Below are positions 1 to 64,000 of a stretch of 64,000 bases of DNA, piece after piece. A program made the translations under genes and the position numbers. Under the pieces are notes generated by a model. It searched no databases. It had not been told where the DNA came from and saw only the letters and a list, made by a program, of their open reading frames with translations. This DNA is from a methanogenic archaeon ISO4-H5 (GTDB lineage Archaea > Thermoplasmatota > Thermoplasmata > Methanomassiliicoccales > Methanomethylophilaceae), in contig CP014214.1 in NCBI GenBank assembly GCA_001560915.1, positions 868,001 through 932,000 on the forward strand. The letters are read 5' to 3'. How positions within the stretch are numbered: position 1 is the stretch's first letter; the number at the start of each line of letters is the position of its first letter.

Positions 1-1
1 G

Positions 2-370
2 GTGCTTACCCTGGGACGCAACAGGGATTTCATCTTCGAGAACGTAGACCTTCTCAGTATGCTGGTTCTTGCCTGTATCTTCAGGACCTTCATCGTAGGT
101 TCCCTGATGCTCTATATCCTGAAGAAGAAAGGGGTGGAGAGGCAGAATACCGTGGTTTATGTCGGATACGGGGTCTGGAAGAATTCCGGTTTGGGAGCGT
201 CTCTGTGCATGCTGCTGCTGGTGAGCTATCCGGAGGCAGCCCTGCCGTGTGCCCTTTCCCTAGTGGTCGAATCAGTCTGGTTTGCGCTCACTAATAAGTC
301 GGTGTCAACAAACTGGCCTGCCGAAATATATCCCGAAGAGACCAAATCCTACGGCAGAAAGGCACAGTAA
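2..370 (+). CDS. C-terminal part of an SBF / bile acid:sodium symporter-like membrane transporter (cut by window edge)
   Basis: The frame is open from the left edge, so the N-terminal part of the gene lies outside the window and the true start is not visible. The 122 visible residues contain two or three hydrophobic segments. The motif KNSGLGASL followed by PEAALPCALS resembles the last helices of the SBF family (bile acid:Na+ symporter and arsenite-pump fold), where a conserved N-S/N-G-L stretch lines the transport path. The protein ends with a short hydrophilic tail and a TAA stop. The substrate cannot be inferred. Family assignment is moderate because only the C-terminus is present. Confidence 0.6.
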   Translation: MLTLGRNRDFIFENVDLLSMLVLACIFRTFIVGSLMLYILKKKGVERQNTVVYVGYGVWKNSGLGASLCMLLLVSYPEAALPCALSLVVESVWFALTNKSVSTNWPAEIYPEETKSYGRKAQ

Positions 371-404
371 CGTTAATTATGTCCTTCACGATAGGGGGTT
401 TCAA

Positions 405-492
405 GCGGAAGTGGCACAGCCTGGACCAATGCGCCGGACTTGAAATCCGGTGGTGATTCACCTCGGGAGTTCGAATCTCTCCTTCCGCGCCA
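405..492 (+). tRNA. tRNA-Ser (anticodon TGA)
   Basis: The acceptor strands gcggaag (405-411) and cttccgc (482-488) pair perfectly. They are followed by discriminator G at 489 and an encoded CCA at 490-492. The anticodon stem ccgga/tccgg encloses the loop cttgaaa, giving anticodon TGA (serine). A long variable arm precedes the T-arm gggag-ttcgaat-ctctc, as expected for tRNA-Ser. No intron is visible. It lies between the symporter end and the BspA-like gene. Confidence 0.96.
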
Positions 493-560
493 TCTGCTAT
501 TACATTATAATTGAGCGGTCTTTCATAATCATTAAAACCGCAGACTTTGTTCTCTGACAC

Positions 561-1973
561 ATGTCCTTCCGCTGGGCTCTTCCGATCGCAGCCGTCCTGA
601 TGGCGACGGGATTCATCCTTTTCACGGAATGTGCGGATGAGTCGGAGGCTCTGAACGAGGGCTACAAATTGGATTGGGAAGGTAACGATCTCACCGCTAC
701 GGGCAGCGGCGACTTCCAAAGTGATCCGGGCTGGACCGCCCTGGAGAATCTGACCATCGTTCCCGATGGCGGCGAGGTGAGTATACCCGATGAGGCGTTC
801 CAGAATAATGCCACACTCAGAACCGTCACCATCCAGGGTTCAGTCGGTTCCCTCGGCGGAGAACATGCGTTCTATAACTGCGATGCGCTGGAAACCGTCA
901 TCGTACATGGTTCGGTGGGTTCCATCGGTTTCAGTGCAATCTCTTACTGTGGTGCCCTCACCACAGTTACCATAGAGGGATCTGTGGGACATGTCGGAGA
1001 ATGTGCATTTTAGTCCTGCAGCATTCTTGGCACAGTAACCATAAAGGGTACTGTAGATTCCATAGGCAATACTGCGTTCATGGGCTGTCATGCCCTTACC
1101 ACAGTAACCATAAAGGGTTCCGTGGAGTCCATCGGCTCGAATGTATTCTCTTACTGCGATGCCCTCACCACAGTAACCATAAAGGGTTCCGTGGAGTCCA
1201 TCGGTGAGGCTGCGTTCGAAGCCTGTGCTCTGACCGCTGTTGCCCTTAAGGGCCCCCTGCAGTCTATCGGATCAGATGCGTTCCGTAATTGCAAAGCCCT
1301 AACCTCAGTAGACATCGAGGGTTCCGTGGGGGCCATAGGTTATGGAGCCTTCTGGAACTGCGATGCCCTTACCACAGTAACCATAAAGGGTTCCGTGGAG
1401 TCCATCGGGATCGAAGCGTTCTCATCCTGCGACCATCTAGGCACCGTTACCATCACCGGTCCGATTACCGCTATAGGCGGAAATGCATTCTTCGGAAGTG
1501 AGAATCTGGAGACCTTGAACATCGCCTGCAACGACCCGCTGAACATCACCGCGGGAAGTGCTGATAACGGTCGCATCGCACAACATGCCGTGACCGTGAA
1601 CCATGTCCATAGGTATTCCGCCACATACACGTGGGCCGACGACGGGAGTTCCTGCACGGTTCACATGGTATGCGCCAACTCCTCCGATCACAAACACGAT
1701 GAGATTCCTCCGGTTACCTCGGTCGTGAAGATTCCACCCACCGCGACAGAGATGGGAACCACCGAGTATTCCGTGTCGGGTACCTACGACGGCTTCGCCT
1801 ATTCCGACACCAAGGACGTGCAGGACATCCCTGCGACCGGTGGAGATCCCTATGACCCAGGCGATAAACCATCAAGCCATAACCGGTTCCTCGCACTCGC
1901 ACTTACCCTGTCTGTGCTGTCCCTTCTCGGAGTGGTCGGTGCAGTGGTCCTTCTACGCAGACGTACGGTCTGA
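561..1973 (+). CDS. BspA-like leucine-rich-repeat surface protein with one in-frame TAG codon
   Basis: Cell-surface protein of 470 codons. The N-terminus MSFRWALPIAAVLMA is a signal/anchor segment and is shared with the BspA protein at 30789-32078. LRR_5 (BspA/TpLRR) repeats of the type ALTTVTIKGSVESIG follow. A C-terminal ectodomain (HRYSATYTW...DIPATG) and a membrane helix with an RRR tail end the protein. Codon 151 (1011-1013) is TAG. Reading straight through it restores the repeat in register: F-TAG-SC-SILGTVTI aligns residue for residue with F-S-YC-DALTTVTI in the next repeat. The gene ends in TGA. It is therefore annotated as one gene with UAG read as an amino acid (pyrrolysine is the candidate). 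The alternative is a nonsense-mutated pseudogene or a base-call error. Confidence 0.8.
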
Positions 1974-1985
1974 TTGGGCGGTCTT

Positions 1986-2522
1986 TCAGCGGAAGAGGAT
2001 GATGCCGTAAAGCGTGACTGAATCTTTTCTAAATTCGAATTCTATGCCGATGCTTCCGAGGAAAGTCTCCATATCGATGCCCATGGCACTGACGGAGATA
2101 ACCTTCCTGTCGGGGAAACGGCAGGGTTCAGGATAGGAGCACTTCTCGCAGAACATGCATCCGCCGTCACCCAACGGGAAGTTCGGGATTCCGGCGGATC
2201 TGGCTTTCAGGGATATGTCGCGGATCATGTCTTGGAATCCTTTGGATATCCTGCCGAGTTCCTCGCCGTCCTTCATGTCCGATACAGGGAATTCTCTGAA
2301 GATCACGAGGGCTTTGCGATAAGTCGAAAGAATGGTCTTGACCTCGTCTTTCCCAGGGGCTCCGGGAGGACATCCCCAGGTCAGTCCGTAGCATCCGCAT
2401 TTGTTCTCTTTGCACAGTGCCAGACCCTTGGAATACGAGTCCTCGCTGTGCTTGGGAGAGTCGGTGAACCTGAACTCCAATCCTTTGAATTCCGAAAGGA
2501 TCGGGTCCCACATATCTTGCAT
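1986..2522 (-). CDS. DUF2284 family predicted metal-binding protein
   Basis: A 178-residue protein rich in cysteines: CKENKCGCYGLTWGCPP near residue 40 and CMFCEKCSYPEPCRFP near residue 125. This spacing is typical of DUF2284, a family common in methanogens and anaerobes and thought to bind metal or Fe-S clusters. The C-terminal stretch on ISVSAMGID is also typical. I chose the ATG at 2522. A longer frame exists only from a TTG at 2567, without a convincing ribosome binding site. The gene ends in TGA and converges with the BspA-like gene, 12 bases apart. The biochemical role is unknown. Confidence 0.8.
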   Translation of the reverse strand: MQDMWDPILSEFKGLEFRFTDSPKHSEDSYSKGLALCKENKCGCYGLTWGCPPGAPGKDEVKTILSTYRKALVIFREFPVSDMKDGEELGRISKGFQDMIRDISLKARSAGIPNFPLGDGGCMFCEKCSYPEPCRFPDRKVISVSAMGIDMETFLGSIGIEFEFRKDSVTLYGIILFR

Positions 2523-2601
2523 TTCTTTTTGATATAACGGATTAGAGTTAATGGGGTGGGACAGCAACCATCAATATGTTTCTTGAACGATCTTGACTAT
2601 A

Positions 2602-2829
2602 TTATTCTCTGGAATTGCGGGATGCTCCATATTCTGCTATGGCAGCATCGAATTCTTCTGAGGATATGTCATCAAAAACCTGACGTCTCCATTTGGTATA
2701 ATTGGAGTTATTGGTCTTGACCGCAGCAAGGAACATCTCGGTGTTTATAACCCCGAATCTATCAACGAGATAATCCATACCCAATCTGTACATCTCACTC
2801 ATGGTGTATGTCTCATTGCTCATTTCCAT
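2602..2829 (-). CDS. small VapB-like antitoxin, type II toxin-antitoxin
   Basis: A 75-residue protein starting MEMSNETYTMSEMYRLGMDYL. The motif DRFGVINTEMFLAAVKTN followed by YTKWRR resembles small proteins found next to PIN-domain toxins in archaea and anaerobes. The ATG at 2829 has a GGAGG six bases upstream (2836-2840). An ATG two codons later is the alternative. It overlaps the end of a damaged PIN toxin remnant, so it may be an orphan antitoxin. The gene ends in TAA. The toxin-antitoxin role is inferred from family resemblance and neighbourhood. Confidence 0.6.
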   Translation of the reverse strand: MEMSNETYTMSEMYRLGMDYLVDRFGVINTEMFLAAVKTNNSNYTKWRRQVFDDISSEEFDAAIAEYGASRNSRE

Positions 2830-2948
2830 TATATTCCTCCTTGATTGTAATACAATCCACAGGAGATATAACCTTAAGCCTTCTGCCTCTAATTTGAGCA
2901 AACGATCGTCGGTTGTAAGGAATATTACATTTGGCCTTACTCGGTTTA
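2813..2948 (-). pseudogene. VapC/PIN-domain toxin C-terminal remnant, frameshifted
   Basis: In one frame the minus strand reads NVIFLTTDDRLLKLEAE, the typical C-terminal half of a PIN nuclease (acidic TTDDRLL motif). The sequence then continues in the next frame as RLKVISPVDCITIKEE and stops, which is the usual PIN ending (LKVI-PVD). The N-terminal half is absent because the upstream gene ends at 2963. The remnant overlaps the start of the antitoxin-like gene. I read it as a decayed vapC. Confidence 0.5.
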
Positions 2949-2962
2949 GAGGATAGGTACGT

Positions 2963-3517
2963 TCACTCCTCGGTGACGTTGAATCCAATGAGAACCGAAG
3001 CTAACTTTCCGTCGTCCTGGAGACCCTCGTATTTCCTCATCATGAGGTCCGCGGTGGGTGCGGGACTGCATGATACGACATCCTTGCATCCGTTGGAGGG
3101 ATTCAGTTCGGGGAAGGATACGGGGGGCATGATGAACTTGGCGGGTTGGTTGTTGATCTTGCTGGTGAGGACTACGAATCCGTCTGATAACCAGATGGCA
3201 TCCTCCCTCTTCTCGAACTCGCCCATGGTCCACGGGAAAACCTCGTATCCGCAGATCTGGTCTCCGGAGTACATGAGAACGGTGGGTTCAGGCGGGGGCC
3301 TGAAGCGGGGATCCTTGATGATGGCAATGACATAATCGCGTTTGAACGCCTCTTTGACACCCTGGTTGTCGACCCCGGTTCCTCCCGCGGCCATGACTTT
3401 CTTTTCCTCTTCGAGCATGTGTCCTTTGATGGTGTCGTCCAGAAGGTAAGCTGCACGGACACCGCGCAGACCTTTGCAGATGTTCAAGGCGTTTTCGAGA
3501 ATTTCCTGTTTTCCCAT
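2963..3517 (-). CDS. conserved hypothetical protein (184 aa)
   Basis: Not recognised. It is soluble and mixed alpha/beta in appearance, with no signal or membrane segment. Notable stretches are AGGTGVDNQG, IKDPRFRPPPEP and a C-terminal half with two cysteines near CKDVVSCSPAP. The ATG at 3517 is preceded by GGGGAG at a suitable distance, and the gene ends in TGA. Together with the 65-codon gene just upstream and the toxin-antitoxin remnants downstream it forms a minus-strand run, but no shared function can be seen. Confidence 0.75.
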   Translation of the reverse strand: MGKQEILENALNICKGLRGVRAAYLLDDTIKGHMLEEEKKVMAAGGTGVDNQGVKEAFKRDYVIAIIKDPRFRPPPEPTVLMYSGDQICGYEVFPWTMGEFEKREDAIWLSDGFVVLTSKINNQPAKFIMPPVSFPELNPSNGCKDVVSCSPAPTADLMMRKYEGLQDDGKLASVLIGFNVTEE

Positions 3518-3581
3518 TGCCGTCTCCCCGTTTAGTAATTACTCCATGTCTCACCCTTATAAAGTACTTGGTGAACTCACA

Positions 3582-3779
3582 TCATTCGGGGGGCATGGTC
3601 TCCTCAAGGCGTCTGAGTTTCTGTTCGATCTCCTCCAGGGTCTGAGCGAGCATTGCCGGTTCCCTGCAGTAGTCCTCTTCGAACAGGGTGATGTAGAGGC
3701 ATATGACGTCTCTGAGACTGTACAGGATCTCGTATTCAGTGGAGTTTGCGAAGTAGTCGGTTGCATCCCTTTTGTTCAT
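3582..3779 (-). CDS. small hypothetical protein (65 aa)
   Basis: A short acidic protein beginning MNKRDATDYFANSTEYEILY and ending in a charged helical segment, LEEIEQKLRRLEE. The C-terminal heptad spacing suggests a helix or short coiled coil. It lies 64 bases upstream of the 184-codon gene on the same strand and may be cotranscribed with it. It ends in TGA. No family was recognised; the call rests on reading frame and composition. Confidence 0.5.
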   Translation of the reverse strand: MNKRDATDYFANSTEYEILYSLRDVICLYITLFEEDYCREPAMLAQTLEEIEQKLRRLEETMPPE

Positions 3780-3867
3780 GGTGAGTGTTTCGAATCAGAG
3801 GTTTATAAAAGGCGGATACTACAATTAGCACTAACTCAACATATATGCGGTCGTCGATTATTCATCC

Positions 3868-4266
3868 ATGAGTCTCGGGAGCGAGGGTCCGATCACCGCA
3901 TTCTTCGAGGGTATGGAACAGCTGGACGAAGCTGTCAAGACCCTGACCGGTATGCTCAACCGCTACAACCGCGGCCGGATCCTTCTGGGAGTGGATTCAC
4001 ACGGTGATGTTTTAGGAAAAGCATTCTGCGAAACCGATGTCGAGACCGTCCGTGAAACCATCGGGAAGAGCATGAATCATGTTCCCGACGTCAGGATTCA
4101 GATTGGTCTTACTTCCGATGGGAAGCAATACCTATCCATCGAAGCAGAGGGTTACGAGATCCCTTACTCATACAAAAGCTGGTTCTACTCCCGCAGACAG
4201 TGCCCCGGTGCCGAGCCGGGAAAGGAATGGGTCACGCTCCTCACCTGTGGTATGAGACATCACTAA
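3868..4266 (+). CDS. Schlafen AlbA_2 domain protein, probably truncated
   Basis: The 132 residues match the AlbA_2 (Schlafen AAA_4-type) nucleic-acid-binding domain: NRYNRGRILLGVDSHGDVLG, then a DVETVRETIG helix, and IEAEGYEIPYSYKSWFYSR. Full-length relatives such as the gene at 23619-25043 continue for several hundred residues with a HATPase-like region and a winged helix. Here the frame drifts into unrelated sequence after SWFYSR and stops with TAA. This suggests a truncated or frameshifted copy. It may still be a free-standing binding domain. Confidence 0.6.
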   Translation: MSLGSEGPITAFFEGMEQLDEAVKTLTGMLNRYNRGRILLGVDSHGDVLGKAFCETDVETVRETIGKSMNHVPDVRIQIGLTSDGKQYLSIEAEGYEIPYSYKSWFYSRRQCPGAEPGKEWVTLLTCGMRHH

Positions 4267-4311
4267 ATCAGTACAGTTTTTAACCGTTAAACGGGATTAA
4301 GTTGTGATAAC

Positions 4312-5094
4312 ATGGAATCCACCCTCCAAATAACGGATAACTGCATTGGGTGTGGGAAATGTGTGAAAGTCTGCATCCGCGGACATCTCCATGTCGAGGA
4401 CAAGAAGGTCCGCGAGGTAGACTCCGCATATTCCTGCTTCAGGTGCGGACACTGCGAAGCGGTATGTCCCAAAGGTGCCATAACCCTGATCAAAGGGGAT
4501 GCCCCCGAGGCTGTGGACGGCTGCCCTGTTTCTGCCACCGATATGGCGAAACTCCTGCGCACCAGGCGCAGTATCCGCTGGTTCGACCGGAACTGTACCA
4601 AGGAGGAAATCGCTTCCCTGCTGGCGGCTGTCCGTTACGCTCCGACTGCGGAGAACTCGCAGAAGGTGGAGTATGCGGTCATCGATTCCCGTTTCGGGGA
4701 GTTCATGGAGATGCTTGCATCTATCCTTCGTTCGCATACCGGAGAACACCCGAGGCTGAAGCAGTTCGTCGACTACGTGGACGGAGGTATGAAGGAGAAG
4801 AACAATCCCTTCACCTGGGAAGGAAGGCAGCTCATCATCGCCTTCGCACGTTTCCCCATCGATGCCATCATCCCCATCGAACAGCTGGATCTGATGGCTT
4901 ACTCCATGGGTCTCGGAGGGTTCCATTCGAGGTGGATGCTGCAGGCCTCGGAGAACGATCCCGAGAAGTTCATGAGCTTCTTCCCCGATGTCGATCCCGA
5001 GCTTAAGGCGTATGCGATCTTCGTCGTCGGGCATCCGAGGATGCGCTTCATCCGCACGGTCCCCCGTGACGAGAGGAAGATCCACTATATGTGA
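4312..5094 (+). CDS. nitroreductase family protein with N-terminal 2x[4Fe-4S] ferredoxin domain
   Basis: Residues 1-60 carry two ferredoxin motifs, CIGCGKCVKVC and CFRCGHCEAVCP, for two [4Fe-4S] clusters. From about residue 75 the FMN-binding nitroreductase fold begins: LRTRRSIRWFD, YAPTAENSQ, and a GLGGFHSRWM stretch near the C-terminus. Such fusions are frequent in anaerobic archaea and are thought to feed electrons from ferredoxin clusters to FMN. The physiological substrate is unknown. The ATG at 4312 follows a short AT-rich leader. The gene ends in TGA and is followed by a hairpin with a T-run. Confidence 0.9.
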   Translation: MESTLQITDNCIGCGKCVKVCIRGHLHVEDKKVREVDSAYSCFRCGHCEAVCPKGAITLIKGDAPEAVDGCPVSATDMAKLLRTRRSIRWFDRNCTKEEIASLLAAVRYAPTAENSQKVEYAVIDSRFGEFMEMLASILRSHTGEHPRLKQFVDYVDGGMKEKNNPFTWEGRQLIIAFARFPIDAIIPIEQLDLMAYSMGLGGFHSRWMLQASENDPEKFMSFFPDVDPELKAYAIFVVGHPRMRFIRTVPRDERKIHYM

Positions 5095-5101
5095 AAACCA
5101 A

Positions 5102-5131
5102 GCCGGTCCGGGAATACCCAGACCGGCGATT
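5102..5131 (+). terminator. hairpin with T-run between convergent genes
   Basis: gccggtc (5102-5108) pairs with gaccggc (5121-5127) and is followed by gatttt. It sits eight bases after the nitroreductase stop and in front of the convergent membrane-protein gene. This is a plausible transcript end. Confidence 0.6.
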
Positions 5132-5143
5132 TTAAAGTAGTTT

Positions 5144-6127
5144 TCAGAGCTTCTTGATACGGCGCTGGGAAGAGTGGTCGAGTTCTTCCATGGCGTCGAG
5201 ATACTTCTTCAGGGCATCCTCCTGAGCATGGATCATGTGCAGGACGATGAGCGCGGTGTTGAGTTCGTCGCCGGCCTCGAAGATATCGGGGTTGTCTGAA
5301 CTCTCCTTGAGCTGTCTGATGAGTGAGTTCCTGACGGTCCTGTTGCCCTCTTCGCCGTAGGCGACGATGGAATCGAGTGCGGACCTTCCGTAGGTGGTCT
5401 CGTTGATGAAAGCGAGCACCGCGTCGCAGATCTCCGGGTTGTAGTCGAAGTTGATGTCCTCGGCCATGTTCATGAAGGCCACGTTCAGTTTCTTGGTGTA
5501 ATACTCGAAGGTGGCGATCTTCATCCTCTTGGAGTCGGTGTTGATCGGTGACGGCCCGTACAGGTCCTTGAGGTCCCTGGGGGTGGCGTTGGTGACGATC
5601 TGGAAGGGTTTGAAGTCCTCACCCGCGGGGGTGATGAGGCTGTTCTTTCTGGCGAGGTACATATCGATGGCGGGCTTGACAATCCTGTTGTGCCTGATGA
5701 TGGCCCTCTCCTCATCCCTTCTTGCCTTCTGGCCCCTCTCGAAGTAGTTCAGGATATCCATGGCGAGGATACCTACGAGGAAACCGACACAGGTGTCCGC
5801 GATGTTGAGCAAGTGCCAGTAATTGTCGTTGTTGGTGTAGCTCGTATCGCCGGGAGCGAAGTTCATGGCCTTCCAGATGAGCAGAATCGCTTCGAGCAGG
5901 AGGAACACCGCCACTAGGATGGAGACCGAGACTGCCATGGTCTTCATCATGGATTTGGTGTCGTACCTGGCGGCGCTCTTCTTCTTGTTCCTGGAACGGG
6001 TGGACTTGCGGGTCTTCCTCTCCTGCATGTCGTTCTTCTTCTCTTCCTTCACCCTTCTGCGTTCCTCGGCGGCCGCGGTCTTCTTCTTGGCGGCCTCCCT
6101 GTCGGAACGGTCGAGACTGTTAGCCAT
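5144..6127 (-). CDS. hypothetical membrane protein with basic cytoplasmic N-terminus
   Basis: A 327-residue protein. The first 55 residues are extremely basic and low-complexity (repeated KK/RR/AA). A strong membrane helix lies near residues 63-87 (AVSVSILVAVFLLLEAILLIW) and a second near 105-125, followed by a soluble helical region of about 200 residues. The start codon directly abuts the stop of the upstream HPr-kinase-like gene (TGA-ATG), so the two are almost certainly translated from one message. Function unknown. Confidence 0.75.
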   Translation of the reverse strand: MANSLDRSDREAAKKKTAAAEERRRVKEEKKNDMQERKTRKSTRSRNKKKSAARYDTKSMMKTMAVSVSILVAVFLLLEAILLIWKAMNFAPGDTSYTNNDNYWHLLNIADTCVGFLVGILAMDILNYFERGQKARRDEERAIIRHNRIVKPAIDMYLARKNSLITPAGEDFKPFQIVTNATPRDLKDLYGPSPINTDSKRMKIATFEYYTKKLNVAFMNMAEDINFDYNPEICDAVLAFINETTYGRSALDSIVAYGEEGNRTVRNSLIRQLKESSDNPDIFEAGDELNTALIVLHMIHAQEDALKKYLDAMEELDHSSQRRIKKL

Positions 6128-7069
6128 TCAGGCACCTCCGATGATCTTGGAAATTTCCGCCTGTGTCTCCTGGGGAGAGCGGATGGTGTTGACCATGAAT
6201 GTCTGGCACTGTGCGAAAACCTTGCGGAGGAATCCTCTTCTGAGGGAGTTCCTGAACTCGTCGCGGATGATCTGATGGGGGTTGCAGAGGTCGTGCTGCG
6301 AGAGGTATTCGAGAGCCTCGTCGGGAGTGAGTTCGCGGCATACGTTCTGGTCGTCGTAGTCGCGTTTCAGGAGGATAACGTACCTCAGGGTGGCGGTGGG
6401 GACAACCGAAGTCCTGCCTGCGACCCACCTGACGTTGGCGATTCCCCTGCCCTTGTTGTCGAACTGAACGTTCTTCACCAGAGGCTTGTACTGTTCCCAA
6501 ACGTCCCCGATGTCGGCGTCGATGTAGCAGTTCTTCTCCGAACCTCTGATCAGAGGCCTGCCGCTGCCGAAGGTGACGAAGAACCAGTCGTCTGAGATGA
6601 GCTGGGAGTTCTCGTGCCTGAGGAGTCCCCAGGACTGGGTGGTCTTGCCGGTCTTGGAAGGGGCGATGAGCGCCACTCCCGTACCGTCGCAGTTGATTGC
6701 CGCTCCGTGAACAGAATAGATGTCGTGGGCGGCTTCGAGTATATACCCAGATATGCCGAGGGCGATGCTCTTCACCCATCCGTAGTAATCGAAATTGTAG
6801 AGGATGGCTGTGAACGTGGCGGGATCGAAATCCACGTGGAGGGGCTGCTCCGGGTCCTTCACGCAGATGACCCTCGCATGCGAGCGGGTCATGTCGGAAG
6901 GGGCGTAGAAGTTGTCGTTCCACATCTCCATGTGATTGCGGTCGGCGGTCTGCAGTTCAACACAGATACCGCAGATGTCTGCTTTAGTGAAGAAAAGCAG
7001 GTCCTTGGCGTATCTCCCGCGAAGTTCCAGACATCTCTCGGTTGAAATGACTGTCGTTTCGTATGCCAT
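6128..7069 (-). CDS. HPr kinase/phosphorylase-like P-loop protein
   Basis: A 313-residue protein with a P-loop APSKTGKTT near residue 137 inside the context SVHGAAI...GVALIAPSKTGKTT...LISDDWFFV. This is the arrangement of the HprK/PEP-carboxykinase-like fold: Walker A, then an aspartate pair on a following strand. No HPr/PTS protein is visible here, so a small-molecule or protein kinase role is only an inference. I chose the ATG at 7069 because a TATA-like element lies about 28 bases upstream, which fits a leaderless message. An in-frame ATG at 7099 is the alternative. It is coupled to the downstream membrane protein. Confidence 0.7.
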   Translation of the reverse strand: MAYETTVISTERCLELRGRYAKDLLFFTKADICGICVELQTADRNHMEMWNDNFYAPSDMTRSHARVICVKDPEQPLHVDFDPATFTAILYNFDYYGWVKSIALGISGYILEAAHDIYSVHGAAINCDGTGVALIAPSKTGKTTQSWGLLRHENSQLISDDWFFVTFGSGRPLIRGSEKNCYIDADIGDVWEQYKPLVKNVQFDNKGRGIANVRWVAGRTSVVPTATLRYVILLKRDYDDQNVCRELTPDEALEYLSQHDLCNPHQIIRDEFRNSLRRGFLRKVFAQCQTFMVNTIRSPQETQAEISKIIGGA

Positions 7070-7090
7070 AATGCAGGAGTGTATGTTTTT

Positions 7091-7102
7091 ACTATACATA
7101 AA
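7091..7102 (-). promoter_or_regulatory. TATA-like box for the leaderless HPr-kinase-like operon
   Basis: The minus strand reads tttatgtatagt, centred about 28 nt upstream of the ATG at 7069. No ribosome binding site is present between the two, so transcription would start at or next to the start codon. Confidence 0.5.
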
Positions 7103-7150
7103 GCAAACTTTATGTGATACATATCGTTCTCCGACACAGAAGGGATAGCA

Positions 7151-7555
7151 TTGGGAGGCACAGTCATCATTTATTCTTCATTCGCGGGGAAGACCCGCAA
7201 GATCGCCAAGTACCTGGCAGAGAAGCTGGGTGCGGACATATTCGATCTCAAGCTCCAGACTAACATCGATCTCAGCACCTATGACAGGATCATCATGGGT
7301 ACCGGCGTGCATGCAGGTAACCCCTACGGCCGCGTTACCAGGTTCGTGGAGGACCATGAGGATATCTTCCTCGACAAGGAAGTGGTCCTTTTCGTGAGCT
7401 GCATGTACTCCGGAGAGCGTGCCGAGAAGCAGTGCAGCGAGATCGCCAAGGAGTACCACATCAACAACGCGGTATTCTTCAGTATCAGGGGCGAGAAGAA
7501 CGAGGCGGGCCTTTCCAAGGATGTCGATATGTTCATCGAGAGGATGATGCCGTGA
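7151..7555 (+). CDS. flavodoxin-fold protein
   Basis: A 134-residue single-domain flavodoxin. The FMN phosphate loop SSFAGKTRKIA lies at the N-terminus after the first strand (TVIIYS). YDRIIMGTGVHAGNPYG and LFVSCMYSGERAE follow as the other flavin-contacting loops. It probably carries electrons or acts as an HemG-type menaquinone-dependent oxidase, as in several short flavodoxin relatives. It uses a TTG start at 7151 with AAGGGA upstream. Its TGA stop overlaps the GTG start of the DUF1294 gene, so the two are translationally coupled. Confidence 0.8.
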   Translation: MGGTVIIYSSFAGKTRKIAKYLAEKLGADIFDLKLQTNIDLSTYDRIIMGTGVHAGNPYGRVTRFVEDHEDIFLDKEVVLFVSCMYSGERAEKQCSEIAKEYHINNAVFFSIRGEKNEAGLSKDVDMFIERMMP

Positions 7556-7827
7556 ACACAGCACTCTTGGCCATCCTGATCTACCTTGTGATCAATGCAA
7601 TCTCACTGTGCGCCTATGCCTATGACAAGTACAAGGCGGTCGAGGGCAAATGGAGGACCAGGGAGAGCACCCTGCTCTTCTTCGGATTCCTCGGCCCTTG
7701 GGGTGCGGTCATCGGAATGTACCGCTTCCATCACAAGACCCAGAAGCCCAAATTCAAACTGAACTTCCTGTTCCTGATCCTGCACATTATCGGGATTGCA
7801 CTGCTCGTAAAATACTACCTGCTCTGA
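7552..7827 (+). CDS. DUF1294 small membrane protein
   Basis: A 91-residue protein with membrane helices at the N-terminus (LLAILIYLVINAISLC), the middle and the C-terminus. The central motif YDKYKAVEGKWRTRESTLL then GPWGAVIGMYRFHHKTQKPKF is diagnostic for DUF1294. The GTG start at 7552 overlaps the flavodoxin stop (GTGA). The TGA stop is embedded in a hairpin shared with the convergent taw1 gene. Function unknown. Confidence 0.85.
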   Translation: MNTALLAILIYLVINAISLCAYAYDKYKAVEGKWRTRESTLLFFGFLGPWGAVIGMYRFHHKTQKPKFKLNFLFLILHIIGIALLVKYYLL

Positions 7828-7840
7828 TTTTCAGAGCAGG
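7818..7840. terminator. hairpin containing the stop codons of both convergent genes
   Basis: cctgctctga (7818-7827) pairs perfectly with tcagagcagg (7831-7840) across a ttt loop. The TGA of the plus-strand gene (7825-7827) and the TGA of the minus-strand gene (7831-7833) are both inside the stem. It could mark transcript ends in both directions. Confidence 0.55.
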
Positions 7841-8820
7841 CCTTCCTCCCTCATGCGGTCGATGCGGGGGGAGGAGGGAATACCATTCTCCCAAGCCTTC
7901 CTCACATCGAGTTCCATGCCCTCGGGTCCCAGGAGCAGCACCCTGCTGTCCTGTTTGGATTTCAGAATCTTCATGCCCATGAGGTCCCCGAGCCGGGAAG
8001 AGAAGTCGTTCATGAGCTCCCATTCGGGCATGCAGTCTACGGAGAGCCTCTGGCGGGAGCCTCCGACGAACACGTAGCCCTTGGGTTCGATGAGGTCCGG
8101 GTCAGCGATCTTGTCGAGTTTCGCATAACCTTCAGGATCCTTCAGGTTCAGGTTCTTCACCAATGTGTGCCTGACGACCGTCCTGGTCTCCAGCGAGGGG
8201 AACAGCTCGAGGGTCTTCATAAGCCTCTCCCACCCGTCGCTTATCTTGGGCCTGCACGCTTCGAGATAGGTCTTCTTGTCGGGAGCGGCTACGGTTACGT
8301 AAATTTGGCGGGGGAGGGTATCCATCTCGGCCAGTTTCTCGGGATTGGTACCGTTGGTGACCAGGAAGGTGGTCATTCCGCGGGAGTGGCATTCCTTGAA
8401 GAATTCCGAAAGGTAAGGATAGATGGTCGGTTCTCCTGCCAGGGAACAGGCCACCTGATTGGGATGCATGGCCTCCTCGAACTTGGCGAGGTCGCAGTCG
8501 GGATGTCCCTTGAATCCCGAGATGAGTAGCCTTTGCTGGGCGATGAGGTTGTCGAGCATTTCCTTGGGTTCTGCCCAATCGTTGACCTCGAAATCCTTGC
8601 CCATGATCCTCCAGCAGAACGGGCACATGTGGGTGCATTCGTTGATGGAGGGTGTCATCTGCAGGCAGCGGTGGCTCTGGATGCCGTAGAAATCCTGTTT
8701 GTAGCAGTTCCTGCAGTGGACCAGGCTCTCCTTCAGCCATCCGCACAGTTTTACGGCGGAATGGTCCTTGTAGAGGCGGTACTGCTGTTTTATGAGCGTA
8801 GCCTTGTAATTCTCGTCCAT
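7831..8820 (-). CDS. taw1: 4-demethylwyosine synthase Taw1 (TYW1), radical SAM
   Basis: Converts N1-methylguanosine-37 of tRNA-Phe to 4-demethylwyosine using pyruvate and SAM. The radical SAM motif is the CxxxCxxC at residues 62, 66 and 69 (CTHMCPFCWR). The N-terminal cysteines at about 26, 39 and 52 (GIQSHRCLQM) match the second Fe-S cluster of Taw1. Further family motifs are SLAGEPTIYP, TFLVTNGT and a C-terminal SVDCMPEW. Length (329 aa) is normal. It lies eight bases downstream of rfcL on the same strand. Confidence 0.93.
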   Translation of the reverse strand: MDENYKATLIKQQYRLYKDHSAVKLCGWLKESLVHCRNCYKQDFYGIQSHRCLQMTPSINECTHMCPFCWRIMGKDFEVNDWAEPKEMLDNLIAQQRLLISGFKGHPDCDLAKFEEAMHPNQVACSLAGEPTIYPYLSEFFKECHSRGMTTFLVTNGTNPEKLAEMDTLPRQIYVTVAAPDKKTYLEACRPKISDGWERLMKTLELFPSLETRTVVRHTLVKNLNLKDPEGYAKLDKIADPDLIEPKGYVFVGGSRQRLSVDCMPEWELMNDFSSRLGDLMGMKILKSKQDSRVLLLGPEGMELDVRKAWENGIPSSPRIDRMREEGLL

Positions 8821-8828
8821 GTCGACCC

Positions 8829-10310
8829 TCAGAAATCGAAGAGGCTCTTCTGGCGGCGGTCGACGGGTTTAGGTTCTGGTTTGGGCTCCGGGGTTTCCGC
8901 TTTGGGTTCGGGAGCGGGGGCAGGTGCCTCCTTTGGTTTCTCCGCAGGTGTGGGTTCGGCGGCCTTCTTGGAACGGGAGGAGATCTTCTTCTCCTTGGGC
9001 TCGGGCGGATGTGCCAGATCCATCGCCGTCTTGATGCGCTTATCGTCGATCTTGCATCCCATCAGGAATGCGAGTTCGTCCGCTTCGAGATCTGCTTCGC
9101 GGACGAGGGTCACACGGAATCCGACATCGTTGATGCACATGGTCCTGAAGTAGTCCATGGATTCGTTGAGCACTCTGTTAGCTGATGTATGAGTAATGAC
9201 GCAGAGTTTGTCCGCCAGGTCCTTCCTGGTCTGCCTGGAGGAGCGGGAGCGGGACATCTTAGAGAGATAGTTCGGGAAATTCACCCTTGCGAAGCCTGAA
9301 AGGGGCGTCTTCAGGCTGTTCACGATGCCGTCCACCATCATGTCGCTCGCATACTTCCAAAGGCCGTAATACATGCGTTTGCTGACCCTTCCGAGGTGTA
9401 CGTCGGCCTTCGAGAGAGCGTCATACGCTGCTGCGAGATCCGAACGGCTGGCACAGTGTGCGGGGAGGTTCTCGTCGATCCATAATTCAACCGTAGGGGG
9501 ATCGACATCGCATTCCCTCAGGAGCTGACGTGCCTTCTCCGCATCGCGCTTCCTGAGGAGGGCGCCGATGAACTCGTACATGTCGGAACGGGATTCCCTC
9601 TGACCGAGGGCCTTGGCCATCTCGGCGGTGACATCCCCGTATCCGAGAACGAGGGACTGCAGATCCCTGACCGCGGCACGGAGGTCTCCGTCCGCGTTCT
9701 CCGCGATGATGTGGATGGCGTCAGCCTCCACATGGGCATGCTCCTTGGCGCAGATCTTCATGAGGACCTTCTCGATGGAAGCGGTCTGCGGCTTCCTGAA
9801 TGTGATCTGATAGGTCTCGGTCTTGATGGCGGAGCTCTTTTTGGAGAGTCCGTAGAAATCGTTGCAGATGAGAATAACAGGCTGTTTGGAATGGCGGACG
9901 AGATCCATGATGGCGGGCATTGCTCCGCGGTCCGCGTTGCCGTAGAGGCTGTCCGCCTCGTCGAGGACGATGAGCTTCATCCCGCCCTCTTTGGTGCTCT
10001 TGAAGTTTCCGTCGTCGCCGAAGCTGTTGAAGATGGCGGCCCTGCCGGCGATGTTCTCGATGGCGGGACCCGTCCTCTGATCGGATGCATTCATCTCGAC
10101 GATGCCCCAGCCCATATCGCGGGCGAGCGCTTCGGCAGCCGAGGTCTTCCCGATGCCGGGAGTACCTATGAGGACCATGGCGCGGAACTTGGGAATGCCC
10201 TTCTCCCAGGAGAGGGCCCACTGGCGCATGGATTCGGCGGAGGTGGGATTGCCCACTATGTCCTTCAGGCTCTGGGGCCTGTATTTCTCCGTCCAGTCGT
10301 CCGCACTCAT
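8829..10310 (-). CDS. rfcL: replication factor C large subunit (clamp loader)
   Basis: AAA+ subunit of the archaeal clamp loader that places PCNA on primed DNA. The N-terminus WTEKYRPQSLKDIVGN is the RFC box. Walker A is GTPGIGKT (residues 49-56) and Walker B is LIVLDEAD. The lid and collar domains follow, then a low-complexity proline/lysine/glutamate linker. The protein ends in QKSLFDF, a PCNA-interacting PIP box. The 493-residue length is typical. Its start overlaps the stop of the upstream zinc-ribbon gene (ATGA), so the two are cotranscribed. Confidence 0.96.
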   Translation of the reverse strand: MSADDWTEKYRPQSLKDIVGNPTSAESMRQWALSWEKGIPKFRAMVLIGTPGIGKTSAAEALARDMGWGIVEMNASDQRTGPAIENIAGRAAIFNSFGDDGNFKSTKEGGMKLIVLDEADSLYGNADRGAMPAIMDLVRHSKQPVILICNDFYGLSKKSSAIKTETYQITFRKPQTASIEKVLMKICAKEHAHVEADAIHIIAENADGDLRAAVRDLQSLVLGYGDVTAEMAKALGQRESRSDMYEFIGALLRKRDAEKARQLLRECDVDPPTVELWIDENLPAHCASRSDLAAAYDALSKADVHLGRVSKRMYYGLWKYASDMMVDGIVNSLKTPLSGFARVNFPNYLSKMSRSRSSRQTRKDLADKLCVITHTSANRVLNESMDYFRTMCINDVGFRVTLVREADLEADELAFLMGCKIDDKRIKTAMDLAHPPEPKEKKISSRSKKAAEPTPAEKPKEAPAPAPEPKAETPEPKPEPKPVDRRQKSLFDF

Positions 10311-10837
10311 ATGCTGCCTCCCATCAGCTCAGACAGGACCTCCATGGCCTGTTTGAGGTATACGAGCAACCCTATCACCTCAAGGAATATGTAGATTGAC
10401 CCGCCGGAGCCTATCGTGAAGTAGCGCAGATAGATCATAACCGCGGAAATGCACAGGAACATGAGTCCGCGTGAGTACTTCTTCAGTGCAAGGTGGCCCA
10501 ATCCGAAGATGAAGAACGCTCCCGGCAGGAAGGTGATGGCCATGATGAGATAGTCCTTTCCCGTCAGAGGTCTGCGGCGCACCGGTGTGTATTCGAACTC
10601 TCCGATGCGCTTTCCGCATGAGGCACAGAACTTGGCCTCTTCGACATTCATGTGGCCGCAGTAGGGGCATTCGCCCTTCTTAAGGACCAACCTGTTGTTA
10701 TCGCCGACCTGGAAGATCCTCTTGGAACCGCAGCGATAGCAGAAATCCGCTCCCGGTTCGACGGCTTCCCCGCATTCGAGACAGTAGCGTACGCCGTCCT
10801 GCGGTTTGTCTGCGGATACCGGACCGGATTCTCCCAT
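10307..10837 (-). CDS. double zinc-ribbon membrane protein
   Basis: The 176 residues begin with two zinc ribbons, CLECG...CYRCG and CPYCG...CASCGKRIGE. After residue 95 come membrane segments (LIMAITFLPGAFFIFGLG, LMFLCISAVMIYL, IYIFLEVIGLLVYL). The architecture resembles DUF5683/zinc-ribbon TM2-like proteins of unknown role. The gene overlaps rfcL by four bases. A longer minus-strand frame runs up to 11695, but it is only the shadow of the permease gene. Confidence 0.75.
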   Translation of the reverse strand: MGESGPVSADKPQDGVRYCLECGEAVEPGADFCYRCGSKRIFQVGDNNRLVLKKGECPYCGHMNVEEAKFCASCGKRIGEFEYTPVRRRPLTGKDYLIMAITFLPGAFFIFGLGHLALKKYSRGLMFLCISAVMIYLRYFTIGSGGSIYIFLEVIGLLVYLKQAMEVLSELMGGSI

Positions 10838-10903
10838 GTTCGGGTCATCAGGCTTCGCCGATATAACCTGTTGTTCACAAAGAGAGTTATTGAAGAAAAG
10901 GTA

Positions 10904-10943
10904 CCGCGGGGGAATTCCCCGCGGGGTGCCGGCAGAGCCGGCG
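10904..10943 (-). terminator. two consecutive hairpins downstream of the APC permease
   Basis: On the minus strand, just after the permease stop, gccggc-aga-gccggc (10928-10942) is followed by an eight-pair stem ccgcgggg/ccccgcgg (10904-10924) and then a tccttttctt-like pyrimidine run. This fits a strong transcript end between the permease and the zinc-ribbon/rfcL operon. Confidence 0.55.
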
Positions 10944-10953
10944 GTGTAAAGTT

Positions 10954-12903
10954 TCACTCCTTGGTTGCGGAGAGCTTGCCGAGCTTCACGTTGTGTCCGT
11001 AGATACCCATGGTCTGAAGGACTGCGAAGATGACGGCGATGATGGAACCGGCGAGGCTGACCTTGGCTCCGAGTCCGAGGACGACTGCTCCTCCGAAGAT
11101 ATCCCAGGTGAGGAACACTGCGGAGAGGACGAGTGCGACGACGGAGAGGACCAGGCAGACGATGGTGAGTGCCTTGGATCCCTCGGGCTTGAGGAAGTTG
11201 AGTGCCTCGACGGCAAGGACGAGGAATCCGACGATCATCACGATGAGGGGGATGAACTGGAAGATTCCGTCTGCCCAGCTGGCGCTGAAGAGGGAGAATC
11301 CCCTGACGAAGGGCATTCCGTCGACCCATCCGCAGACTCCTGCGCAGAAGACGAGGATTGCACCGACGATGGCGAAGGCGCTCATGAGCTTGGGCTGGGG
11401 GTTGGCCTCCTTCTCGAAGTGGACTCCGGGGGTGACCTCGGGGTGCATCTGGCAGTTCCACCACTGGATGAAGATCCAGGCGGGGACGTACAGGAGGGTG
11501 GCTCCGATTCCGATGATGCAGTATCCGAATCCCATGTACTCGTATACATAGTACAGAAGTCCGGGGATCATGAAGAAGAACTCGAAGATCGCCATGAAGT
11601 AAGCTCCGGGCAATGCCCATTTGGGTGCCCTGTAGACCCTCTCGACATCCTTGAAGCGGGGGTCGTGCCTGCTCTTGATGAATGCGAGCATGCACATTCC
11701 GAGAGCGATGGCGAATCCGAGTGCGGATACGGCGAGGATCTGGGAGGCGGTGATGCCTGCGAGGATGATGACGAAACCGATGAAGGCCTCGAACAGCATG
11801 GCGTAGATGGGCACACCGTACTTGTTGGTAAGGGAGAACATGTAGGGGAAGTTTCCTTCCTTTGCCATAATCTGGATGGTCCTGGCGGTTCCGAGGAAAG
11901 CGGTCTGGATGATCATGACCATTCCTGCGATGAGGAGGACCACTGCAATGGCACCTGCTGCCTGTCCGAAGTCAGCTTCGGAGACGGGAATCAGGGTGGC
12001 AGCTCCAGCTTCGTAAATCTTGTCAATTCCGAGTGCTCCGTACATGCAGAACGCGATAACGAAGTACATGAACAGACACATCAGTCCGCAGGCGATGAGT
12101 GCCTTGGGGACATCCCTGGAGGGCTCCTTGTATTCTGCTCCGTAGGTTGCTGCGGATTCCCATCCGACAGCACTCCACTGTGCGACAGTGAAGCATCCGA
12201 GAATCATCAGGATGTTGTTACCGTTCCAGACCCATGCATCGCTGTGGGTGCTGTCGCTGAATACATGATCCATAGGCAGCAGTTCTTTGGTGATGATATC
12301 GAGGTGGAAGGTTCCGTTGAAGAGAGGAACGATACAGATGACCAGGATAGGGATGATGGTGACTGCGGCGAGGATCAGCTGGATCTTCGCACCGCCCTCG
12401 AGTCCCTTCCTTCCAGAAATGATGATGAACAGATAGATGAGGAAACCGAGTGCGAGGTAGTACAGTGTGGCAGTAAAGCCGGTAAGGTTCAGACCGAAGT
12501 AATCGTTGATGTAGACACCGGTCATGATGGTGAAGATCGGGATGACAGGTACCCAGGTTGCGAAATATGCCCAGGCTCCCAGCGAACCGATCAGACGTCC
12601 TTTGTTGACTTTCTTTCCTGCGTATTTCTCATCATCCTTGTAGACATACTGAATCGAACCGCCGATTCCGGCGACACCGAAGGTTGCGCACATCTCTCCG
12701 AGGGGGATGTTGAGAAGGAAACCGGAAAGGACTGACAATACCCAAATGATGATGCTCATCGACCAGAGGGTTACCGACAGATCGCACAGCGAGGGTACGA
12801 TGAGAATCGGGATACCCATGGCGATGATGAGTCCCTGTTTCCAGTCGATGCTTCTGACCAACTCGTTGGTCACACCGGCTGTCGTGTTTGCTTCTTCTGA
12901 CAT
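10954..12903 (-). CDS. APC superfamily amino acid/amine permease
   Basis: A 649-residue integral membrane protein with at least 12 hydrophobic helices. APC-type features include the early glycine-rich unwound helix (GIPILIVPSLCDLS...), GWESAATYGAEYKEPSRDVPKAL around residue 250 (helix 6/loop consensus for amino acid permeases) and SALGFAIALGMC. The C-terminal third adds three or more extra helices beyond the 12-helix core. The substrate is unknown; amino acids or methylamines are possible in this lineage. The ATG at 12903 has GAGGT upstream. A TATA-like element lies at 12970-12984. Confidence 0.85.
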   Translation of the reverse strand: MSEEANTTAGVTNELVRSIDWKQGLIIAMGIPILIVPSLCDLSVTLWSMSIIIWVLSVLSGFLLNIPLGEMCATFGVAGIGGSIQYVYKDDEKYAGKKVNKGRLIGSLGAWAYFATWVPVIPIFTIMTGVYINDYFGLNLTGFTATLYYLALGFLIYLFIIISGRKGLEGGAKIQLILAAVTIIPILVICIVPLFNGTFHLDIITKELLPMDHVFSDSTHSDAWVWNGNNILMILGCFTVAQWSAVGWESAATYGAEYKEPSRDVPKALIACGLMCLFMYFVIAFCMYGALGIDKIYEAGAATLIPVSEADFGQAAGAIAVVLLIAGMVMIIQTAFLGTARTIQIMAKEGNFPYMFSLTNKYGVPIYAMLFEAFIGFVIILAGITASQILAVSALGFAIALGMCMLAFIKSRHDPRFKDVERVYRAPKWALPGAYFMAIFEFFFMIPGLLYYVYEYMGFGYCIIGIGATLLYVPAWIFIQWWNCQMHPEVTPGVHFEKEANPQPKLMSAFAIVGAILVFCAGVCGWVDGMPFVRGFSLFSASWADGIFQFIPLIVMIVGFLVLAVEALNFLKPEGSKALTIVCLVLSVVALVLSAVFLTWDIFGGAVVLGLGAKVSLAGSIIAVIFAVLQTMGIYGHNVKLGKLSATKE

Positions 12904-13205
12904 GTTGAACTACCTCATGAGGGACCATATGTAAACATATAGGTCACTCGAGTAGTTGCTCTATTTCGGGGTATAATATATAGCATTTGTAGAAAGCTTT
13001 ATAATGAAGTCTGATTCAATAGCAAATTAATACAGTTATTTTATTGTCCTCGTATATATTTTTATTGTCTTCGACATCATTTTTGTCGGTTACGCATCTG
13101 TCGATTCTTTATAAATCATGAATGTTAAATACCTGGTAGCTGGCACTCAATTAAACGGGTATTGTCCAGCCGAGTATGATTTATATATAACAGGCAAAAT
13201 GCGCC
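12904..13205. other. AT-rich intergenic region with the permease promoter
   Basis: No gene is seen in these 302 bases. On the minus strand the stretch at 12970-12984 reads gctatatattatac-like, a good TATA box for the permease with a leader of about 45 nt. The remainder (13000-13200) is AT-rich with several more TATA-like runs and no open frame of note. Confidence 0.5.
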
Positions 13206-13505
13206 TCATTCGCTGTTCGCTGAGAGGTTCTTCTTGAGTCCATTGAGGATGCGTGCAAGTTCGTTAGCATCCTTTGCTTGAAGCGGGATGCAGGAGGCGA
13301 TTTCGCGCGGAATGTTCACTGCTTTGTCCCTGAGGGCAAGGCCCTCTTCCATGACTGATGCGACGAGGATCCTCTCGTCGTTATCGTCGCGTCTGCGGAC
13401 GATGTACCCCTTCTCCTCGAGCTTTTTGAGGAGAGGGGTCAGGGTGCCGGAATCGAGACAGAGTATCTCGCCGATGTCCTTCACGGACATCGAACGGTGA
13501 ACCGC
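13206..13505 (-). pseudogene. MarR/OhrR-type regulator, N-terminally truncated
   Basis: From the ATG at 13490 the protein reads MSVKDIGEILCLDSGTLTPL then LLKKLEEKGYIVRRRDDNDER. This is the recognition helix and wing of the MarR/OhrR family, followed by the C-terminal dimerisation helix. The usual N-terminal 45-50 residues, including the peroxide-sensing cysteine of OhrR, are missing and no homologous sequence precedes them. It lies directly downstream of the ABC ATPase on the same strand. It is probably a broken repressor, although a short protein could still be made. Confidence 0.6.
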
Positions 13506-13545
13506 ACTCTTCGGCAACCAGCCGTTAAAACTGCGTGCCTGGCAC

Positions 13546-14337
13546 TCAGACCATATGCATGCGGTAGATGCCGTCGGTGCTCTCGACCACGATGTTCTCC
13601 CCGTAAAGGGCGGACACGTCCTTATCATTGAGCAGCTCTGACTTCTTTCCGTCTGCGTAGATCTTTCCGTCGCGTATCATGACCACGCGGTCGATCTTCT
13701 TGGGGATGTCGGTAAGCTCGTGGGTGATCATGATGATGCATACACCGCTGTCGATGAGGATGTCGAACATCCTTCTGAACTTGGACTTCATGACGATGTC
13801 GAGACCGGTCATGGGCTCGTCGAGGACCAGGACCTTGGGATTGGTGACAAGGGCGCGTGCGATGAGGGTCCTTCTCATCTCTCCGAGCGAGAGACAGTCG
13901 ATCTCACGGGTAAGGAGGTTCTCGATTCCCATTTCCTCGGCGCGGAGGCGGATGAGCTCTTCCATGGGCTCGGTGACGGTCCTGTCGCGGAAGATATCGA
14001 GGCTGCCGAAGAAACCGGAGCCGATCACCTCGCGGACGGTGGTGGTGGAAGAGAACTTGGTCTGCAGGTCCATGGAGACAACCCCCATCATATCCCTGAG
14101 CTTGAAGATGTTCCACTTATCCTGACCGAATAACCTGATGTAGTGTTCGCACTCGTCGTCTTCATAAGGGTATACGTCGCCCCTCAGAAGTTTCAAGAGG
14201 GTGGTCTTGCCGGATCCGTTGAGACCGATGATGGCCACGTTCTCTCCTGCATCGATATTGAGGGAAACGCGGTCCAGAATCCTGCGTCCCTCGCGGACGA
14301 CGGAAACGTTCTTGAGTTCGAGTGCTTTGTCTGACAT
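13546..14337 (-). CDS. ABC transporter ATP-binding protein (stand-alone)
   Basis: A 263-residue nucleotide-binding domain. Walker A is GLNGSGKT (residues 38-45). The signature is SLGEMRRTLIARAL, a degenerate LSGGQ. Walker B is VLVLDEPMTGLD and the switch histidine is in MITHEL. The closest look is to iron-chelate/ModF-like cytosolic ABC proteins. No permease partner is adjacent, so transport is not certain. A perfect-arm palindrome and a TATA-like run lie upstream, and a truncated MarR regulator follows. Confidence 0.85.
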   Translation of the reverse strand: MSDKALELKNVSVVREGRRILDRVSLNIDAGENVAIIGLNGSGKTTLLKLLRGDVYPYEDDECEHYIRLFGQDKWNIFKLRDMMGVVSMDLQTKFSSTTTVREVIGSGFFGSLDIFRDRTVTEPMEELIRLRAEEMGIENLLTREIDCLSLGEMRRTLIARALVTNPKVLVLDEPMTGLDIVMKSKFRRMFDILIDSGVCIIMITHELTDIPKKIDRVVMIRDGKIYADGKKSELLNDKDVSALYGENIVVESTDGIYRMHMV

Positions 14338-14385
14338 CTGCGTCCGAATCTGCTTCTCAAATTTATTTATTTAGTAAACAGGAGT

Positions 14386-14422
14386 GTAAGACAATGGCTT
14401 ACGCCGTAGGACAATGTCTTAC
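14386..14422 (-). promoter_or_regulatory. inverted repeat upstream of the ABC ATPase promoter
   Basis: gtaagaca (14386-14393) and tgtcttac (14415-14422) are perfect 8-base arms. Inside lie a second gtaag/cttac pair and a related half-site, cgtaggacaatg. It is placed immediately upstream of an AT-rich TATA-like run (14360-14376), the usual place for an archaeal activator or repressor site. The truncated MarR-type gene at the end of this unit is a candidate former binder. Confidence 0.5.
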
Positions 14423-14515
14423 GATTTCCGATGTCTGGGTATGTGCCGGTAACGAAGATTCGAAGATAACCTCAAAAAGCAATAGTTTTAATTGTTGCTA
14501 GCAATACACGTTGAT

Positions 14516-14820
14516 GTTAGGCTTGGCCGGGGAGCTTGGCGTGCCCTACACCTGCAAACGTCATAGCAGGGGTGACAGTGGGGGGCGGCAGAGCTGAAAC
14601 GGCGGGCCCGCGTAGCGACAATGAGACTTTGTCCTGTAGAGTCGGAGTATGCCGAGCGTTGTTCCGGAGGGAGCATCGGGCGGCACCAATCGGGGGGAAC
14701 GGGTCAGGCCCTGACGGGAGCAGCCTTACCTTGAACTACTGACGTTTATGGGTTAGCAGGGTTGAGGAGCGATGCGGTAAACCCGTTTGCGGATGCGATG
14801 TCCACCTTCATGTGCCTAAC
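14516..14820 (+). ncRNA. signal recognition particle (7S/SRP) RNA
   Basis: About 305 nt. The terminal helix is formed by gttaggc (14516-14522) and gcctaac (14814-14820), as in archaeal SRP RNA. The Alu region is GC-rich at both ends. The S-domain helix-8 motif is seen as gggtcaggcc ctgacgggagcagcc around 14701-14725, the conserved SRP54-binding internal loop. An AT-rich promoter-like stretch (ttttaatt) lies about 30 bases upstream. The exact ends are inferred from the terminal pairing. Confidence 0.92.
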
Positions 14821-14829
14821 ACTTTTGGA

Positions 14830-15324
14830 TCACATCAGGAACTGCTTGCCGTCCTGCACGATCTGTATGACCGGCGTGACCGAGGGGTTGACGTCGAACA
14901 CTTTCCAGAACTTCAGGGGGTTGAAGCTCTCGTTCTTCTGCACGATCTCCAGGGTATGCATGGCGGTATCGGTGACCACGTTCACACTGGCTCCGCATCC
15001 GAACTGTCCGAGGGTCTTGCCGTCCCATTTCACAATGAAGCAGCCGAACTTCGATTTGGTGGGGATGGGCATGTCCGGGAGACGGACTTGAACTGTGGTC
15101 TCGTTGGCGGCGCGCATGTATCCCCCGTAATTTCCTGCGGATTCGGTGTACACTGTGCCGCGGGAGTCCGATGCCGTGGCCGGAGCGGAGACCGAGGGGT
15201 CGTCGGCACCCGTGACCTGGATGGTGACCCTGAGCTTCTTGCCGCAGCCGACGCAGAAGATGAACTCTCTGTCCCCCATGTACTCGAACTGTTTGCCGCA
15301 ATAAGGACAGGTGATACCCAACAT
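14830..15324 (-). CDS. zinc-ribbon protein (164 aa), unknown function
   Basis: It begins [20 protein letters not shown] and continues [13 protein letters not shown], a rubredoxin-like CxxC...CxxC zinc ribbon. After a serine/threonine/alanine-rich linker comes a beta-rich C-terminal half ([22 protein letters not shown]) that I do not recognise. The start at 15324 is 21-28 bases from a TATA box (ttataaaa) and has no ribosome binding site, so a leaderless message is likely. The gene is divergent from the DUF2130 gene and ends ten bases from the SRP RNA. Confidence 0.7.
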
Positions 15325-15344
15325 AACGGGGATATTGCGGTCCC

Positions 15345-15372
15345 GTTTTATAACAACCTGGTTTCTATATAT
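15345..15372. promoter_or_regulatory. divergent TATA boxes
   Basis: The minus-strand TATA ttataaaa lies at 15345-15352 for the zinc-ribbon gene, and the plus-strand ctatatatc lies at 15364-15372 for the DUF2130 gene. The two transcripts therefore start within about 70 bases of each other. Confidence 0.5.
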
Positions 15373-15418
15373 CGAGAAAATGATTCCCGTACAGTCATCA
15401 ACAATCAGGAGAGGTATC

Positions 15419-16717
15419 ATGGAAGAGATTGTCTGTCCCCACTGCAAGAAAGTGTTCACAATTGACGAGATGAACTACGAGAACATCGTCAAACAGGTCC
15501 GCGACAAGGAGTTCTACAAGGCGCTCAACGAGCGTCAGGAGCTCATGAACGAGGACAAGGAGAAGGCGGTGAACATCGCCAAGCTGGAGGCCTCGAAGGA
15601 TCTGAAGGAGGTCATCTCCGAGAGGGAGATGGAGATCGAGAGGCTGAAGGCGATGCTCCAGGACGCGGAGTCCCAGAAGAAGCTCGCTATCCAGGAGACC
15701 ATCTCCGAGAAGGACCGGGAGATCGGCGAGCTCACCCGCAAGATAGCGCAGTTCGATTCCGAAAAGAAGCTTGCCGTCACGGAAGCAGTTTCTGAGAAAG
15801 AAAAAGAGATTACCCAGAAGAATGAAACTATCGCAAATCTCAACGCAACTATTGAGATCAACCAAGCTAAAAACGATTCGGAGAAACAATCCTTACAGGA
15901 TCAATTCAGAAGGGATATGGAGGCCAAGGACAGGGAAGTGGAGTTCTACAAGGACTACAAGGCCCGCCAGTCCACCAAGATGATCGGCGAGTCTCTGGAG
16001 AGGTTCTGCGAGGAGGAGTTCAACAAGCTGAGAGCCACAGGATTCCAGAATGCCTATTTCGAAAAGGACAATGATGCCCGCACCGGATCCAAGGGCGACT
16101 TCATCTTCAGGGAGCTCGACGATGATGGTACCGAGGTAGTCAGCATCATGTTCGAGATGAAGAACGAGGCCGACACCACGGCTTCCAAGCACAAGAACGA
16201 GGACTTCTTCAAGGAGCTGGACAAGGATAGGAACGAGAAGAGCTGCGAATACGCGGTGTTGGTGACTATGCTCGAGCCTGACAGCGAGTACTACAACACC
16301 GGAATCGTCGACGTGTCATACAAGTACGACAAGATGTACGTCATCCGTCCGCAGTTCTTCATCCCCATGATCACCCTCATCAGGAACGCCTCCCGCAAGT
16401 CGCTCGATTACCGCAGAGAGCTCGCCATGGTGAAGTCCCAGAACATCGATATCACCAACTTCGAGAACCAGATGAACGAGTTCAAGGAGAAGTTCGGGAA
16501 CAATTACCGTCTCGCCAACGAGAGGTTCATGAAGGCCATCGAGGAGATCGACAAGACCATCGACCATCTCCAGAAGACCAAGGACAACCTGCTCGCTTCG
16601 GACAGGAACCTGAGGCTCGCCAACGACAAGGCCCAGGACCTCACAATTAAGAAGCTGACCAAGAACAATCCTACGATGGCCAGGAAGTTCGAGGAAGCAC
16701 GTCAGAATCAGGAATGA
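15419..16717 (+). CDS. DUF2130 coiled-coil protein with C-terminal nuclease-like domain
   Basis: 432 residues. It starts with a CPHCKKVF half ribbon, then about 170 residues of heptad-rich coiled coil (repeated [10 protein letters not shown]-type segments), then the DUF2130 domain: [45 protein letters not shown] and later YAVLVTMLE. The family is related to PD-(D/E)XK nucleases; GDF...E-K residues could be the active site. Its role is unknown. The ATG at 15419 has AGGAGAGG upstream. The end overlaps the convergent antiporter by ten bases. Confidence 0.85.
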
Positions 16718-18474
16718 TGCTCTTCAGCATCTGTTAAATCGGGCAGAGGCGCCATGTGTGCCTTGCCCTTCTTGATCCTGCGCATACGAATCACCGAAAC
16801 CACCACAATGGCGATTACCAGGTTCAGGACCGCATAGAGAGTCTTGGTCTCTGTGGGGAACAGGACGATTATCGCCATGTCGAGGAGGATTGCCGCAATC
16901 AGCGGATTAAGTGCCTCGTATATCCTGAGACGATTCACTGTCTTTGCATCGCGGCTCTGCCCTTCGGAGGTTCTTTTACCGAAATCATATGTGTAAGCCA
17001 CCAGGCGAAGTTGCTCGATGATGATCTTGCAGGGGATGAACAGCAGCCAGAAGTTGACTAGCATCAGGATGAAGTCCCAGTACCTGGGGGCCCCGGTGAC
17101 ATTGGCTTCCAGCCAATGGAATGCGGGTTCATAGCCATAGTAGGCGAGAGCCTCTACAACGATGATTACTACGACTGCGATATACACACGTCCCAGACTG
17201 GTTTTGAACATATCCCTCGCCTTGGAGGTCATCCCGTTCAGGGATGAGTAGAAGTCGGCCCTCTTCTCGTTGATACGGACACAGAAACGGCGCAGTTTTT
17301 CGGGGCTCCTCTTCTCCGCTCCGTCCCATATCTTACCAGAGTTCCTGGTGAGGATGGGGAGCATGATCATGGAGATCAAAGCCGCTCCGATGACCGAAGA
17401 ATAGAAAGCCTGGTCGACGACGTGGTAATCCAATGCCTGTTTCGCGATGATGAACGCGAACTCACCCATGGCGCAGAGACCGACAGCGGAAACGAATCCG
17501 TTGCGGGGTTGTTCGTTGCCTATCCAATATCCTAGGAAGACAGTGGAGGATTTTAATGCGGCGAAGAGCAGGTAGAAGATGATTATCAGCAGGATATTGT
17601 CGATCAGGCCCTGGAATGTGACCTCCATACCGACAGAGATGAAGAACATGGCCATGAACAGGCTTTTGAGCGGGTCCACGAAGTGTTCTACGACGTCCTT
17701 TTTCACTGTGGAGGCGATCATTACACCCATGAGGAAAGCTCCGATGGCGACGGAGAGACCGACGATGTAGGCGGCGAAAGCCATGGCGAAGGCGAGACCC
17801 ACGCACATCAGGGAGATGAGCTCGTCGTTGATGAATTTGGATATCCAGTCGACTATACGTGGGACAACCCGGAGTCCGACAGCGAAGCACAGAATCATGA
17901 ACACGGCGATCTTGCCGATGAGGAGTACCAATTCCATGGAGTCCATGGTGCCTCCGCTGAGCAGAGGGGTCAGCATGGAGAGCATGATGACCTGTCCGAT
18001 ATCCTCCATGATGGTGATGAGCACCAGCATCTCGATGTGCTCCTTGTCCAGCGTTCCCTGAGCCTTGAGGACAGCCATGACCACGGCGGTGCTGGATCCG
18101 GAGATGATGGCACCGAGGGTTATGCACTGAATGAAGTTGAATCCAAGGATGATTCCCCCAATCATTCCACCGAGCAGCATAAGGGGCAACTGGACGGCAG
18201 CAACCGTGATAGCGAGCGCGCCCTGATCCTTCAGCTTCCTGACGTCGATCTCCATTCCGATGGCGAACATCAGCATGATCAAACCGAGATTCGAGAAGAC
18301 CTCGACGACGTCCATGGCGTTCTCATCGGTGAAAATGTGAAAGTTGGCGATGAGTATACCTGCTACCAGGAATCCGATGAGCGGGGGCATCTTGACCCTG
18401 CTGAGGAGTGTGGAGCAGATGACGGCCAGAACGATGAGGATGGCCATGCAGGAGATGAGGACGATCTCTTCCAT
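16708..18474 (-). CDS. Kef-type cation:proton antiporter (CPA2 family)
   Basis: A 588-residue membrane protein. The N-terminal 390 residues show the CPA2 exchanger fold with about 12 helices: [17 protein letters not shown], a FAIGMEID motif, [14 protein letters not shown] and a [10 protein letters not shown] helix. The C-terminal part carries two additional hydrophobic segments and a short basic tail, and lacks a recognisable TrkA-N domain. It probably exchanges K+ or Na+ for protons. It is convergent with the DUF2130 gene. Confidence 0.85.
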
Positions 18475-18517
18475 GAGACTCAGGATTTATAACGGGGCAG
18501 GGCCCCGAAAGTGTTTT

Positions 18518-18796
18518 TCAGCGCTGTCCGATAATGTAGATGACGTGCCAGCCGAACTGGGTCTGAACCATGCCGAAATCGCCGGTGTTGTACTGGAAGC
18601 AGAAATCCTCGAAGGGTTTCACCATCTGTCCGCGTCCGAACCATCCGAGGTCGCCGCCCTGTCTGGCGGAGGGGCAGGAGGACCTTGCCCTGGCGAGTGC
18701 GGCGAAGTCTCCGCCTGCCATGATCTGGTTGTAGATGTCCTGTGCCTCGGCCTGTGTTTTGACGAGGATATGTGCTGCGCGTACTTGCTGAACCAT
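18518..18796 (-). CDS. parvulin-type peptidyl-prolyl cis-trans isomerase (PpiC)
   Basis: A 92-residue single-domain parvulin. RAAHILVKTQAEAQ provides the first conserved histidine, SSCPSARQGGDLGWFGRGQMV is the family core, and FGWHVIYIIGQR carries the second conserved histidine at the end. It has no signal peptide, so it is a cytoplasmic protein-folding helper. It lies 28 bases downstream of the second CbiO gene on the same strand. Confidence 0.93.
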   Translation of the reverse strand: MVQQVRAAHILVKTQAEAQDIYNQIMAGGDFAALARARSSCPSARQGGDLGWFGRGQMVKPFEDFCFQYNTGDFGMVQTQFGWHVIYIIGQR

Positions 18797-18823
18797 GAGA
18801 GCCGAAAAAGCCTAACCCTATAA

Positions 18824-19981
18824 TTAGGTTGTGCGCGAGCAATCGCGCTCGTCTATCTTTACGTCGGCATAGCCGTTGTTGCATACGAAGTCGGCGGATG
18901 CACGTGCGCTTTCTACCATGAGGGGATCGCAGAAGAGTACCGCGTCGTTGCCGGAGAGGCATTTCATGGTGCAGTTCTCGGGGCCGTTGTAGAAGAAGTC
19001 GATCTTGGCTTTCGAGTGATCCTGTGCCCTGCGTGCGGACATTCCGTAGATGCCGGAGGTCATGTCGCCATAGTCGTTCATAAGGGCATCGATGTCGGTG
19101 TCGTCGGTAACCTGAACGATATGCAGAGTACCGATTTTTCCGGTCTTGCTTCCCCCTATCTTTGCGGACATCTGGCACTGTGTGCGCGGGAAGGGTTCGC
19201 GGGTCACGGTACCGATGCTTGAGAGACCCTCGTTCATGAGGAAGGAGGCAGGCGGCAGGAGTCCCGAAAGATACACCTCGACCTTGTCGGAATAGAAGGG
19301 TTCGGGCTCGCCGGAGTACACGCAGGAGCCGTGGCGCATGACGTGTATCTCGTCCGCCCACGAGTAGGTGAGGTCGGTGTCGTGCGATGACAGTATCACC
19401 GTGACTCCCGAGCGGTGGAGCTGTTCGGCGATCTCCATGACCTCGCAGGCCATCTGGGGATCGAGTCCGGCGGTGGGTTCGTCCATGATCAGCACCTTGG
19501 GCTGCATGGCAAGAACTCCCGCAAGGGTGATCCTCTTCCTCTGTCCGTAGGACAGTTTCATTGTGGGGGATTTGCGGAACTCGCTCATTCCGACCGCGAA
19601 CAGGGCATCGTCGACGCGTTTCTGCACCTCGTCTCTGGGGAGTTTCATGTTCTCCGGACCGAAGGCCACATCCTGTTCCACTATGGGTCTGAACAGCATG
19701 TCGTTGGGGTTCTGGAAGAGGATGGACACCTCGGAACGCATCTTCCTGATGTCGCGTCTTCTGTAGGATAAGGGCGAACCGTTGTACAGAACTTCGCCTG
19801 AATCGGGTTTGCGGAGGGCGTTGAGGATGCTGAACAATGTCGATTTACCTGCGCCGTTGGCACCGAGGATGGCGGTCTTGACGTTCTTCCCAATGGATAT
19901 GGTGACATCGTTCAGGACGTCGGGGGAGTTGCGTTCGTATCTGAAACGGACGTTCTTTGTTTCCAGGAGGGGTTCGCTCAT
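18824..19981 (-). CDS. cbiO: CbiO-type cobalt ABC transporter ATPase with C-terminal extension (second copy)
   Basis: Energises cobalt import as part of an ECF-type CbiMNQO complex. Walker A is GANGAGKS, the signature is LSYGQRKRITLAGVL, and Walker B is VLIMDEPTAGLD. After about residue 230 there is a 150-residue extension (IGIY-like GIYGMSARRAQD, KIDFFYNGPENC) that is also present in the first CbiO. That part is not needed for ATPase function and I do not recognise it. The start overlaps the end of the first cbiO by four bases. The stop is TAA. Confidence 0.9.
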   Translation of the reverse strand: MSEPLLETKNVRFRYERNSPDVLNDVTISIGKNVKTAILGANGAGKSTLFSILNALRKPDSGEVLYNGSPLSYRRRDIRKMRSEVSILFQNPNDMLFRPIVEQDVAFGPENMKLPRDEVQKRVDDALFAVGMSEFRKSPTMKLSYGQRKRITLAGVLAMQPKVLIMDEPTAGLDPQMACEVMEIAEQLHRSGVTVILSSHDTDLTYSWADEIHVMRHGSCVYSGEPEPFYSDKVEVYLSGLLPPASFLMNEGLSSIGTVTREPFPRTQCQMSAKIGGSKTGKIGTLHIVQVTDDTDIDALMNDYGDMTSGIYGMSARRAQDHSKAKIDFFYNGPENCTMKCLSGNDAVLFCDPLMVESARASADFVCNNGYADVKIDERDCSRTT

Positions 19982-21081
19982 CTGACCACCTCCAATGTGA
20001 TGTCGGTACCCATGGAACGGAGTGCTTCCGCCTGTTCGCGTATGGTCTTATCGAAGATCTCGTCGTAGATGAGAACGGAATCCCTTCCGAGCACCGCTTC
20101 GCCGAAGCATGAGTCTATGCCGTTGAAGTAGAAGTCGATCCTCTCGTCGGTGAGGGCATTGCGCGAATCGGGTCCGTAGATTCCGATCTTGGCATCGGCG
20201 CCGGCTTCGCGTACTGCGGAAGCATGTTTCTCCTTCAGGTCATCGTTCTCGGCACACGGAACGCAGAATATGCGCCCTGCCTTGTTCCTGCCTCCGAATT
20301 TGGAAAGGAATTCGCAGGAGTTATGGGGATAGGGTGCGGGCGGCACTCCCCTCATGGCGGAGATCTCCCTGTTCATGTTGAATGTCGATGGCGGAATCAA
20401 TCCGCAGAGATGGACGTTCTCCATGTCGGAGTAGAATTCCTCCGAGGAGCCGGAATAGACCTTCTTCCCGTTGCGCAGGACGTTGATGGTGTCCGCCCAC
20501 CCGTATGCTAAATCGATATCGTGAGTGGCGATGAGAACCGTGATTCCCCTGAGGTGCAGCTTCTCGGCGAGTTCCATCACCTCCATGGACGACTGGGGGT
20601 CTAGACCGGCCGTGGGTTCGTCCATGATCATGACCTCTGGGTCTACTGCGAGAGCACCAGCGATGGCGACCCTCTTCCTCTGACCGCCGGAGAGCTGCTG
20701 CAGGGGGCGTTTGCGGAATTCGGTCATGCGGACGTCCCTGAGGGCCTTCTCTATGCGGACCTCGACCTCGTCCCGGTCCATGCCCACGTTCAGCGGCGAG
20801 AAGGCCACATCCTCCTCGACCAGGGTGCAGAACATCTGTTCGTCGGGATTCTGGAGAACCACGGATACCTTGGAACGGACCTCCGTGAGTCCTTCGGGGG
20901 TGTATTGGATGGGCTGTCCGCGGAAGAGGACCTCTCCTTCCTGCGGTTTGTATACTCCCGCGAGGGTGTAGAACAGGGTGGTCTTCCCGGCGCCGTTGGC
21001 TCCGAGGATGCCTATGCGGGAGCCCTCCTCCACCTGCAGGTCGAAACCGTCGAGGACCTTGGGGAGTCCCGGATGGTGCAT
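19978..21081 (-). CDS. cbiO: CbiO-type cobalt ABC transporter ATPase with C-terminal extension (first copy)
   Basis: Walker A is GANGAGKT, the signature is LSGGQRKRVAIAGAL, and Walker B is VMIMDEPTAGLD. The C-terminal extension (IGIYGPDSRNALTDER, RIDFYFNGIDSC) parallels that of the next gene. The first ATG (21081) gives MHHPGLPKVLDGF. The frame is open upstream and encodes the family-typical FELRNVSF just before it. The real start may therefore lie about a dozen codons upstream at a non-ATG codon, close to the cbiQ stop. Confidence 0.9.
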   Translation of the reverse strand: MHHPGLPKVLDGFDLQVEEGSRIGILGANGAGKTTLFYTLAGVYKPQEGEVLFRGQPIQYTPEGLTEVRSKVSVVLQNPDEQMFCTLVEEDVAFSPLNVGMDRDEVEVRIEKALRDVRMTEFRKRPLQQLSGGQRKRVAIAGALAVDPEVMIMDEPTAGLDPQSSMEVMELAEKLHLRGITVLIATHDIDLAYGWADTINVLRNGKKVYSGSSEEFYSDMENVHLCGLIPPSTFNMNREISAMRGVPPAPYPHNSCEFLSKFGGRNKAGRIFCVPCAENDDLKEKHASAVREAGADAKIGIYGPDSRNALTDERIDFYFNGIDSCFGEAVLGRDSVLIYDEIFDKTIREQAEALRSMGTDITLEVVR

Positions 21082-21118
21082 GAATGAAACGTTCCTCAGT
21101 TCGAATATGTTTGCCGTC

Positions 21119-21943
21119 TTACCACCCCGCGTAAGGTGCGAATATCGCGGTCATATCGATCCATCCCGCGGTCTCCCTTCCGACAAGGAAAAGGAAGACG
21201 GTCAGGACGATGGTGATCAGGAACCATTTGGCACCCATCTTCCTGGGCATGCGGTAGATGGGGAAGTATCCCCTGTAATTCCTGCAGGCGAGGGATGCTT
21301 CGGATTTCTCGGCAAGTTCCAGGGAGAAGATGAAGGTACCGGTCATGGCACCCGCATAGGATTTCACGGCGGTCATGGCCCCGTTGTATCCGAGGCGGCA
21401 TTGGGCCGCGTCGAGCATCACGAGGAAGCGTTCCAGGAGCAGGAACGCGTATCTGTAGATCAGGACGATGAGCTCGCAGATCTCGGGCGGGCATTTGATC
21501 GACCTGAGGGCATGGGCGAGATGGGGGATGGGTGTGGAACATGCGAAAGATAGCATGAGAGTAACTCCCGCGATGGCCCTGAAGAAGATGACCCAGGCCT
21601 TCTGGAAACTGGCATCCGTCATGTGGACTGTGAACCAAAGGAACTTGCCGTCCCAGAGGGCGGGCTGATTGGTATCGCCCATTATGGAGATCATACCGCT
21701 TCCGAGGATCATGATGAGGATTGCCTCGCCGATGGCGAGCGAGAGGATGAGCGGGACCCTGAAACGGGTGGAGTACCCCATCAGGATTATCCCTATGGTG
21801 AAAGTGATGAGGGTGACCAGGATGCTGTCGGTCAGGAGACCGACGATGAGCATGCACAGCACGAAGAAGAGTTTGCCGAGCGGGGACCAATCGAGCATCC
21901 TGGAACTATACGCGATAGCATCCATCTGGGCTTGCTCTGACAT
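21119..21943 (-). CDS. cbiQ: CbiQ-type cobalt transporter transmembrane subunit
   Basis: 274 residues, five or six membrane helices. It is the coupling (T) component of the ECF-type cobalt importer. LFFVLCMLIVGLLTDSILVTLI forms the first helices. The helical C-terminal domain carries the ARG-like coupling residues (LDAAQCRLGY, SLACRNYRGYFP) that contact the two ATPases. The order cbiM-cbiN-cbiQ-cbiO-cbiO on one strand supports the assignment. It ends in TAA. Confidence 0.9.
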   Translation of the reverse strand: MSEQAQMDAIAYSSRMLDWSPLGKLFFVLCMLIVGLLTDSILVTLITFTIGIILMGYSTRFRVPLILSLAIGEAILIMILGSGMISIMGDTNQPALWDGKFLWFTVHMTDASFQKAWVIFFRAIAGVTLMLSFACSTPIPHLAHALRSIKCPPEICELIVLIYRYAFLLLERFLVMLDAAQCRLGYNGAMTAVKSYAGAMTGTFIFSLELAEKSEASLACRNYRGYFPIYRMPRKMGAKWFLITIVLTVFLFLVGRETAGWIDMTAIFAPYAGW

Positions 21944-21964
21944 CGGTACCCGCTCTTTATGGAA

Positions 21965-22294
21965 TCAGTTTTCGGAATCCTTCTTTCCTTCGCCGAGCTT
22001 CTTCTGGGCAGCGTTGAAACCGATGAAGTAGCCGATGATGATGGCACCGATGGCGGCCTGGACTGCGAACAGAAGTGACTCGGTCTCTCCGGGGAGTTCG
22101 TAGTCGGGGTTGCCGGTGATGATGGTCAGGATGTCTCCTGTCCATGCCTGGTATCCGTATTCGTCCGCGACGCCTCCTCCGGCATCGTCGGAGCCGCCGA
22201 AGTCTCCGTTGACGCAGGCAAGGAATACAACACTCATCACGATGATTGCTGCGAAGCATCCGATGTACAGTTTCTGATTGCTGCTGAGTGCCAT
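21965..22294 (-). CDS. cbiN: CbiN-type cobalt transporter subunit
   Basis: A 109-residue protein with two membrane helices (LYIGCFAAIIVMSVVFLACV and SLLFAVQAAIGAIIIGYFIGF) flanking an extracytoplasmic loop that contains YGYQAW. This is the topology of CbiN, the small subunit that activates CbiM. It starts one base after the cbiM stop (TGA at 22296-22298, ATG at 22292-22294). Confidence 0.9.
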   Translation of the reverse strand: MALSSNQKLYIGCFAAIIVMSVVFLACVNGDFGGSDDAGGGVADEYGYQAWTGDILTIITGNPDYELPGETESLLFAVQAAIGAIIIGYFIGFNAAQKKLGEGKKDSEN

Positions 22295-22295
22295 C

Positions 22296-22982
22296 TCATT
22301 CCTCCTTCACAAAGGGGTTGACTTTGTTTTTGTCGGCGATCTCGAACACATCTGGACGGGTGGTGGAAAGGTACTGGGCGAACATACCCAGGATGAGTCC
22401 TTCGATGATTGCGAGGGGGATCTGGGTGATGGCATAGACAGACATGAAGTCCACGAATGCGTTGACGAAGCTGGCGTTGTTGGCGGTGACGACGTTGAGG
22501 GTCATCTGGAGAGCGGTGACGACATAGGTCATGAAGTCGGCGACTGCGGCCGCGGCGACCATGGAGATGAAGACTCCTGCGCCCGATCTTCTCAGGATCT
22601 TCCAGATGAGAAGTCCTACGAGGGGACCGATGATTCCCATCGAGACGCAGTTGGCTCCGAGGGTGGTGAATCCTCCGTGGGCGATGAGCAGGGCCTGGAA
22701 GACTAGGACGATGGTCGACAGTACTGCACATACTCCGACACCGTAGAATACGACGGCGATTCCGGTTCCGGTGGGGTGCGCACTGGATCCGGTGACCGAA
22801 GGCAGTTTGAGCGAGGAGATCAGGAAGATGAACGCTCCGGAAAGAGCTACGATCATCTTCTGATCGGGGTGTTCCCTCAGAATCTGACGGAGCTTTACTA
22901 CTCCGACATAGAAGAAGGGAATCATGACTATGAACCAAACGAGGCACCAAACGGGCTCGAGGTATCCTTCCATTATATGCAT
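22296..22982 (-). CDS. cbiM: CbiM-type substrate-specific subunit of the cobalt transporter
   Basis: 228 residues, about seven helices. It starts MHIMEGYLEP; the N-terminal MH-M-EG is the metal-coordinating signature of the CbiM/NikM family. HPTGTGIAVVFYG and AHGGFTTLGANCVSMG are the second and third conserved stretches. It captures Co2+ (or Ni2+) on the outer face. GGAG lies at a good distance before the ATG. The gene heads the cbiMNQOO operon, which supplies cobalt for the corrinoid enzymes of methylotrophic methanogenesis (lineage knowledge). Confidence 0.93.
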   Translation of the reverse strand: MHIMEGYLEPVWCLVWFIVMIPFFYVGVVKLRQILREHPDQKMIVALSGAFIFLISSLKLPSVTGSSAHPTGTGIAVVFYGVGVCAVLSTIVLVFQALLIAHGGFTTLGANCVSMGIIGPLVGLLIWKILRRSGAGVFISMVAAAAVADFMTYVVTALQMTLNVVTANNASFVNAFVDFMSVYAITQIPLAIIEGLILGMFAQYLSTTRPDVFEIADKNKVNPFVKEE

Positions 22983-23043
22983 TTGAATTCTCCGTTTCCA
23001 TCTTCAGATGGTGTGATGAACCTATATCAGTTGGACATATAAT

Positions 23044-23149
23044 CTCGCTATATAATAGTTGGTTAACTAATCCAACTGCGTTAACATCCAGATATGCCAG
23101 ATAAATAAACATGGATGAGAATTTTGATTAACTGTTAACATCAGTTAAT
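23044..23149 (-). promoter_or_regulatory. cbi operon promoter and palindromic operator candidates
   Basis: For the minus-strand operon, a TATA-like attatatagc lies at about 23046-23056. Directly upstream is gttggttaactaatccaac (23058-23076, arms gttgg/ccaac around ttaa), then gttaacatc at 23080-23088. A stronger inverted repeat, attaactg / cagttaat, lies at 23127-23149 with gttaacat in its loop. The repeated gttaac core suggests binding sites for a metal-responsive regulator. No riboswitch was recognised. Confidence 0.45.
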
Positions 23150-23150
23150 T

Positions 23151-23174
23151 AAAAAAAACCGGGGTTGCCCCCGT
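23151..23174 (-). terminator. intrinsic-type terminator after the DUF6951-like gene
   Basis: On the minus strand, a GC hairpin (cggggg-caa-ccccgg) is followed by eight T residues. It lies about ten bases after the stop of the gene at 23183 and upstream of the cbi promoter. It would separate the two transcripts. Confidence 0.75.
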
Positions 23175-23182
23175 AATAAGTT

Positions 23183-23503
23183 TCACTCAATCTTGAAGGA
23201 CACATCCCTCTTGAGTCCGAGATCTGCGGCGACCTCGATGGCCTTGAGAACGGCCGAGGGGATGGGGCAGGCGGAGTGGGAGATGTGCTCGCTTGCGGTG
23301 ATGTAGACGGGATTTTGAACCATCGGGAGGGCGAATTCGTCGTATGCTCCGACGGGTTTCAGGGCTTCGGCAAAGGCTTTGACCATCTTGCAGGGGGTGT
23401 CGATAGTGACGACCACGCTCATCATGTCCTCCGATGGCTCGGCGTGGATCTTGGCGTTCATCTTGCAGACTCCGGGCTCTACGGTAATGTTGCACTCGCT
23501 CAT
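23183..23503 (-). CDS. DUF6951-like conserved protein (106 aa)
   Basis: Starts MSECNITVEPGVCKMNAKIH and contains four cysteines, DTPCKMVKAFAEAL and a C-terminal HSACPIPSAVLKAIEVA stretch. I believe it belongs to a family conserved in methanogens and anaerobes (DUF6951), whose role is unknown. The cysteines suggest metal binding. It sits just upstream of the cobalt transporter but is separated from it by a terminator. The longer frame to 23584 lacks family-like sequence, so the ATG at 23503 is preferred. Confidence 0.6.
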   Translation of the reverse strand: MSECNITVEPGVCKMNAKIHAEPSEDMMSVVVTIDTPCKMVKAFAEALKPVGAYDEFALPMVQNPVYITASEHISHSACPIPSAVLKAIEVAADLGLKRDVSFKIE

Positions 23504-23618
23504 ATTATCACAGTGTAATCCAAGCACAGCGATAAAAGAGATTCTATGCTTGGTTTGGTTTAAACACGAAGAATGTAGGTGCAATCATTCAACCTATTCT
23601 TAGCTGAAAAGAGCCTTA

Positions 23619-25043
23619 TCATTTTCTGCTCCATTTTGTATTCCGCGTGTTACCAGTCCTGACAATGAGCCCGTTATGGACCATCTTGGTTAGATATTTG
23701 GAGGCTGTTCTCGTCGATATTCCCGCATAATTAGCAATTTCTGACAATGTTGAACTGGAATGATTGGAAATGTATCTTAAGATGATTTTTTCAATCTCCT
23801 CCATACCGTTGTTAGATGGAAGCAGCGATAATTCTGTTACCACTCTGAGGGGATCTGTATCTTCAGTGATAGTCAGGTTCATCAAAGAACCGTCTTGAAA
23901 AGATTTGTATAGTGAATATATCCCCGAGCCCATCTGTTCAACTAGACCAATCCCCATTAGCATTCTCATTAATGTATGGTTCCGGGGGTCGCTTATTCCA
24001 CCCAGTTTCGCTTTTTCGAGAGGTACCCTGAGGCCGCCAGGATTGGTGACTGTAACCCCTTCTCTTGTTAGAATTACCGAGATTCCGCCGCTTACGAGGT
24101 AATCTGCATGTGCAAGAGCATTCACAACTGCTTCTCTCACAGCAACAATGCTTTCGGAATCTGAATTGCGTACGAACCCATCGATTTTAAAAGGAGTTCC
24201 GATTTTTAATCTCAGCCTTTCTAGAACACTTGTCACGAAATTGAAAACGTTTAGATTGCTTGTAAAGTCATCTGAAAATAATCTGTAATCCCACCTGTTA
24301 TCAGAATATTTCTCTCTATAGTCCAGCCTGAAATCGGGGAAGACACGGAGTATACAGGATACTTTGCCAAACATGAGTAGGCCAGCTTTGGTGGGATGTA
24401 TCCCTTCATCAGACCTGGATATTGCACCTAGTATCGATAGAACTTCCTCATCATTGCTTCCTGTCCAGCGGTTGGTATGTTCCCTACTATCTAATAATTG
24501 TAGATACTCTTTCACCGAGGACATATCAAAGCAGTCAAAGCCGTTGATTTCAGTAATTGGGGAGTTATCGGATTCCTCAAAGGAATCTCTTAACATAGAA
24601 CGTATCTCATCTTTCCTACACTTATAATCCCCTTCATGATTACGTTTGTATGTGCAGGAGTCCATGTTTCCATTGAGATAGATAGGTTTATCTCTGCGAT
24701 CAGCGGCTGGAACATGCACTACGATTACTTTCTTGTTATCCACCTCTAAGACATTTATATCATCATGTGTCAGTAGGTTAAGATTAACTTTAGCTGGATT
24801 ATTAAGAGTGTCCCAAAGGATTTTCAAGTCTTTGTCAGGTGATTCAATGCCAGTGACTTCGAGTTTTCCTAAAACTTGGTTTTCGGAAACACCGAGGATT
24901 ATGTGTCCACCAGAGGTGTTTGCGAATGAGGAGTAAGTTTCCCAGAAGTCCCGCGGAACACCATTCACAGCACTCTTGTACTCGACATTATATCTTTCTC
25001 CCCCGTAATAGGATAGTAATTCCTCTGCCGTGATCATGCGCAT
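23619..25043 (-). CDS. Schlafen/AlbA_2 domain ATP-binding regulator with C-terminal winged helix
   Basis: 474 residues. The AlbA_2 domain covers about residues 10-150 (NVEYKSAVNGVPRDFWETYSS, NTSGGHIILGV). A HATPase_c_4-like region follows around 290-390 (AVREAVVNALAHADY, TVTNPGGLRVP, MGIGLVEQMGSGI). The last 60 residues form a winged helix (LSEIANYAGISTRTASKYLTKMV). This is the full-length version of the fragment at 3868-4266. Such proteins are predicted transcriptional regulators or RNA/DNA-binding defence proteins. It ends in TGA, and the upstream region is very AT-rich. Confidence 0.85.
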   Translation of the reverse strand: MRMITAEELLSYYGGERYNVEYKSAVNGVPRDFWETYSSFANTSGGHIILGVSENQVLGKLEVTGIESPDKDLKILWDTLNNPAKVNLNLLTHDDINVLEVDNKKVIVVHVPAADRRDKPIYLNGNMDSCTYKRNHEGDYKCRKDEIRSMLRDSFEESDNSPITEINGFDCFDMSSVKEYLQLLDSREHTNRWTGSNDEEVLSILGAISRSDEGIHPTKAGLLMFGKVSCILRVFPDFRLDYREKYSDNRWDYRLFSDDFTSNLNVFNFVTSVLERLRLKIGTPFKIDGFVRNSDSESIVAVREAVVNALAHADYLVSGGISVILTREGVTVTNPGGLRVPLEKAKLGGISDPRNHTLMRMLMGIGLVEQMGSGIYSLYKSFQDGSLMNLTITEDTDPLRVVTELSLLPSNNGMEEIEKIILRYISNHSSSTLSEIANYAGISTRTASKYLTKMVHNGLIVRTGNTRNTKWSRK

Positions 25044-25079
25044 TTATCTGTTTGCAACTATTTAATCATGTTTTTAACA

Positions 25080-25235
25080 TTAGAGAAAAAATTTTATTTT
25101 TTGACGATTTTTATTATTTTTATTTATTATTTATATGAACTATAAAAGAAAATTATTTTGATTTATGTCTATATTCATGAACATTAAAGAAAATTAATGT
25201 ATGTTTAAAGAAAAATTATGTCAAATTAAAGAATT
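25080..25235. repeat. AT-rich region with repeated ttaaagaaaa motifs
   Basis: The 295 bases between the Schlafen-like gene and the acetyltransferase hold no gene and are strongly AT-rich. Four related copies of a ttaaagaaaatta-like motif start near 25143, 25183, 25204 and 25225. They may be promoter elements of the Schlafen-like gene or a protein-binding array. Confidence 0.4.
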
Positions 25236-25338
25236 GTAAAAATGTCCTGTACCCCAATAATCAGTAAACAACAAGACCCGGTTTAGAGACGATTGGAGAA
25301 TCTGAAACAAAGGGATAACTTCGTTTGTTTCCTGCTAA

Positions 25339-25872
25339 TTAGCGCCTGTAACCGCAACTGCGGCGGAAGGAACGCAGTATCTCCTGGATATTCTCAGGTT
25401 CCCAGTTGGAACCCCAGTACAGGACCTCGTACTGTATGCCGACGGATTCGAATTTGTACAGGGTGTCGATGAATCCGTTGCGGGAGTAGAATCCCAATCT
25501 GCGGTATCTGGAACTTACGAGTTTGTCATCGACGAGGGGGGCTTCCGTGCACAGGACGATCCTGCGCTTGGGACAGTAGGTATCCTTGATCAGATCGAGA
25601 ATCTCCGTTCCGTATCCCCTGCACCGCATGCTCTCAGTCACAGCGAGATAATAGAGGAATGCGGAATCCCCGTGGAGGTAGACATAGTAGAAACCGATGA
25701 AGATGTCGTCATCGAAGACCGCCATGAAATCCGCCTTATGAAGGGCGCTTACTTTGAAAAGACTCTGCAGAGGGACCTGCATGCGGCGGTCGAAAGCCTC
25801 GGTGTAGAGCTCCCCCGCGAAATCGGCGACGGAAGTGCCTTCGGTGACGGGACGAACAGAGAGTTCTGTCAT
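25339..25872 (-). CDS. GNAT family N-acetyltransferase
   Basis: 177 residues. The acetyl-CoA loop appears as SMRCRGYGTEILDLI (the RxxGxG/A motif) after strand 4 (FLYYLAVTE). The C-terminal half has RRLGFYSRNGFIDTLYKFE, also usual for the fold. The substrate is unknown. The start is the ATG at 25872 and the stop is TAA. No operon partner is evident. Confidence 0.85.
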   Translation of the reverse strand: MTELSVRPVTEGTSVADFAGELYTEAFDRRMQVPLQSLFKVSALHKADFMAVFDDDIFIGFYYVYLHGDSAFLYYLAVTESMRCRGYGTEILDLIKDTYCPKRRIVLCTEAPLVDDKLVSSRYRRLGFYSRNGFIDTLYKFESVGIQYEVLYWGSNWEPENIQEILRSFRRSCGYRR

Positions 25873-25943
25873 TCAGCATCCTCCATTCCGCAGCAGGGAT
25901 TCATAGGCACGGGATGCACACGGTACGATAAAAGGCAGTCGTT

Positions 25944-26246
25944 TCATTCGATGGTCTCGAGATAGAATGAAACTGGTCTGAAGCCGTCGTCGCAACTAAT
26001 CATGGCTGAATGGGGGTCCTTCATCCATCTGTCGAAGAAGTCTCCTCCGCCCTCCGCCAGGGTTCTGACATAGTTTTCCATCACCCTCCATGCGGGTTCG
26101 CAGAGACCTTCCGGTTTCTTTGCTTCATGCGACACGAATACCATTCCGACCTTCATGTCGCAGGCGTGCTCTATCGGGTTCTCATATTTTTCCATCAGAT
26201 CCCTGTGCTCGCATTTACGCATGATAGTGATCTTGACGTCTTTCAT
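25944..26246 (-). CDS. TIGR04076 family protein
   Basis: A 100-residue protein: MKDVKITIMRKCEHRDLMEKY, CDMKVGMVFVS, LCEPAWRVMENYVRTLAEGG, ISCDDGFRPVSFYLE. The pattern of cysteines and the C-x-DG-RPV ending match TIGR04076, small proteins of unknown function common in anaerobes. A close paralogue with a damaged C-terminus lies at 27575-27883, on the far side of the tandem RNA array. The gene ends in TGA. Confidence 0.85.
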   Translation of the reverse strand: MKDVKITIMRKCEHRDLMEKYENPIEHACDMKVGMVFVSHEAKKPEGLCEPAWRVMENYVRTLAEGGGDFFDRWMKDPHSAMISCDDGFRPVSFYLETIE

Positions 26247-26333
26247 GAAAACCCCGATCCCATCAGCACCAAATATAGATTCGGCGTAACTGACAAATGG
26301 ATTCCGAGGTATAAAAAAGTGTGAGAAAAAGGT

Positions 26334-26633
26334 TTATGTGCTGAAAAATGACCCCAAAAACTCTGCCAGAGCAGATTTGAGCTCCTTTTTCGATGGTTTT
26401 TCATACGTTTTTTCAGCCAGCCGGAAGTATCCCATGAGCGACTCACAGATCGCTTCCCTGTTTGCCTGCAGGTTGTCCATCAGATCCATTATCGAATCCT
26501 CGGTGATCCTTTCGCTCTCGATTTTGAATTCTTCGTAGAGCATAACCGCCGCTTCGTACATGGTGCGGTTGCGGTCGCTGACGAGACCGTTCTTCCCGAG
26601 GTTCCCTGCAATCAGCGATAGCCGGAAGAAGAT
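26334..26633 (-). pseudogene. fragment of an unidentified helical protein
   Basis: The frame reads GKNGLVSDRNRTMYEAAVMLY and continues through a helical, charged region to SALAEFLGSFFST and TAA. Upstream the frame is open to an ATG at 26678, but that part is antisense to another coding-like fragment. The N-terminus is therefore probably lost. I do not recognise the family. Confidence 0.4.
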
Positions 26634-26756
26634 GGTATCGTGAGATGCTGGACCAAAGAGGACGGTTACAGATCGCACATGGTCGAGCTCACTGGCATCG
26701 GGAAGGATATCGGACCGCTGATGAACGAAGTTTTAGATCTTATCAAGAAGAATTGA
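26622..26756 (+). pseudogene. C-terminal fragment of an unidentified protein, left of the RNA array
   Basis: The plus strand encodes PEEDGIVRCWTKEDGYRSHM and then VELTGIGKDIGPLMNEVLDL before a TGA at 26754-26756. The composition is protein-like but there is no start and the upstream sequence belongs to another fragment. It ends six bases before the first RNA unit, so it may mark a recombination point. Confidence 0.35.
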
Positions 26757-26761
26757 AAGCA

Positions 26762-26866
26762 GGCGGACGGGTAAATGAAACACCTATTTCCCCGTCCGCC
26801 GAAGGTGAGAAAGGGTGCCTGCAATCCCTCAAACGATCTGTCCCCGAGACTGCAGCGGAAGGGGAC
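26762..26866 (+). ncRNA. structured RNA unit 1 (double-pseudoknot fold)
   Basis: P1: ggcggacgg (26762-26770) with ccgtccgcc (26792-26800). The P1 loop cacc (26781-26784) can pair with ggtg (26814-26817), giving a first pseudoknot. The second pseudoknot is ctgcaat (26819-26825) with actgcag (26849-26855, one A-C mismatch), and gtcccc (26840-26845) with ggggac (26861-26866). Unlike the other units, it has only a weak TATA-like ttttagatctta upstream. Confidence 0.6.
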
Positions 26867-26928
26867 AGTTTAAAAAGCCCATGTCCGCTTATATAAATGA
26901 CCACGAAAAATCGTTGTTTTGTAAAGTG

Positions 26929-27033
26929 GGCGGACGGTAGCATATGACACCGTTTTCGCCGTCCGCCTGTGAGGCCGAAAGGGTGCCTGCAACCCCTGAA
27001 TACCGAAGTCCCCGAGATTGCAGAAAAGGGGAC
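26929..27033 (+). ncRNA. structured RNA unit 2 (double-pseudoknot fold)
   Basis: P1: 26929-26937 with 26959-26967. Loop cacc (26948-26951) with ggtg (26982-26985). ctgcaac (26987-26993) with attgcag (27017-27023). gtcccc (27008-27013) with ggggac (27028-27033). A TATA-like ttatataaa lies at 26889-26897, about 36 bases upstream of P1. Confidence 0.6.
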
Positions 27034-27096
27034 GGCATAGTATCCCCCTGTTTGCATAAAAATCTGTCCGCGAAAGATCATAATCAGTTAAAAGTA

Positions 27097-27201
27097 GGCG
27101 GACGGCCTCATGAAACACCGTTTTCGCCGTCCGCCGAAGGTGAGAAAAGGTGCCCGTAATCCCAATTACAACCCGTCCCCGAGATTACAGTGGAAGGGGA
27201 C
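27097..27201 (+). ncRNA. structured RNA unit 3 (double-pseudoknot fold)
   Basis: P1: 27097-27105 with 27127-27135. Loop cacc (27116-27119) with ggtg (27149-27152). gtaat (27156-27160) with attac (27184-27188), a compensatory change relative to gcaat/attgc in other units. gtcccc (27175-27180) with ggggac (27196-27201). A TATA-like cataaaaa lies at 27055-27062. Confidence 0.6.
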
Positions 27202-27265
27202 GGATTAGTAACTCCTGTGTCTGCTTAAATATCTGTCCGCGAAAGATTATAATCAGGTGAAAGTG

Positions 27266-27371
27266 GGCGGACGACAGCGAATGACACCGTTTTCACCGTC
27301 CGCCAAGGAAAGAAAAGGTGCCCTGCAATCCCAATATACGCAATGTCCTCAAGATTGCAGCCGAAGAGGAC
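27266..27371 (+). ncRNA. structured RNA unit 4 (double-pseudoknot fold)
   Basis: P1: 27266-27274 with 27296-27304 (terminal pair lost). Loop cacc (27285-27288) with ggtg (27317-27320). ctgcaat (27323-27329) with attgcag (27354-27360). gtcctc (27345-27350) with gaggac (27366-27371), a compensatory C-T / G-A change. A TATA-like cttaaatat lies at 27224-27232. Confidence 0.6.
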
Positions 27372-27444
27372 AAATTGGTATCCCCCTGTTCGCATAAATA
27401 TCTGTCCGCGGAAGATCCTGCTACAACGGGTATGGAAAGAAGTT

Positions 27445-27550
27445 GCCGGACGGCCCACGATCAATGCCTTGGCAGCCGTCCGGCGAAGGAGGTTACAGGC
27501 ACCCCGCAATCCCTAAAGTCCATGTCCCCGAGATTGCGGTTTTAGGGGAC
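27445..27550 (+). ncRNA. structured RNA unit 5 (double-pseudoknot fold, most divergent)
   Basis: P1: gccggacgg (27445-27453) with ccgtccggc (27476-27484), a compensated pair compared with units 1-4. Loop tgcct (27465-27469) with aggca (27497-27501), replacing cacc/ggtg. ccgcaat (27504-27510) with attgcgg (27532-27538), compensated. gtcccc (27524-27529) with ggggac (27545-27550). A TATA-like cataaatat lies at 27393-27401. Confidence 0.6.
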
Positions 27551-27574
27551 AGTCACTCAATCGTGTCTTTGGTT

Positions 27575-27883
27575 TTAATAGGTATCGAATGAGGGCCTGC
27601 GGGAGGATTGATCGTAAACCCGACGGTGCCGGACACGCTTTCCCCATACTCGAAATACTGACGATATCTCGAAGAAGTTGCCTCCGCAGTTGGCCAGCTC
27701 GGACACACATTTTCTTATTACGGACCAAGCGGGGTCACACATGCCGTCCGGTTTCTCTGCATTCTTCGAGACGAAACTGAACCCCACCTTCATATCGCAG
27801 GCATGCTCGATAGGATTCTCGTAGAGTTCTATGAGGTCCTTGTGTTCGCAGATGCGCATTACGGTGATCTTGACATCTTTCAC
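27575..27883 (-). pseudogene. second TIGR04076 family copy with aberrant C-terminus
   Basis: The first 70 residues (MKDVKITVMRICEHKDLIELY, CDMKVGFSFVS, MCDPAWSVIRKCVSELANCG) are a clear paralogue of the gene at 25944-26246. After GGNFFE the sequence no longer matches: the conserved C-x-DG-RPVSF ending is replaced by basic sequence ending RRPSFDTY and TAA. Another frame ends in KTKDTIE and TGA, like the paralogue's ETIE. A frameshift or recombination at the edge of the RNA array is likely. It overlaps the Rpn remnant by four bases. Confidence 0.6.
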
Positions 27884-28167
27884 GCTGATTGCACATCCTC
27901 GGAGGAAAGCTGTTCTTCCACTCTCTTCTTGACTTCGGGACGGATTTCCGAAGCGATGCCGAGCATGTCCAGAACATAGTCCACAGACTTTCCTGTGAAT
28001 CTTACCGCTGATAGAACATTGCTGACGGAAGACTCCATCTTCCCTTCGGCACGTCCTTCAGCATGGCCTACGTAGTAACCGTGATCGTATTTGTCCTGTG
28101 CAAGCGTACTCATCTTTTCAAGACCCTCCAATTCTTCATCGGAAAGCGTGATATTTAAGAATTCCAC
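27880..28167 (-). pseudogene. C-terminal part of an Rpn/PD-(D/E)XK transposase-like nuclease
   Basis: The 95 codons read FLNITLSDEELEGLEKMSTL then YDHGYYVGHAEGRAEGKMES and a helical end. This is the C-terminal region of Rpn-family recombination-promoting nucleases (W-EF..L, then a GRAEG repeat). The N-terminal catalytic PD-(D/E)XK half is absent; a TAA in frame lies just upstream. It is not expected to be active. Confidence 0.55.
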
Positions 28168-28264
28168 CCACTCAACGTATTAAATACCTTAAAATTCAAG
28201 TTCTAGGTCTGCAAAATGTCAGAGTTTGATTATAAAGAGGCTGAAATATTATCAACTTGATAAT

Positions 28265-28342
28265 CGTGTTTCTGCAGATTTTTCGTACAAAACGACCGTG
28301 TTTCTGCAGATTTTTCGTACAAAACGACCGTGTTTCTGCAGG
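28265..28342 (+). repeat. 32-bp direct repeats in front of the DUF4143 ATPase promoter
   Basis: Two perfect 32-base units start at 28265 and 28297 (cgtgtttctgcag, then tttttcgtacaaaacgac), and a 13-base partial third starts at 28329. Each full unit contains the inverted pair tcgt-acaaa-acga. The third copy runs directly into a TATA box (ttatatata, 28343-28351), and the ATG follows at 28373. The position fits an operator for that gene. Confidence 0.8.
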
Positions 28343-28372
28343 TTATATATAGTGCCAGACACATAAACTGTT

Positions 28373-29773
28373 ATGTTCAAGCGCAAGCTTCTTTCCAAAC
28401 TTAAGTTATGGAAGGAACGCGACCACCTTTGTCTGGTACTGAAGGGACAGCGCCAGGTCGGGAAGACAACCATCGCTGAATACTTCGGCAAAACAGAATA
28501 CAGCAGTTGTGTCCTTCTCGATATGTACAAGGATCAGATATCCAAGAGGATATTGGAGGAGAACGAGGATGTCGACTCCATCATCGATGCCCTTTCCCTG
28601 TACAAGGGTATTGAGATCCTTCCGAAAAAGACTCTGATCATAATCGACGAGATACAGGAGTCGACGAGAGCAAGATCAAAACTCAGATTATTCTCCGAGG
28701 ATGGCCGTTACGATGTCATTGCCACCGGATCGATGCTCGGAGTCTCTGATGCAAGACTTGGCAGTTTCAAGAGGTCGGAGAATCCCGACCTGCTACCGGT
28801 CGGATCGGAGGAACATCTCGAAATGTATCCCATGGATTTCGAAGAGTTCCTTCTGGCTACAGGTGTGAAACAGAAGGACATCGACAGGATCCGGGAGAAG
28901 ATTATCTCGGGTACGAAACTCACGGATACCGAATTGCAGGTGTTCTCCGGAAGATTTTCTGTGTTCGAGGTTGTCGGCGGCATGCCTGCAGCCGTTTCTG
29001 CATTCGTGGAAAGCGGAGTGAACGCAGCGATGCGTGTTCTTGATAGTATCATATCAACATGCGTCAACGACATCAACCGCTACAACGCAGGCGTCGATGC
29101 GGTAAAGACGCAGGAATGTTTTGATTCCATTCCCCGTCAGCTGAGTAATACCAACAAACGTTTCATGTATTCGCGGATAGACAACGGGGGTTCCCGCAGT
29201 TCCGGAGAGAAATACATGGAGAATCTGCTTTGGATAAAGTATGCCGGTTACGGACTGTTCTCATACGCACTTACCGGTCTGAGACGGCCGCCGGAAAGGT
29301 TCACGCAGAACGACGTTTTCAAAGTATATCTTTCCGACACAGGGTTGCTGATGAATCTGATGGGTCCCGAATCCCAGACCGCAATCCTTTCCGGTGACAC
29401 TTCCTTCGATTTCGGAGCGGTCACCGAGAATATGGTGATGGTATGCCTTCAGAGGGCAGGTTATCGGATATCCTATTACCGCCGTACCAGCAAGACAGAC
29501 AAAATCGAGATTGACGGCGTCATAGATTGCGGAGGATTGGTTTGCATCGAAGTCAAGACCGGTGCTGAACGCAGTTATCCCTCACTGATTAAGACCCTTG
29601 ACGATCCCAACGTATCCCGCAGAATCATTTTCGAGAAAGGAAATGTGTGGAAAGGTGAAGACGGGATCGAACATTATCCACTCTTCGCGGCGGCCTTCCT
29701 TTTCCCGGAGAACCAATGCAGTATCGACGAATCGCTCGCCGAAGGGACAATCGGCAATCCCTTCCCTGAGTGA
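28373..29773 (+). CDS. AAA ATPase with DUF4143 (PD-(D/E)XK-type) C-terminal domain
   Basis: 466 residues. Walker A GQRQVGKTT (residues 25-33), Walker B TLIIIDEIQES, sensor-like IATGSMLG. The DUF4143 domain in the C-terminal 200 residues contains IEIDGVIDCGGLVCIEVKTG, a PD-(D/E)XK-like active-site pattern (D...E-K). These proteins are abundant in gut methanogens and are usually called mobile or defence-related ATPases; the true role is unknown. A related gene lies at 41748-43325 on the other strand, with a different repeat array. It ends in TGA. Confidence 0.88.
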   Translation: MFKRKLLSKLKLWKERDHLCLVLKGQRQVGKTTIAEYFGKTEYSSCVLLDMYKDQISKRILEENEDVDSIIDALSLYKGIEILPKKTLIIIDEIQESTRARSKLRLFSEDGRYDVIATGSMLGVSDARLGSFKRSENPDLLPVGSEEHLEMYPMDFEEFLLATGVKQKDIDRIREKIISGTKLTDTELQVFSGRFSVFEVVGGMPAAVSAFVESGVNAAMRVLDSIISTCVNDINRYNAGVDAVKTQECFDSIPRQLSNTNKRFMYSRIDNGGSRSSGEKYMENLLWIKYAGYGLFSYALTGLRRPPERFTQNDVFKVYLSDTGLLMNLMGPESQTAILSGDTSFDFGAVTENMVMVCLQRAGYRISYYRRTSKTDKIEIDGVIDCGGLVCIEVKTGAERSYPSLIKTLDDPNVSRRIIFEKGNVWKGEDGIEHYPLFAAAFLFPENQCSIDESLAEGTIGNPFPE

Positions 29774-29857
29774 AGAGCTTCCGCAGTTCCTTCGATGCAG
29801 GGCACCGGTAAAAACTATACTCTGAATACCTAGAAAGAATTATTTTGAAGGGTTTGT

Positions 29858-29889
29858 TGTGCCGGTGCACCGTTGTGGTGCCCGGCACA
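29858..29889. repeat. hairpin resembling the right end of the TnpB element (solo copy 1)
   Basis: tgtgccggtgcacc (29858-29871) and ggtgcccggcaca (29877-29889) pair over 13 positions with one bulge. The first 14 bases are identical to 38347-38360, the 3' border of the putative omegaRNA of the TnpB element. Beyond the hairpin the sequences diverge. Confidence 0.5.
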
Positions 29890-29903
29890 TAATCCGAAAA
29901 AGT

Positions 29904-30464
29904 TCACATTGCGTGTCCTCTTCTGCAGCCGTTCACGAAGCCGTTGAAGTACTGCGTATCGTCGGTCCTGCGGGCGCTCACGAAGTACCTGACATCGTTC
30001 TCGGGCTTGTCCTCGAGATGGATCTCGGCCGCAGGGATGGACCAGGCAATCTGAGTGCCGGTCCCGTCCTTGTACGAAACACTCACCTCCATCGTGGTGT
30101 ACGGCACGAATGCCTTGGACGTCTTCACCTCCTTCTTGAACATGCCCTTCTTCTCCGTCGTCTCGACGTTCTCGAACTGCGGCTCGTAGCAGAGGGTGAA
30201 TCTGTACACGCAGCAGTGCATGGTGCCGGATACGTAATCCCCCGCCCAGTTCTTCATATCGACCAGGGGGACCTTGTCTTCCGGAGTGCGGGACTGCATC
30301 TCCAGGGGAGTTCCGTTGATCTTAACCTCGATACCGTCGATCTTCTCATCGAAGTAGTACTTCCTGACGGTATCCATATGTGTTAAAATCTTAACATTGG
30401 CACTATATACCAAGTGAAGTTCCATGTTTACCTTGCGGGAACCCGAACCAATTACTTCAGACAT
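29904..30464 (-). CDS. hypothetical protein (186 aa), family present twice here
   Basis: Not recognised. Beta-rich sequence with MELHLVYSANVKILTHMDTV, SGTMHCCVYRFTLCYEP, TTMEVSVSYKDGTG and PAAEIHLEDKPENDVRYFVS. The stop is TGA after NGFVNGCRRGHAM. A degraded copy of its C-terminal third lies in inverse orientation at 32122-32330, so the BspA gene is bracketed by two members. There is no signal peptide or membrane helix. Confidence 0.65.
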   Translation of the reverse strand: MSEVIGSGSRKVNMELHLVYSANVKILTHMDTVRKYYFDEKIDGIEVKINGTPLEMQSRTPEDKVPLVDMKNWAGDYVSGTMHCCVYRFTLCYEPQFENVETTEKKGMFKKEVKTSKAFVPYTTMEVSVSYKDGTGTQIAWSIPAAEIHLEDKPENDVRYFVSARRTDDTQYFNGFVNGCRRGHAM

Positions 30465-30695
30465 GTTTTATATATCTGCGATTGAAGATAAGATATAAAT
30501 CCCAAACATGTTCGGAAATAGTATGTGAAGATAATTAACAGCAGTTGTGCATACTGAATCCGAATAAGTACGACAGGAACACCATCGTACGTTATGGCAT
30601 GGTGGCCAAAGGTCCGATGAGGGAGAAACGCTCTTTCCTAAAGAAATCGAATTCTTCAACCCGAGTTCGGATGTTAAGAAGTATCTGTCAGACTC
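30465..30695 (+). other. intergenic region with a decayed coding remnant
   Basis: There is no intact gene. On the plus strand, LNPNKYDRNTIVRYG (from about 30553) continues in another frame as SDEGETLFPKEIEFFNPSSD up to about 30690. This looks like a frameshifted piece of an unidentified protein. The remnant runs into the TnpB-end-like sequence at 30696. Confidence 0.35.
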
Positions 30696-30765
30696 TGTGC
30701 CGGTACACCGAAGGGTGCCCGGCTATCCTGTCCCTCAGCAGGAGGACCGGCGCCGGCCTGAGAAG
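30696..30765. repeat. right-end-like sequence of the TnpB element (solo copy 2)
   Basis: tgtgccggtacacc then gggtgcccggctatcc and tgtccctcag matches, over about 60 bases with scattered changes, the region 38347-38410 at the 3' end of the tnpB gene. It is in the same orientation relative to the plus strand. The border base (tgtgcc) is the same in all three copies and the flanks differ. No transposase gene is attached. Confidence 0.5.
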
Positions 30766-30788
30766 ATGTCGGATTGATCTTCCGGCAG

Positions 30789-32078
30789 TCACCTCTTCCT
30801 CAGGAGGAAGAACGCTCCGCCGATGAGTGCGATGGCGGCGACCGCACCGCCCGCGGCGATGTAGAGGAGGGTGCTGTCGTTACTGCCGCCGGGCTTTCCT
30901 GTGGCCGGGATGTCCTGCACGTCCTTGGTGTCGGAATAGGTGAAGTCGTCGTAGGTCCCGGAGACGGAATAGGCGGTGGTACCCATCTCGGTCTCCGTCG
31001 GGGGGATCTTGACCGTATGGGCGACGTCCGGATGTTCCTGATGGTTCTCGGTATCACCGTGGGAGCATGCAATGTCCACCGTGCAGGCCGAACCGTCATT
31101 AGCCCAAGTGTATGTGGCGGAATAGTCATGAATCAGGAAAAGATTGTCTTCGTCCACATTCTGAGAAATCCCCCCGTTGTTCACACTGTCATTTGCAGTG
31201 ATTCCCAGAGGGTTGTTGCACGGGATGTAAAGCGTTGTGAGTGAATTGCATCCTTGGAAAGCATAGGTTCCGATGGATGTTACCGAGTCAGGGACGGTCA
31301 CGGATGCGAGCGATGAACAATAACGGAACGCAGACTCCCCGACGGATGTGACCGAGTCGGGGATGGTCACGGATGCGAGCGATGAACAATCGAAGAACGC
31401 GCTATCCCCGATGGATGTTACCGAGTCGGAGATGGTCACGGATGCGAGCGATGAACAACCGTAGAACGCAATCTCCCCGATGGATGTTACCGAGTCGGGG
31501 ATGATCACGGATGCGAGCGATGAACAACGGTAGAACACACCATATCCGATGGATGTTACCGAGTCGGGGATGGTCACGGATTCGAGCAGTTCACAATATT
31601 CGAACGCAAGATTCCCAATGGTGGTGACCGAATCAGGGATGGTCACGGATGCGAGCGATGCACAATGATTGAATGCACCGTTCCCGAGGGATGTTACCGA
31701 ATCAGGGATGGTCACGGATGCGAGCGATGCACAATAACGGAACGCATCCGCCTTGATGGATGTTACCGAGTCGGGGATGGTCACGGATTCGAGCGATGAA
31801 CAATAGTAGAACGCTAACTCCCCGATATTGGTAAGTCCGTCGGGCAGAATCACCGAGTTGCAATCCTTCCATCCGCGTTCATCGGTGATGGTATAATCCC
31901 ACATGTCGCCGGATCCCGTGAAGGTGACACATTTATCAGAATCCATGCTCCAGTACAGGTTGTCACCGCATTGGCCAGAAGCGGGATCTGCGTCCGAGCC
32001 GTCCGCGTCGCAGATCATGAACACGCATACCACTGCCAGCACTGCAGAAACCACCATTAAGGTCCAGCGGAAGCTCAT
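30789..32078 (-). CDS. BspA-like leucine-rich-repeat surface protein
   Basis: 429 residues. N-terminal signal MSFRWTLMVVSAVLAVVCVF, then about nine near-identical 23-residue LRR_5 repeats (AFxxCSSLASVTIPDSVTSIG). A C-terminal ectodomain DYSATYTWANDGSACTVDIA...DIPATG is shared with the gene at 561-1973. A membrane helix and LLRKR tail end the protein. It should be anchored in the cytoplasmic membrane and exposed outside. The high identity between repeats points to recent repeat expansion. It ends in TGA. Confidence 0.92.
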   Translation of the reverse strand: MSFRWTLMVVSAVLAVVCVFMICDADGSDADPASGQCGDNLYWSMDSDKCVTFTGSGDMWDYTITDERGWKDCNSVILPDGLTNIGELAFYYCSSLESVTIPDSVTSIKADAFRYCASLASVTIPDSVTSLGNGAFNHCASLASVTIPDSVTTIGNLAFEYCELLESVTIPDSVTSIGYGVFYRCSSLASVIIPDSVTSIGEIAFYGCSSLASVTISDSVTSIGDSAFFDCSSLASVTIPDSVTSVGESAFRYCSSLASVTVPDSVTSIGTYAFQGCNSLTTLYIPCNNPLGITANDSVNNGGISQNVDEDNLFLIHDYSATYTWANDGSACTVDIACSHGDTENHQEHPDVAHTVKIPPTETEMGTTAYSVSGTYDDFTYSDTKDVQDIPATGKPGGSNDSTLLYIAAGGAVAAIALIGGAFFLLRKR

Positions 32079-32121
32079 GTATAAGAAACCGCACCCGTAG
32101 TTTTAATAATTTGTAGGAAAC

Positions 32122-32330
32122 CGCTCCTTCCTGCGTGCCGTACACCACGTGCGAGATTAGCGTATCCTTCAAGGATGAATCCGGCATCCGCTGGAACTGG
32201 GCCATCCTCGCCGCCGAGGTGCATCTCGAGGACAAGCCCGAGAGCGACATGAGGTACTTCGAGAGCGCCGTCAGGAACGACGCGACGCAGTACTTCACGG
32301 CTTCGTGAACTGCAGCGGAAGGGGACACGA
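32122..32330 (+). pseudogene. degraded copy of the 29904-30464 protein family (C-terminal part)
   Basis: The plus strand encodes CVPYTTCEISVSFKDESG, then AAEVHLEDKPESDMRYFES, DATQYF and a stop at 32306-32308. This aligns with VPYTTMEVSVSYKDGTG...AAEIHLEDKPENDVRYF. DNA similarity continues past the stop with a one-base deletion (cttcgtgaac, then ggaaggggacacg). It is therefore a frameshifted remnant lacking the N-terminal two thirds. Confidence 0.65.
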
Positions 32331-32382
32331 GATGTGATGATCACGCGGGAGGAGGGGTCTGGGACTCCTTCCTCCTCCGCGG

Positions 32383-32808
32383 TCACTTCTTCCTTTTCTT
32401 ACCTTTCGCCGAGGGTTTGCGCTTCGGTTCGGGTTCCATCCATCTATTTTTGATGTGTGGCTCGTAGGTCCCGTCGTGGATCCCGTCGAGGACTTTCCGG
32501 ACCCTTTCGGTGAGTTCGTCGAAGTCTATGTTCTCAACAGTATAGTCCATGAACTCATCTACTGCCCGGCAGACCTGGATGTCGTATTCCGGGGTGGGAC
32601 GGATCCCATCCTCTTCCACTCCGCCGATCTCCGCATCCATCATCTGGAAATGATCGCAGATCGTCTCCTCGTCACCGGGTTTGAACGGCAACGAGAGGCC
32701 GATGTTCTCCAGCTCCTGCGCCAGCAGCTCGATGGTATCGTCACAGAATACGATGGCTTCGCGGTCGTCCTCGAGTTTCCTCCTTTCGAGCATGCTGATG
32801 TTGTACAT
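32383..32808 (-). CDS. hypothetical acidic protein with basic tail (141 aa)
   Basis: Not recognised. It is helical and acidic in the body (YDIQVCRAVDEFMDYTVENI) and ends in a strongly basic tail (KRKPSAKGKKRKK), which suggests binding to nucleic acid or acidic surfaces. The ATG at 32808 has no ribosome binding site. A TATA-like gttatatcg lies about 28 bases upstream, which fits a leaderless message. It lies downstream of the LRR-AAA gene on the same strand and may be linked to it. Confidence 0.65.
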   Translation of the reverse strand: MYNISMLERRKLEDDREAIVFCDDTIELLAQELENIGLSLPFKPGDEETICDHFQMMDAEIGGVEEDGIRPTPEYDIQVCRAVDEFMDYTVENIDFDELTERVRKVLDGIHDGTYEPHIKNRWMEPEPKRKPSAKGKKRKK

Positions 32809-32875
32809 GGGATGAAGACCGGGTTATTCGATATAACTAGACTTGCTTGTTACATCCTTCATCGGGGACCTTCCC

Positions 32876-34642
32876 TCAGTTGTAACCGGGGACATCCTGG
32901 TCCGTGGAGGTGTACGTCTCATCCCCGTCAGCCATCATCTCTCCGCGGCGGTAGTTGGCGATATCACGGAGGTCGCGCTTGGAGACGGAACTCGATATCT
33001 GGGTCAATGCGAATTCCAGGTCTTCCAAGGTCATTTTCTCGCCCCCGTCGCCGGACTCTATCTCGAGTATCCTATGCATCTTGGCGCAGTCGATCACTTG
33101 CTCGATGTCGGCTCCGTTGTAGCCCTCGGTCCTGTCGGCAAGGTAGGCGCAGTCGATGCTCTCGCAGGGGATCTTCGCCAACCTCTTCCTGAATATGGTC
33201 TCCCTTGCCTCCGCATCGGGAAGGCCCACGTGGATCTGGAACCCGAACCTCCCCGGCCTAAGCAGGGCGGAATCCAGTTCCCAGGGGCGGTTGGTCGCCG
33301 CAAGCACCAGCAGGGTCCCGGAATGCTTCTCCAGCCCCTGCATCTGTATCAGTAGCTCTGCGATGAGGTCTCCCTGCCAGGGTTCCAAACTGTTTCCTCT
33401 GGCCCTGCCGATGGAGTCGAAGTCGTCGAAGAAGATCACCGCCCTCTCGCTCTTGCGGGCAGTCTCGAACAGACACTTCAGACGCAACTCGCTCTCGCCG
33501 ACGAAGCAGTTGTGGATGTCGGTGGGCTTGACGCTGAAGAAGTCCGCGTCGAGTTCGGCCGCGACAGCTCTGGCGAGCATGGTCTTCCCGTTGCCCGGAG
33601 GACCGTAGAGGAGCACTCCCGTGCTCGTGTTCAGATCGAACGTACGGAACAGCTCCGGCTTCCTGGAGGGGAGGATAATGTGGTTCCTGATCAGGGTCTT
33701 GACATCTTCCAGACCGGCGATGTCATCTATGGAGGCATCCGTGACCTTGACGGGTGCGAATTTTATCCCGCCGAAGGGGGAGAAGGACGGCTCTTCGTCT
33801 TCTGACCTCTCGAACTCGAATTCGGACATGGGGAAGTCTATCGCATCGAATTCTCCTATCTGCCGGTAGACGCCGTCCTTGTAGAGACGGTACATGTGTC
33901 CGGGGATGTTCTTCTCGGCCAGGTTGCCTCCCTTCTTGCCGGCGAATTTGAATGGTAGTCTGCATTCGACGTTATCCGGGATGCCAAGCTTTTTGGGACG
34001 GCAACTCTCGCCGAAGGCATCTTCCGCTACGTCCTCCAGAGAATCCCCCAGATTCAGGATGCGGAGCGTGCGGCAGTCGGCGAGACATGCGGGACCCAGA
34101 CGCTCCTGCTCGGGCAGGTTCAGCATCTTGGGTTTCGACATGGGCGGAATGTATACCAATTCGGTGGAATCCCCATTGAACACTATGGGGCCGTCCGTCG
34201 TGAATGCGTCGTTGTATTCGCCGATCGGAACGGAGAAGAGGTTCTTGCAGCCCAGGAATGCTCTGCCGGTCATGCTGCATACCTCATCCCCGATGACGAT
34301 CTTCTTCAGGTAAGGATTGCCGTTGAATGCATAATCGGAGATCTTCTCGGTCTCTTCGGGGACCTCGAACTCCTTGTCCTTGAGTCCGGGAGGGTATGCG
34401 ACGAGCGTCTTCCCATCGTAGATGCATCCCTGCAGGAGGGAGTATTTTCCGCCTTCCTCGAGGACGAACCTCTCCAGGGAGGTGCAGCCCCGGAAGGCGC
34501 CCTCCTGTATGTTCCTGATTCCGGAATGAAGGACCAGTTCGACTATGTCGGTCCTTCCTCCGTATTCCGTTCCGATCTCCTTCGCGTTCCTGGGGACGGC
34601 GACTGTCCCCATCTTCATAGCTGCCGCTGTTTCGTTGCTCAT
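32876..34642 (-). CDS. fusion of BspA-type leucine-rich repeats with a CDC48/VPS4-like AAA+ ATPase
   Basis: 588 residues. Residues 1-265 are LRR_5-type repeats (IRNIQEGAFRGCTSLERFVLEEG, AFLGCKNLFSVPI, LADCRTLRILNLGDSLEDVAEDAF) without a signal peptide. Residues 300-540 form an AAA+ module: DIAGLEDVK, Walker A GPPGNGKT (347-354), Walker B AVIFFDDFDSIG (Asp-Asp instead of Asp-Glu), ATNRPWELDSALLRPGRFG with the SRH arginines, and YNGADIEQVIDCA of the lid. The repeats would be cytoplasmic, presumably recruiting a target to the unfoldase-like ring. The combination is unusual. Confidence 0.85.
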   Translation of the reverse strand: MSNETAAAMKMGTVAVPRNAKEIGTEYGGRTDIVELVLHSGIRNIQEGAFRGCTSLERFVLEEGGKYSLLQGCIYDGKTLVAYPPGLKDKEFEVPEETEKISDYAFNGNPYLKKIVIGDEVCSMTGRAFLGCKNLFSVPIGEYNDAFTTDGPIVFNGDSTELVYIPPMSKPKMLNLPEQERLGPACLADCRTLRILNLGDSLEDVAEDAFGESCRPKKLGIPDNVECRLPFKFAGKKGGNLAEKNIPGHMYRLYKDGVYRQIGEFDAIDFPMSEFEFERSEDEEPSFSPFGGIKFAPVKVTDASIDDIAGLEDVKTLIRNHIILPSRKPELFRTFDLNTSTGVLLYGPPGNGKTMLARAVAAELDADFFSVKPTDIHNCFVGESELRLKCLFETARKSERAVIFFDDFDSIGRARGNSLEPWQGDLIAELLIQMQGLEKHSGTLLVLAATNRPWELDSALLRPGRFGFQIHVGLPDAEARETIFRKRLAKIPCESIDCAYLADRTEGYNGADIEQVIDCAKMHRILEIESGDGGEKMTLEDLEFALTQISSSVSKRDLRDIANYRRGEMMADGDETYTSTDQDVPGYN

Positions 34643-34711
34643 ATGATTTCCTCCGAATGGATCTCCAGCGCTTACGCTAGCACTATAGGTTCAGTATGGG
34701 AAATTGTTTGT

Positions 34712-35452
34712 TCAGGGTGATTCAATGGGGTAGGTCGGAGTGTATTTCACGCGGCCGTCCTCAATCCACATGAGACGGTATCCGGAACACCTGTAGAACA
34801 TTGGGAAATCCAACCTTGCGAAACGTTCGTTCTCTTGAGGTTTAACCTTCTTGAGTACGAACTCCTCTCCCGAGACTTCCAACACGGCTTCAACTGTAAT
34901 GTCCTTGCATTTGTCAAAATCGACATCGATAAGGACAATGGTATCTTTGTAATCGGAATAACAGGTAGATCTGATATCTCCGTCGTTCCATTTCAGTTCT
35001 TTGGGAATATCCTCGTCGGGAGAGTACTCGTCGATGTTGATTTCCAATTCCTTGGCCTTCGCGCAGAGGGCGCGGTACATTGCATCGAGTTCGTCCTGAC
35101 CGTCAACCTTTTGCTTAGAGGTCATCTCGGATTCCAGGTTATGGAAACGATGGAGCTTATAGTCATAATCGCGGTATTCGTCGTCGAACTCCTGCCTCTT
35201 GACTTCCCTTTCCGTAACCATGAATTCGCGCAACTGGAGGAGGTCCTTCCTCATCTGCTCGGCATCCTCGTACTGATCCATCACGACCTTGTCGAAGAAT
35301 TCCTTCAGGTATTGGTCGACTTTTGCGTCATTGCCTGCTATGTAGTTCTCCATATGCCTATAGAGGGTAGGTCTTGAGAGGCCCAGTGTTTCAGCCACAA
35401 AGGAGAGCGGCGGGCCATTTTTCATCTTGGCTTTGAGTTGATCTCTGCTCAT
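34712..35452 (-). CDS. HTH-domain protein with coiled coil (246 aa)
   Basis: The N-terminal 40 residues form a Fis/resolvase-like helix-turn-helix (LSFVAETLGLSRPTLYRHMENYI). About 110 residues of charged coiled coil follow (EFMVTEREVKRQEFDDEYRDY), then a beta-rich C-terminal domain ending PTYPIESP. It is a predicted DNA-binding protein with unknown target. The ATG at 35452 is preceded by a moderate purine stretch. It ends in TGA, just upstream of the LRR-AAA gene on the same strand. Confidence 0.7.
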   Translation of the reverse strand: MSRDQLKAKMKNGPPLSFVAETLGLSRPTLYRHMENYIAGNDAKVDQYLKEFFDKVVMDQYEDAEQMRKDLLQLREFMVTEREVKRQEFDDEYRDYDYKLHRFHNLESEMTSKQKVDGQDELDAMYRALCAKAKELEINIDEYSPDEDIPKELKWNDGDIRSTCYSDYKDTIVLIDVDFDKCKDITVEAVLEVSGEEFVLKKVKPQENERFARLDFPMFYRCSGYRLMWIEDGRVKYTPTYPIESP

Positions 35453-35651
35453 GATAACCTCATCGTCTGAGGAGGTTAATAAGTGTTCTCCATGTGTAAC
35501 GTTACAATGTTACACCCTTAAAACTGTCCGCATTAATAACATTTTTTTGTTATTTTCTGTAATTCGGACATTCTGCGGACATAGTATGGTTAAGATGTTT
35601 ATGAAGTTAGTGATTCTCCACATCCTTCCCGCTTGATGGGGAAGAATGCGG

Positions 35652-35678
35652 ACACTCCCGGGCGGTACCCGGGAGTGT
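35652..35678 (-). terminator. 11-bp hairpin downstream of the anchored protein gene
   Basis: acactcccggg (35652-35662) and cccgggagtgt (35668-35678) pair perfectly with a five-base loop, eight bases after the stop of the minus-strand gene at 35686. There is no T-run, so it may protect a transcript end rather than terminate. Confidence 0.5.
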
Positions 35679-35685
35679 AATGCCC

Positions 35686-36162
35686 TCATACGAGGAGGGA
35701 ATCGTTCCTCTCGAAGGAGGTCAGGTGCTGCGCGATATTTATCGACTTCACCGACACGGTGTTGGGGATCTTGAAGGTGACCGTGAACGTTTTGCTCTTG
35801 TTCATATCGACGGAGACTCCGTTGCCCATGCCTGTATAACCGTCCTTGGTGAAGATGGTGATGAGACTCGTTCCGGTAGAGGATGTCACCGAATACGAGC
35901 AATCGTCGGATCCGATGAGTTTGACGGAACTGGCGAGGATGTCGGCCTTCTTGGTGTCGTCCTTCTCGATGTTCTTGATGCAGATATCGTAGGTGACGTT
36001 CTTGTAGCCGGAACCCGCGTTGGTCGAGGTCCCTGCCTTGTAATCCCACTGGGTGTGGATGGTGTTATCGTCTTCGACTTTCTCCATTGCCTTATAGGCG
36101 GCGAATCCTCCGACCGCCAATACGGCAACCACTATAACTGCTGCCAATGCCAATTTAGACAT
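35686..36162 (-). CDS. membrane-anchored extracellular protein (158 aa)
   Basis: Starts MSKLALAAVIVVAVLAVGGF, an N-terminal membrane anchor with a two-residue cytoplasmic tail. A beta-rich domain follows, with threonine/serine-rich strands (YKNVTYDICIKNIE, FTKDGYTGMGNGVSVDM). The fold may be DUF4352/immunoglobulin-like, but I do not recognise the family with certainty. The longer frame to 36252 has no coding look. A TATA-like tttttaatacc lies about 28 bases upstream of the ATG, so it is probably leaderless. Confidence 0.65.
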   Translation of the reverse strand: MSKLALAAVIVVAVLAVGGFAAYKAMEKVEDDNTIHTQWDYKAGTSTNAGSGYKNVTYDICIKNIEKDDTKKADILASSVKLIGSDDCSYSVTSSTGTSLITIFTKDGYTGMGNGVSVDMNKSKTFTVTFKIPNTVSVKSINIAQHLTSFERNDSLLV

Positions 36163-36538
36163 GGTTTTCGTATGATTTTTACAGGTATTAAAAAGGCCAT
36201 GGAGGAGGGGTACTGACGTGTTACAGGGGCCGGAGTGTTCGGTAATTCGCACGTTTCCTCAGAGAAACGTGATCTTCCCAGCGAAAAAAGGCGGAAAACC
36301 GGAAACGACGACGAATATGCCCCCTGTTTACGTTTTTTTACGCCTCCCTCAGTGCAGGCGTTTACAGTCTGTCCGCCAAACCAAGTGTCGGAGCCCTGTA
36401 TATGCAATCATTTGATTCCAATCCCTCGGTCAGTTCACCAATCAAGATTCTCGCATAAGTCGAGTTATTTCGATTGAAAGACGATACTTCTCCCATGTGT
36501 GACCTACCTGATTGGACGAACACCTGGTAATGGACATA

Positions 36539-36552
36539 ATTATGTACATAAT
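36539..36552 (+). promoter_or_regulatory. perfect 14-bp palindrome upstream of the toxin-antitoxin genes
   Basis: attatgtacataat is its own reverse complement. It lies 35 bases upstream of the antitoxin start in an AT-rich promoter region. A self-regulating PHD/YefM-type antitoxin would be expected to bind here. Confidence 0.5.
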
Positions 36553-36586
36553 AATGTTTTTTTAGTATGATTGTTTATCATTTATC

Positions 36587-36832
36587 ATGGCAACTATAGT
36601 CCCGATAACAGAAATGAGGAACACCTCGAAGATGTTCGAGATGTCCGAGAATGAACCTGTCTACATAACCAAGAATGGCTATGGCTCCCGGGTGCTTCTG
36701 AACATCGAGACCTATAATCGTATCAAGGAGATTCTGTTGGACATCGAACTCGAAGATGCATACCAGAGATCTGAGACCGACGGGAGGAATGTCGAGGCTC
36801 ATGAATTCCTGAAGAGGCTCAGGAATGAGTAA
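36587..36832 (+). CDS. PHD/YefM-family antitoxin
   Basis: 81 residues: ATIVPITEMRNTSKMFEMSE, then PVYITKNGYGSRVLLNIETY, the DNA-binding fold of PHD/YefM antitoxins. A C-terminal helix ending FLKRLRNE would wrap the toxin. Its end overlaps the toxin start by eight bases, the usual coupling. It neutralises the ParE/RelE toxin and probably represses the operon through the upstream palindrome. It ends in TAA. Confidence 0.9.
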   Translation: MATIVPITEMRNTSKMFEMSENEPVYITKNGYGSRVLLNIETYNRIKEILLDIELEDAYQRSETDGRNVEAHEFLKRLRNE

Positions 36833-37142
36833 TTACGCCGTCGAATTATCTGGGGATGCCCAAGATCAGATTTCCGAGATATATGGATACATCCGCGATA
36901 ATCTTTCCAATCCCTCTGCCGCCAAAACATTTCTGAATGATACGGAGGAAGCCATATCCTCCTTGGAGCAGTTTCCATATGCACACATGGAAAGGCCTGG
37001 GTCTGAATTGATCGGCGGTTCAAAAAAGCGTCAGTATTTTTACCGTGCCAATTACTGTCTGTTCTATGTGGTCAAAGAGGAGACCAAGACGGTGAGAGTC
37101 ATACGGGTGACTTATTCGCGCAGGGATCTTGATCGGGATTGA
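36825..37142 (+). CDS. RelE/ParE-family toxin
   Basis: 105 residues with the RelE/ParE fold: YAVELSGDAQDQISEIYGYI, NPSAAKTFLNDTEEAISSLE, then RQYFYRANYCLFYVVKEE, TVRVIRVTYSRRD. The Y-x-I/F-Y-x-V strand and the final VxYxRRD match the ParE/RelE group; whether it is an mRNA interferase or a gyrase inhibitor cannot be told. It is the toxin partner of the overlapping PHD antitoxin. Confidence 0.9.
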   Translation: MSNYAVELSGDAQDQISEIYGYIRDNLSNPSAAKTFLNDTEEAISSLEQFPYAHMERPGSELIGGSKKRQYFYRANYCLFYVVKEETKTVRVIRVTYSRRDLDRD

Positions 37143-37282
37143 TCTTCCGCCTAGTCGAGACATCGAAATCGAATAAATGTGAAGTATATACAAGCGGGCT
37201 TCATCTCGATTGTAGACAACGAAGAAGTGAGTATCCGGACACCTTTCCTTTTTAACTCTGCAAGGCCTAGTAACAAGGTGAC

Positions 37283-37858
37283 ATGGCCAACAGGAAGAAC
37301 GCGATAATCGAAGCTACCATACGCAGGATCTCCACCCAGGGAGACACGTTCTCCACCTCGCAGATCGCCGAGGACGTGGGATGCTCGCAGGCATTGGTAT
37401 TCAGATACTACCGAACCAAAGAAGGCCTCATGTCGGCATGCTTCGACAGCATCTGCCATGAGCTCGTGACCGTTTTGAGAAGTGTCGAGACTCCCGACAA
37501 TCCGGATACCGAGAAGGTCAATCTCTATGCGATTTCCGTGTGGGAGGCATACTGCGGATATCTGGCATCGAAGTCCCATACCGCGAGGGCCTTCATGTTC
37601 TTCTTGAACCGCGGGATGAGGTTCCCGAGAGGGTACCGGACGCCGGAGGATGTGATTAGGAAGATACTCGGGGAGGCCTACGGGCCCATCATGAAGGTGT
37701 ACCCGGATTTCGTCTTCGTGGCCGATTACATCATAGTGTTCTCTTATGTGGCGGCCACGGGCCTGTTCGACGTGCACGATATCGATACCGGGGAGATCAT
37801 GGAGAAACTCGACAGGATCATGAGATACGGTATCCTGGGATACGGAAGGGGCGAATGA
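37283..37858 (+). CDS. TetR family transcriptional regulator
   Basis: 191 residues. The N-terminal HTH is FSTSQIAEDVGCSQALVFRYYRTKEGLM, the canonical TetR recognition region. The remaining 140 helical residues form the ligand/dimer domain. The ATG at 37283 has AAGGTG upstream and a TATA-like run (ctttttaac) about 30 bases further. No adjacent target operon is evident. It ends in TGA. Confidence 0.9.
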   Translation: MANRKNAIIEATIRRISTQGDTFSTSQIAEDVGCSQALVFRYYRTKEGLMSACFDSICHELVTVLRSVETPDNPDTEKVNLYAISVWEAYCGYLASKSHTARAFMFFLNRGMRFPRGYRTPEDVIRKILGEAYGPIMKVYPDFVFVADYIIVFSYVAATGLFDVHDIDTGEIMEKLDRIMRYGILGYGRGE

Positions 37859-38326
37859 TCCGCTTCCGCTGACCGGTACACGGGTGTCTCGGGACTCTCC
37901 CGATCCTCCGGTCCGCCCGACAGAGGGAGTGATGGCCTTCGGCTCCGCCGGCAGGTCTCCGGGTCCTGGTAGATGTCTCGCCGATCGGTCTGCCCCTCTT
38001 GCAGGCAGACGGGTATGCACGGTTGATCGGGGATCCCCGTGTCCGGTCCGCGTTCCGCGGACGGTAGTGTCCAGGGGTGCGTACGGCTTCGCATCAGGAT
38101 GGCTGATTCCTTTTCCTGTCACTTCCGGTTTTTGGCGTTCTTCCTTCGCGGATCATTCGCATTTGAATCATACCCCCAGGGGTATTAAAGCATGATTTAT
38201 GCGAGTACTCACCTCGTGAGAGACTAAAAAAGACTAAACAGTTCGACACAATTGTTAAAAACCGTACAGTCGATTATTTCGCATGTCTTTTTCTGTCACT
38301 TCTGAACCCGAGTCGACAGTTATCAA
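37859..38326. other. gene-free region between tetR and the TnpB element
   Basis: No gene recognised. The first 250 bases are GC-rich with several short inverted repeats but no coding-like frame beyond shadows. From about 38160 the sequence becomes AT-rich. The 20 bases just before 38347 would form the guide part of the putative omegaRNA. Confidence 0.4.
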
Positions 38327-38346
38327 CGAGATGACTGTCGCACTAC

Positions 38347-38420
38347 TGTGCCGGTGCACCTCGGGGCGCCCGGCTATTCCGTCCCTTAGAGCCGGGACAG
38401 GGATGGCCGGCCCATCCCTT
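38347..38420 (-). ncRNA. putative omegaRNA (reRNA) scaffold at the 3' end of tnpB
   Basis: On the minus strand the end of tnpB and the following bases form GC-rich hairpins: the cggccatccctgtcccggc region, and gccgggcgccccgaggtgcaccggcaca at the border. Two solo copies (29858 and 30696) share the same border at tgtgcc, while flanks differ. This is what is expected if the element's right end, and with it the omegaRNA scaffold, stops at 38347. The guide would be read from the bases just beyond (about 38327-38346). The 5' limit is not determined. Confidence 0.5.
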
Positions 38421-39600
38421 GGATCTTCAGCCTGAGGGCACGTTGGAATACGTTGCGGGATGCATTCACGTCCCGGTCCTCCGTGTACCCGCAGTGCGGG
38501 CACTCATGCACCCTTATGCTAAGACCCTTCTTCACCATGCTTCCGCATTTCGAGCACAGCTGCGACGTATCCTTGGGAGGCACAAGGATTATCTCGCGAC
38601 CGGCGCTCGAAGCCTTGTCCTTTATCCTTCTGATTAGTGCTCCCAATGATGCGTCGTTGTATCCGTTGGTCATGAACCTGTTCTCCGATTTATTGCGCAG
38701 GGCCTTGACCGACAGATTCTCCATCCCGATGAAATCGTGGTTCTTCACGATGTACGCCGAAATGGTTTCCACATTGTTCTTCCTGTGATTCTCTATCTTC
38801 CCGTATGTGTGATTTAATTTAGTTTGTAACTTATTGTAATGCTCGGAGCCGTACAGGGCACAGCTCATCTGCTTCTGGATTTTGGCGACCTTCTTGTACA
38901 TCCTGCTGAAAATGCGGTCGTTAGGGAATTTGGTGCCGTCGGAAAGGGCGGCGATGTTGGAGATGCCCAGATCCACTCCTACGGGACCCTTGAGAGGATC
39001 CTTGTACGGCTTGGGTGTCTCCTCATAGGTTATGCAGGCATAGTACTCGTAATGGCTGCCCATGTCCTTCCGTTTGACCGTGCAGGTCTTGATCTTCCCG
39101 TCGATCCTTGTCTCCTGGTTATAGCACCTGATGAGTCCAGGGACCTTCCCCAGCCTCAGCATGCGCCTCTTCTTCCCGTTGCGCTTCTCGGTGACGACGG
39201 CGAAGTCGCGAGTACTGGGGTACGTGAACGAGCCGGAACCCCCTCCCATACGGTATCTGGGGAAGTGGTCACCGCGCATCCAGAACCTGTAAGGTTCGAA
39301 GGTCAGCGTCCCGCCTTCTCTCTTGTGGGTATCCAAAGTTTTCTTGCAGGCCTGAACGACCTGTGATGCCGTGGAAAGGAGGGTGGTGGAATACGCCCCG
39401 CCGATGAAAGTGGAGTTATTTCTCATTCTAGTGGTCAGTTTGTTCAGGTCGAACACCGAAGGCAGTTTGTCGGTTTTATTGTACACCTGCTTGCAAGCGG
39501 TCACCAAAGCATTGAAGACGTAGCGGTTCGCCTCGATATTGTGATCAATCACCTTCCTCTGAGCGGAATTCGGTTCGATGCGTACCTTCAGCGTCTTCAT
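38386..39600 (-). CDS. tnpB: TnpB-type RNA-guided nuclease of an IS200/IS605-group element (no TnpA)
   Basis: 404 residues. RuvC-like catalytic residues are all present: D in GPVGVDLGISNIAALSDG, E in FIGMENLSVKAL, and D in EDRDVNASRNVF. The zinc ribbon is CSKCGSMVKKG...CPHCG. The N-terminal domain (KTLKVRIEPNSAQRKVID) is the usual wedge start. The start is ATG 39600, 26 bases downstream of a TATA box (actttatatagcc); a GTG at 39612 is possible. No Y1 or serine transposase gene is adjacent, so the element is non-autonomous. Confidence 0.93.
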   Translation of the reverse strand: MKTLKVRIEPNSAQRKVIDHNIEANRYVFNALVTACKQVYNKTDKLPSVFDLNKLTTRMRNNSTFIGGAYSTTLLSTASQVVQACKKTLDTHKREGGTLTFEPYRFWMRGDHFPRYRMGGGSGSFTYPSTRDFAVVTEKRNGKKRRMLRLGKVPGLIRCYNQETRIDGKIKTCTVKRKDMGSHYEYYACITYEETPKPYKDPLKGPVGVDLGISNIAALSDGTKFPNDRIFSRMYKKVAKIQKQMSCALYGSEHYNKLQTKLNHTYGKIENHRKNNVETISAYIVKNHDFIGMENLSVKALRNKSENRFMTNGYNDASLGALIRRIKDKASSAGREIILVPPKDTSQLCSKCGSMVKKGLSIRVHECPHCGYTEDRDVNASRNVFQRALRLKIQGMGRPSLSRL

Positions 39601-39612
39601 GCGTGAAATCAC

Positions 39613-40082
39613 GTGATGTCGGCTATATAAAGTTAAGAGGGGGAGGTCGCCGAAAATACCGAAAGTGACCGAAAGTGAACGGATTTTCCTGTTTTTGTCA
39701 TTTTTTGCCCATCCTGAGAATAACCCTCCCCTCCTCTTCCGTCCGTCAGGCCGAGAATCTGCACAATCGGACCCCTCTCCATGCGGACGATTCCGCCGTT
39801 ATTTCAGTATTATCCATTCACCTGAAACCCGCCTCGTTCTCACTTATTATTTCAGCAGACCCAGACAGTTGAAATCAGGCCCGTTACGGAGAAAATTCCC
39901 ATCGTTTTTGGTGCTTTTGACAGGCATTCCGTTCTCACTTAACTTGAATCGGCCCGGATACCGTTCATGAACTCCTCAGGAATCTCCCGAAAGCGGTAAC
40001 TGAGAACGAGACCGACCCATCCGAAAACCGTATTTCTTCCCAAAATCTGTCGGAGTTTCCTCCATAAATGTCGAACTCAAGT
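39613..40082. other. gene-free region upstream of tnpB
   Basis: It contains the tnpB TATA box (about 39625-39635). The rest holds no coding-like frame on either strand. gttctcactta occurs twice (near 39836 and 39931) with a related inverted ctgagaacgag near 39999. The left end of the TnpB element should be in here, but I could not place it. The group II intron begins at its end. Confidence 0.4.
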
Positions 40083-40922
40083 GTGCGACGTGCAAAGCAG
40101 TAAGGAGGATTGTGAAAAGCAAAGAAACAAGCGAAGTAACCGTGGGATTCGTCCCCCACCGACCCTACCAGGGCATGCGTCCCGAGCAATCGGAAGGTGT
40201 GAAGCCCCTGGGACAAAGCGGAAAGACGCAGGATTCGATGTATCGAACCGCCAGGGTGAATCGGGCATGGTGAATGTAACGTGAACTGTTGTAAGGGCCG
40301 TGACTTCACAACATGCGAAAACGAATCTGACCTGCGAGGGAGAACGCATGGACCAAAACGGTACGGAACAAGGTCCGGATGTGTACTTGAGCATCCGGAC
40401 GGACGGACAGATGTTCCCGGCCTAAAGACGGCACCTAACCCCGATGCAGTATCCCAATTGCTGAACACGGCAACCCCGTTATCCTCCCGAAAGGGTACCG
40501 ACTCCGCAAGGACGAAGGAAGGGACAGCGGGCGAAGGAGGTGGCAAGAAGCGAAAGCCGTCACGTAATATGACGGATAGGCGCTCGTGCGCCAATCCGAA
40601 AGGATGCAGACGTGCCACTGGTCGACAATCGAAGGAGAATCGTGCATGACATCAACTGCTGATACCTCAACGGCGCCGAAAGGCGAGAGGTCAGCGGACG
40701 CTGTCCGCCGCCCAAGCGAATGGGGATCCATCGACTGGAGGAAAGCGGAGGCACAGGTCGGACGTATGCAGGAAAGGATTTCGAAGGTTTACGGCGAAGG
40801 AGTTTCGCCATGTGAACCGCCCAGTGAAACAGGGTTATTGTCGGCTCGAGCCGCATGAGGGGAAACTCTCACGTACGGTTCCAAGAGGAGGACTCCCCCG
40901 TGAGGGGGAGCCCTTACTCGAC
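40083..40922 (+). mobile_element. group II intron with deleted reverse transcriptase
   Basis: The 5' end is gtgcgacg (40083), matching the GUGYG consensus; gtgtg at 40081 is an alternative. Domain V is the 34-base hairpin at 40848-40881: gagccgcatgagg-ggaaa-ctctcacgtacggttc with the AGC triad, GAAA-type loop and the AC bulge region. Domain VI follows (ggactcccccgtgagggggag), with a bulged A just before ttactcgac at the 3' end near 40922. Between lie ribozyme-like GC-rich helices and a remnant of the reverse transcriptase gene. At about 840 bases it is far shorter than an intact 2-3 kb element. Confidence 0.85.
40646..40858 (+). pseudogene. N-terminal remnant of the group II intron reverse transcriptase/maturase
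   Basis: GGAG precedes an ATG that gives MTSTADTSTAPKGERSADAV, then PSEWGSIDWRKAEAQVGRMQ, ERISKVYGEG. This is the typical start of intron-encoded RTs (W-IDW-KAE-QV-R-Q-RI). After GEG the frame runs into domain IV/V sequence and stops. All polymerase, maturase and endonuclease domains are deleted, so mobility would need a helper RT in trans. Confidence 0.8.
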
Positions 40923-40930
40923 CTGAAAGG

Positions 40931-41095
40931 ATGAAGAATCGCAGGAATCTCAAACGGGTCCTGCTGGCTATCGCCGTCGTCATGTGCATGTCAGCGGTCC
41001 CGTTCGCTGTTTCCTCCGAATCCGTCGCTTTCTGCCGAGATGGGACCCGATCAGGTTGGAGATCCCCTTATTTGCTTCATTGTTTGGCGAAGTAA
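40931..41095 (+). pseudogene. signal-peptide fragment of a surface protein behind the intron
   Basis: Starts MKNRRNLKRVLLAIAVVMCM, continues SAVPFAVSSESVAF (a clear signal peptide with a cleavage-like AVS-SES), then runs into unrelated sequence and stops at TAA after 54 codons, overlapping the convergent SWIM gene. GAAAGG precedes the ATG by five bases. It looks like the first codons of a surface gene whose body was lost. The intron sits directly in front of it. Confidence 0.5.
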
Positions 41096-41652
41096 TCTCC
41101 GCCGTTTGAGAGAATCGTGTCCCTACTCCATTCGTCATGCGGAGATTCGAAGCCGTCTACAGCTTCATCCAGCTTCCTGTAGAGTTCATCTCTTTCCTTC
41201 CCTTCGGAGAACTCCTCAATGGCTTTGCAGATAATGCCGATCTTTTTGTCGATCTTTTTCTGGATGAAATTGTAGAACTGTGTCATGAGAACACCCATGG
41301 ATGCCTCATCTAGATAGTCTTCCGTATCAAAACTGGTGGCCGCCAGCTCCTCTATTGCACGGCGGATGCCGTCAACATCTGATTTATGGTCCTTTTTGTT
41401 TTCAAAAAGGGACATGTAGACACAGGCGCAGTGACGGCAGCCCATCTCGTTAGGGGTGCATTCGCATTCGGCTGTGATTGAACCCTTTCTGTTCCACAGC
41501 ACGACGTGCCTGGGTGGTTTGTCACGGACAAGATAAACGCTCAAACAATCGGCAATCCTGCTTTCCAGGGAGACTGCGCTCTTTTCCAGCAGTCTCCTGC
41601 CCGCCTCATAAGTACGGTTTCCGAGTTTTTCACGCAGTTCTAGCGAATTCAT
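41077..41652 (-). CDS. SWIM zinc-finger protein (191 aa)
   Basis: The SWIM motif CxCx(n)CxH is seen as AECECTPNEMGCRHCACVY, near residue 62. The N-terminal part (LREKLGNRTYEAGRRLLEKS) is the helix that usually precedes SWIM domains. The C-terminal half is helical and charged, ending WSRDTILSNGGDYFAKQ. SWIM proteins bind DNA or protein partners. The ATG at 41652 is chosen because the longer frame to 41751 overlaps the neighbouring ATPase and lacks domain similarity. It ends in TGA. Confidence 0.8.
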   Translation of the reverse strand: MNSLELREKLGNRTYEAGRRLLEKSAVSLESRIADCLSVYLVRDKPPRHVVLWNRKGSITAECECTPNEMGCRHCACVYMSLFENKKDHKSDVDGIRRAIEELAATSFDTEDYLDEASMGVLMTQFYNFIQKKIDKKIGIICKAIEEFSEGKERDELYRKLDEAVDGFESPHDEWSRDTILSNGGDYFAKQ

Positions 41653-41747
41653 GGTTACCCAATGGACGAATGAAGTATAATTGTTAGGATAGTGACGCAA
41701 TGAGAATCCTTTTTGGAATTCTCGGTGACGTAGAACGTATGCGGCGG

Positions 41748-43325
41748 TCACAATCTGATTATCGCTCTGCCGTCGAATCTTATGTCAGACCTGATAACGA
41801 TATCCCCCTCATTCATCGAAATATTAGCACCAGCATCCTTCCATTCATTTTCTTCCTTAATCTGAACGATGCATTCGGGCCTCTGTCCGCGATGATGTTT
41901 GTCAGCAGGGATGACGATTTTCAATCCTTCAGAGTCCTCGGCCCAATCGTCTTTGCCGAACAGGAACTCGTACGGCAATCCGGACGTGTTCACATAACTG
42001 TCTCCGAGGTAGGTTGTTCCTCTGCGTTGGATATTCGCTGCGAGATAGAACGGGGTCGTCGTCCTCCCGTTCGATATTTTGGGCAGTCTCTTGGAGATTA
42101 TGACCGCCCATGATATGTTGTAATCATTCTGATACCTGTTCAGCGATTCCGTGGAGTAATTGACCCCGGATTTGACTTCAATGGGAACGGATCTGCCGTC
42201 AATTGCTGATACGAGTTCGACCTCGTATCTGCCCTCCCTCCAATAGAAGAGATCTTCCGCACCGGCCGACATCAGTTCGCATACGGCCAGGTTCTCGTAC
42301 ATGCCCCCTTTGTAAAGATGGGTGTCATCGTTCTCCGTGAGCATTATTCCCGCAGGATGGCCCGCCATGGCCCTCAGAAGTCCTATGTCGCACATGTACA
42401 GTTTGTATTGCTTTTCATCCCGTTCCGTGGACGGCGGATATGCATGGCCTTTGATCTGATCGACCTTGTAAATGAGGTGTGCGTTGCTGAGCCACTGGAC
42501 AGGGTCCCGGAAATCCTCCGATCTCCCGTCTTTCTTCAGGTCCTTGAAGATGAACTTACGGTTTTCCCTGGACAGGAATGACGGTAGGGATTTCCATACC
42601 GAGGTGAGAGTCTCCACCATGTCCCCTCCGTGTTTGGCGAAATCTTTTTCATAGTTCTCGAGCAGCTCTTTCTGAAGGGAGTCCACCTTATTGACATCGT
42701 GATGTTTTGTCCACGAATAAACGACCTCGGGCATCCCGCCGACTATGCAGTAGTCTCTCAGTAATCTCAGAAGCGTTTCATGGATCGGTTCGGAGACCTC
42801 GTCCGGTTTCGGATCCGAGAGGATGAATTCGGCAAGGGATGTCTCTCCCTCGGCCATCAGGTATTCGCAGAAATTCATAGGATACAGGTGTCTGGTATCC
42901 ACTTTGCCGACAGGGAAGGATGCTTCGGATTTCAGTATCCCCAGAAGGGATCCGGCACATGCGATATGCAGCCCCTGCATGTGCTCGTGAAAATATTTTA
43001 GCGAGGTTATTGCCGAATCGCATTCCTGGATCTCATCCAGTATGAGGAGGGTTTTCCCCGCTTTTATCTTGACATTCTTTATCAGTTCTATGTCGCGGAC
43101 TATCCTGGAAGGTTCCATATTGCCGTCGAACAGCTTTTTCAGTTCCGGCGTTTCTTCGAAATTGCAGTAGACACAGTTGTCGAATTCCTTCGATCCGAAT
43201 TCTTTCAAAAGGTAGGTCTTTCCGCATTGGCGTACCCCGTCCAATATGAGGGGTTTACGGTTTGTATCCGTCTTCCACCTGACCAATTCTTTGTAGACTA
43301 ACCTTTCCATACATGAAGAATACAT
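41748..43325 (-). CDS. AAA ATPase with DUF4143 domain (second copy)
   Basis: 525 residues. Walker A GVRQCGKTYL, Walker B TLLILDEIQECDSAI, IACAGSLLGIL sensor. In the DUF4143 region, YEVELVSAIDGRSVPIEVKSG is the PD-(D/E)XK-like site. About 90 extra C-terminal residues (after the IS-WAVIISKR stretch) form a further domain not present in the copy at 28373. The start is ATG 43325 with a TATA-like attatttaaag just upstream, and then a four-copy repeat array. It ends in TGA. Confidence 0.88.
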   Translation of the reverse strand: MYSSCMERLVYKELVRWKTDTNRKPLILDGVRQCGKTYLLKEFGSKEFDNCVYCNFEETPELKKLFDGNMEPSRIVRDIELIKNVKIKAGKTLLILDEIQECDSAITSLKYFHEHMQGLHIACAGSLLGILKSEASFPVGKVDTRHLYPMNFCEYLMAEGETSLAEFILSDPKPDEVSEPIHETLLRLLRDYCIVGGMPEVVYSWTKHHDVNKVDSLQKELLENYEKDFAKHGGDMVETLTSVWKSLPSFLSRENRKFIFKDLKKDGRSEDFRDPVQWLSNAHLIYKVDQIKGHAYPPSTERDEKQYKLYMCDIGLLRAMAGHPAGIMLTENDDTHLYKGGMYENLAVCELMSAGAEDLFYWREGRYEVELVSAIDGRSVPIEVKSGVNYSTESLNRYQNDYNISWAVIISKRLPKISNGRTTTPFYLAANIQRRGTTYLGDSYVNTSGLPYEFLFGKDDWAEDSEGLKIVIPADKHHRGQRPECIVQIKEENEWKDAGANISMNEGDIVIRSDIRFDGRAIIRL

Positions 43326-43341
43326 TAATGCTTTAAATAAT

Positions 43342-43456
43342 AACCGTTTTTTTACGTCTTATTTAGCGGGTTTGAACCGTTTTTTTACGGGTATTTTTGA
43401 GGAATTGAACCGTTTTTTTACGTCTATTTAGCGGGTTTGAACCGTTTTTTTTACGG
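43342..43456 (-). repeat. 33-bp spaced repeats in front of the second DUF4143 ATPase
   Basis: Four copies of aaccgtttttttacg start near 43342, 43375, 43408 and 43440, separated by related spacers (tatttagcgggtttg). On the minus (coding) strand each copy reads cgtaaaaaaacggtt with a ccgt/acgg inverted pair. The array ends directly upstream of the TATA-like box of the ATPase gene. The sequence differs from the array at 28265, but layout and period are the same. Confidence 0.8.
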
Positions 43457-43644
43457 ATTATATGGACCCTGCATCTGAGCCGAGGGAAGATTCACATCAG
43501 CATCTGTGTTATCTCTATCACTCTGTGTTCGTCTGTTGTCGTTGGCAGAACTCCGAAAAATGGATAACGACTCCGTAAGCGAAAGCATCCATATACGCCT
43601 CATCTGATTCATGGACACAGCGTACGCGCGAAGGAGACACGCAA

Positions 43645-43926
43645 ATGGGATTATTCAAAAAGGACGAGGCGGAGACCGCCAGGGCCGATATGGCGAAGGC
43701 CGTCAGGAAGATCATGACCGAGAGGGGACTGGATTCCATTCAGGGTGCGGAGAACAGGAAGTCGATGGAGTTCGCCGCCACCCGCGAATGCGAGATCAGG
43801 GAGATACTCAACCACAACACGATATCCATCAACGACTACAACCTGATGGATGCGCTGCAGAAATCCATACTCATCGAGCAGAACTATGTCATCATCAGGA
43901 TGCTCGATGAGATGCTGAAGAAGTGA
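43645..43926 (+). CDS. small helical protein (93 aa)
   Basis: MGLFKKDEAETARADMAKAV, then KIMTERGLDSIQGAENRKSM and a C-terminal SILIEQNYVIIRMLDEMLKK. It is highly helical and charged, with no membrane segment. A strong AAGGAGA lies ten bases before the ATG. The family is not recognised by name. It stands alone between the repeat array of the DUF4143 gene and an orphan array. It ends in TGA. Confidence 0.7.
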   Translation: MGLFKKDEAETARADMAKAVRKIMTERGLDSIQGAENRKSMEFAATRECEIREILNHNTISINDYNLMDALQKSILIEQNYVIIRMLDEMLKK

Positions 43927-44010
43927 GCATTGCATCGTGTCGAAGGTTACAACCCGAGGTATTCCAGATACTCCCTAAATTCCAGGTCAGATAGGCAGTA
44001 TGAACGTATT

Positions 44011-44103
44011 ATCCATTTTTTGGGGGGTAAAAAATGGATTAATTTCCATTTTTTGGGGGGTAAAAAGTAGAACATTTTCCATTTTTAGGGGGGTATTTAT
44101 ATA
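44011..44103 (+). repeat. orphan 33-bp repeat array with TATA box, no gene behind it
   Basis: Three copies of tccattttttggggggtaaa start at 44012, 44045 and 44078 (period 33). They run into gggtatttatatacccc (TATA at 44095-44103). The layout equals the arrays in front of the two DUF4143 ATPases, but no DUF4143 frame follows. Between 44104 and 44362 I see only short frames. Confidence 0.7.
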
Positions 44104-44362
44104 CCCCGAATTTCGCCAGGATGATGAACGAACTTACGACGAAATCCAAATCGAAATGAAACGATTCTCTCCGCCGGGATTATCTGTCTGCTCAGAATTC
44201 CGCCAGGAAGACCTGGATCCTGATTCCCTTATCGGTCCTGTCGGACAATTCGGCATATAACCCCCTACCTCCGTCCATCAGATTGGCGATTGAACTAACA
44301 TCGCTAACATCAGACCGTTGATATTTCTCTAACAAGTCATCGTCATGTAAAAAGGTGATGAA

Positions 44363-45931
44363 ATGGGCAGCGGCGGATATTATTCCTGCAGTATGTGCGG
44401 TTTCAAAAGCGACGAGATCTGGTTCGGTGGCGGTTTCATCGGCAACGACCGCAATCCCGTGGTCAGGGACGAGATACTGGACGGAGAATATGGGGATGTA
44501 CCCAAGAAGATACTGGAATCGGAACCGGACGTCCATTACTACGGACAAATGGACGCGTTCCGCTGCAGGTGCGGGAAGTTCTCGTCCAAATCTACAGTGA
44601 TGATTTTTTCTGCAGAGGGGAAGCAGCTGTATGCACCGACTATGAATTGCGAACTCTGCGGGAAGAGGATGAGGAGACTGAGGAACCCCGGAGGAAAGCA
44701 GGAATGCCCGAAATGCGGTATGCAGCTGGATTTCTACAGCACTGTATTGTGGACTGATACAATGGATTACAAAGAATACTGGTCAATAAGAGGAAATCGT
44801 TTCGTTACCAAGGATGATTTCCTTGAGGTCTCTGTGAATGCCGATGGGGGCCAATTATGCGGATTGGCACAGGATTTGAGAGCTGCTTTCTCGGGTTACG
44901 TAAATCTCGATCTATCAATTGAATTCGTCAGAAAGGCACTGGATATGGATCTCCGTCCATTTAGCAGAAAGATAGCTTATGGAATTCTGATAGATGATGC
45001 GTTGTTGAAGGGATTGCCGTATCTCGGAATCCTGAAGGAGGCATTGGAGGACGGCGTTATACCTGACAGGCCTCTGAGAATGACCGAATCAGATACGGAA
45101 TTCATTCGCAACAATTCCGGTAATGTCAACGATTACTATTCACTACTACATTTCTGCTGGTCGGACAGACACAAGGCAGACAGTTATTGGGCGGAGAGGG
45201 CACTGCAGGCCCTGGAATCGAGGATGTCAAAAGGAGAATCCGCATCGGAGACCGTCCGCAATCTTTTCACATTGTCGGGTTTCGATTGCGGAGAGGACTA
45301 TGACAACAGACTCCTGGCTATTGTTGACAGAACATTATCAAGAAAAGATGTAGAGGATGGGCGGGGTATAACATTCGGTGATTTGCACAAGACACTGGAG
45401 AATATCAGCGGAAAGAGAGAGGATGAATTACTTATCAGATCGGCGGCGAAGGGTTACTGGGAATCCGTGGACGATGTTCTCCTGCGCTACCCCACCGCTG
45501 ATGAAATCCTGAAAGGGAAATATGCCAATGCGATTAACGAATGTATAAGGAACGGAATACAGGGCCGTATATTGACGGACAGGGAATATTTTAGTCCGTA
45601 CTGCATTCTTCCGGAACCTTCCGTCAGAGTGATGATCGATTATCTTGATGAACAGATTGAACTCAGGAACATATAGGAAGATGGCAGCGAAGCCGCCGGA
45701 ATGTATTTGGCAGTCGCCAAATCGTTGTTCGCAAGGGGAGATACAGAGGCATTCAGGTATGCGGCAAGATGCTCAAGCATCGGCATCTGTCCATATCTAT
45801 ATTCCATGCTGGTGGATGGATTCGGGACGGAAAAGAACGAGGCATTGGCAATGAAGGTTGCCAATTCTTTTGATGAAAACAATCTGGCTTTGCTGAAATC
45901 TGTATTATCCGAATGTAGGGGGGAGAGGTGA
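44363..45931 (+). CDS. zinc-ribbon protein with C-terminal Sel1-like repeat, one in-frame TAG
   Basis: 522 codons. The N-terminal 135 residues have CSMCGF, CRCGKFSS and CELCGKR...CPKCGMQ, i.e. two zinc ribbons. A helical region of about 300 residues follows that I do not recognise. Codon 438 (45674-45676) is TAG. The same frame continues EDGSEAAGMYLAVAKSLFAR then YLYSMLVDGFGTEKNEALAM, a Sel1/TPR-like repeat, to TGA at 45931. The continuation lacks a sensible start of its own. GGTGATG precedes the ATG. Read as one protein, it needs UAG decoding. Confidence 0.6.
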
Positions 45932-45933
45932 AC

Positions 45934-46314
45934 ATGCGTGAGTATTCTTTCGGAAGGGCATCATCTATCGCGATGAACGACCCGTTTTCGTATTCCAAGA
46001 AACGGAACGCTGCTGAGGGATTCGATTGGCTCTTCGAGGGGGAACATATCGCGATATACGACGGAGTCCCCGCACAATCCGGCATGAAATATTTGCATCT
46101 GACCGATGATTATCCGTATCCAACTGTTAAAATCGGCAGTAAAGAGATGTTGTTCAATGCTCTGCTGAACGGACAATGCGTACTCAGTGCGTTTGCCGAC
46201 AGTATGTATGATGCCTTTATGATGGGCCCGAAAAAGAGGGCGAAGTTGCTGAGGGAGTATTTTGAAAAATTACCGGAGGGGATGTACGTGCTCCTTAGCG
46301 AGGATTGGGATTGA
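45934..46314 (+). CDS. hypothetical protein (126 aa)
   Basis: MREYSFGRASSIAMNDPFSY, then GFDWLFEGEHIAIYDGVPAQ and LREYFEKLPEGMYVLLSEDW. Not recognised. The ATG at 45934 follows GAGAGGTG and lies just behind the TGA of the zinc-ribbon/Sel1 gene, so the two are probably one operon. A GTG two codons earlier (45928) is an alternative. It ends in TGA. Confidence 0.65.
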   Translation: MREYSFGRASSIAMNDPFSYSKKRNAAEGFDWLFEGEHIAIYDGVPAQSGMKYLHLTDDYPYPTVKIGSKEMLFNALLNGQCVLSAFADSMYDAFMMGPKKRAKLLREYFEKLPEGMYVLLSEDWD

Positions 46315-46386
46315 TCCGATAGAGGAAAAAACAAAGAAAGGAGATTAGAAAATGGTTTGAGTATACGAATGTGGTTTTGGAGAGGA

Positions 46387-46569
46387 TCATTCCTCCTTCC
46401 CGGAGCCGATCCCGTATTCCTCCTCGTATCTTTCCTGCGTCCATGGAGAATCTCCCCGGCCGGCCTTGCGGCCGCCGGGACGCTCATCGAGCAGCTTCTT
46501 GACCTCTTCGGGCGTGATGTGCACGGATTCCCACTCGAACTTCTCTTTGCTTTCCTGTTCTTCGCTCAT
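46387..46569 (-). CDS. small acidic protein (60 aa)
   Basis: MSEEQESKEKFEWESVHITP, then EEVKKLLDERPGGRKAGRGD and a glutamate-rich end. The charge pattern and length suggest a small regulatory or structural protein, but no family is recognised. It is divergent from the DUF932 gene, with a 16-base perfect palindrome between them. It ends in TGA. Confidence 0.5.
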   Translation of the reverse strand: MSEEQESKEKFEWESVHITPEEVKKLLDERPGGRKAGRGDSPWTQERYEEEYGIGSGKEE

Positions 46570-46614
46570 GATTATTCATCGCGAGAGATGTATAACAACC
46601 ATCGAATGTTACGG

Positions 46615-46630
46615 AAGTTAGCGCTAACTT
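46615..46630. promoter_or_regulatory. 16-bp perfect palindrome between divergent genes
   Basis: aagttagcgctaactt equals its reverse complement. Another half (cgctaacat) follows directly at 46631, and similar ctaacatcgctaacatc sequence occurs near 44297-44313 upstream of the zinc-ribbon/Sel1 gene. It is a likely operator for a dimeric regulator of this accessory cluster. Confidence 0.5.
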
Positions 46631-46676
46631 CGCTAACATTGTATGGTTATTATCCTCATACAGAGAATGTCAGGGC

Positions 46677-47723
46677 ATGTACACGGTCACTAGGGAGGGG
46701 TTCTTGGGATTGGCCGGTATCAAGGACGGTAACTACCGGCCTTACACACCGGTTACAATCGGCAGGAACAATTCGATCGTCAAGGCGAAGGCAGGTACCT
46801 TCGGCACACGCATGAGTCAATTGGAATTCATCGATTCGGAAGGACTGAGGAAGCTGCGTCCGATGACTTTCCAAAGGAAGGAGGTGTCCTACACCGACGA
46901 CTGGGGAAAACCCCGTACAATGAAGGGTTACAGGGCGATTGTGGGAAAGAACAACGAATCCTACGCCATCGTATCGGACAAGTACAAGATGGTGCAGCAC
47001 CGCGTCATGATCGATGCGATGGCCGATGCTGCCGACGACCGCGGAGTCAGGGTATTCGGCCGGACGTTCAGCAACGGCGGCCGCTTCGACGGATATGCAT
47101 GGTTCTCCAATCCCGATTACCACATATTCCTCGAAGGAGAACGCTACGATCCCATGATTCTGGGTTTCCGGTTCTACAATTCATGTCTGGGTGACAGGGT
47201 GTTAGGCGGGGAGATCGTGGGAATCAGAGAAGTCTGCATGAACGTCGGTGTTTACGGGGATATTCTCGGAGGAGTCAGCTACCGTCACTTCAAAGGGGTC
47301 GGTTCCGTTGCACAGGATATCTCCAAGATACTGAAGACGGTCCTTTACCGCCGGGAGAGGTTCTGCGACCGTGTGCAGGAGATGAAAGGCGAGGTACTGA
47401 ACAGCGACGAGCAGGAGACCGTACTGTGGGGATTGAAACTCGATCCGATGACCATCGAGAGGGTGATGTCGAACAGAAAAGGATTGAATCCTGAGATCAG
47501 AAACCTCGGGAAGGTGAACATGTTCCAGCTGTACAATGCCACCACCGCCTACATATCCTACCGTTCCGGCGGGGACCAGCAGATACAGACCAACAACGAA
47601 CTATCATCGAAGATCTCGAAGATTTTCTCGAATAATGTGACCCAACTCATCGACAGAGGCAGAGATGCGAGGGAGGCATACTATGCGAACGAGGATGTCG
47701 TAATCCCGGGACTGGTGGTCTGA
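46677..47723 (+). CDS. DUF932 phage/plasmid-like protein
   Basis: 348 residues. RPMTFQRKEVSYTDDWGKPR, YRAIVGKNNESYAIVSDKYKMVQH, GFRFYNSCLGDRVLGGEI and TTAYISYRSGG are typical DUF932 stretches (TIGR03299 relatives), which occur on plasmids, phages and in mobile islands. The exact role is unknown. It is the first gene of a plus-strand unit, and its TGA overlaps the ATG of the next gene (TGATG). The region upstream carries a palindrome. Confidence 0.8.
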   Translation: MYTVTREGFLGLAGIKDGNYRPYTPVTIGRNNSIVKAKAGTFGTRMSQLEFIDSEGLRKLRPMTFQRKEVSYTDDWGKPRTMKGYRAIVGKNNESYAIVSDKYKMVQHRVMIDAMADAADDRGVRVFGRTFSNGGRFDGYAWFSNPDYHIFLEGERYDPMILGFRFYNSCLGDRVLGGEIVGIREVCMNVGVYGDILGGVSYRHFKGVGSVAQDISKILKTVLYRRERFCDRVQEMKGEVLNSDEQETVLWGLKLDPMTIERVMSNRKGLNPEIRNLGKVNMFQLYNATTAYISYRSGGDQQIQTNNELSSKISKIFSNNVTQLIDRGRDAREAYYANEDVVIPGLVV

Positions 47724-47944
47724 TGGCCAGGATATCCCTGTATGATGAGGAGGAGCCTCCGAAGGTGGAATATGTCTTCGGAGGGAGACTGCATTCATCG
47801 GAATATGTGAAGATCACTGACGAGAAGAACCGGGAGGTCGACGTGCACAAGGTGCACATCGACCTGGTTCTCACCAACGAACAGTATCGGGAACTCCTTT
47901 CCTTCATAGGCAAGGATGAGCCGATCAGAGTGCTCCTGGTGTGA
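47723..47944 (+). CDS. small hypothetical protein (73 aa)
   Basis: MARISLYDEEEPPKVEYVFG, then LHSSEYVKITDEKNREVDVH, ending FIGKDEPIRVLLV. Probably a compact beta-rich protein. It overlaps the DUF932 stop by one base and so is translationally coupled with it. The family is not recognised. It ends in TGA. Confidence 0.65.
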   Translation: MARISLYDEEEPPKVEYVFGGRLHSSEYVKITDEKNREVDVHKVHIDLVLTNEQYRELLSFIGKDEPIRVLLV

Positions 47945-47986
47945 CGGTGAAAAGAATATGGAATTCTAAGAAAAGGAGGTATCGAA

Positions 47987-48298
47987 ATGATAAGGGTATA
48001 CGAATGCAACAGCTGCAACAGGCTGTATCTCGGTGACAATTTCCGCAGCAACTGTCCCGACTGCGGACAGTACGGAAGCGAAGCATCGAGAGTCAGGTAC
48101 TATGAGTGCTATAACTGCAACAGACTGTATGTGGGCGATGAATTCTCTCACAGGAACTGTCCGGACTGCGGACAGTACGGCAATGAGGTCGACAGAGCCA
48201 GATTCTACGAATGCTACAGCTGTAACAGAATCTACCTGGGAGACGATAGTACCCACAGGTATTGCCCCGAATGCGGCAATTACGGCAACGAACTCTGA
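47987..48298 (+). CDS. protein made of three tandem zinc ribbons (103 aa)
   Basis: Three repeats of about 34 residues: VYECNSCNRLYLGDNF...NCPDCGQYGSE, YYECYNCNRLYVGDEF...NCPDCGQYGNE and FYECYSCNRIYLGDDS...YCPECGNYGNE. Each has a CxxC...CxxC metal site, 12 cysteines in total. There are no other domains. AAGGAGG precedes the ATG. It probably binds RNA, DNA or a protein partner; it is the third gene of the DUF932 unit. It ends in TGA. Confidence 0.75.
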   Translation: MIRVYECNSCNRLYLGDNFRSNCPDCGQYGSEASRVRYYECYNCNRLYVGDEFSHRNCPDCGQYGNEVDRARFYECYSCNRIYLGDDSTHRYCPECGNYGNEL

Positions 48299-48306
48299 TT
48301 GTTTAA

Positions 48307-49221
48307 TCAGTTCCGTTCATTAAGGCCGTGGTAGACGTCTATCACGGCCTGACCCTTATCGGTCACTTTGAACCTCTTCTTGACGAAGGGGTCCTCGGTG
48401 AGCCATCCTTTCTCGACCATCGGCGCGATGAAATTCCTCCGGAAGTACATCCTCTTCTTCTGGAGGTCCTCGGTTTTCTTGCGGCCGGGTTTGGGCATGT
48501 ATCTCCAGATGCCTTTCTCGGCGAGTCCGTCGATGATGTCCTCATAGGTCACGTATGATTTCTCCAGGGAGAATTCGCCGATGACGGCCATGGCGGTGAT
48601 CAGCTCCATGTCCTGTTTCTCCGGGTCGAAGGTGACAACCTTGACGGGTTCCTCGGTGGTCAGAACGGCCCCTACGGGCTTTCCGTCGCGGTAGAAGTGT
48701 CTGCGTATGTCCGCCTCGTTCAGAGCCTTTTCTTTGGGCTTCACGGTGAAGGCGGTGAGGACGGAGTACTGCATGCACAGGAGCATTGCTGCTGCGGAGT
48801 ATTCCGGGGTGCCGGAGGATATGTTGACATAGATATCTGTGAAATCGTCCTCGTCGACCCTGACGATTGTAAGCAGTTCCCTCAGGACCTTCCTGTAATC
48901 GGAGGTGTCCAATTCGTGGTCGACGATGCGGATGTTTGGGAGCTTCTCGCGGAGCTGTTTTATCGTTTCGTCATAGAATTCTTCGTAGATGGGAGAGTCT
49001 TCGGTATCGTCCTTCAGGATGTGGATGCGTTCCGCTTTGTAGAATGCGGCGGGATCCACGATCAGGGGTACATCGAGAGATAGGCAGGCGATCATCACGC
49101 GGTCCTTCCTGCCGGAAACCCGGGGAACATCCTGAAGCATGTCAGGTGCGACTTCGCAGGCGCAGCAACGGTCGGACGGATATGCGAGTTCCTCTGTGGG
49201 GACGATTACGATCTCTCTCAT
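48307..49221 (-). CDS. HFX_2341-type regulator: CARF-like sensor plus winged helix
   Basis: 304 residues. The N-terminal half is a Rossmann-like sensor: REIVIVPTEE, IHILKDDTEDSPIYEEFYDE, and IYVNISSGTPEYSAAAMLL, the SxGT loop that in CARF-related domains binds nucleotides. The C-terminal 110 residues hold a winged helix (YEDIIDGLAEKGIWRYM, MVEKGWLTEDPFVKKRFKVTDKG). It matches the HFX_2341/DUF6293 group, related to Csa3-like CRISPR regulators. No CRISPR array or cas gene is in the window. It is convergent with the zinc-ribbon gene. It ends in TGA. Confidence 0.75.
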   Translation of the reverse strand: MREIVIVPTEELAYPSDRCCACEVAPDMLQDVPRVSGRKDRVMIACLSLDVPLIVDPAAFYKAERIHILKDDTEDSPIYEEFYDETIKQLREKLPNIRIVDHELDTSDYRKVLRELLTIVRVDEDDFTDIYVNISSGTPEYSAAAMLLCMQYSVLTAFTVKPKEKALNEADIRRHFYRDGKPVGAVLTTEEPVKVVTFDPEKQDMELITAMAVIGEFSLEKSYVTYEDIIDGLAEKGIWRYMPKPGRKKTEDLQKKRMYFRRNFIAPMVEKGWLTEDPFVKKRFKVTDKGQAVIDVYHGLNERN

Positions 49222-49779
49222 CGGTCCTGTATCGGATGAAGGGGTTTTAAATTGTGGTTTTTTGAGGTCGGTTTACAGTAACACTCCTTCCTTCTCCGCC
49301 TTCCTGAATGCCCTTTGGCCCCTCTTGAATTACATCACGATTGAAATTGACCTATATTGATGAGTTCAAATCGAAATTCACCTTTGAGTAGAATCCAAAT
49401 ACCATCATTCAGGATTTGACAGGATCACTAACAATGCTAATTGCCAACACGATTTTGGAAGAATCATACGGTTGCTTATCCTGTGCAAGAATACTTCTTA
49501 GTCGTTAAAAAATTGAATTAATTCATATTGTAGACTGATTTCTGGTGTAAATTCACTATTCATTGTTCATTTTTCGGCTCTATGGGTTTTTAAGGACTAG
49601 CATGATTTCTTATGAATTCGAGATAAGTGAAATCCCTAAATAAATCGAAGACTGCTTTATATCCCGTTTAGGATATAGGACATTGAGCATTTTCTTGGCA
49701 AATTGTTTTATGTTAAGATTACTAATTTTTTTGGTTGTTTCAGCATTATTAAATCTGATTCTGCCTATCACATATTATT
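49222..49779. other. AT-rich gene-free boundary region
   Basis: The composition switches from about 50-55 percent GC to strongly AT-rich here. On the minus strand, FKRGQRAFRKAEKEGVLL and a stop (about 49274-49330) look like the last codons of a lost gene. The rest holds TATA-like sequences but no coding-like frame. It is probably the left border of the acquired island. Confidence 0.45.
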
Positions 49780-50793
49780 GTGACACAATTCGAAGATATT
49801 CCTAGACCCAAAGTTGACATTGCTAGAATCAAATTGTTTGGTAGTATTCCTAGGAAAGTAGTTGAACTTATGGATCCAGGAGAATTTGAGTGCTTTGTTA
49901 CCGAATGGCTTTTTTCAAAATATTCCAATATACAGCATATTGGAAAGACAGGCGACCTGGGCAGAGATATCATCGCATGGTATGAAGATGGCACATGTGA
50001 CATTTATCAATGCAAGCATTATTCTGAGAGCTTCGACGCGGAGAAAGAGATCTTAAAACTAATAGATAATCTTCAGAAGGGCAATTTCCATCCACCTAGG
50101 TGTTATTATTTCGTGTGTCTTAATGGTCTATCTTCGAAGTGGCGTGATGCAATTATCAATGATGAATTAGAGGCTGTATGGGTAAAATGGTTCAATGGTA
50201 AAGAGAATATTAAAAAACAACATCCAAATCTTTTACAGTACATCGATGCAAAAGGGTTTCCAACTGTCAAAGAAGTATCTATCGATACTATAATCAGTGA
50301 GCACTTAAGGACAGTTTATGGCAAATTACGGTTTCAAACATATGAGAACATAGAGCGCGTATCTGTTACCGATGATGTTGACAGAAGATATATCTCTGAA
50401 CTTTACAAAGCATATTCTGAAAAGAGCGGAAATCAGATTTCCGCAGATAATATAGAGCAATTCAAGAATTTTTCAGATGATTTAGAATATCAGAAGGAGT
50501 GCTTTTTCTCTGCAGAATCACTTCGGTTAACCACTGAAGAATATATATTAGGCACCTCTGAATTCGATAAACTCAAGAACGAGATGCATGATAGTGTCAG
50601 AGAAGTATAGTTATCTGAATATTCAAACGGCTATCAGTGTTTGTTGGCCGTCATGAATAAGGCGACAAATACTGTTTTGGATCTTTCGTTGTTACAGAGT
50701 AGATATAAGTTAGTCTCTAACCGGGATCGTAAAGGATTATGCCACATGTTAGTGAATGATTCTTTCTTTGGGTGGTCAGTTAATGATAAATGA
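49780..50793 (+). CDS. ABC-three-component (ABC-3C) system effector: Mrr-like nuclease domain plus CTD, one in-frame TAG
   Basis: 337 codons from a GTG start. Residues 30-85 have a restriction-endonuclease fold: FECFVTEWLFSK, IGKTGDLGRDIIAWYEDGTC then DIYQCKHY, the D...QxK site of Mrr-like nucleases. Codon 277 (50608-50610) is TAG. In the same frame the C-terminal domain continues LSEYSNGYQCLLAVMNKA and RDRKGLCHMLVND..FGW, the G-x-CH-L-N..W ending of ABC-3C C-terminal domains, to TGA at 50793. The readthrough end overlaps the next gene by 11 bases, as in operons. AT-rich codon use. Confidence 0.7.
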
Positions 50794-51202
50794 TCTAAGG
50801 TATGAACTTTCTATTCATGTGCTGATTATTTTGGATTCAATAGGTTCTGCATCATTAAGTCGTATCGCGTTATATGATTTCATTGCCACTCATGGACAAT
50901 TATTCGGTGTTTCGGATTGTAATTTGATCGAAATCGGTGCAATCAAGAGTCAGGCGTTTCTTGGGCGTTTAACATTGTTCGATGATGCAATTCTTTTTCA
51001 GATTGCAAAAGGCAACATCCTTCCAGTTTTTTCCCAAGATGGTTTGAGATATACACTATCCTTTCCTGGAAAGCAATATATCAACGATTTGAATGACACA
51101 TTTTGTGATTATTTGCATGATATTTGTAAGACTATTAACGAACATTACAGCAGGTATTCGGATTCTGAGCTGTCTGTTTTGATTCAAAGGAAGATAAGAT
51201 GA
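50783..51202 (+). CDS. ABC-3C system middle component
   Basis: 139 residues from the ATG at 50783: MINDLRYELSIHVLIILDSI, LSRIALYDFIATHGQLFGVS, ending RYSDSELSVLIQRKIR. It has the length and winged-helix-like look of the small middle component in ABC-three-component systems. It lies between the nuclease and ATPase genes, overlapping both (11 and 4 bases). It probably bridges the two. It ends in TGA. Confidence 0.7.
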   Translation: MINDLRYELSIHVLIILDSIGSASLSRIALYDFIATHGQLFGVSDCNLIEIGAIKSQAFLGRLTLFDDAILFQIAKGNILPVFSQDGLRYTLSFPGKQYINDLNDTFCDYLHDICKTINEHYSRYSDSELSVLIQRKIR

Positions 51203-52923
51203 AGACGATCCTATTTCAATGTTTGACGATATATAACAGGCGGGGTGAACCTTCTGTTATTGATTTTGCTACTGGCAGTACAGGTAGTCTTACAGTGATT
51301 TATGGGCCCTCGGATACAGGCAAGACCTGGGCTCTTAAATGTATAGGAATAGCGTTGGGAAGAACTTGGGATAATACGTTACCTGATTCATATGTTAGTG
51401 TAAAACTGAAAATGCGTGTTGGAGATGCTAAGGTAATAATAAGAAGACAAAGGTCCGATAATAATCTCGAGATATCAAAGAATGGATCACCTTTTGAACA
51501 AATACCGATAAGTAAATCTAAGGAAGAGTTAAATAGTAAATTATCAGAAATTATGGACTTCAATTTCGATAGAGATTTGATAAAAAACACTAGAAATGAA
51601 AGATCAAAATTCTCATGGTTATCATTGGTCGATCTTTTCACATATACATCTGATATAGATTCCGAAGATTCAATATTGAAAGGCAAGCAAAGCTATATCT
51701 CTACATTAACAAGGCTTAATTATCTATTCAATGGAGATGTTTTTGATAAATACATCGATAAGAAAGAGTCTGACCGGAGCAAGTCTGTTTATGATTATTT
51801 AAACCAGCGCATAAAGACATTGCAAATAATGTTATCGAACCTTGATTCGGAAGATGGGCAAAATCTAGAAAATATTTCTGATCTTCTCTCACACGAAGAC
51901 AATCTGTTGGCCGAAATCCAGAAGCTCAATGAACAATTAGATGGGGTTCGTAATGAGATTAGAACCAAGGATATTGAAAAAAATACTGTTAGCATGGATA
52001 TAGATAAATATCGTATTTTAAGAAATCAATATAATTCTAAAGCTCAGAGAATGAATTTTATTGCAGATGCTATAGCCAACGAGCGCAATTCTGCTCATTT
52101 ATGCCCAATTTGTCATAGTAACATGAAAATCGATTTGAATACTCCTGAACTATCTTCCGTGATAAAGGAATATCAAAATAATGTCAATCGTTCTGAAGAG
52201 CTTAATGTACTATTGAGTAGCTTAGAAAACCGTTATTTGGATATATGTAGGGATTATTCAAATTTAAAAAATCTCGAAGGTGATTTGGAATTTAATATTA
52301 AACAGCATAAAACTGATTATGCTGAAGTATCAGCTCTAATAAAGGGTGTGTGTGATGGTGCAGAAACACGCGCAAAAGGGATAAGAGCAAAACTTGAATT
52401 AGAGTCGCTTCAGAGCCAATTATCTAAAAATCCAGAGATTAAATACGAGGCTTTTGAATCAAAATGTATAAATCAGTTATTTAAAGAACTGGTGGAGAAT
52501 GAACTAAGTGATTCTTTAAAAAAATGTTTTGGTTATTCAGATATCAAACTTGACAATCAATGGAATCCCATACTAGACAATAAAGCGAAAAGCACGCATG
52601 GTTCTGGATATCGCGGCCTAATCAATTCACTCACATTACTAGCCATCGCGGTAGTCCTGAAACGTAACGGTTCATTTCCTGGCTTCATAATAATAGATTC
52701 ACCATTAACAGCATTTAGTGAAAATAATAACAAAAGTTGTATCGCGTTAAGATTTCTTGAATACTTGAAAAATTGTTCTAAAGAAATACAAATTATAATT
52801 GCAGAGAACAATGAGAATATTGCAAACGAATTAGAAACGAAATATAATGATAACACGATATTTTTCACAAAATCGAATAATGGCAGATATGGGTTGTTAA
52901 ATGATTATAGCCTAGGGCCTTAA
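51199..52923 (+). CDS. ABC-3C system SMC/Rad50-like ATPase
   Basis: 574 residues. Walker A GPSDTGKT (about 36-43). Long coiled-coil arms follow, with CPICHSNM in the middle (a CxxC hook-like turn). A C-terminal STHGSGYRGLINSLTLLAIA signature-like segment and Walker B GFIIIDSPL complete the ATPase, followed by IIAENNENI. The architecture and the gene order nuclease - middle component - ATPase fit an ABC-3C anti-phage system. The start overlaps the previous stop (ATGA). It ends in TAA. Confidence 0.85.
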   Translation: MKTILFQCLTIYNRRGEPSVIDFATGSTGSLTVIYGPSDTGKTWALKCIGIALGRTWDNTLPDSYVSVKLKMRVGDAKVIIRRQRSDNNLEISKNGSPFEQIPISKSKEELNSKLSEIMDFNFDRDLIKNTRNERSKFSWLSLVDLFTYTSDIDSEDSILKGKQSYISTLTRLNYLFNGDVFDKYIDKKESDRSKSVYDYLNQRIKTLQIMLSNLDSEDGQNLENISDLLSHEDNLLAEIQKLNEQLDGVRNEIRTKDIEKNTVSMDIDKYRILRNQYNSKAQRMNFIADAIANERNSAHLCPICHSNMKIDLNTPELSSVIKEYQNNVNRSEELNVLLSSLENRYLDICRDYSNLKNLEGDLEFNIKQHKTDYAEVSALIKGVCDGAETRAKGIRAKLELESLQSQLSKNPEIKYEAFESKCINQLFKELVENELSDSLKKCFGYSDIKLDNQWNPILDNKAKSTHGSGYRGLINSLTLLAIAVVLKRNGSFPGFIIIDSPLTAFSENNNKSCIALRFLEYLKNCSKEIQIIIAENNENIANELETKYNDNTIFFTKSNNGRYGLLNDYSLGP

Positions 52924-53009
52924 TTCCCCGTTCATTGAGGAAAACTGAAGAAAAAGAATATATTCAGAGAATCAAAAAGATCTTCCTATATAGCCTCCTT
53001 TATTATTTT

Positions 53010-55364
53010 TTAATGTCTGCGGAATAATGCAACTAATACCAGTGCTCCGAATAAAACTATTGCTACGCCACCTGCAATTGTCAGCATTCCAAGAGTTTTA
53101 CCTGCGTCTTCTATTTCCTGAGCGGCTTCATTCCATGATTCAAAAACTGCTGTATATGTTTTAGACTGATCTGCGGTAACTGTGCGTGTAGGGGAGGTAT
53201 TACCATCTTCTTCCCATTTTACAAACCGATAATTGTCTTTGGCAACGGCTTTTAATTGTACAGACTGTCCAGGATTATATGATCCTCCTCCTGTAACTGT
53301 GCCGCCATGGATATTCGAATAACTAACGTATACTGCACCATTGAATGTTTTTTCCTTGACGGTTATTGTAACTTTTGTTGTACTAGGAGAAGGTGTGGGG
53401 GTGGGTGTAGAACCGGATTGATAAGATTTCCAGGTTGCATACACGATAGTATTTTCAGTAGGTGTAATACTTGACACAGTCTTTCCTGAAGGTGAGAGTG
53501 ACCAGCCTGCAAATGTTTTTCCTGGAGGTGCTGAAAAGTAGTTATTGGTAGTACCTACCCAGTATGAACTACCGACATTAGTAACAATTGGTGAACGATA
53601 TCCTGTTCCGCCGTTAGAATCAAAGGTAATTGTTACTTTCCAAATTGCGTATACTTTCGTATCTGAGCTGATCTTATTGATAGTTGAAATTGGAGTGCCA
53701 TTTTTTGAAGTAGACCATCCACCGAAAGTTAATCCTGTTTTCGTAAATGTAGTAGTTGAGGGCAAGATTACATTTTGATTATACTCGGTTTTTATAGGTA
53801 TTTGACTCCCTGTTCCGCCGTTAGAATCAAAGGTTACGCTGAACGATTTGATTTCCCATTTGGTAGAATAAAGAAGCGTATAGTTGGGCATAGTTGCGGC
53901 AGGTGTTGTATTAAGGCCTGTGCAAGTATAGCCTATCGCCTCGATAGTGGGTATCGTAACCGATTGACCGTAGGAGAAATATTTCAATAAACAATCATCG
54001 CGTATTGCCCACCCATCAGGAATAGATGAAAGGTCGTGGCCCACTAAATCCAGAGATACGTGAGGCATTTGAACATATTTGATTGTTGTTTGAGAAGTTT
54101 TATAAGAATCTAAGAAACCACTTTCGCAGATGGAATATACGGTTACTGTTTTATTGCTACCATATGTTCCTACTGCAAAACACGATTTATTAAGTGTGGG
54201 GACCCCATACAGATATACTGTTGTTAAAGAGGATACATCATAAAACGCCGATTCACCAATTGTCTGAACAGATGCAGGAATGATAGCAGTTTGAATCCTC
54301 TCGCTCCCATAACATAACTGTGCAGGTATTTTTTTCACTCCCTCTCCTATGTGTAGGGTTATCTTAGATCCCACTGGTTGACCGGTGTTGGTTCCAAAAA
54401 TGTATGGATATGATTTAAAATCGTTTAATTCTCTGGCATTATAATACACCGATGAGATATTCTTGGTATCCAAAAAAGCTCCTACGCCCATAGATGTGAC
54501 ATTTTCCGGGATAGTGATAGATGTCAGTGCGCTACATTTGTTAAAAGCACGCTCGCCTATTGTCAGCAAAGATGAAGGAAGAGATACCGATTTTAAAGAG
54601 CTGCATACTTCGAAGGCGTTATTCCCAATCGATGTGACGCCCGCGGACATTTTTAATGTAGTTAAAGAGGTACAATTAGTAAAGGCATAATTTCCTATAG
54701 TTTCTACAGAATCTGGCAGAGATATGTTCTTAATTGAATTACAATAAAAGAATGCGTAATTGCCAATGCTTTTTACATTTCCTTCAAATGTGATGGTAGT
54801 AATCTTACTGGTTTTAGGACTATAGCTGAAGCTGTATCTGAACATCTCATCTGGGATTGAAACGACGTGGGGACCGAAGGTCACAGTCATTGATGTTGCG
54901 CTTTGGCCAATTTCTCCAAATCTATAGCCATAATCTGTACCCGAAAGAGATGGCGCATCGTAGTAAAGTGAAGTAACATATTTACAAGATGCAAATGCAT
55001 CTTTTCCAATTGTTTTTATTGTGTGTGGGATTGATATTGTAGCTAATGATGAGCTATTGTAAAATGCCTTTTCCTCGATTGCTGTAACAGAAAATTCTGT
55101 ACCGAGGTAGTTTATTGTAGCTGGAATTGTAGCATTAGACAGGGTATTGGAAACTGGAGCCAGTAATTTGACTGTAGAACTAGATGTAGTAACGTATTTG
55201 TAGTCACCAGAGGTTATTTCGGCTCCAGCTGCCTCGACTTCTTCTGAAGATGAAATCGTGATTGCACCAATGATGGATAATGCAGAAATAATCAGCACAA
55301 CTGGTAATATGCGTGTCACACCAAACCGAGTTGAACCGTCAGCATGCCAGAACCGTTTATCCAT
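53010..55364 (-). CDS. large BspA-like surface protein with InlB B-repeats
   Basis: 784 residues. Signal anchor near residues 18-38 (RILPVVLIISALSIIGAI). LRR_5 repeats from about 75 to 420 (IPHTIKTIGKDAFASCKYV, LPDSVETIGNYAFTNCTSL). Two Listeria-Bacteroides (Flg_new) repeats follow (VTFDSNGGTGSQIPI...FGGWST, ITFDSNGGTGYRSPI...FAGWSL). After a threonine/proline linker comes a bacterial repeat domain (GGTVTGGGSYNPGQSVQLKA...FVKWEEDG). A C-terminal helix ends in FRRH. It would be exposed on the cell surface. It is AT-richer than the other two BspA genes, so probably a separate acquisition. It ends in TAA. Confidence 0.92.
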   Translation of the reverse strand: MDKRFWHADGSTRFGVTRILPVVLIISALSIIGAITISSSEEVEAAGAEITSGDYKYVTTSSSTVKLLAPVSNTLSNATIPATINYLGTEFSVTAIEEKAFYNSSSLATISIPHTIKTIGKDAFASCKYVTSLYYDAPSLSGTDYGYRFGEIGQSATSMTVTFGPHVVSIPDEMFRYSFSYSPKTSKITTITFEGNVKSIGNYAFFYCNSIKNISLPDSVETIGNYAFTNCTSLTTLKMSAGVTSIGNNAFEVCSSLKSVSLPSSLLTIGERAFNKCSALTSITIPENVTSMGVGAFLDTKNISSVYYNARELNDFKSYPYIFGTNTGQPVGSKITLHIGEGVKKIPAQLCYGSERIQTAIIPASVQTIGESAFYDVSSLTTVYLYGVPTLNKSCFAVGTYGSNKTVTVYSICESGFLDSYKTSQTTIKYVQMPHVSLDLVGHDLSSIPDGWAIRDDCLLKYFSYGQSVTIPTIEAIGYTCTGLNTTPAATMPNYTLLYSTKWEIKSFSVTFDSNGGTGSQIPIKTEYNQNVILPSTTTFTKTGLTFGGWSTSKNGTPISTINKISSDTKVYAIWKVTITFDSNGGTGYRSPIVTNVGSSYWVGTTNNYFSAPPGKTFAGWSLSPSGKTVSSITPTENTIVYATWKSYQSGSTPTPTPSPSTTKVTITVKEKTFNGAVYVSYSNIHGGTVTGGGSYNPGQSVQLKAVAKDNYRFVKWEEDGNTSPTRTVTADQSKTYTAVFESWNEAAQEIEDAGKTLGMLTIAGGVAIVLFGALVLVALFRRH

Positions 55365-55472
55365 ATACGTTAATAGTTAGATGGATACTAAAAGTCTACG
55401 TTGTTATATAGGGCAGTTGTGACAAAGCTGGTATCATTTTAGTAAGGTCCTGGGCAGTCAGGGTCGAGATAT

Positions 55473-56240
55473 TTAGATTTCATTCATGTAATCAAGCAAA
55501 AAATGTTTGATTTTTGCATTCCTCTTCCTGACGAATTCTAGATTCCCTAACATCCAAGAATGGTATTCTATGTGGTCATGGGGAAAAGGATCTTTCTCGA
55601 ACAATTCAGTTTTTAGCCACAGATTAACTTCCGAATATTCTTTAGAAACACAATCCTGCAGGAAGAAGAATTCAACATAACCCTTGAAGTCCACGAAAAG
55701 ATCGAAGAAGTCCCTGTCCTGTTCGAGGCACCAGGATATGGGGCTTTCCTCTCCGGCATAGTATCTCCTTATGCATTCGAGAGTCAGGTCCCAGCGGTCG
55801 GCGATGTATCTGTTGGTGCCTTTGATCTGATTGATGCTGTTTTTGTGTCTGGGGAAGATGATGGATCCGCCGATGGTGTAAGTCTTGTGGATGAAGTCTT
55901 CGATGAAAGCATGATAGTCATCCATGTCTGATTCGACTGATTCGAGAAGCCTCCTACACCTTTCGTATCTGAAACTTGCAGCGATGTTGTCGCTGCTGAA
56001 TCTCATACCTTTCCATTTCAGATATCCCGAAGGGTCGTCCTCCAGGACCATCCGTTCGCCGTTTGGGAGATCCCTGCTCCAGAGGATCTTGTGGTATTCG
56101 CGAAGTGTCGGACTGAATGTATCGGGATCGAGTCTGCCTATGCCGAGGCCGTTGCGTCTTTCCCAGAATCCGTCCCAGTATTCGGGGGTGTCGGAGGTAA
56201 AGTCGTAATTTACATCAATACGTTTAGCGCTTTTATGCAT
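55473..56240 (-). CDS. DUF6994 family protein
   Basis: 255 residues. IDVNYDFTSDTPEYWDGFWE, TFSPTLREYHKILWSRDLPN, FSSDNIAASFRYERCRRLL, IIFPRHKNSINQIKGTN and RWDLTLECIRRYYAGE are the conserved blocks of a family I know as DUF6994. The role is unknown. Base composition is host-like, in contrast to its AT-rich neighbours. It ends in TAA, 11 bases downstream of the nuclease-like gene, on the same strand. Confidence 0.7.
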   Translation of the reverse strand: MHKSAKRIDVNYDFTSDTPEYWDGFWERRNGLGIGRLDPDTFSPTLREYHKILWSRDLPNGERMVLEDDPSGYLKWKGMRFSSDNIAASFRYERCRRLLESVESDMDDYHAFIEDFIHKTYTIGGSIIFPRHKNSINQIKGTNRYIADRWDLTLECIRRYYAGEESPISWCLEQDRDFFDLFVDFKGYVEFFFLQDCVSKEYSEVNLWLKTELFEKDPFPHDHIEYHSWMLGNLEFVRKRNAKIKHFLLDYMNEI

Positions 56241-56251
56241 AAATTGTCATT

Positions 56252-57436
56252 TCACATTTTTTCTTTGAGTACAGGCAGGCCTTCTATTACCGGATTGATT
56301 TTTTTAGGGATGGTAACTGTTACAAATTCGGTTATTTTCTTTTTCAACTGGTTTTCAATATCTTTATCATCATTAATTTTAAAAGATTCAGAAAATACCC
56401 TGGAATACATCCCTGTACTCTGGGCACGGTTCTTTAAATTGTTAGAAAGGTGATCATAGATAATTTGACGCTTTTCAGGATCGATTGCAGGTCCCAACGT
56501 TAGTGTAAAGGCCGAGTTGCCTTGGCGATTATTAATAATTTCAAACAACAAAACATCATCACATTTATCAAACCAGTCGCTTGTACCAAGGCCTCCCACC
56601 TTTTCCAAGATTAACGGTGTAGTAAATCTGATGTAGCTGTTATTGCTTTTCTTAATAATTACCCCTGGCAAATCTTTGAGAATCCTCTTGATTAGTTCTG
56701 CGCGTTTATGGAATGAATCCGGAATGTTTTCAATCAGCAAATCTATTGCTTTTTTGTGCCGTGCATAGATGTCGCTGCACAGTTTCTGAATCTCAGTTTC
56801 TTCGTCACCCAACATCTCTTTCAACATCTCCGTATAGTCAGTAATGTAATTCAAACCTGGGCTATCCTTGGGAATACGGCCCGTTATGGAATCTAAAATC
56901 CGAATAATCTGAGGGTATCCGATAGGCACCCATTCCTTGTCGATTGCTTCGGACTGATCCAAGGTAAGATACACGAAAAATTTCTTTTTTACCTGCGAGT
57001 ACAATTCATTAACCGTTACCCGATAATCTGATGTTTGCCCAGGGGATTCTTTTGAACGGATTTTATTCTCTATTACTAATACAAAAGCAGCTTTTTCGGA
57101 CTCGATTATGATGTCCATATGATGAAGTTCGCGATGAACTATCGCATCGTCGAAATCCATATTATCTATATCGAAAACATCGATCTTCTCTAAACCAGCA
57201 GAAGATGCATATTCGAATAAGAATTTTTTTAGGAAAATGTCTCCAAGTTTATGATTTCCGGCCGGATCTAGTAACCATGCTAAAAAATTACTATGCCGTA
57301 TTTCGTTATTTTCGATTGACAGTATTCTGAAAATATTAACATTGTCGGCAAATGTTTCTAATTTATCCAAAGAATCAGTGTCTAAAAGTAACTGACGTAA
57401 TACATTTTTGTCTTCTTCGGATTCGTTGATTGTCAT
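56252..57436 (-). CDS. PD-(D/E)XK nuclease superfamily protein
   Basis: 394 residues. IRHSNFLAWLLDPAGNHKLG near residue 45, then HMDIIIESEKAAFVLVIENK, the D...E-x-K catalytic pattern of the PDDEXK_4 family. GLNYITDYTEMLKEML and a C-terminal substrate domain follow. Such proteins are usually in mobile or defence contexts. The start at 57436 follows an AT-rich promoter. It ends in TGA, just before the DUF6994 gene. Confidence 0.85.
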   Translation of the reverse strand: MTINESEEDKNVLRQLLLDTDSLDKLETFADNVNIFRILSIENNEIRHSNFLAWLLDPAGNHKLGDIFLKKFLFEYASSAGLEKIDVFDIDNMDFDDAIVHRELHHMDIIIESEKAAFVLVIENKIRSKESPGQTSDYRVTVNELYSQVKKKFFVYLTLDQSEAIDKEWVPIGYPQIIRILDSITGRIPKDSPGLNYITDYTEMLKEMLGDEETEIQKLCSDIYARHKKAIDLLIENIPDSFHKRAELIKRILKDLPGVIIKKSNNSYIRFTTPLILEKVGGLGTSDWFDKCDDVLLFEIINNRQGNSAFTLTLGPAIDPEKRQIIYDHLSNNLKNRAQSTGMYSRVFSESFKINDDKDIENQLKKKITEFVTVTIPKKINPVIEGLPVLKEKM

Positions 57437-57789
57437 GTGTCCCTCTTTATTTTTCGAGTTAGAATTGTTTTTTCAATAATTATTTTTCTTTTTGTATAAG
57501 TGTCATTTAACCTACGGAGTGTGATGATAAACGTTATTTCTGATGATTCAACTTATTTTATTTCCTTACTTTCATATTAGCGTGTTATCTGTAAATATGA
57601 AGAATATCAAAAAATACGCCTGCTGAACACTCTCTTCTTTTTGAGAAACATAACATAAGTATACCTATAACAACCCGATAAATCTAACATTTTTGTCGAG
57701 GTGCTGAGGAAGCACTGATAGTGACTTTATATCAGTTCTTATAAGCCCAATTCGTTTAGGCCCAGATATTTCAAAGAGATTAATTTAAT
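57437..57789. other. AT-rich divergent promoter region
   Basis: No gene was seen in these 353 bases. The region separates the divergent nuclease and membrane-protein genes, with TATA-like runs on both strands (for example ttttaatatga directly before 57790). Confidence 0.4.
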
Positions 57790-58665
57790 ATGATTGTACA
57801 ATCAATATCTATGGATGGTCAGTTGTTGGAGGTCTTAATTGCCTTATTCGCAATATTTGGTGGACTTTTGCCGATGATCCTCTCTCACCATTATCCGTTT
57901 AAAAAATCCCCATTCCAAATTGTTTTTTTATGGAATGGGGGTGAAAACAAAATTGTTGTCCGGAATGTCGGAACTATTATTGTCTTCATTGACGAAATCA
58001 AATTACATAAATATCCCGACCTTGGAAAGTTGGGGATAAGAGATATCACTTCTCGTTTTAATATTACTAGAAATTCAACACTATTGCCAGGTAATTACAT
58101 TGTAGCAACCTTTGATGAGGACGATCTCAAAACGATTGTTTTAGAAAATTATAGATACTGTTTTAATAAAGACTTCAATGGAAAAGGAAAATGTCGGCTT
58201 AGTTATAAAATAACACTTGAATCTTCGGAGGGAAATATTGGAACCAAGTGGTTCAAAATAGGTAATAAGTACGGACATTGGCGCTTTTATGATTTTATGT
58301 GGAAACAAGGAAGCTATTATCCGACAGGAAAACAGTTTGAACGTTTGTTTTTTGAAAGGTTCATTTACATCCTTGTAGTCTTTTCGGTAATTCTCATTTC
58401 AGCCGCATCTGAGACCGATTCTCAAATCTGGAAATGGGCATCATTATTTCTCCCTTTACTGTGCTTATTGATCGGTTGTTTGGGAGCTACAGACGGATAT
58501 CGTACTAGAGTTAGGGTTGCAATCGATTCATTTGTGTATTCGTTTCCTATAGTGGTATGGGTGTATTACATGATTTTTCTAATGGATTTGACCGTAATTA
58601 TTGGTATCTTTATCATCGGTTATGTTGAAATTGCATTTAGAAAATTATCGGGTTGGGATTTGTGA
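57790..58665 (+). CDS. hypothetical membrane protein (291 aa)
   Basis: One N-terminal membrane helix (VLIALFAIFGGLLPMIL). A soluble beta-rich domain of about 150 residues follows (FLWNGGENKIVVRNVGTIIV). Three or four C-terminal helices end the protein (FIYILVVFSVILISA, WASLFLPLLCLLIGCLG, VVWVYYMIFLMDLTVIIGIFIIGY). Not recognised. The position inside the defence island suggests a membrane effector, which is an inference. It ends in TGA, overlapping a GTG of a downstream fragment. Confidence 0.65.
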   Translation: MIVQSISMDGQLLEVLIALFAIFGGLLPMILSHHYPFKKSPFQIVFLWNGGENKIVVRNVGTIIVFIDEIKLHKYPDLGKLGIRDITSRFNITRNSTLLPGNYIVATFDEDDLKTIVLENYRYCFNKDFNGKGKCRLSYKITLESSEGNIGTKWFKIGNKYGHWRFYDFMWKQGSYYPTGKQFERLFFERFIYILVVFSVILISAASETDSQIWKWASLFLPLLCLLIGCLGATDGYRTRVRVAIDSFVYSFPIVVWVYYMIFLMDLTVIIGIFIIGYVEIAFRKLSGWDL

Positions 58666-58847
58666 CCCATATCCTGAAGGAAAACGACATCGATCTGACG
58701 ATGTAGGGCATATCGGGCAATATCTATTCGATGGACCTGGTGTGCGAGGGTGACGGGGAGCGTCTTGACGGTTCTCCGGAGCATGAGGAACTGTTCATGA
58801 GGATGGTCGAAGTCCTCGGACTCGATCCGGATCACCTCATCGACTGA
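58662..58847 (+). pseudogene. fragment of a host-like gene with an in-frame TAG
   Basis: From the GTG overlapping the previous stop the frame reads THILKENDIDLTM-TAG-GISGNIYSMDLVCEGDGERL and ends PDHLID-TGA. GC content and codon use are host-like, unlike both neighbours. It may be a remnant of a gene cut by island insertion. The following 58848-59067 holds only short pieces (NIRDIFNVFGMEQMESAL). Family not recognised. Confidence 0.35.
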
Positions 58848-59067
58848 AGAATCGAGCCATTCCGTGCAAAGTGCCAGCGTGAGCTATGGCGGAATCAGGG
58901 AAATTCAAAAAGATGTGCCGAATTCACGCCTGAATGGTGTTCGGCTAATCTGTATCGAAGAACATCAGGGATATCTTCAACGTCTTCGGAATGGAGCAGA
59001 TGGAATCGGCCCTGATCGTTCTAGGATAATGTAACCCATACAATCTGCAGATTTAGGATTATGAAAT

Positions 59068-60171
59068 TTATTTGAAAATTTCATGACTTATTCCGTTATT
59101 GTCACATAATTTGCAGTAGTATTCGTAATGGGACGGTTCCATCAGTGGACTGAACCAAACATGTTTGATGTTTTTGGGTTCGAGTTGCATATACCACCGA
59201 TTTTTATCAGACTCATGTTGTAATTGTATAGCTGGGCGAACAATTCTGAATTCGTTTTCCCAACGATAAGACTCATCTTTGAAAAAAGGATCGAGAAAAG
59301 GTTCACAACCAATCAATCCTATTAGTTTTCCAATCGATTTAGCAGTCTTTTTTTCATGAGAATGGTAATCTCCGAACAATTCCTTGAAATGATTCATCAC
59401 GTCTAATGGTTTAGTCACCTAGTTTCCGTAAACAACCTTTGATGCGAGATTACTAATCTTCTTATCGAATTGGACACAGATTCCCTTATTGCCTGCGTAC
59501 TAATCCCACATTTTTGGGTCTTGATTAGTTGTGCATAAACAACAGACTCTAGAAACCTCACGAGCTTTATTCAAAAGTTGGGAATAATTGCCATAAGTAT
59601 CTACAGTTTCTCTAATGGTTTCAGGCTTGTAACTTGACAATTCCAGGATATCTGATAAAATCTTTTTAGAATCTTCATCCACTGATAAATTAAGTAGATC
59701 TCTACACCATTGAAAACTCATGTCTTGTTTATCCTAAAATTTACTGGGTGGAGAAAAATTGAGTTTGCAGTCGCCTATTAGGTAACGAATGTAATCATCC
59801 TTATCTTTAACAAAATGATAAAGGCAATTGTTCTTTGTCTGAATACAGTTGCGAAGTTTAGTTACTTCTTGATTCCGATAAACATTGTTAAGTAAATTGG
59901 AAGGGTTGGTTTTAATAGATTTGATAAAGCTGTTGAATACAGGGGCAAATGTTGAGAAGCGTTTGTTTATAAGTTCTTTATTTTGCAATAGAATGCGTTG
60001 AATTTCATCACGCGGGCAATCTGTATCAACGTTTTCAGTAACCCATTTTACAGCTGAATTGAAGCCTATCGCATTATTGTCGATATCAAATTTTTCTTTA
60101 AACTTGAAAAATGAATTGATAAGCATTTTCTTTTCACTCACATACAAGATAGGATTGTTAGTATTACCCAA
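59068..60171 (-). CDS. DUF2971 family protein, single frame containing three in-frame TAG codons
   Basis: 367 codons, uninterrupted except for TAG at codons 146 (59734-59736), 224 (59500-59502) and 251 (59419-59421). The translated stretches join exactly as in DUF2971: CLYHFVKDKDDYIRYLIGDC, NFSPPSKF-TAG-D (family: FND), CLCTTNQDPKMWD-TAG-YAGNKGICVQFD (family: MW-HYA-H-G-C-EFD), VVYGN-TAG-VTKPLD, then DESYRWENEFRIVRP. No frameshift, TGA or TAA interrupts it. About 115 residues precede the DUF2971 core. DUF2971 proteins are found in defence islands; the role is unknown. It ends in TAA. Confidence 0.7.
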
Positions 60172-60364
60172 TTTCTGACCGAATGTTCTAGACGGAGTTA
60201 CGGAATTCGTTCTAATAATCTTGCTTGGTTTTATTTGTTAATGAATAATAAGAATACTCCGAGAGCTACAATTACACATTCTGTTAACACAGTCTTATCC
60301 TGGAGAATATGAACCGATGACGGGTAATAATAATCTCTATACCTTCGTTGGATAATACAAATAC

Positions 60365-61624
60365 ATGAAAGGTTCGTCGGATAATCTGATATTCTTCATG
60401 GATGAATCACAAAAAACCGACGTTTTTCAGATAAGGGATGGAAAACCTACATTTGATACTCATGATAATCTTTATTCTTTCATTGGTTTGTTTTGTGGAT
60501 ACCCTGTAGAGAAAGTCGACCAATACCGCAATTTGTTCATATTGTTCGAATCAAAATGGAAACCAAAATACAGCATCCCTCTTGATCAAGAATTTAAATC
60601 CACTGTCATTAAGAAAAAGAATTTTGAATACGGATTCGCATCTTTGAAGGGGAACGGCAAATTTTTTTATCATGATTTTTTAGAATTACTAGTCCGGATT
60701 AATCCGGTTATATCAATATCGTTCTCGAACAAGATAGAACTTTTACTTCGTAAGACGATTAGTAACATTAAACTCGAAAACAAGCGTAAAAACAACTTCT
60801 TTTACATTCTTAGTAAGTTTTTTTCCCTCTACGGAGATGGTGGTTTTTTTGACAAAGTTATTAAATATCCTGAAGAAGCGATATTTGAATTGTCTGAAAG
60901 GCTCAAACAAATCGCAAAACACGATGCTAGCGTACCCAGATTAGAGAAGAGAAATGACGCATTCTAGGGTGCGGCGTGCATATTGGATCAAGTTACTTTT
61001 GATATAACTCCAGTGAACCATTCTGCTTTCCCGTTTATTGTTCTCCCGGATGCATTAATACTCCTATTAGACGAACTAGGCATAAATCCGAAAGATGTGG
61101 ATGTGGTAATCGATGGAGAGGAAGGCCTGTATACTTGTTTTGAGGGACGTTTTCATAACTCCAGTTTCGCAAACTCAAAAGAAGAACCGATGATTCGTAT
61201 TTGCGATCATTTGGTGGGATTAATTTCCCGTATGTGCTACGCTTTGAGAAATGATCTAGGGAGGCGTGAAGCTTCACCAAATGCTAGTTTTGAGGAGAAA
61301 AATAGACTCCGTATCCTCAGATCTGAGTGGTTTGAGATAAGTGAGGACATATTCAATTTGTACAAGCAGACTTTTGTTGTACTTGTACAAAACAATCAGC
61401 ACTATTGGACAACGCTGACTACTGCTCTTTCCGATGATTTGACGTATTTTATTACATTACTTGCTTATTTTCACTATATAGAGTCATATGATGAGTATAT
61501 GAAGAAAACGTCTGTGGAACATTCGCGTTTGTTCGAACAATTTAGTATCGACTGCATGGAAAAAATCCCGGAACAACCTACTAATCCTCTCGAAGTACTC
61601 AAAAAGTATAACTCTCGAGTATGA
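60365..61624 (+). CDS. DUF3800-like protein with one in-frame TAG codon
   Basis: 419 codons. The N-terminus NLIFFMDESQKTD matches the start of DUF3800 (hhh-DES). Codon 201 (60965-60967) is TAG, after RLEKRNDAF. The same frame continues GAACILDQVTFDITP and VDVVIDGEEGL, then 180 further residues to TGA at 61624. The continuation has no ATG for several codons and no ribosome binding site, so it is best read as one protein. AT-rich. Possible RNase H-like nuclease fold (family knowledge). Confidence 0.6.
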
Positions 61625-61778
61625 CGTGAATTCAGTACATCGGGCATGAATTATTTTTCGGTTTGAAAACATCGGTTTTCTTGCGTAATATCGGGTTAAC
61701 CCCATACTAATTTTACGGAAGTCGGGAAAAAATAGATATTATTTGTAGGGGATTTCCAGAGTAACCTGGTCGTAAAAG

Positions 61779-63656
61779 ATGATTATCTACCGTAACAAGC
61801 TGTCCGGTTTCTTCGAAGACGTCAACAAACGGTGCATCATAAATAAGATTGAAACTGCCATGGGCGAATACCATCTTGGATACAACCCAGACTCTGAAGA
61901 GAGGGCATGGATGGATTCAACCCGCAACATGAAGGAGGTCCTGGAAAAGGCGGGGCTTCCAGGCGATGTCGGCGTATTCATCGAATTCAACATCCCATTC
62001 ACCGCCAGCAGGATCGACTTCGGTGTAACTGGTTTTGATAAGAACGATGTCCATTCTGCCGTCATAGTCGAACTCAAAGGGTGGTCATACGGTGTCAGGA
62101 AATCCGAGAGCGAGGGCATGGTCTATGCCGACTTCTATCGCCGCGATGTTCTGCACCCCTCCTACCAGGCTTGGAGCTATGCCAACTATCTCAGATACTT
62201 CAACAGCGAAGTCGTCGACGGACAGGTCCTGGTGACCCCCTGTGCGTACCTGTACAATTTCTCCCGTGATGCGGGATCCAAGGTTCTGAATGACCCGCAG
62301 TACGATTACTACACGCAGAAAGCCGAGGTATTCTACTACGAGGACATGGAATCTTTTTCAGATTTCATCAGGAATCACATTTCGAAACCGGACTCGCTTG
62401 CCACTTTGGAGAAGATAGAGAACGGGAAACTGACTGTGTCCTCCTCCCTTCAGAAATCGTTGAAGAGAGTACTTCACGAGAAGGATTTCTTCGCTCCCAT
62501 GGACAGGCAGGTCGAAGTATACCAGAAGCTTCTGAGGGGTATCAGGGATTCGTATAATAACCGCATCAAAAGAGTATTCATCGTCAGAGGCGGACCGGGT
62601 ACCGGAAAATCGGTTCTTGCATTGAAACTTCTGGCAGAACTCACAGGCGGATATGAGAACAAATTCACCGGGAATCATATAGCGATTCCCACGCTTTATG
62701 TGACAAAGACCTCGGCTCCCAGAGACATCTATTCCAAGGAACTGAAGGCTCTTTCCAAAGAGGTAGATGTTAAGTTCCTCTTCAAGGGTGCTTCGTCCTT
62801 TGTAGGGGCCGATAAGAACGAATATCCGGCCATACTGGTTGATGAGGCACACCGTTTGACTACCAGATCCTCGCAGTACATCAAAGGCGGTAAGAACCAG
62901 GTTATGGAGATTATCAATGCCGCTCTTGCCAGCGTGTTCTTCATCGACGAGGATCAGAATGTGTCCATGCAGGACATAGGCACCATAGATGAGATCGAGA
63001 AATGGGCGAACGAATTCGGAGCGGAGATTGTTACGAACGGATTGGTGCTTTCTACTCAGTTCAGGTGCAGTGGTTCTGGTTTATACATTGCGTGGCTGGA
63101 TAACTTGTTAGGCATTAGAGAATCGAAGGATTTGAACCTGCTCGGAAAGCTGCCCTATGACATTTCGGTTGCGGACACGCCAGAAGATCTAATGAAGAAG
63201 ATCGAACAGAAGAGATCTGAAGGTTTCGATGCACGCATCCTCGCTGGTTATTGCTGGGATTGGAACAGTCAAAACACCAAGGATGGTACTGATTTCAGTC
63301 TGGAAGGAATCGGGGAACAGAGGTGGAATACCGACTATTCCTGGGCCAATAACAGTAAGATGGCTGATGAGATTGGCTGTGTACATACTGGGCAGGGAAT
63401 GGAATTCCAGTATGCAGGAGTAATCATCGGTAAAGATATGGTCTTCCGCAATGGCAAGATTGTTACCTGTCCGGAAGAGAATCATGATAAGGGTGCACTC
63501 GGTGGATGGAAAAAGGATCCTGCCAGAGCTGATAGGATTATTAGGAACATTTACCGCACCTTGATGACGCGTGGGATGGATGGATGCGTTGTGTATTGTT
63601 TGGATGAATCTTTGAGAGAACACATCAAGGAAAAGATTTCAGAAATTGCATATTGA
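61779..63656 (+). CDS. DUF2075 helicase-like protein with N-terminal nuclease-like domain
   Basis: 625 residues. The N-terminal 230 residues contain FIEFNIPFTASRIDFGVTGF and AVIVELKGWSYGVRKSE, a D...E-x-K pattern compatible with a PD-(D/E)XK nuclease. The DUF2075 (Schlafen group III-like) helicase follows: Walker A RGGPGTGKSVLALKLL, Walker B AILVDEAHRLTTR, FFIDEDQNVSM, STQFRCSGSG, and near the end VHTGQGMEFQYAGVIIGKD and TLMTRGMDGCVVY. It is probably a DNA/RNA helicase-nuclease of defence type. Composition is host-like. It ends in TGA. Confidence 0.88.
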   Translation: MIIYRNKLSGFFEDVNKRCIINKIETAMGEYHLGYNPDSEERAWMDSTRNMKEVLEKAGLPGDVGVFIEFNIPFTASRIDFGVTGFDKNDVHSAVIVELKGWSYGVRKSESEGMVYADFYRRDVLHPSYQAWSYANYLRYFNSEVVDGQVLVTPCAYLYNFSRDAGSKVLNDPQYDYYTQKAEVFYYEDMESFSDFIRNHISKPDSLATLEKIENGKLTVSSSLQKSLKRVLHEKDFFAPMDRQVEVYQKLLRGIRDSYNNRIKRVFIVRGGPGTGKSVLALKLLAELTGGYENKFTGNHIAIPTLYVTKTSAPRDIYSKELKALSKEVDVKFLFKGASSFVGADKNEYPAILVDEAHRLTTRSSQYIKGGKNQVMEIINAALASVFFIDEDQNVSMQDIGTIDEIEKWANEFGAEIVTNGLVLSTQFRCSGSGLYIAWLDNLLGIRESKDLNLLGKLPYDISVADTPEDLMKKIEQKRSEGFDARILAGYCWDWNSQNTKDGTDFSLEGIGEQRWNTDYSWANNSKMADEIGCVHTGQGMEFQYAGVIIGKDMVFRNGKIVTCPEENHDKGALGGWKKDPARADRIIRNIYRTLMTRGMDGCVVYCLDESLREHIKEKISEIAY

Positions 63657-63663
63657 TCGTTAA

Positions 63664-63690
63664 CAATACAAAACGATATTTCGTTGTATT
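63664..63690. terminator. imperfect inverted repeat after the DUF2075 gene
   Basis: aatacaaaacga and ttcgttgtatt form a stem with a tat loop and one unpaired base. It lies eight bases after the helicase stop and before the next start. It may be a transcript end or an operator for the next gene. Confidence 0.35.
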
Positions 63691-63705
63691 GCATTTACGC
63701 CATTA

Positions 63706-64000
63706 TGATAACTGTTGTTGGCGAATCGGATGCCATAAAACAAATGGATTTTTCTTCATTTATGAGGTTTGGAACAGCCGTACCAGTTGAAACGAGAGAT
63801 TTCTTCGAGATTTCTAACTTCCGTCCAGGTCATCAAGAAAAAGTAGTTTTATTATTGAACGGCATAGAATATTCTGCCAATCTTCAAAGAGTTGATTCCT
63901 CGAGTAGGGTTACAAGATTGATGTGGAAAAAAGATCTCTGTGATCAATTCAATAAATTATTTCCGAATGCGGTCAAAAACAATAGTTATCCTGTTATGAA
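63706..64000 (+). CDS. N-terminal part of an uncharacterised protein (cut by window edge)
   Basis: From the ATG at 63706 the frame is open to the right edge (98 codons visible): MITVVGESDAIKQMDFSSFM, ETRDFFEISNFRPGHQEKVV, LLLNGIEYSANLQRV and WKKDLCDQFNKLFPN. The LNG-x-Y-x-A strand followed by R-W-KDL resembles the front part of some HNH/restriction-type proteins, but this is weak. It lies within the defence-type cluster. Confidence 0.5.

Follow-up and report, generated by a model that had tools for sequence, protein, structure and literature searches.

Probable reading of in-frame UAG as pyrrolysine in ordinary and acquired genes of the methanogenic archaeon ISO4-H5

In-Frame TAG Codons in the Window

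The window analysed here is a stretch of 64,000 nucleotides of the ISO4-H5 genome (CP014214.1, positions 868,001 to 932,000), in which several reading frames are interrupted by TAG. This raises the question of whether UAG is a stop codon or an amino acid codon in ordinary genes of this archaeon. TAG was found on the forward strand at window positions 1011, 45674, 50608, 58704 and 60965, and CTA, which is TAG on the reverse strand, at 59419, 59500 and 59734. An earlier note had described in-frame TAG at six loci. Seven of the eight TAGs indeed sit within five genes, whose frames are open without TAA or TGA, and the eighth (58704) falls in a probable remnant. With TAG read as sense, the five genes encode 470, 522, 337, 367 and 419 residues and contain 1, 1, 1, 3 and 1 TAG (561-1973 +, 44363-45931 +, 49780-50793 +, 60171-59068 − and 60365-61624 +).

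The first gene encodes a BspA-type leucine-rich-repeat surface protein with TAG at 1011-1013 (residue 151). The LRR_5 match in Pfam (residues 74-202) covers the TAG, which lies at a variable place within the repeat; the column reads Y, S, TAG, M, S, W, S in seven repeat units found by pattern. The second gene encodes a protein of unknown family with TAG at 45674-45676 (residue 438), and the 84-codon stretch behind it has coding composition in frame. The relatives of this protein match within residues 1-148 only, so homology says nothing across its TAG.

The third gene is LmuA-like (Lamassu/ABC-three component; Mrr and CTD6), with TAG at 50608-50610 (residue 277) within the CTD6 domain. Matches cross the TAG in both Pfam (CTD6, 202-332, E 4e-31) and PADLOC (LmuA, 21-332, E 1.7e-64), and the site is T, T, H, F, C, H and Y in seven relatives. 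Behind this TAG, coding composition has only a slight margin (0.02). An LmuC-like gene (50756..51202, +) overlaps the read-through end of lmuA and is followed by an LmuB-like AAA gene (51199..52923, +) with Pfam and PADLOC matches. A literature search for pyrrolysine together with Lamassu found no paper.

The fourth gene, on the reverse strand, is DUF2971/PDC-S31-like and carries three TAGs (59734-59736, 59500-59502 and 59419-59421; residues 146, 224 and 251). Its protein matches DUF2971 at 221-310 (Pfam) and PDC-S31 at 134-362 (PADLOC). Two relatives were found in the order, both weak and one without a row in tblastn; one weak relative aligns over the three TAG sites with M, H and K. Relatives looked for on plasmids and in viral contigs were not found. 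The fifth gene is DUF3800-like, with TAG at 60965-60967 (residue 201) and a weak Pfam match (9-289) under the curated cut-off; the TAG site is N and R in two relatives. A search of 146 other genomes from the order found no relative of the LmuA and DUF3800 genes, whose bacterial relatives align straight across the TAG. This agrees with the earlier claim that UAG is sense in recently acquired genes.

The TAG at 58704 lies in a 61-codon fragment (58662..58848, +) with relatives elsewhere: a search of 99 other genomes gave 15 matches, spread over 8 of them, in open frames between 55 and 565 aa long. The fragment is probably a 5′-truncated gene remnant and counts little as evidence. A weak DUF3800-like remnant with one TAG and two TAA was also observed at about 57515-57712.

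The TAG genes of the window could be ordinary pseudogenes, acquired and now decaying, whose first hits were TAG by chance. Several of them do sit in AT-rich DNA next to likely remnants, namely the 58704 piece and the DUF3800-like remnant. However, all seven in-frame stops are TAG, against 27-44% expected from single-step mutation in the five genes; the seven-out-of-seven count is biased, since the genes had been picked for TAG. Coding composition and domain matches continue past the TAGs, and TAA and TGA do occur in decayed pieces of the same genome. We therefore regard simple decay as very unlikely.

Stop Codon Usage

Stop codons were counted in a sample of 844 kb (44% of the genome) with 679 called genes. 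The sample included the window, two stretches placed on purpose (Cas and pyl genes) and 37 others. A first gene set of the longest table-11 ORFs, in which 36 of 516 met TAG first and many extensions were non-coding, was dropped because antisense shadow ORFs contaminated it. It was replaced by gene calls from an iterated six-frame codon model.

The first stop of the 59 window genes of at least 100 aa was TGA in 41, TAA in 13 and TAG in 5. All five TAG-first genes are those described above, each with a coding extension. None of the other 54 ends is TAG, which has a chance of 4e-6 at a rate of 20.6%, the share of TAG among the stop triplets of the sample's uncalled DNA. The earlier note had counted 65 other ends (51 TGA, 14 TAA, no TAG); the absence of TAG held, and the total of 65 was not reproduced because of small genes under the 100-aa cut-off. 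The earlier note had also named many genes truly ending at TAG as the pattern that would contradict a sense reading, and the sample holds few: with 13 read-through genes set aside, terminal TAG occurs in at most 5 of 666 genes (P about 2e-58 against 20.6%).

An in-frame, best-frame extension of at least 30 codons followed the first stop in 13/18 genes for TAG, 51/573 for TGA and 6/88 for TAA (Fisher P 3e-10). Outside the window the proportion was 8/13 for TAG against 53/607 (P 5e-6), and without the window and the Cas/pyl-placed stretches it was 4/9 against 50/575 (P 0.006). The sample outside the window thus also disagrees with decay, more weakly. One TAG-first sampled gene (L014, 10655-11329) was excluded as a probable shadow, since other called genes cover 74% of its extension. 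Another (L011, 319-2517) was counted as an end, yet its 14-codon tail scores as coding. A two-flank scan does not favour TAG, with passing sites at 13/2096 TAG, 59/3352 TGA and 16/1502 TAA. An in-frame ATG within 20 codons, as at gene junctions, was present in 46/59 of the TGA rows and 12/16 of the TAA rows, and also in 7/13 of the TAG rows.

Four or five of the 666 genes seem to end at TAG, and two of these are TnpB-type copies. The TnpB-type transposase gene has four full copies with TAG at codon 412; the copies share a tail of some 22 residues after the TAG, and then their flanks differ. An integrase gene has TAG with 9 codons behind it, and a gene for a surface protein has TAG with 14; these TAGs are either real ends or followed by harmless tails.

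Native Genes outside the Window

Two native metabolic genes with TAG were compared with their relatives. In the geranylgeranyl reductase gene, 29 relatives align across the TAG, and the site is Q, E, T, N, S, D, L, K or R. Comparison with three close relatives gave a dN/dS behind the TAG of 0.17, 0.31 and 0.15; against a fourth it was saturated. The phosphoglucose isomerase gene is present as a TAG copy and as the genome's own CAG copy; the 176 codons behind the TAG differ by 33 synonymous and 2 non-synonymous changes, which may predate the TAG. Against the nearest other genome, the value behind the TAG was 0.33. Judged from these alignments, both genes are constrained beyond the TAG, which bears out the earlier claim that UAG is sense in ordinary genes.

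Pfam was searched with ten sampled or doubtful genes. In Cas3 and the isomerase, domains flank the TAG on both sides and do not run across it; two sampled genes (L036 and L017) had no useful Pfam match. The CRISPR array of the genome starts at about 1,153,895, where the available text of the genome paper gives 1,153,894 (PMC5011839).

Pyrrolysine Machinery

The earlier note had proposed a search for the pyl genes, and all of them were found. PylS reached 275 bits against a cut-off of 178 in the profile search. PylB, PylC and PylD follow directly, with 398/348, 344/248 and 217/150 bits against curated NCBIfam cut-offs. PylS was above its cut-off in 14/14 genomes of the genus, that of ISO4-H5 included. 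A single copy of pylT, 70 bases long with a CUA loop, occurs in the genome. The sequence is 88.7-100% identical upstream of pylS in 9/9 relatives fetched, the genus having 13 others. We recognised pylT by place, loop and conservation, without a tRNA model; ARAGORN and Rfam did not recognise it. Two MtmB genes and one MtbB gene carry TAG inside and have full-length matches across it.

Reading of UAG by another tRNA, or by near-cognate misreading, would also explain open frames. The 16 tRNAs that ARAGORN found in the sampled 44% of the genome include none with a CUA anticodon, a search that misses pylT too. Because the pyl set is complete as well, we give this explanation hardly any credence.

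The genome has one full-length aRF1 gene with normal-looking motifs. We take these motifs to be of the NIKS and YxCxxxF type. Since aRF1 looks normal, UAG may at times still act as a stop. UAG could thus be dual, encoding pyrrolysine in the methylamine methyltransferases and stopping translation in most other genes, where in-frame TAGs would mostly give truncated proteins. The apparently terminal TAG of some mobile genes fits such a dual meaning, and a competition model for UAG in archaea is described in the available text of PMC9499178. However, terminal TAG is almost absent, and the reductase and isomerase genes are under constraint past their TAGs. We consider a predominantly terminating UAG rather improbable, at perhaps one chance in a few.

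Interpretation

Taken from the sequence, the best explanation is that UAG very probably encodes pyrrolysine in ISO4-H5, in competition with the normal-looking aRF1. Pyrrolysine would be made from lysine by PylB, PylC and PylD, and PylS would charge the pylT-encoded CUA tRNA with it. At each UAG, the charged tRNA would then be in competition with aRF1. Mutation of a single base to give TAG, such as CAG to TAG, would be tolerated where pyrrolysine is harmless, because the machinery is always there. Owing to this tolerance, TAGs would accumulate in ordinary and acquired genes, and TAG as terminator would be nearly eliminated. We infer that the machinery is constantly expressed, that pyrrolysine is the inserted residue, and that full-length proteins are made and work.

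A stronger version holds that UAG is practically fully reassigned and that the acquired anti-phage genes (Lamassu LmuA and the three-UAG DUF2971 gene) now depend on pyrrolysine. We advance it tentatively, its chance being somewhat short of even. If it is true, immunity would require a supply of pyrrolysine, and neither gene could move back into a host with the standard code and remain intact. Once transferred, defence genes seem to pick up in-frame UAG codons, and this would bind them to hosts that use the pyrrolysine code. Raw sequence confirms that, in gut Methanomassiliicoccales, the use of pyrrolysine need not stop at the methylamine enzymes. Genes of this kind are truncated at UAG when annotated with the standard table 11.

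Comparison with Known Systems

Kivenson and colleagues reportedly described in Science in 2025 an archaeal code with all TAG codons as pyrrolysine, which is the same claim at code level. In-frame amber codons in ordinary ISO4-H5 genes have been known since 2016, when the genome paper, in the text available, gave 46 such genes, including 17 hypothetical, one adhesin-like and 10 insertion sequences (PMC5011839). The list names Cas3, phosphoglucose/phosphomannose isomerase and two geranylgeranyl reductases, the same kinds of genes that carry TAG here. The LmuA, DUF2971 and DUF3800 genes and a terminal-TAG count are reported here and are absent from its text as available (PMC5011839). The present analysis adds the TAG in Lamassu LmuA, the three TAGs in the DUF2971 gene and the figure for terminal-TAG scarcity; some of these may already be among the published 46. 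In 'Ca. Methanomethylophilus alvus', according to the part of the report available, 16 further Pyl proteins are predicted, Cas1 among them, and it is argued that Pyl is used constitutively and that in-frame TAGs are stable (PMC4153887). Terminal TAG is rare there as well (1.6%), a rarity common to both archaea, which are different species (PMC4153887).

In-frame TAG codons in the window

The earlier note had suggested from six loci that UAG is a sense codon in this genome, and the eight triplets it named (at 1011, 45674, 50608, 58704, 59419, 59500, 59734 and 60965) are all TAG in the frames given. Five of the loci proved to be open genes. With TAG translated as a residue, the genes of the LRR protein (561-1973, plus strand), 44363-45931 (plus), LmuA (49780-50793, plus), DUF2971 (60171-59068, minus) and DUF3800 (60365-61624, plus) ran without TAA or TGA over 470, 522, 337, 367 and 419 residues and contained seven TAGs in total. 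The sixth locus (58704) is a 61-codon fragment that was taken as a probable gene remnant and left out of the count; it had 15 matches in eight other genomes, where the open frames were between 55 and 565 aa long. Our own gene calls (59 genes of at least 100 aa) showed 41 TGA, 13 TAA and five TAG as first stops in the window, and the five TAG-first genes were the same five.

The TAG of the LRR protein occupies a variable position of the repeat, which runs on at both sides, and a C-terminal hydrophobic segment was seen by eye only in the read-through form. For the gene at 44363-45931, the support for read-through is its composition only.

First stops and extensions in the genome sample

The sample comprised 39 stretches of 20 kb and the window (844 kb in total); two stretches were placed deliberately, L034 on the CRISPR/Cas region (from 1,140,001) and L037 on the pyl cluster. 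A six-frame codon model called 679 genes, whose first stop was TGA in 573, TAA in 88 and TAG in 18. An extension was scored when at least 30 codons behind the first stop were the best of six frames without overlapping another gene. Such extensions followed 13 of the 18 TAGs, 51 of the 573 TGAs and 6 of the 88 TAAs (Fisher P = 3e-10). With the window left out, the counts were 8/13 for TAG versus 53/607 for the other stops (P = 5e-6), and with L034 and L037 also left out, 4/9 versus 50/575 (P = 0.006). The extended TAG-first genes include methyltransferases, Cas3, phosphoglucose isomerase and geranylgeranyl reductase, and the remaining five are two near-identical TnpB-type copies, an integrase, a surface protein and a probable shadow.

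Genes ending at TAG thus numbered at most five in 666, as the claim of a sense codon implies. In the uncalled DNA of the sample, 20.6% of stop triplets are TAG. If genes ended at TAG this often, so few terminal TAGs would have a probability of approximately 2e-58; with the 11.3% reported for M. luminyensis (PMC4153887), it would be 8e-28. A plain scan of the two flanks could not tell the triplets apart (passing sites: TAG 13/2096, TGA 59/3352, TAA 16/1502); an ATG lay within 20 codons downstream in 7/13, 46/59 and 12/16 of these sites, respectively.

The TnpB-type transposase gene has four full copies (genome positions 506173, 515857, 583738 and 647613; 92-100% identical), two of them in sampled stretch L009 at 1703-3010 and 11387-12766. 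All four carry TAG at codon 412, and their read-through yields a common tail of approximately 22 residues, followed by differing flanks.

Constraint behind TAG

Two phosphoglucose isomerase copies (stretches L163, 1884900-1886300, and L165, 564800-566200) are 97% identical, and the same site is TAG in one and CAG in the other. Between the copies, the 176 codons behind it show 33 synonymous and 2 non-synonymous differences, which are datable neither before nor after the TAG. The pair is a natural test pair for pyrrolysine tolerance. A third, partial copy contains one TGA and one TAA, which is how decay appears in this genome.

Of four geranylgeranyl reductase matches in the genome, the gene with TAG was the only close copy. 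The 29 relatives fetched align on either side of the TAG with mean identities of 0.65 and 0.65, and carry Q, E, T, N, S, D, L, K or R at the site (CAG in the nearest relative). The dN/dS behind the TAG was 0.17, 0.31 and 0.15 against three relatives, a fourth being saturated. One of these relatives, an orthologue in another genus (L137, in the relative's genome G032), carries an in-frame TAG of its own at residue 114, whereas that of the present genome is at residue 296; these are independent amber gains in one gene.

Probably acquired genes and a possible defence neighbourhood

The LmuA gene opens a Lamassu-like operon (lmuA, lmuC and lmuB, 49780-52923) in an AT-rich stretch of the methanogen. 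Matches to the CTD6 domain and to PADLOC's LmuA profile both continue past the TAG, 122 of 129 matching plasmid records cover at least 80% of the read-through protein, and the read-through end overlaps lmuC. At the TAG site, seven aligned relatives show T, T, H, F, C, H and Y. Of the five chromosomal relatives that were named, two come from ruminant-gut Bacteroidales. DUF3800 matched six plasmid records, two of which were aligned, with N and R at the site. Because a search of 146 other genomes of the order found relatives of neither LmuA nor DUF3800, both genes were probably acquired and probably gained their TAGs afterwards.

Upstream of the open DUF3800 gene, a short, weak DUF3800-like remnant at 57515-57712 contains one TAG and two TAAs. 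The three TAGs of the DUF2971 gene are spanned by profile matches, and in one weak relative the residues at these sites are M, H and K; close relatives were not found among plasmids, viral contigs and the order.

Adjoining the Lamassu-like operon, the protein of 48307-49221 shows an HFX_2341 N-terminal match together with a weak match to Csm6-CARF. With a PDC-S26 defence candidate (56252-57436) and a gene for a Schlafen group 3 helicase (61779-63656), the window resembles a defence island at its right end.

Pyrrolysine machinery and release factor

The pyl genes looked for elsewhere in the genome were all found. On the minus strand, an MtmB gene with TAG is followed by pylT (70 bases), pylS, pylB, pylC and pylD; a second MtmB gene and an MtbB gene, also with TAG, lie near the cluster. 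PylS scored 275 bits (cut-off 178), and PylB, PylC and PylD exceeded their curated cut-offs. PylS is present in all 14 genomes of the genus, this one included. The single pylT is 88.7-100% identical to the sequence upstream of pylS in the nine relatives fetched (9/9). It is missed by general tRNA tools (ARAGORN; Rfam), and none of the 16 tRNAs found by ARAGORN in the sampled 44% of the genome has a CUA anticodon.

One full-length aRF1 gene and two weak partial matches were found. The gene is single and its motifs are standard-looking; therefore, aRF1 gives no sequence sign of ignoring UAG.

Comparison with published amber usage

A 2025 paper reportedly describes archaea in which every TAG is read as pyrrolysine. 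In the parts seen of a 2024 survey of the order and of a screen for alternative codes, nothing was added on UAG here. A review describes competition between amber tRNA and release factor (PMC9499178). A 2014 comparison reported that terminal TAG is rare in 'Ca. M. alvus' and proposed that in-frame TAG is stable under constant Pyl supply (PMC4153887). The source organism is very probably the methanogenic archaeon ISO4-H5, which belongs to the Methanomassiliicoccales of the rumen and whose published genome has 1,937,882 bp, a G+C content of 54% and a CRISPR array that begins at 1,153,894 (PMC5011839); the array starts at approximately 1,153,895 here. The finding that UAG appears to be a sense codon is correct, yet it has already been published for this genome: 46 genes with in-frame amber codons were reported, among them Cas3, phosphoglucose/phosphomannose isomerase, two geranylgeranyl reductases, 17 hypothetical genes, one adhesin-like gene and 10 insertion sequences (PMC5011839).

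What the first reader, a model, noticed from the sequence alone, without database searches (positions are those of the whole stretch)
26762..27550. Unrecognised tandem RNA: five copies, each able to form two consecutive pseudoknots
Each 105-106 base unit has strands in the order a-b-a'-b' twice. P1 (ggcggacgg/ccgtccgcc) has a loop segment cacc that pairs with ggtg after P1. Then ctgcaat / gtcccc / attgcag / ggggac interleave as a second H-type pseudoknot. Compensatory changes between units support several helices: unit 5 P1 gccgg/ccggc; unit 5 loop helix tgcct/aggca instead of cacc/ggtg; unit 3 gtaat/attac; unit 5 ccgcaat/attgcgg; unit 4 gtcctc/gaggac. No coding frame explains the conservation. 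I know no archaeal RNA family with this layout.
Basis: seen in the sequence. Interest (0 to 1): 0.92.

Follow-up and report, generated by a model that had tools for sequence, protein, structure and literature searches.

The report
Tandem double-pseudoknot RNA genes in methanogen
A rumen methane-producing archaeon carries two clusters of short, non-coding, pseudoknotted RNA genes of a family seen nowhere else in our searches; they most likely run on the strand opposite to the one first proposed, each with its own promoter, like the multicopy regulatory small RNAs of bacteria.

Summary
Five units (26762-27552) and a second array of three complete units plus one truncated unit 138 kb away (86% identity) share four helices in a-b-a'-b' order, twice. 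Read on the MINUS strand: (i) each unit has a TATA box 31-33 nt before helix P4, near the spacing of this genome's own tRNA promoters; seven of eight score p<0.03, and the plus strand shows no consistent signal; (ii) the internal P1/P3 mismatches seen on plus are all A.C, which is G.U on minus, so P3 pairs in all 8 units; (iii) the GC-rich P1 hairpin ends the unit and is followed by a short T-rich tract; (iv) loop lengths suit H-type pseudoknots better. P2 pairs with the ggtg just before P3, not the one right after P1, and is longer than stated. No Rfam, phage, plasmid, viral-contig or genome-collection homologue was found. Best reading: a lineage-restricted multicopy regulatory sRNA family, arranged like Listeria LhrC1-5. 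Transcription, pseudoknot folding and targets are untested. The genome matches strain ISO4-H5 (Methanomassiliicoccales).

The parts
26762..26866 (-). RNA gene unit W1 (5' end at 26866, P1 hairpin ends 26762; T-rich tract continues to about 26750)
   Evidence: repeat unit; structure; TATA at -32, p=0.0019
26929..27033 (-). RNA gene unit W2 (closest to S1 of second array, 6% different)
   Evidence: (TATA p=0.0052)
27097..27201 (-). RNA gene unit W3
   Evidence: TATA p=0.016
27266..27371 (-). RNA gene unit W4 (P4 compensatory GTCCTC/GAGGAC)
   Evidence: TATA p=0.016
27445..27550 (-). RNA gene unit W5, most diverged (P1 GCCGG.., P2 GGTGCC/GGCATT, P3 CCGCAATC/GATTGCGG)
   Evidence: weak TATA, p=0.11
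26890..26898 (-). TATA box of W1 (ATTTATATA)
   Evidence: weight matrix from 32 stable-RNA promoters of the same genome
27057..27065 (-). TATA box of W2 (AGATTTTTA)
   Evidence: rank about 7 of 128,000 window positions with the 12-nt matrix
27226..27234 (-). TATA box of W3 (AGATATTTA)
27395..27403 (-). TATA box of W4 (AGATATTTA)
27573..27581 (-). weak TATA-like box of W5 (CTATTAAAA)
27064..27078 (-). element ATCTTTCGCGGACAG directly upstream of and abutting the TATA box (also 27233-27247 and 27402-27416; degenerate before W1)
   Evidence: exact copies in the genome occur only in the two arrays; four inspected near-matches lie in coding sequence

Best explanation
The locus is a tandem array of five short non-coding RNA genes on the minus strand, each a complete transcription unit: array-specific upstream element, TATA box, start at about the first G of GTCCCC, an RNA of about 105-118 nt, and a GC-rich hairpin plus short T-rich tract as 3' end. 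Order in the RNA: P4 5' (GUCCCC), P3 5' (CUGCAAUC), P4 3', P3 3', P2 5' (GGCACC), pyrimidine-rich loop, P1 5' (GGCGGACGG), P2 3' (GGUGUC), P1 3'. This allows two consecutive H-type pseudoknots. A diverged second array on the plus strand 138 kb away carries three complete units and one truncated one. Most likely the copies act together as a multicopy trans-acting regulatory sRNA: the pseudoknots protect and present the RNA, copy number sets dose, and the exposed pyrimidine-rich loop between P2 and P1 (UCUCACCUUC, ACCUCCUUC, UUUCUUUCCUU; 83% pyrimidine over 8 units) pairs with purine-rich Shine-Dalgarno regions of target mRNAs. Shown by computation: repeats, second locus, four helices with compensatory changes, TATA boxes at promoter spacing, lack of coding, lack of detectable homologues. 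Inferred: minus strand as the transcribed one (strongly), pseudoknot formation (moderately), sRNA function and target pairing (weakly).
For: Second array, 86% identical over 563 nt; all 8 complete units score 94-111 bits with the plus-strand model and 100-119 bits with the minus-strand model, though the models were built from them. Minus-strand TATA boxes at -31 to -33 in all 8 units, where this genome's stable RNA genes mostly have theirs at -33 to -37; 7 of 8 p<0.03 (first seen). Strand asymmetry: on minus 221 Watson-Crick, 17 G.U and 2 A.C cells; the four internal non-Watson-Crick cells of P1 and P3 are all G.U. P3 pairs in 8/8 units and can extend to 10 bp. Loop lengths on minus: 4-5 nt across the deep groove of P3 and 12-14 nt across the shallow groove of P4; on plus the shallow-groove loop would be only about 5 nt for an 8-bp P3. 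P1 is followed by ACTTTTA, ACTTTAC or AACTTCTTT in nearly all units, and homology between units stops there at the end of each array. Pyrimidine-rich P2-P1 loop, 86/104, against 42/103 in the P4-P3 loop. Precedents: LhrC1-5, five 111-114 nt sRNAs, four clustered and one distant, whose CU-rich motifs bind ribosome-binding sites (PMC12101431); sRNA162 of Methanosarcina mazei masks a ribosome-binding site with a single-stranded linker (PMC3510493).
Against: No expression data. Only 8 units from one genome, so covariation rests on few, partly dependent changes, and the units' TATA p-values are not independent. The strict terminator scan found nothing, and the T tracts are short. MFE z-scores do not favour minus clearly: -2.1 to -3.9 for five plus-strand units, -1.2 to -4.6 for eight minus-strand units. 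Complements of the loop are not enriched in the genome (60 hits against 61 for the control), so target pairing has no independent support. W5 has a weak TATA box.
Confidence: 0.6

Rival explanations
1. Structured RNA on the minus strand that binds and titrates or scaffolds a protein (as CsrB/CsrC-type RNAs do), with the repeated units as binding sites, rather than pairing with mRNAs.
For: High structure, conserved helices with variable loops and multiplicity fit a protein-binding RNA; the complement of the loop shows no enrichment in the genome.
Against: No candidate protein partner is linked: the DUF4143 ATPase near each array is one of 15 in the genome. Separate promoters per unit fit separate transcripts better than one multi-site sponge.
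Confidence: 0.22
2. Plus-strand RNA as first proposed.
For: The helices pair on both strands and minimum-energy folding of the plus strand is good.
Against: No consistent promoter at a fixed position; first units W1 and S1 lack the linker upstream on plus; A.C mismatches in P1 and P3; short shallow-groove loop.
Confidence: 0.06
3. DNA-level repeat: mobile-element debris or protein-binding iterons whose palindromes merely resemble RNA structure.
For: Tandem, duplicated to a second site, species-restricted; the array lies next to a truncated TIGR04076 paralogue.
Against: Interleaved (non-palindromic) helix order, compensatory changes in all four helices, G.U asymmetry of one strand, and TATA boxes at constant spacing are not expected of DNA cruciforms or iterons.
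Confidence: 0.1
4. Cis-acting leader (riboswitch or attenuator) of the downstream gene.
For: In the second array the RNA strand is the same as that of the DUF4143 gene about 138 nt downstream; competing P1/P2 and P3/P4 helices could switch.
Against: Downstream genes differ between the loci (an unknown 114-aa ORF in the window), each unit has its own TATA box, and the DUF4143 gene has its own tandem repeats upstream.
Confidence: 0.05
5. Antitoxin RNA of a type III toxin-antitoxin system (ToxI-like repeats).
For: Tandem repeats with H-type pseudoknots.
Against: Known ToxI repeats are much shorter and form one transcript upstream of a toxin gene (own knowledge); the ORFs next to both arrays are a GNAT acetyltransferase, TIGR04076, CbiX, DUF4143 or unknown.
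Confidence: 0.02

Closest known systems
LhrC1-5 sRNAs of Listeria monocytogenes
   Same: Five sibling sRNA genes of 111-114 nt, most in one cluster and one elsewhere; CU-rich motifs (PMC12101431).
   Different: Bacterial; regulation by LisRK; the units here have pseudoknot-type pairing and lie in an archaeon; targets unknown.
sRNA162 of Methanosarcina mazei
   Same: Methanogen sRNA of narrow phylogenetic range with stem-loops around a single-stranded linker that masks a ribosome-binding site (PMC3510493).
   Different: Described there as one sRNA with stem-loops; no tandem array or pseudoknot architecture reported in the passages read.
Type III antitoxin RNAs (ToxI)
   Same: Tandem repeats, H-type pseudoknot per repeat (own knowledge).
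   Different: No toxin gene recognised next to either array; unit 167-179 bp with its own promoter; two pseudoknots per unit.
GA-cis RNA (RF02987)
   Same: Only Rfam hit at all in the array.
   Different: 16.7 bits, E=1.6, on the plus strand, far below the gathering score of 34.7: chance.

Membership tests
Any Rfam 15 family | covariance-model score at or above gathering threshold, either strand | tested here: not met
Multicopy trans-acting sRNA (LhrC-like kind) | several short sibling units with own promoter each | tested here: met
   5 + 3 complete units, TATA box at fixed spacing in each, weak in W5
Multicopy trans-acting sRNA (LhrC-like kind) | discrete short transcripts | not testable with these tools
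   no RNA-seq on hand
Multicopy trans-acting sRNA (LhrC-like kind) | unpaired motif complementary to leaders of target mRNAs | tested here: inconclusive
   83% pyrimidine loop, but complement hits not enriched over control
Type III antitoxin RNA | linked ToxN/CptN/TenpN-type endoRNase gene | tested here: not met
   no such family in the flanking ORFs scanned, some of which match nothing
Type III antitoxin RNA | short tandem repeats in one transcript | tested here: not met
   units are 167-179 bp apart with a TATA box in each linker
HDV-like ribozyme | nested double pseudoknot with P3 hairpin between the P2 5' and P1 3' strands | tested here: not met
   only 2 nt lie between the corresponding strands in P4/P3 on the minus strand; no Rfam hit
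CRISPR array | short near-identical repeats with unique spacers | tested here: not met
   units 6-40% different, linkers also homologous; the genome's own CRISPR lies at 1.15 Mb
H-type double pseudoknot RNA | both interleaved helices conserved with compensatory change | tested here: met
   P2 covariation rests on units W5 and S3 only
H-type double pseudoknot RNA | both helices form simultaneously | not testable with these tools
   needs chemical probing or a structure

The most novel reading that the evidence does not exclude
A new class of archaeal structured RNA: compact double-pseudoknot RNAs of about 110 nt, dosed by tandem gene copies, working in trans as a stand-alone ligand- or protein-binding device rather than as an antisense sRNA, and confined to one methanogen lineage.
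Probability: 0.2. Interest if true: 0.8.

Novelty: new variant of a known kind. Interest (0 to 1): 0.55.

Why it matters
Our full-text searches turned up no described small RNA of Methanomassiliicoccales, the methyl-reducing methanogens of the rumen and gut. A multicopy, individually promoted, pseudoknotted sRNA family in an archaeon would be an archaeal counterpart of bacterial sibling-sRNA clusters, and its apparent strain specificity makes it a test case for how new structured RNAs arise. The finding is directly testable by one strand-specific small-RNA library.

Tried and rejected
DNA search of 60 related genomes: only two weak order-level matches, in coding sequence. Plus-strand CM over 147 genomes of the order: best foreign hits are coding sequence or a plain convergent GGCGGACGG hairpin in G124. 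Minus-strand CM over the order (147), 400 genomes of the class and 390 of the phylum: the borderline hits inspected (E 0.001-0.08) look like chance matches, nearly all in coding sequence; none besides the own genome in the phylum sample at E<=0.001. Pattern scans of genome contigs and viral contigs gave 2 and 1 isolated hits, judged chance; the P1-only pattern in viral contigs gave 80 unrelated hairpins. Plasmids and phages: none. Target search by loop complement: no enrichment. The upstream element as a genome-wide regulon: four near-matches checked, all coding. Comparing the second locus in the genus through CbiX: homologues only 22-37% identical, not used for synteny. Link to DUF4143: 15 copies in the genome, so proximity is weak evidence.

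Full report
What was checked. The window is G000:C1:868001-932000 of a single-contig genome of 1,937,883 bp. The published chromosome of methanogenic archaeon ISO4-H5 (Methanomassiliicoccales) has 1,937,882 bp and one CRISPR with 35 repeats at 1,153,894-1,155,995 (PMC5011839); the same kind of repeat array sits there in this genome. The window is therefore from ISO4-H5 or a near-identical assembly.

The observation. Five units start at 26762, 26929, 27097, 27266 and 27445 on the plus strand. The structured part is 104-108 nt and the rest of each 167-179 bp period is a linker. A second array lies at 756291-756873, opposite strand, 86% identical over 563 nt, with three complete units (S1-S3) and one reduced to its P1 hairpin. 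W2 and S1 differ by only 6% while other pairs of units differ by about 16-40%, so a block of units was copied between loci and then diverged. The four helices give 92.5% paired cells and six pairs with both sides changed on the plus-strand alignment, against 1.8 +/- 1.0 in shuffles, none of 500 as high. On the minus-strand alignment the figures are 95.7%, five pairs against 1.3 +/- 0.9, none of 500 as high; the covariation scores were reached by 2/500 shuffles on either strand. No open frame is shared by the units on either strand.

Which strand. A weight matrix trained on 32 stable-RNA promoters of this genome (30 tRNA loci, the window tRNA and SRP RNA) places TATA boxes on the minus strand of the linkers. 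Measured from the first G of GTCCCC, the best box starts at -31 to -33 in all eight units; the genome's stable RNA genes mostly have theirs at -33 to -37. Seven of eight units score p<0.03 against random window positions; W5 is weak, p=0.11. These units are related, so the p-values are not independent. On the plus strand no consistent box is found, and first units W1 and S1 do not carry the linker upstream at all. Independently, the four internal mismatches of P1 and P3 on the plus strand (W1, W2, W3 in P3; W4 in P1) are A.C and become G.U on minus; overall the minus strand has 17 G.U and 2 A.C cells, the two A.C at the last pair of P1, many of the G.U at shared positions of P2. On minus, P3 pairs in 8 of 8 sequences and can extend to 10 bp. 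Loop lengths on minus (4-5 nt across P3's deep groove, 12-14 nt across P4's shallow groove) suit an H-type pseudoknot; on plus the shallow-groove loop would be about 5 nt (geometric rule from own knowledge). P1 ends the unit on minus and is followed by ACTTTTA, ACTTTAC or AACTTCTTT in most units; between-unit homology ends there in both arrays. The strict terminator scan is negative.

Structure refinements. P2 is GGCACC..TTTTC with GAAAA.CGGTGTC: duplex folding of the two segments gives 10-11 bp in W4, S2 and S3 (4, 0 and 0 of 500 shuffles as good), 13-48 of 500 in W1, W2, W3 and S1, and not better than shuffles in W5. W5 keeps the helix with TGCC/GGCA in place of CACC/GGTG. The ggtg directly after P1 on the plus strand is not the conserved partner. 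Nested minimum-energy folds choose P4 or P3, and P1 or P2, differently from unit to unit, as expected if the pairs are pseudoknot partners or alternatives; strands overlap by at most one base, at the P3/P2 border, so both can form.

Relatives. Nothing in Rfam 15, phages or plasmids, 84,980 species genomes or viral contigs by pattern (the three hits were judged chance). Covariance models on both strands found only this genome among 147 genomes of the order, and the minus-strand model only this genome among 400 sampled from the class and 390 from the phylum; borderline matches inspected look like chance, nearly all in coding sequence. The screens over 40 genomes use stricter filters and one genome per species, so close strains or diverged relatives could be missed.

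Function. Each unit looks like a full transcription unit. The closest working model is a multicopy regulatory sRNA, as LhrC1-5, with dose set by copy number. The P2-P1 loop is 83% pyrimidine, against 41% in the P4-P3 loop, and includes UCACCUUC (W1, W3, S2) and ACCUCCUUC (W5), close to the anti-Shine-Dalgarno sequence (own knowledge); an archaeal precedent for masking a ribosome-binding site exists. A genome scan with the loop's complement showed no enrichment (60 hits against 61 for the reversed control), so targets remain unknown, and protein binding is a serious rival. Neighbouring genes give no clear partner: TIGR04076 paralogues (one truncated), a GNAT acetyltransferase, CbiX and AAA_14/DUF4143 ATPases; DUF4143 has 15 copies in the genome.

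Verdict. Real feature, probably wrong strand, genuinely unassigned RNA family. I put about 0.85 on a minus-strand non-coding RNA, 0.65 on pseudoknots forming, and 0.35 on mRNA pairing as the main mode of action; these are judgements, not computed values.

Noticed in passing
window 28265-28341 and 43342-43451; L002:2095-2162; L201-L214: About 11-12 of the 15 DUF4143/AAA_14 ATPase genes of this genome are preceded, shortly before the start codon, by 2-4 near-perfect direct repeats of period 23 or 32-34 bp whose sequence is private to each gene. They look like helically phased operators, perhaps for autoregulation.
   Followed up: partly
window 25944-26246 and 27575-27883: Two TIGR04076 paralogues flank the RNA array; the second matches only the first two thirds of the family and continues in an unrelated frame, so it may be a pseudogene.
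   Followed up: partly
L215 (G000:C1:1153700-1156200): The repeats of the CRISPR array vary inside the hairpin (CCCCACGCATGTGGGG, CCCCATATGCGTGGGG, CCCCACGTAGGTGGGG), which seems unusually degenerate for one array.
   Followed up: no
L007 (G124:C4 about 26596-26666): A related genome has an intergenic hairpin GGCGGACGGC..GCCGTCCGCC with the same stem as P1 and a further GGCGGACGGC nearby, without the rest of the unit.
   Followed up: partly
window 40141-40922: Group II intron domains detected on the plus strand.
   Followed up: no
window 31270-31826 and 1090-1408: 69-bp tandem repeats; those at 31270-31826 lie in a leucine-rich-repeat-like (BspA-like by eye) ORF at 30789-32078 on the minus strand.
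   Followed up: no

Follow-up and report, generated by a model that had tools for sequence, protein, structure and literature searches.

Does an in-frame TAG end a gene or belong to it? In the genome of the methanogenic archaeon ISO4-H5 this question is raised by a DUF3800-like reading frame interrupted by TAG at codon 201. The frame lies in a stretch of 64,000 nucleotides (hereafter the window), positions 868001–932000 of the single contig of 1,937,883 bases that makes up the genome; the published account, as excerpted, gives 1,937,882 bp and 54% G+C (PMC5011839). An initial annotation had proposed that the frame continues through the TAG as one gene, and we assessed this by homology searches, structure prediction, analysis of the surrounding genes and comparison with other genomes.

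The reading frame and its internal TAG

The plus-strand frame comprises 200 codons, the TAG as its sole internal stop, 218 further codons and a terminal TGA (Table 1). Coordinates, frame and length of the open part after the TAG were all as first annotated, and the translation contains both motifs singled out then, the N-terminal DES (present as MDES) and, after the TAG, VDVVIDGEEG. The chance of 218 stop-free codons is about 1e-7 (at a GC of 0.367). The accompanying claim that the second half has no start of its own nearly holds but is not strictly correct: the stretch 3' of the TAG offers TTG (60983), GTG (61013) and ATG (61190) as possible in-frame starts, with a weak GGTG (60968) 15 bases 5' of the TTG. 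These would give some room for two separate proteins, an N-terminal one of 200 residues that stops at the TAG and a C-terminal one started separately at TTG 60983 or later.

Table 1. Coordinates of the DUF3800-type gene, its conserved acidic codons and the neighbouring island genes (positions in the window).
Feature	Position	Strand	Remarks
Lamassu LmuA (Mrr-like nuclease + CTD6)	49780–50793	+	One in-frame TAG, codon 277 (50608–50610)
Lamassu LmuC (ABC-3C middle component 2)	50756–51202	+	
Lamassu LmuB (SMC/ABC-type ATPase)	51199–52923	+	
DUF6994 protein	55473–56240	-	No TAG
PDC-S26 / PD-(D/E)XK_4 candidate defence protein	56252–57436	-	No TAG
DUF2971 / PDC-S31 gene	59068–60171	-	Three in-frame TAGs: 59734–59736, 59500–59502, 59419–59421
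DUF3800-type gene, predicted RNase HII-like nuclease	60365–61624	+	419 aa with TAG read as a residue
D13-E14 codons	60401–60406	+	Identical in 39/39 homologues, before TAG
In-frame TAG, codon 201	60965–60967	+	Inside predicted helix 191–208
D250 codon	61112–61114	+	Identical in 39/39 homologues, after TAG
D281 codon	61205–61207	+	Identical in 39/39 homologues, after TAG
Schlafen group 3-type (SLFN-g3) helicase	61779–63656	+	Weak PDC-S41 match, no TAG

Homology extends across the TAG

The read-through product matched the Pfam family DUF3800 (PF12686) with an E value of 0.0037 and 18.4 bits over residues 9–289, TAG included, which covers positions 1–148 of the 149 in the model, and neither the pre-TAG half nor the post-TAG half alone had a Pfam match. 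The score is below the curated cut-off of 21 bits, though relatives match the model: in the alignment used for structure prediction, composed of the ISO4-H5 protein and 21 loci chosen from those fetched, 21 of the 22 members, the ISO4-H5 protein included, match PF12686. For this reason we call the protein DUF3800-type and not a formal member of DUF3800.

With a profile built from 39 homologues the pre-TAG half (E 9.5e-19), the post-TAG half (3.4e-30) and the whole protein (3.8e-53) were all matched, collinearly, the best E value among 400 shuffled halves used as control being 0.26. The 39 homologues are what remained of 49 loci (L006–L054) after removal of three without a located ORF (L050, L051 and L054) and seven short or truncated frames (L035, L036, L040, L044, L047, L048 and L049), and every one of them is a full-length single ORF that aligns across the TAG. 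Loci in genome contigs and viral contigs were collected by N-terminal motif patterns, with a bias towards that N-terminus, and the invariance near residues 13–20 is partly due to this. The ISO4-H5 protein keeps 13 of the 14 positions identical in all 39 homologues, and the post-TAG half keeps six of six. Among the residues kept are D13, E14, D250 and D281, so the protein has the N-terminal D-E-S/T and the later conserved acids that we take to define DUF3800. A sub-alignment scan found 44 further loci, 41 in genome contigs and three in viral contigs. The column occupied by the TAG is variable and mostly polar in the homologues (E in 14, S in 8, Q in 7, N in 5, K in 2 and Y, R and G in one each) and is directly preceded by a near-constant A-F; codons for Q, E, K, S and Y are a single base change away from TAG.

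When the read-through product was compared with plasmids by tblastn, 17 records were found, each of which matches at least 80% of the query at a single place. On plasmids of S. aureus, E. hirae, Lactococcus and E. faecalis, annotated homologues are single CDSs of 384–498 residues. Homologues consisting of one half only had been named at the outset as evidence against a single gene; they were sought with each half, and the three records found with the post-TAG half and the one found with the pre-TAG half all belong to the 17 plasmid records already found with the whole protein. With no one-half homologue found and 39 of 39 homologues whole, though in a set gathered mostly by N-terminal motifs, two separate products appear highly improbable, the more so as the predicted sheet and the conserved acids (see below) require both halves. 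Used as a query, the protein had no match in phages, viral contigs or genome contigs, none in PHROGs and no meaningful one in a sequence search of solved structures.

A predicted RNase HII-like fold requires both halves

AlphaFold2, using the 22-sequence alignment, gave a model of the 419-residue product with a mean pLDDT of 77.5 and a pTM of 0.81, in which strands are predicted at residues 8–14, 38–47 and 115–122 before the TAG and at 246–250 and 265–269 after it, whilst residue 201 sits within helix 191–208. One RNase H-like fold spanning the TAG had been suggested as a check on read-through, and the product is indeed predicted to be RNase H(II)-like. In VIA the top 17 of the best 50 rows were all RNase H2/H3 chains (Z 6.7–8.9), the next row being another fold (Z 5.6), and the RNase H2/H3 alignments begin near model residue 7 and extend to 300 or further; Foldseek was weak (best E 0.1), and the RNase HII comparison is that of the VIA rows. 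The model shows an RNase H-type mixed sheet that carries acids on its first strand and on later ones, which speaks to the fold only. The ISO4-H5 protein would thus share the fold of RNase HII/H2 (1eke, 1uax and 3puf; Z 8.8–8.9), but at 6–12% identity and with large extra helical parts, and it shows no sign of being a housekeeping RNase H. Compared with DUF3800 (PF12686), it has a long helical stretch between the strands, with the TAG inside it.

The order of the conserved acids, D-E ... D ... D, matches that of RNase HII, a likeness of order and not of aligned residues. Order and predicted fold together suggest that D13-E14-D250-D281 may correspond to the D-E-D-D metal-binding nuclease site of RNase HII. 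According to the model, a 200-residue product would be missing half of the conserved acids as well as the last strands. Homology across the TAG and the predicted single fold thus bear out the initial view of one continuous gene, and the apparent halves are most likely one intact gene.

Five TAGs in three genes of a defence island

The gene is part of an island that runs from about 49.7 kb to beyond the end of the window, with a G+C content of 35–40% at 50–62 kb versus 47–58% across most of the remaining window. Its Lamassu operon, LmuA-LmuC-LmuB, is complete (49780–52923), and 3' of the window the island goes on with DndC, DndD/PbeC-like, helicase and MzaB-like genes (L064:1256–8406). As the initial annotation had it, the adjoining DUF2971 gene, divergent from the DUF3800-type gene, contains three TAGs (codons 146, 224 and 251), and the island carries several such codons: five in three genes, namely one in LmuA, three in the DUF2971 gene and one in the DUF3800-type gene. 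One TAG of the DUF2971 gene falls inside the motif W-D-TAG-Y, where we presume histidine to be usual, and the LmuA TAG column reads H, H, A, C and C in five homologues. Across ten island gene frames (4189 sense codons) we counted five internal TAGs, no TAA and no TGA; the probability that five of five stops arising by single-base changes would be TAG is 0.004–0.005.

The stretch 57515–57712 (+), with one TAG and two TAAs, may be a remnant of the 3' end of another, decayed DUF3800 gene; its E value was 9e-4 in a first search and 0.02 against the homologue profile, a longer piece reaching 0.31 and the best shuffle 0.26.

The main rival to a translated TAG is a recent pseudogene: an acquired nuclease gene would have suffered a plain nonsense mutation, the TAG, too recently for its second half to have decayed. 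Accessory genes in islands are frequently lost, none of the other 146 genomes of the order holds a close homologue of the ISO4-H5 protein and hence a close relative that conserves the TAG, and the remnant, with a profile E value of only 0.02, hints that decay may happen in this island. Recent decay would, however, have to account for five TAGs over three island genes with no other internal stop, for the retention of every invariant residue after the TAG and for a host able to decode UAG (see below), and we regard it as unlikely.

Genes adjoining the homologues were scanned for 18 chosen frames from 16 of 18 listed loci. A restriction, methylase, AbiEii, OLD-like or PD-(D/E)XK gene adjoins at nine of the 16 (L011, L015, L016, L018, L020, L024, L027, L033 and L041), six have only a recombinase, TraG, HerA or ArdA gene, and one is without a Pfam match; the Lactococcus homologue is flanked by HsdS and HsdR genes. 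We infer that the ISO4-H5 protein would act on invader nucleic acid together with its neighbours.

Probable decoding of UAG as pyrrolysine

PylS was found over the cut-off in the ISO4-H5 genome itself (1415817–1416530), and the N-terminal PylS family is absent from it, as is usual in Methanomassiliicoccales. Next to PylS a tRNA-Pyl-like sequence of 71 bases, whose anticodon is CTA, was picked out by eye and folded; it is missing from the outputs of ARAGORN (bacterial mode) and Rfam (gathering threshold). Because PylS and a tRNA-Pyl (CUA) sequence are present, the TAG is decodable as pyrrolysine. The reading of UAG as pyrrolysine is an established mechanism for this kind of organism generally, and a 2025 report is said to describe archaea in which every TAG codon is read as pyrrolysine. 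In the methyltransferases MtmB, MtbB and MttB pyrrolysine is catalytic and conserved. Their UAG is decoded by tRNA-Pyl (PMC4153887, excerpted text), as we propose for the DUF3800-type gene, but the TAG column of the latter is variable, and pyrrolysine there would look neutral. No stable RNA structure was found 3' of the TAG (z-score -0.22 for the 100 bases from the TAG) and no PYLIS-type element after it by Rfam match; the excerpted literature describes RNA signals of this type as non-obligatory (PMC4153887).

For ISO4-H5 the excerpted literature describes the complete pyl operon and counts 46 genes that contain in-frame amber codons, with 17 hypothetical genes and Cas3 among them (PMC5011839); for M. 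alvus it gives 16 genes of this sort beyond the methyltransferases, including Cas1 (PMC4153887). In both organisms, the first of which is our own, the TAG stands in genes that are whole in relatives and defence genes are included, as in the present case. Because 46 amber-codon genes have been published for ISO4-H5, the DUF3800-type gene is of a kind already known. DUF3800, DUF2971 and Lamassu are not named in the excerpted text on amber genes in either paper (PMC5011839; PMC4153887), and none of the literature matches listed, with subscription journals mostly outside their coverage, describes pyrrolysine in a protein of the DUF3800, DUF2971 or Lamassu families.

The genome was sequenced with 454 alone (PMC5011839, excerpted text), which brings sequencing error into consideration. 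Other ways of decoding UAG, by near-cognate read-through or another suppressor, were considered as well. A length error would shift the frame and not create an in-frame TAG, and error would be needed five times in three genes; other decoding has to be set against a dedicated CUA tRNA sequence and a synthetase. We give such explanations hardly any weight.

We therefore consider it quite likely that TAG specifies pyrrolysine at codon 201 of an acquired nuclease gene. PylS would charge tRNA-Pyl (CUA), the charged tRNA would insert pyrrolysine at codon 201, at a helix position where relatives tolerate E, S, Q, N, K, R, Y or G, and the DUF3800-type product, 419 residues long, would fold like RNase HII. 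This implies that UAG in the mRNA of the gene would be translated, and from the sequence we strongly infer that it is read as pyrrolysine. Since the TAG column is variable, a neutral replacement is favoured over a catalytic pyrrolysine at position 201. If the UAGs are translated, the genome would offer a natural example in which defence genes, once acquired, have drifted until they depend on the expanded code of their host. A more far-reaching idea, which we think very doubtful, is that the effectors LmuA, DUF2971 and DUF3800-type protein are made whole only when charged tRNA-Pyl is available (methylamine growth), their toxicity being restrained otherwise, and that the island is thereby tied to pyrrolysine-decoding hosts and dead on arrival elsewhere. 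In archaea that decode pyrrolysine, defence genes are split or missed by standard annotation, which in this island would call the Lamassu nuclease, the DUF2971 protein and the DUF3800 nuclease each as fragments.

TAG and other internal stops across the order

Among 147 genomes of the order, DUF3800 (PF12686) had 67 matches, six of them interrupted, five by one TAG only and one by TGA plus TAA; outside the order, in a sample of the phylum, four of 36 matches were interrupted, none by TAG only. Of the six genomes of the order that have an interrupted copy, five had PylS over the cut-off, as against none of the four outside the order; one of the TAG-only genes (G136) belongs to a genome in which PylS did not reach the cut-off. 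Three of the five TAG-only matches amount to a single gene, near-identical (0–3 differences per 870 bases) in three PylS-carrying genomes of one related genus (L091, L092 and L093). The order-wide TAG pattern is thin, its counts being few and not independent. DUF2971 had nine matches in the order, of which two were interrupted, both by TAG only; a further DUF2971 gene, in genome G080, likewise holds three TAGs. When 464 kb were screened by codon usage for stops flanked by coding sequence, TAG did not stand out (TGA 165, TAA 68, TAG 38), and 27 of the 331 longest ORFs in the 464 kb sample end in TAG, a loose upper limit, since shadow ORFs and read-through genes swell the count.

Further frames running past a TAG were seen elsewhere. 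A BspA-type leucine-rich repeat gene at 561–1970 (+) of the window runs through a TAG at 1011–1013, and the frame at 44363–45928 (+), which has no Pfam match, has a TAG at 45674–45676 followed by 84 open codons. At L061:7613–9200 an IS605 OrfB/TnpB-type gene is followed by more than 100 open codons past its TAG.
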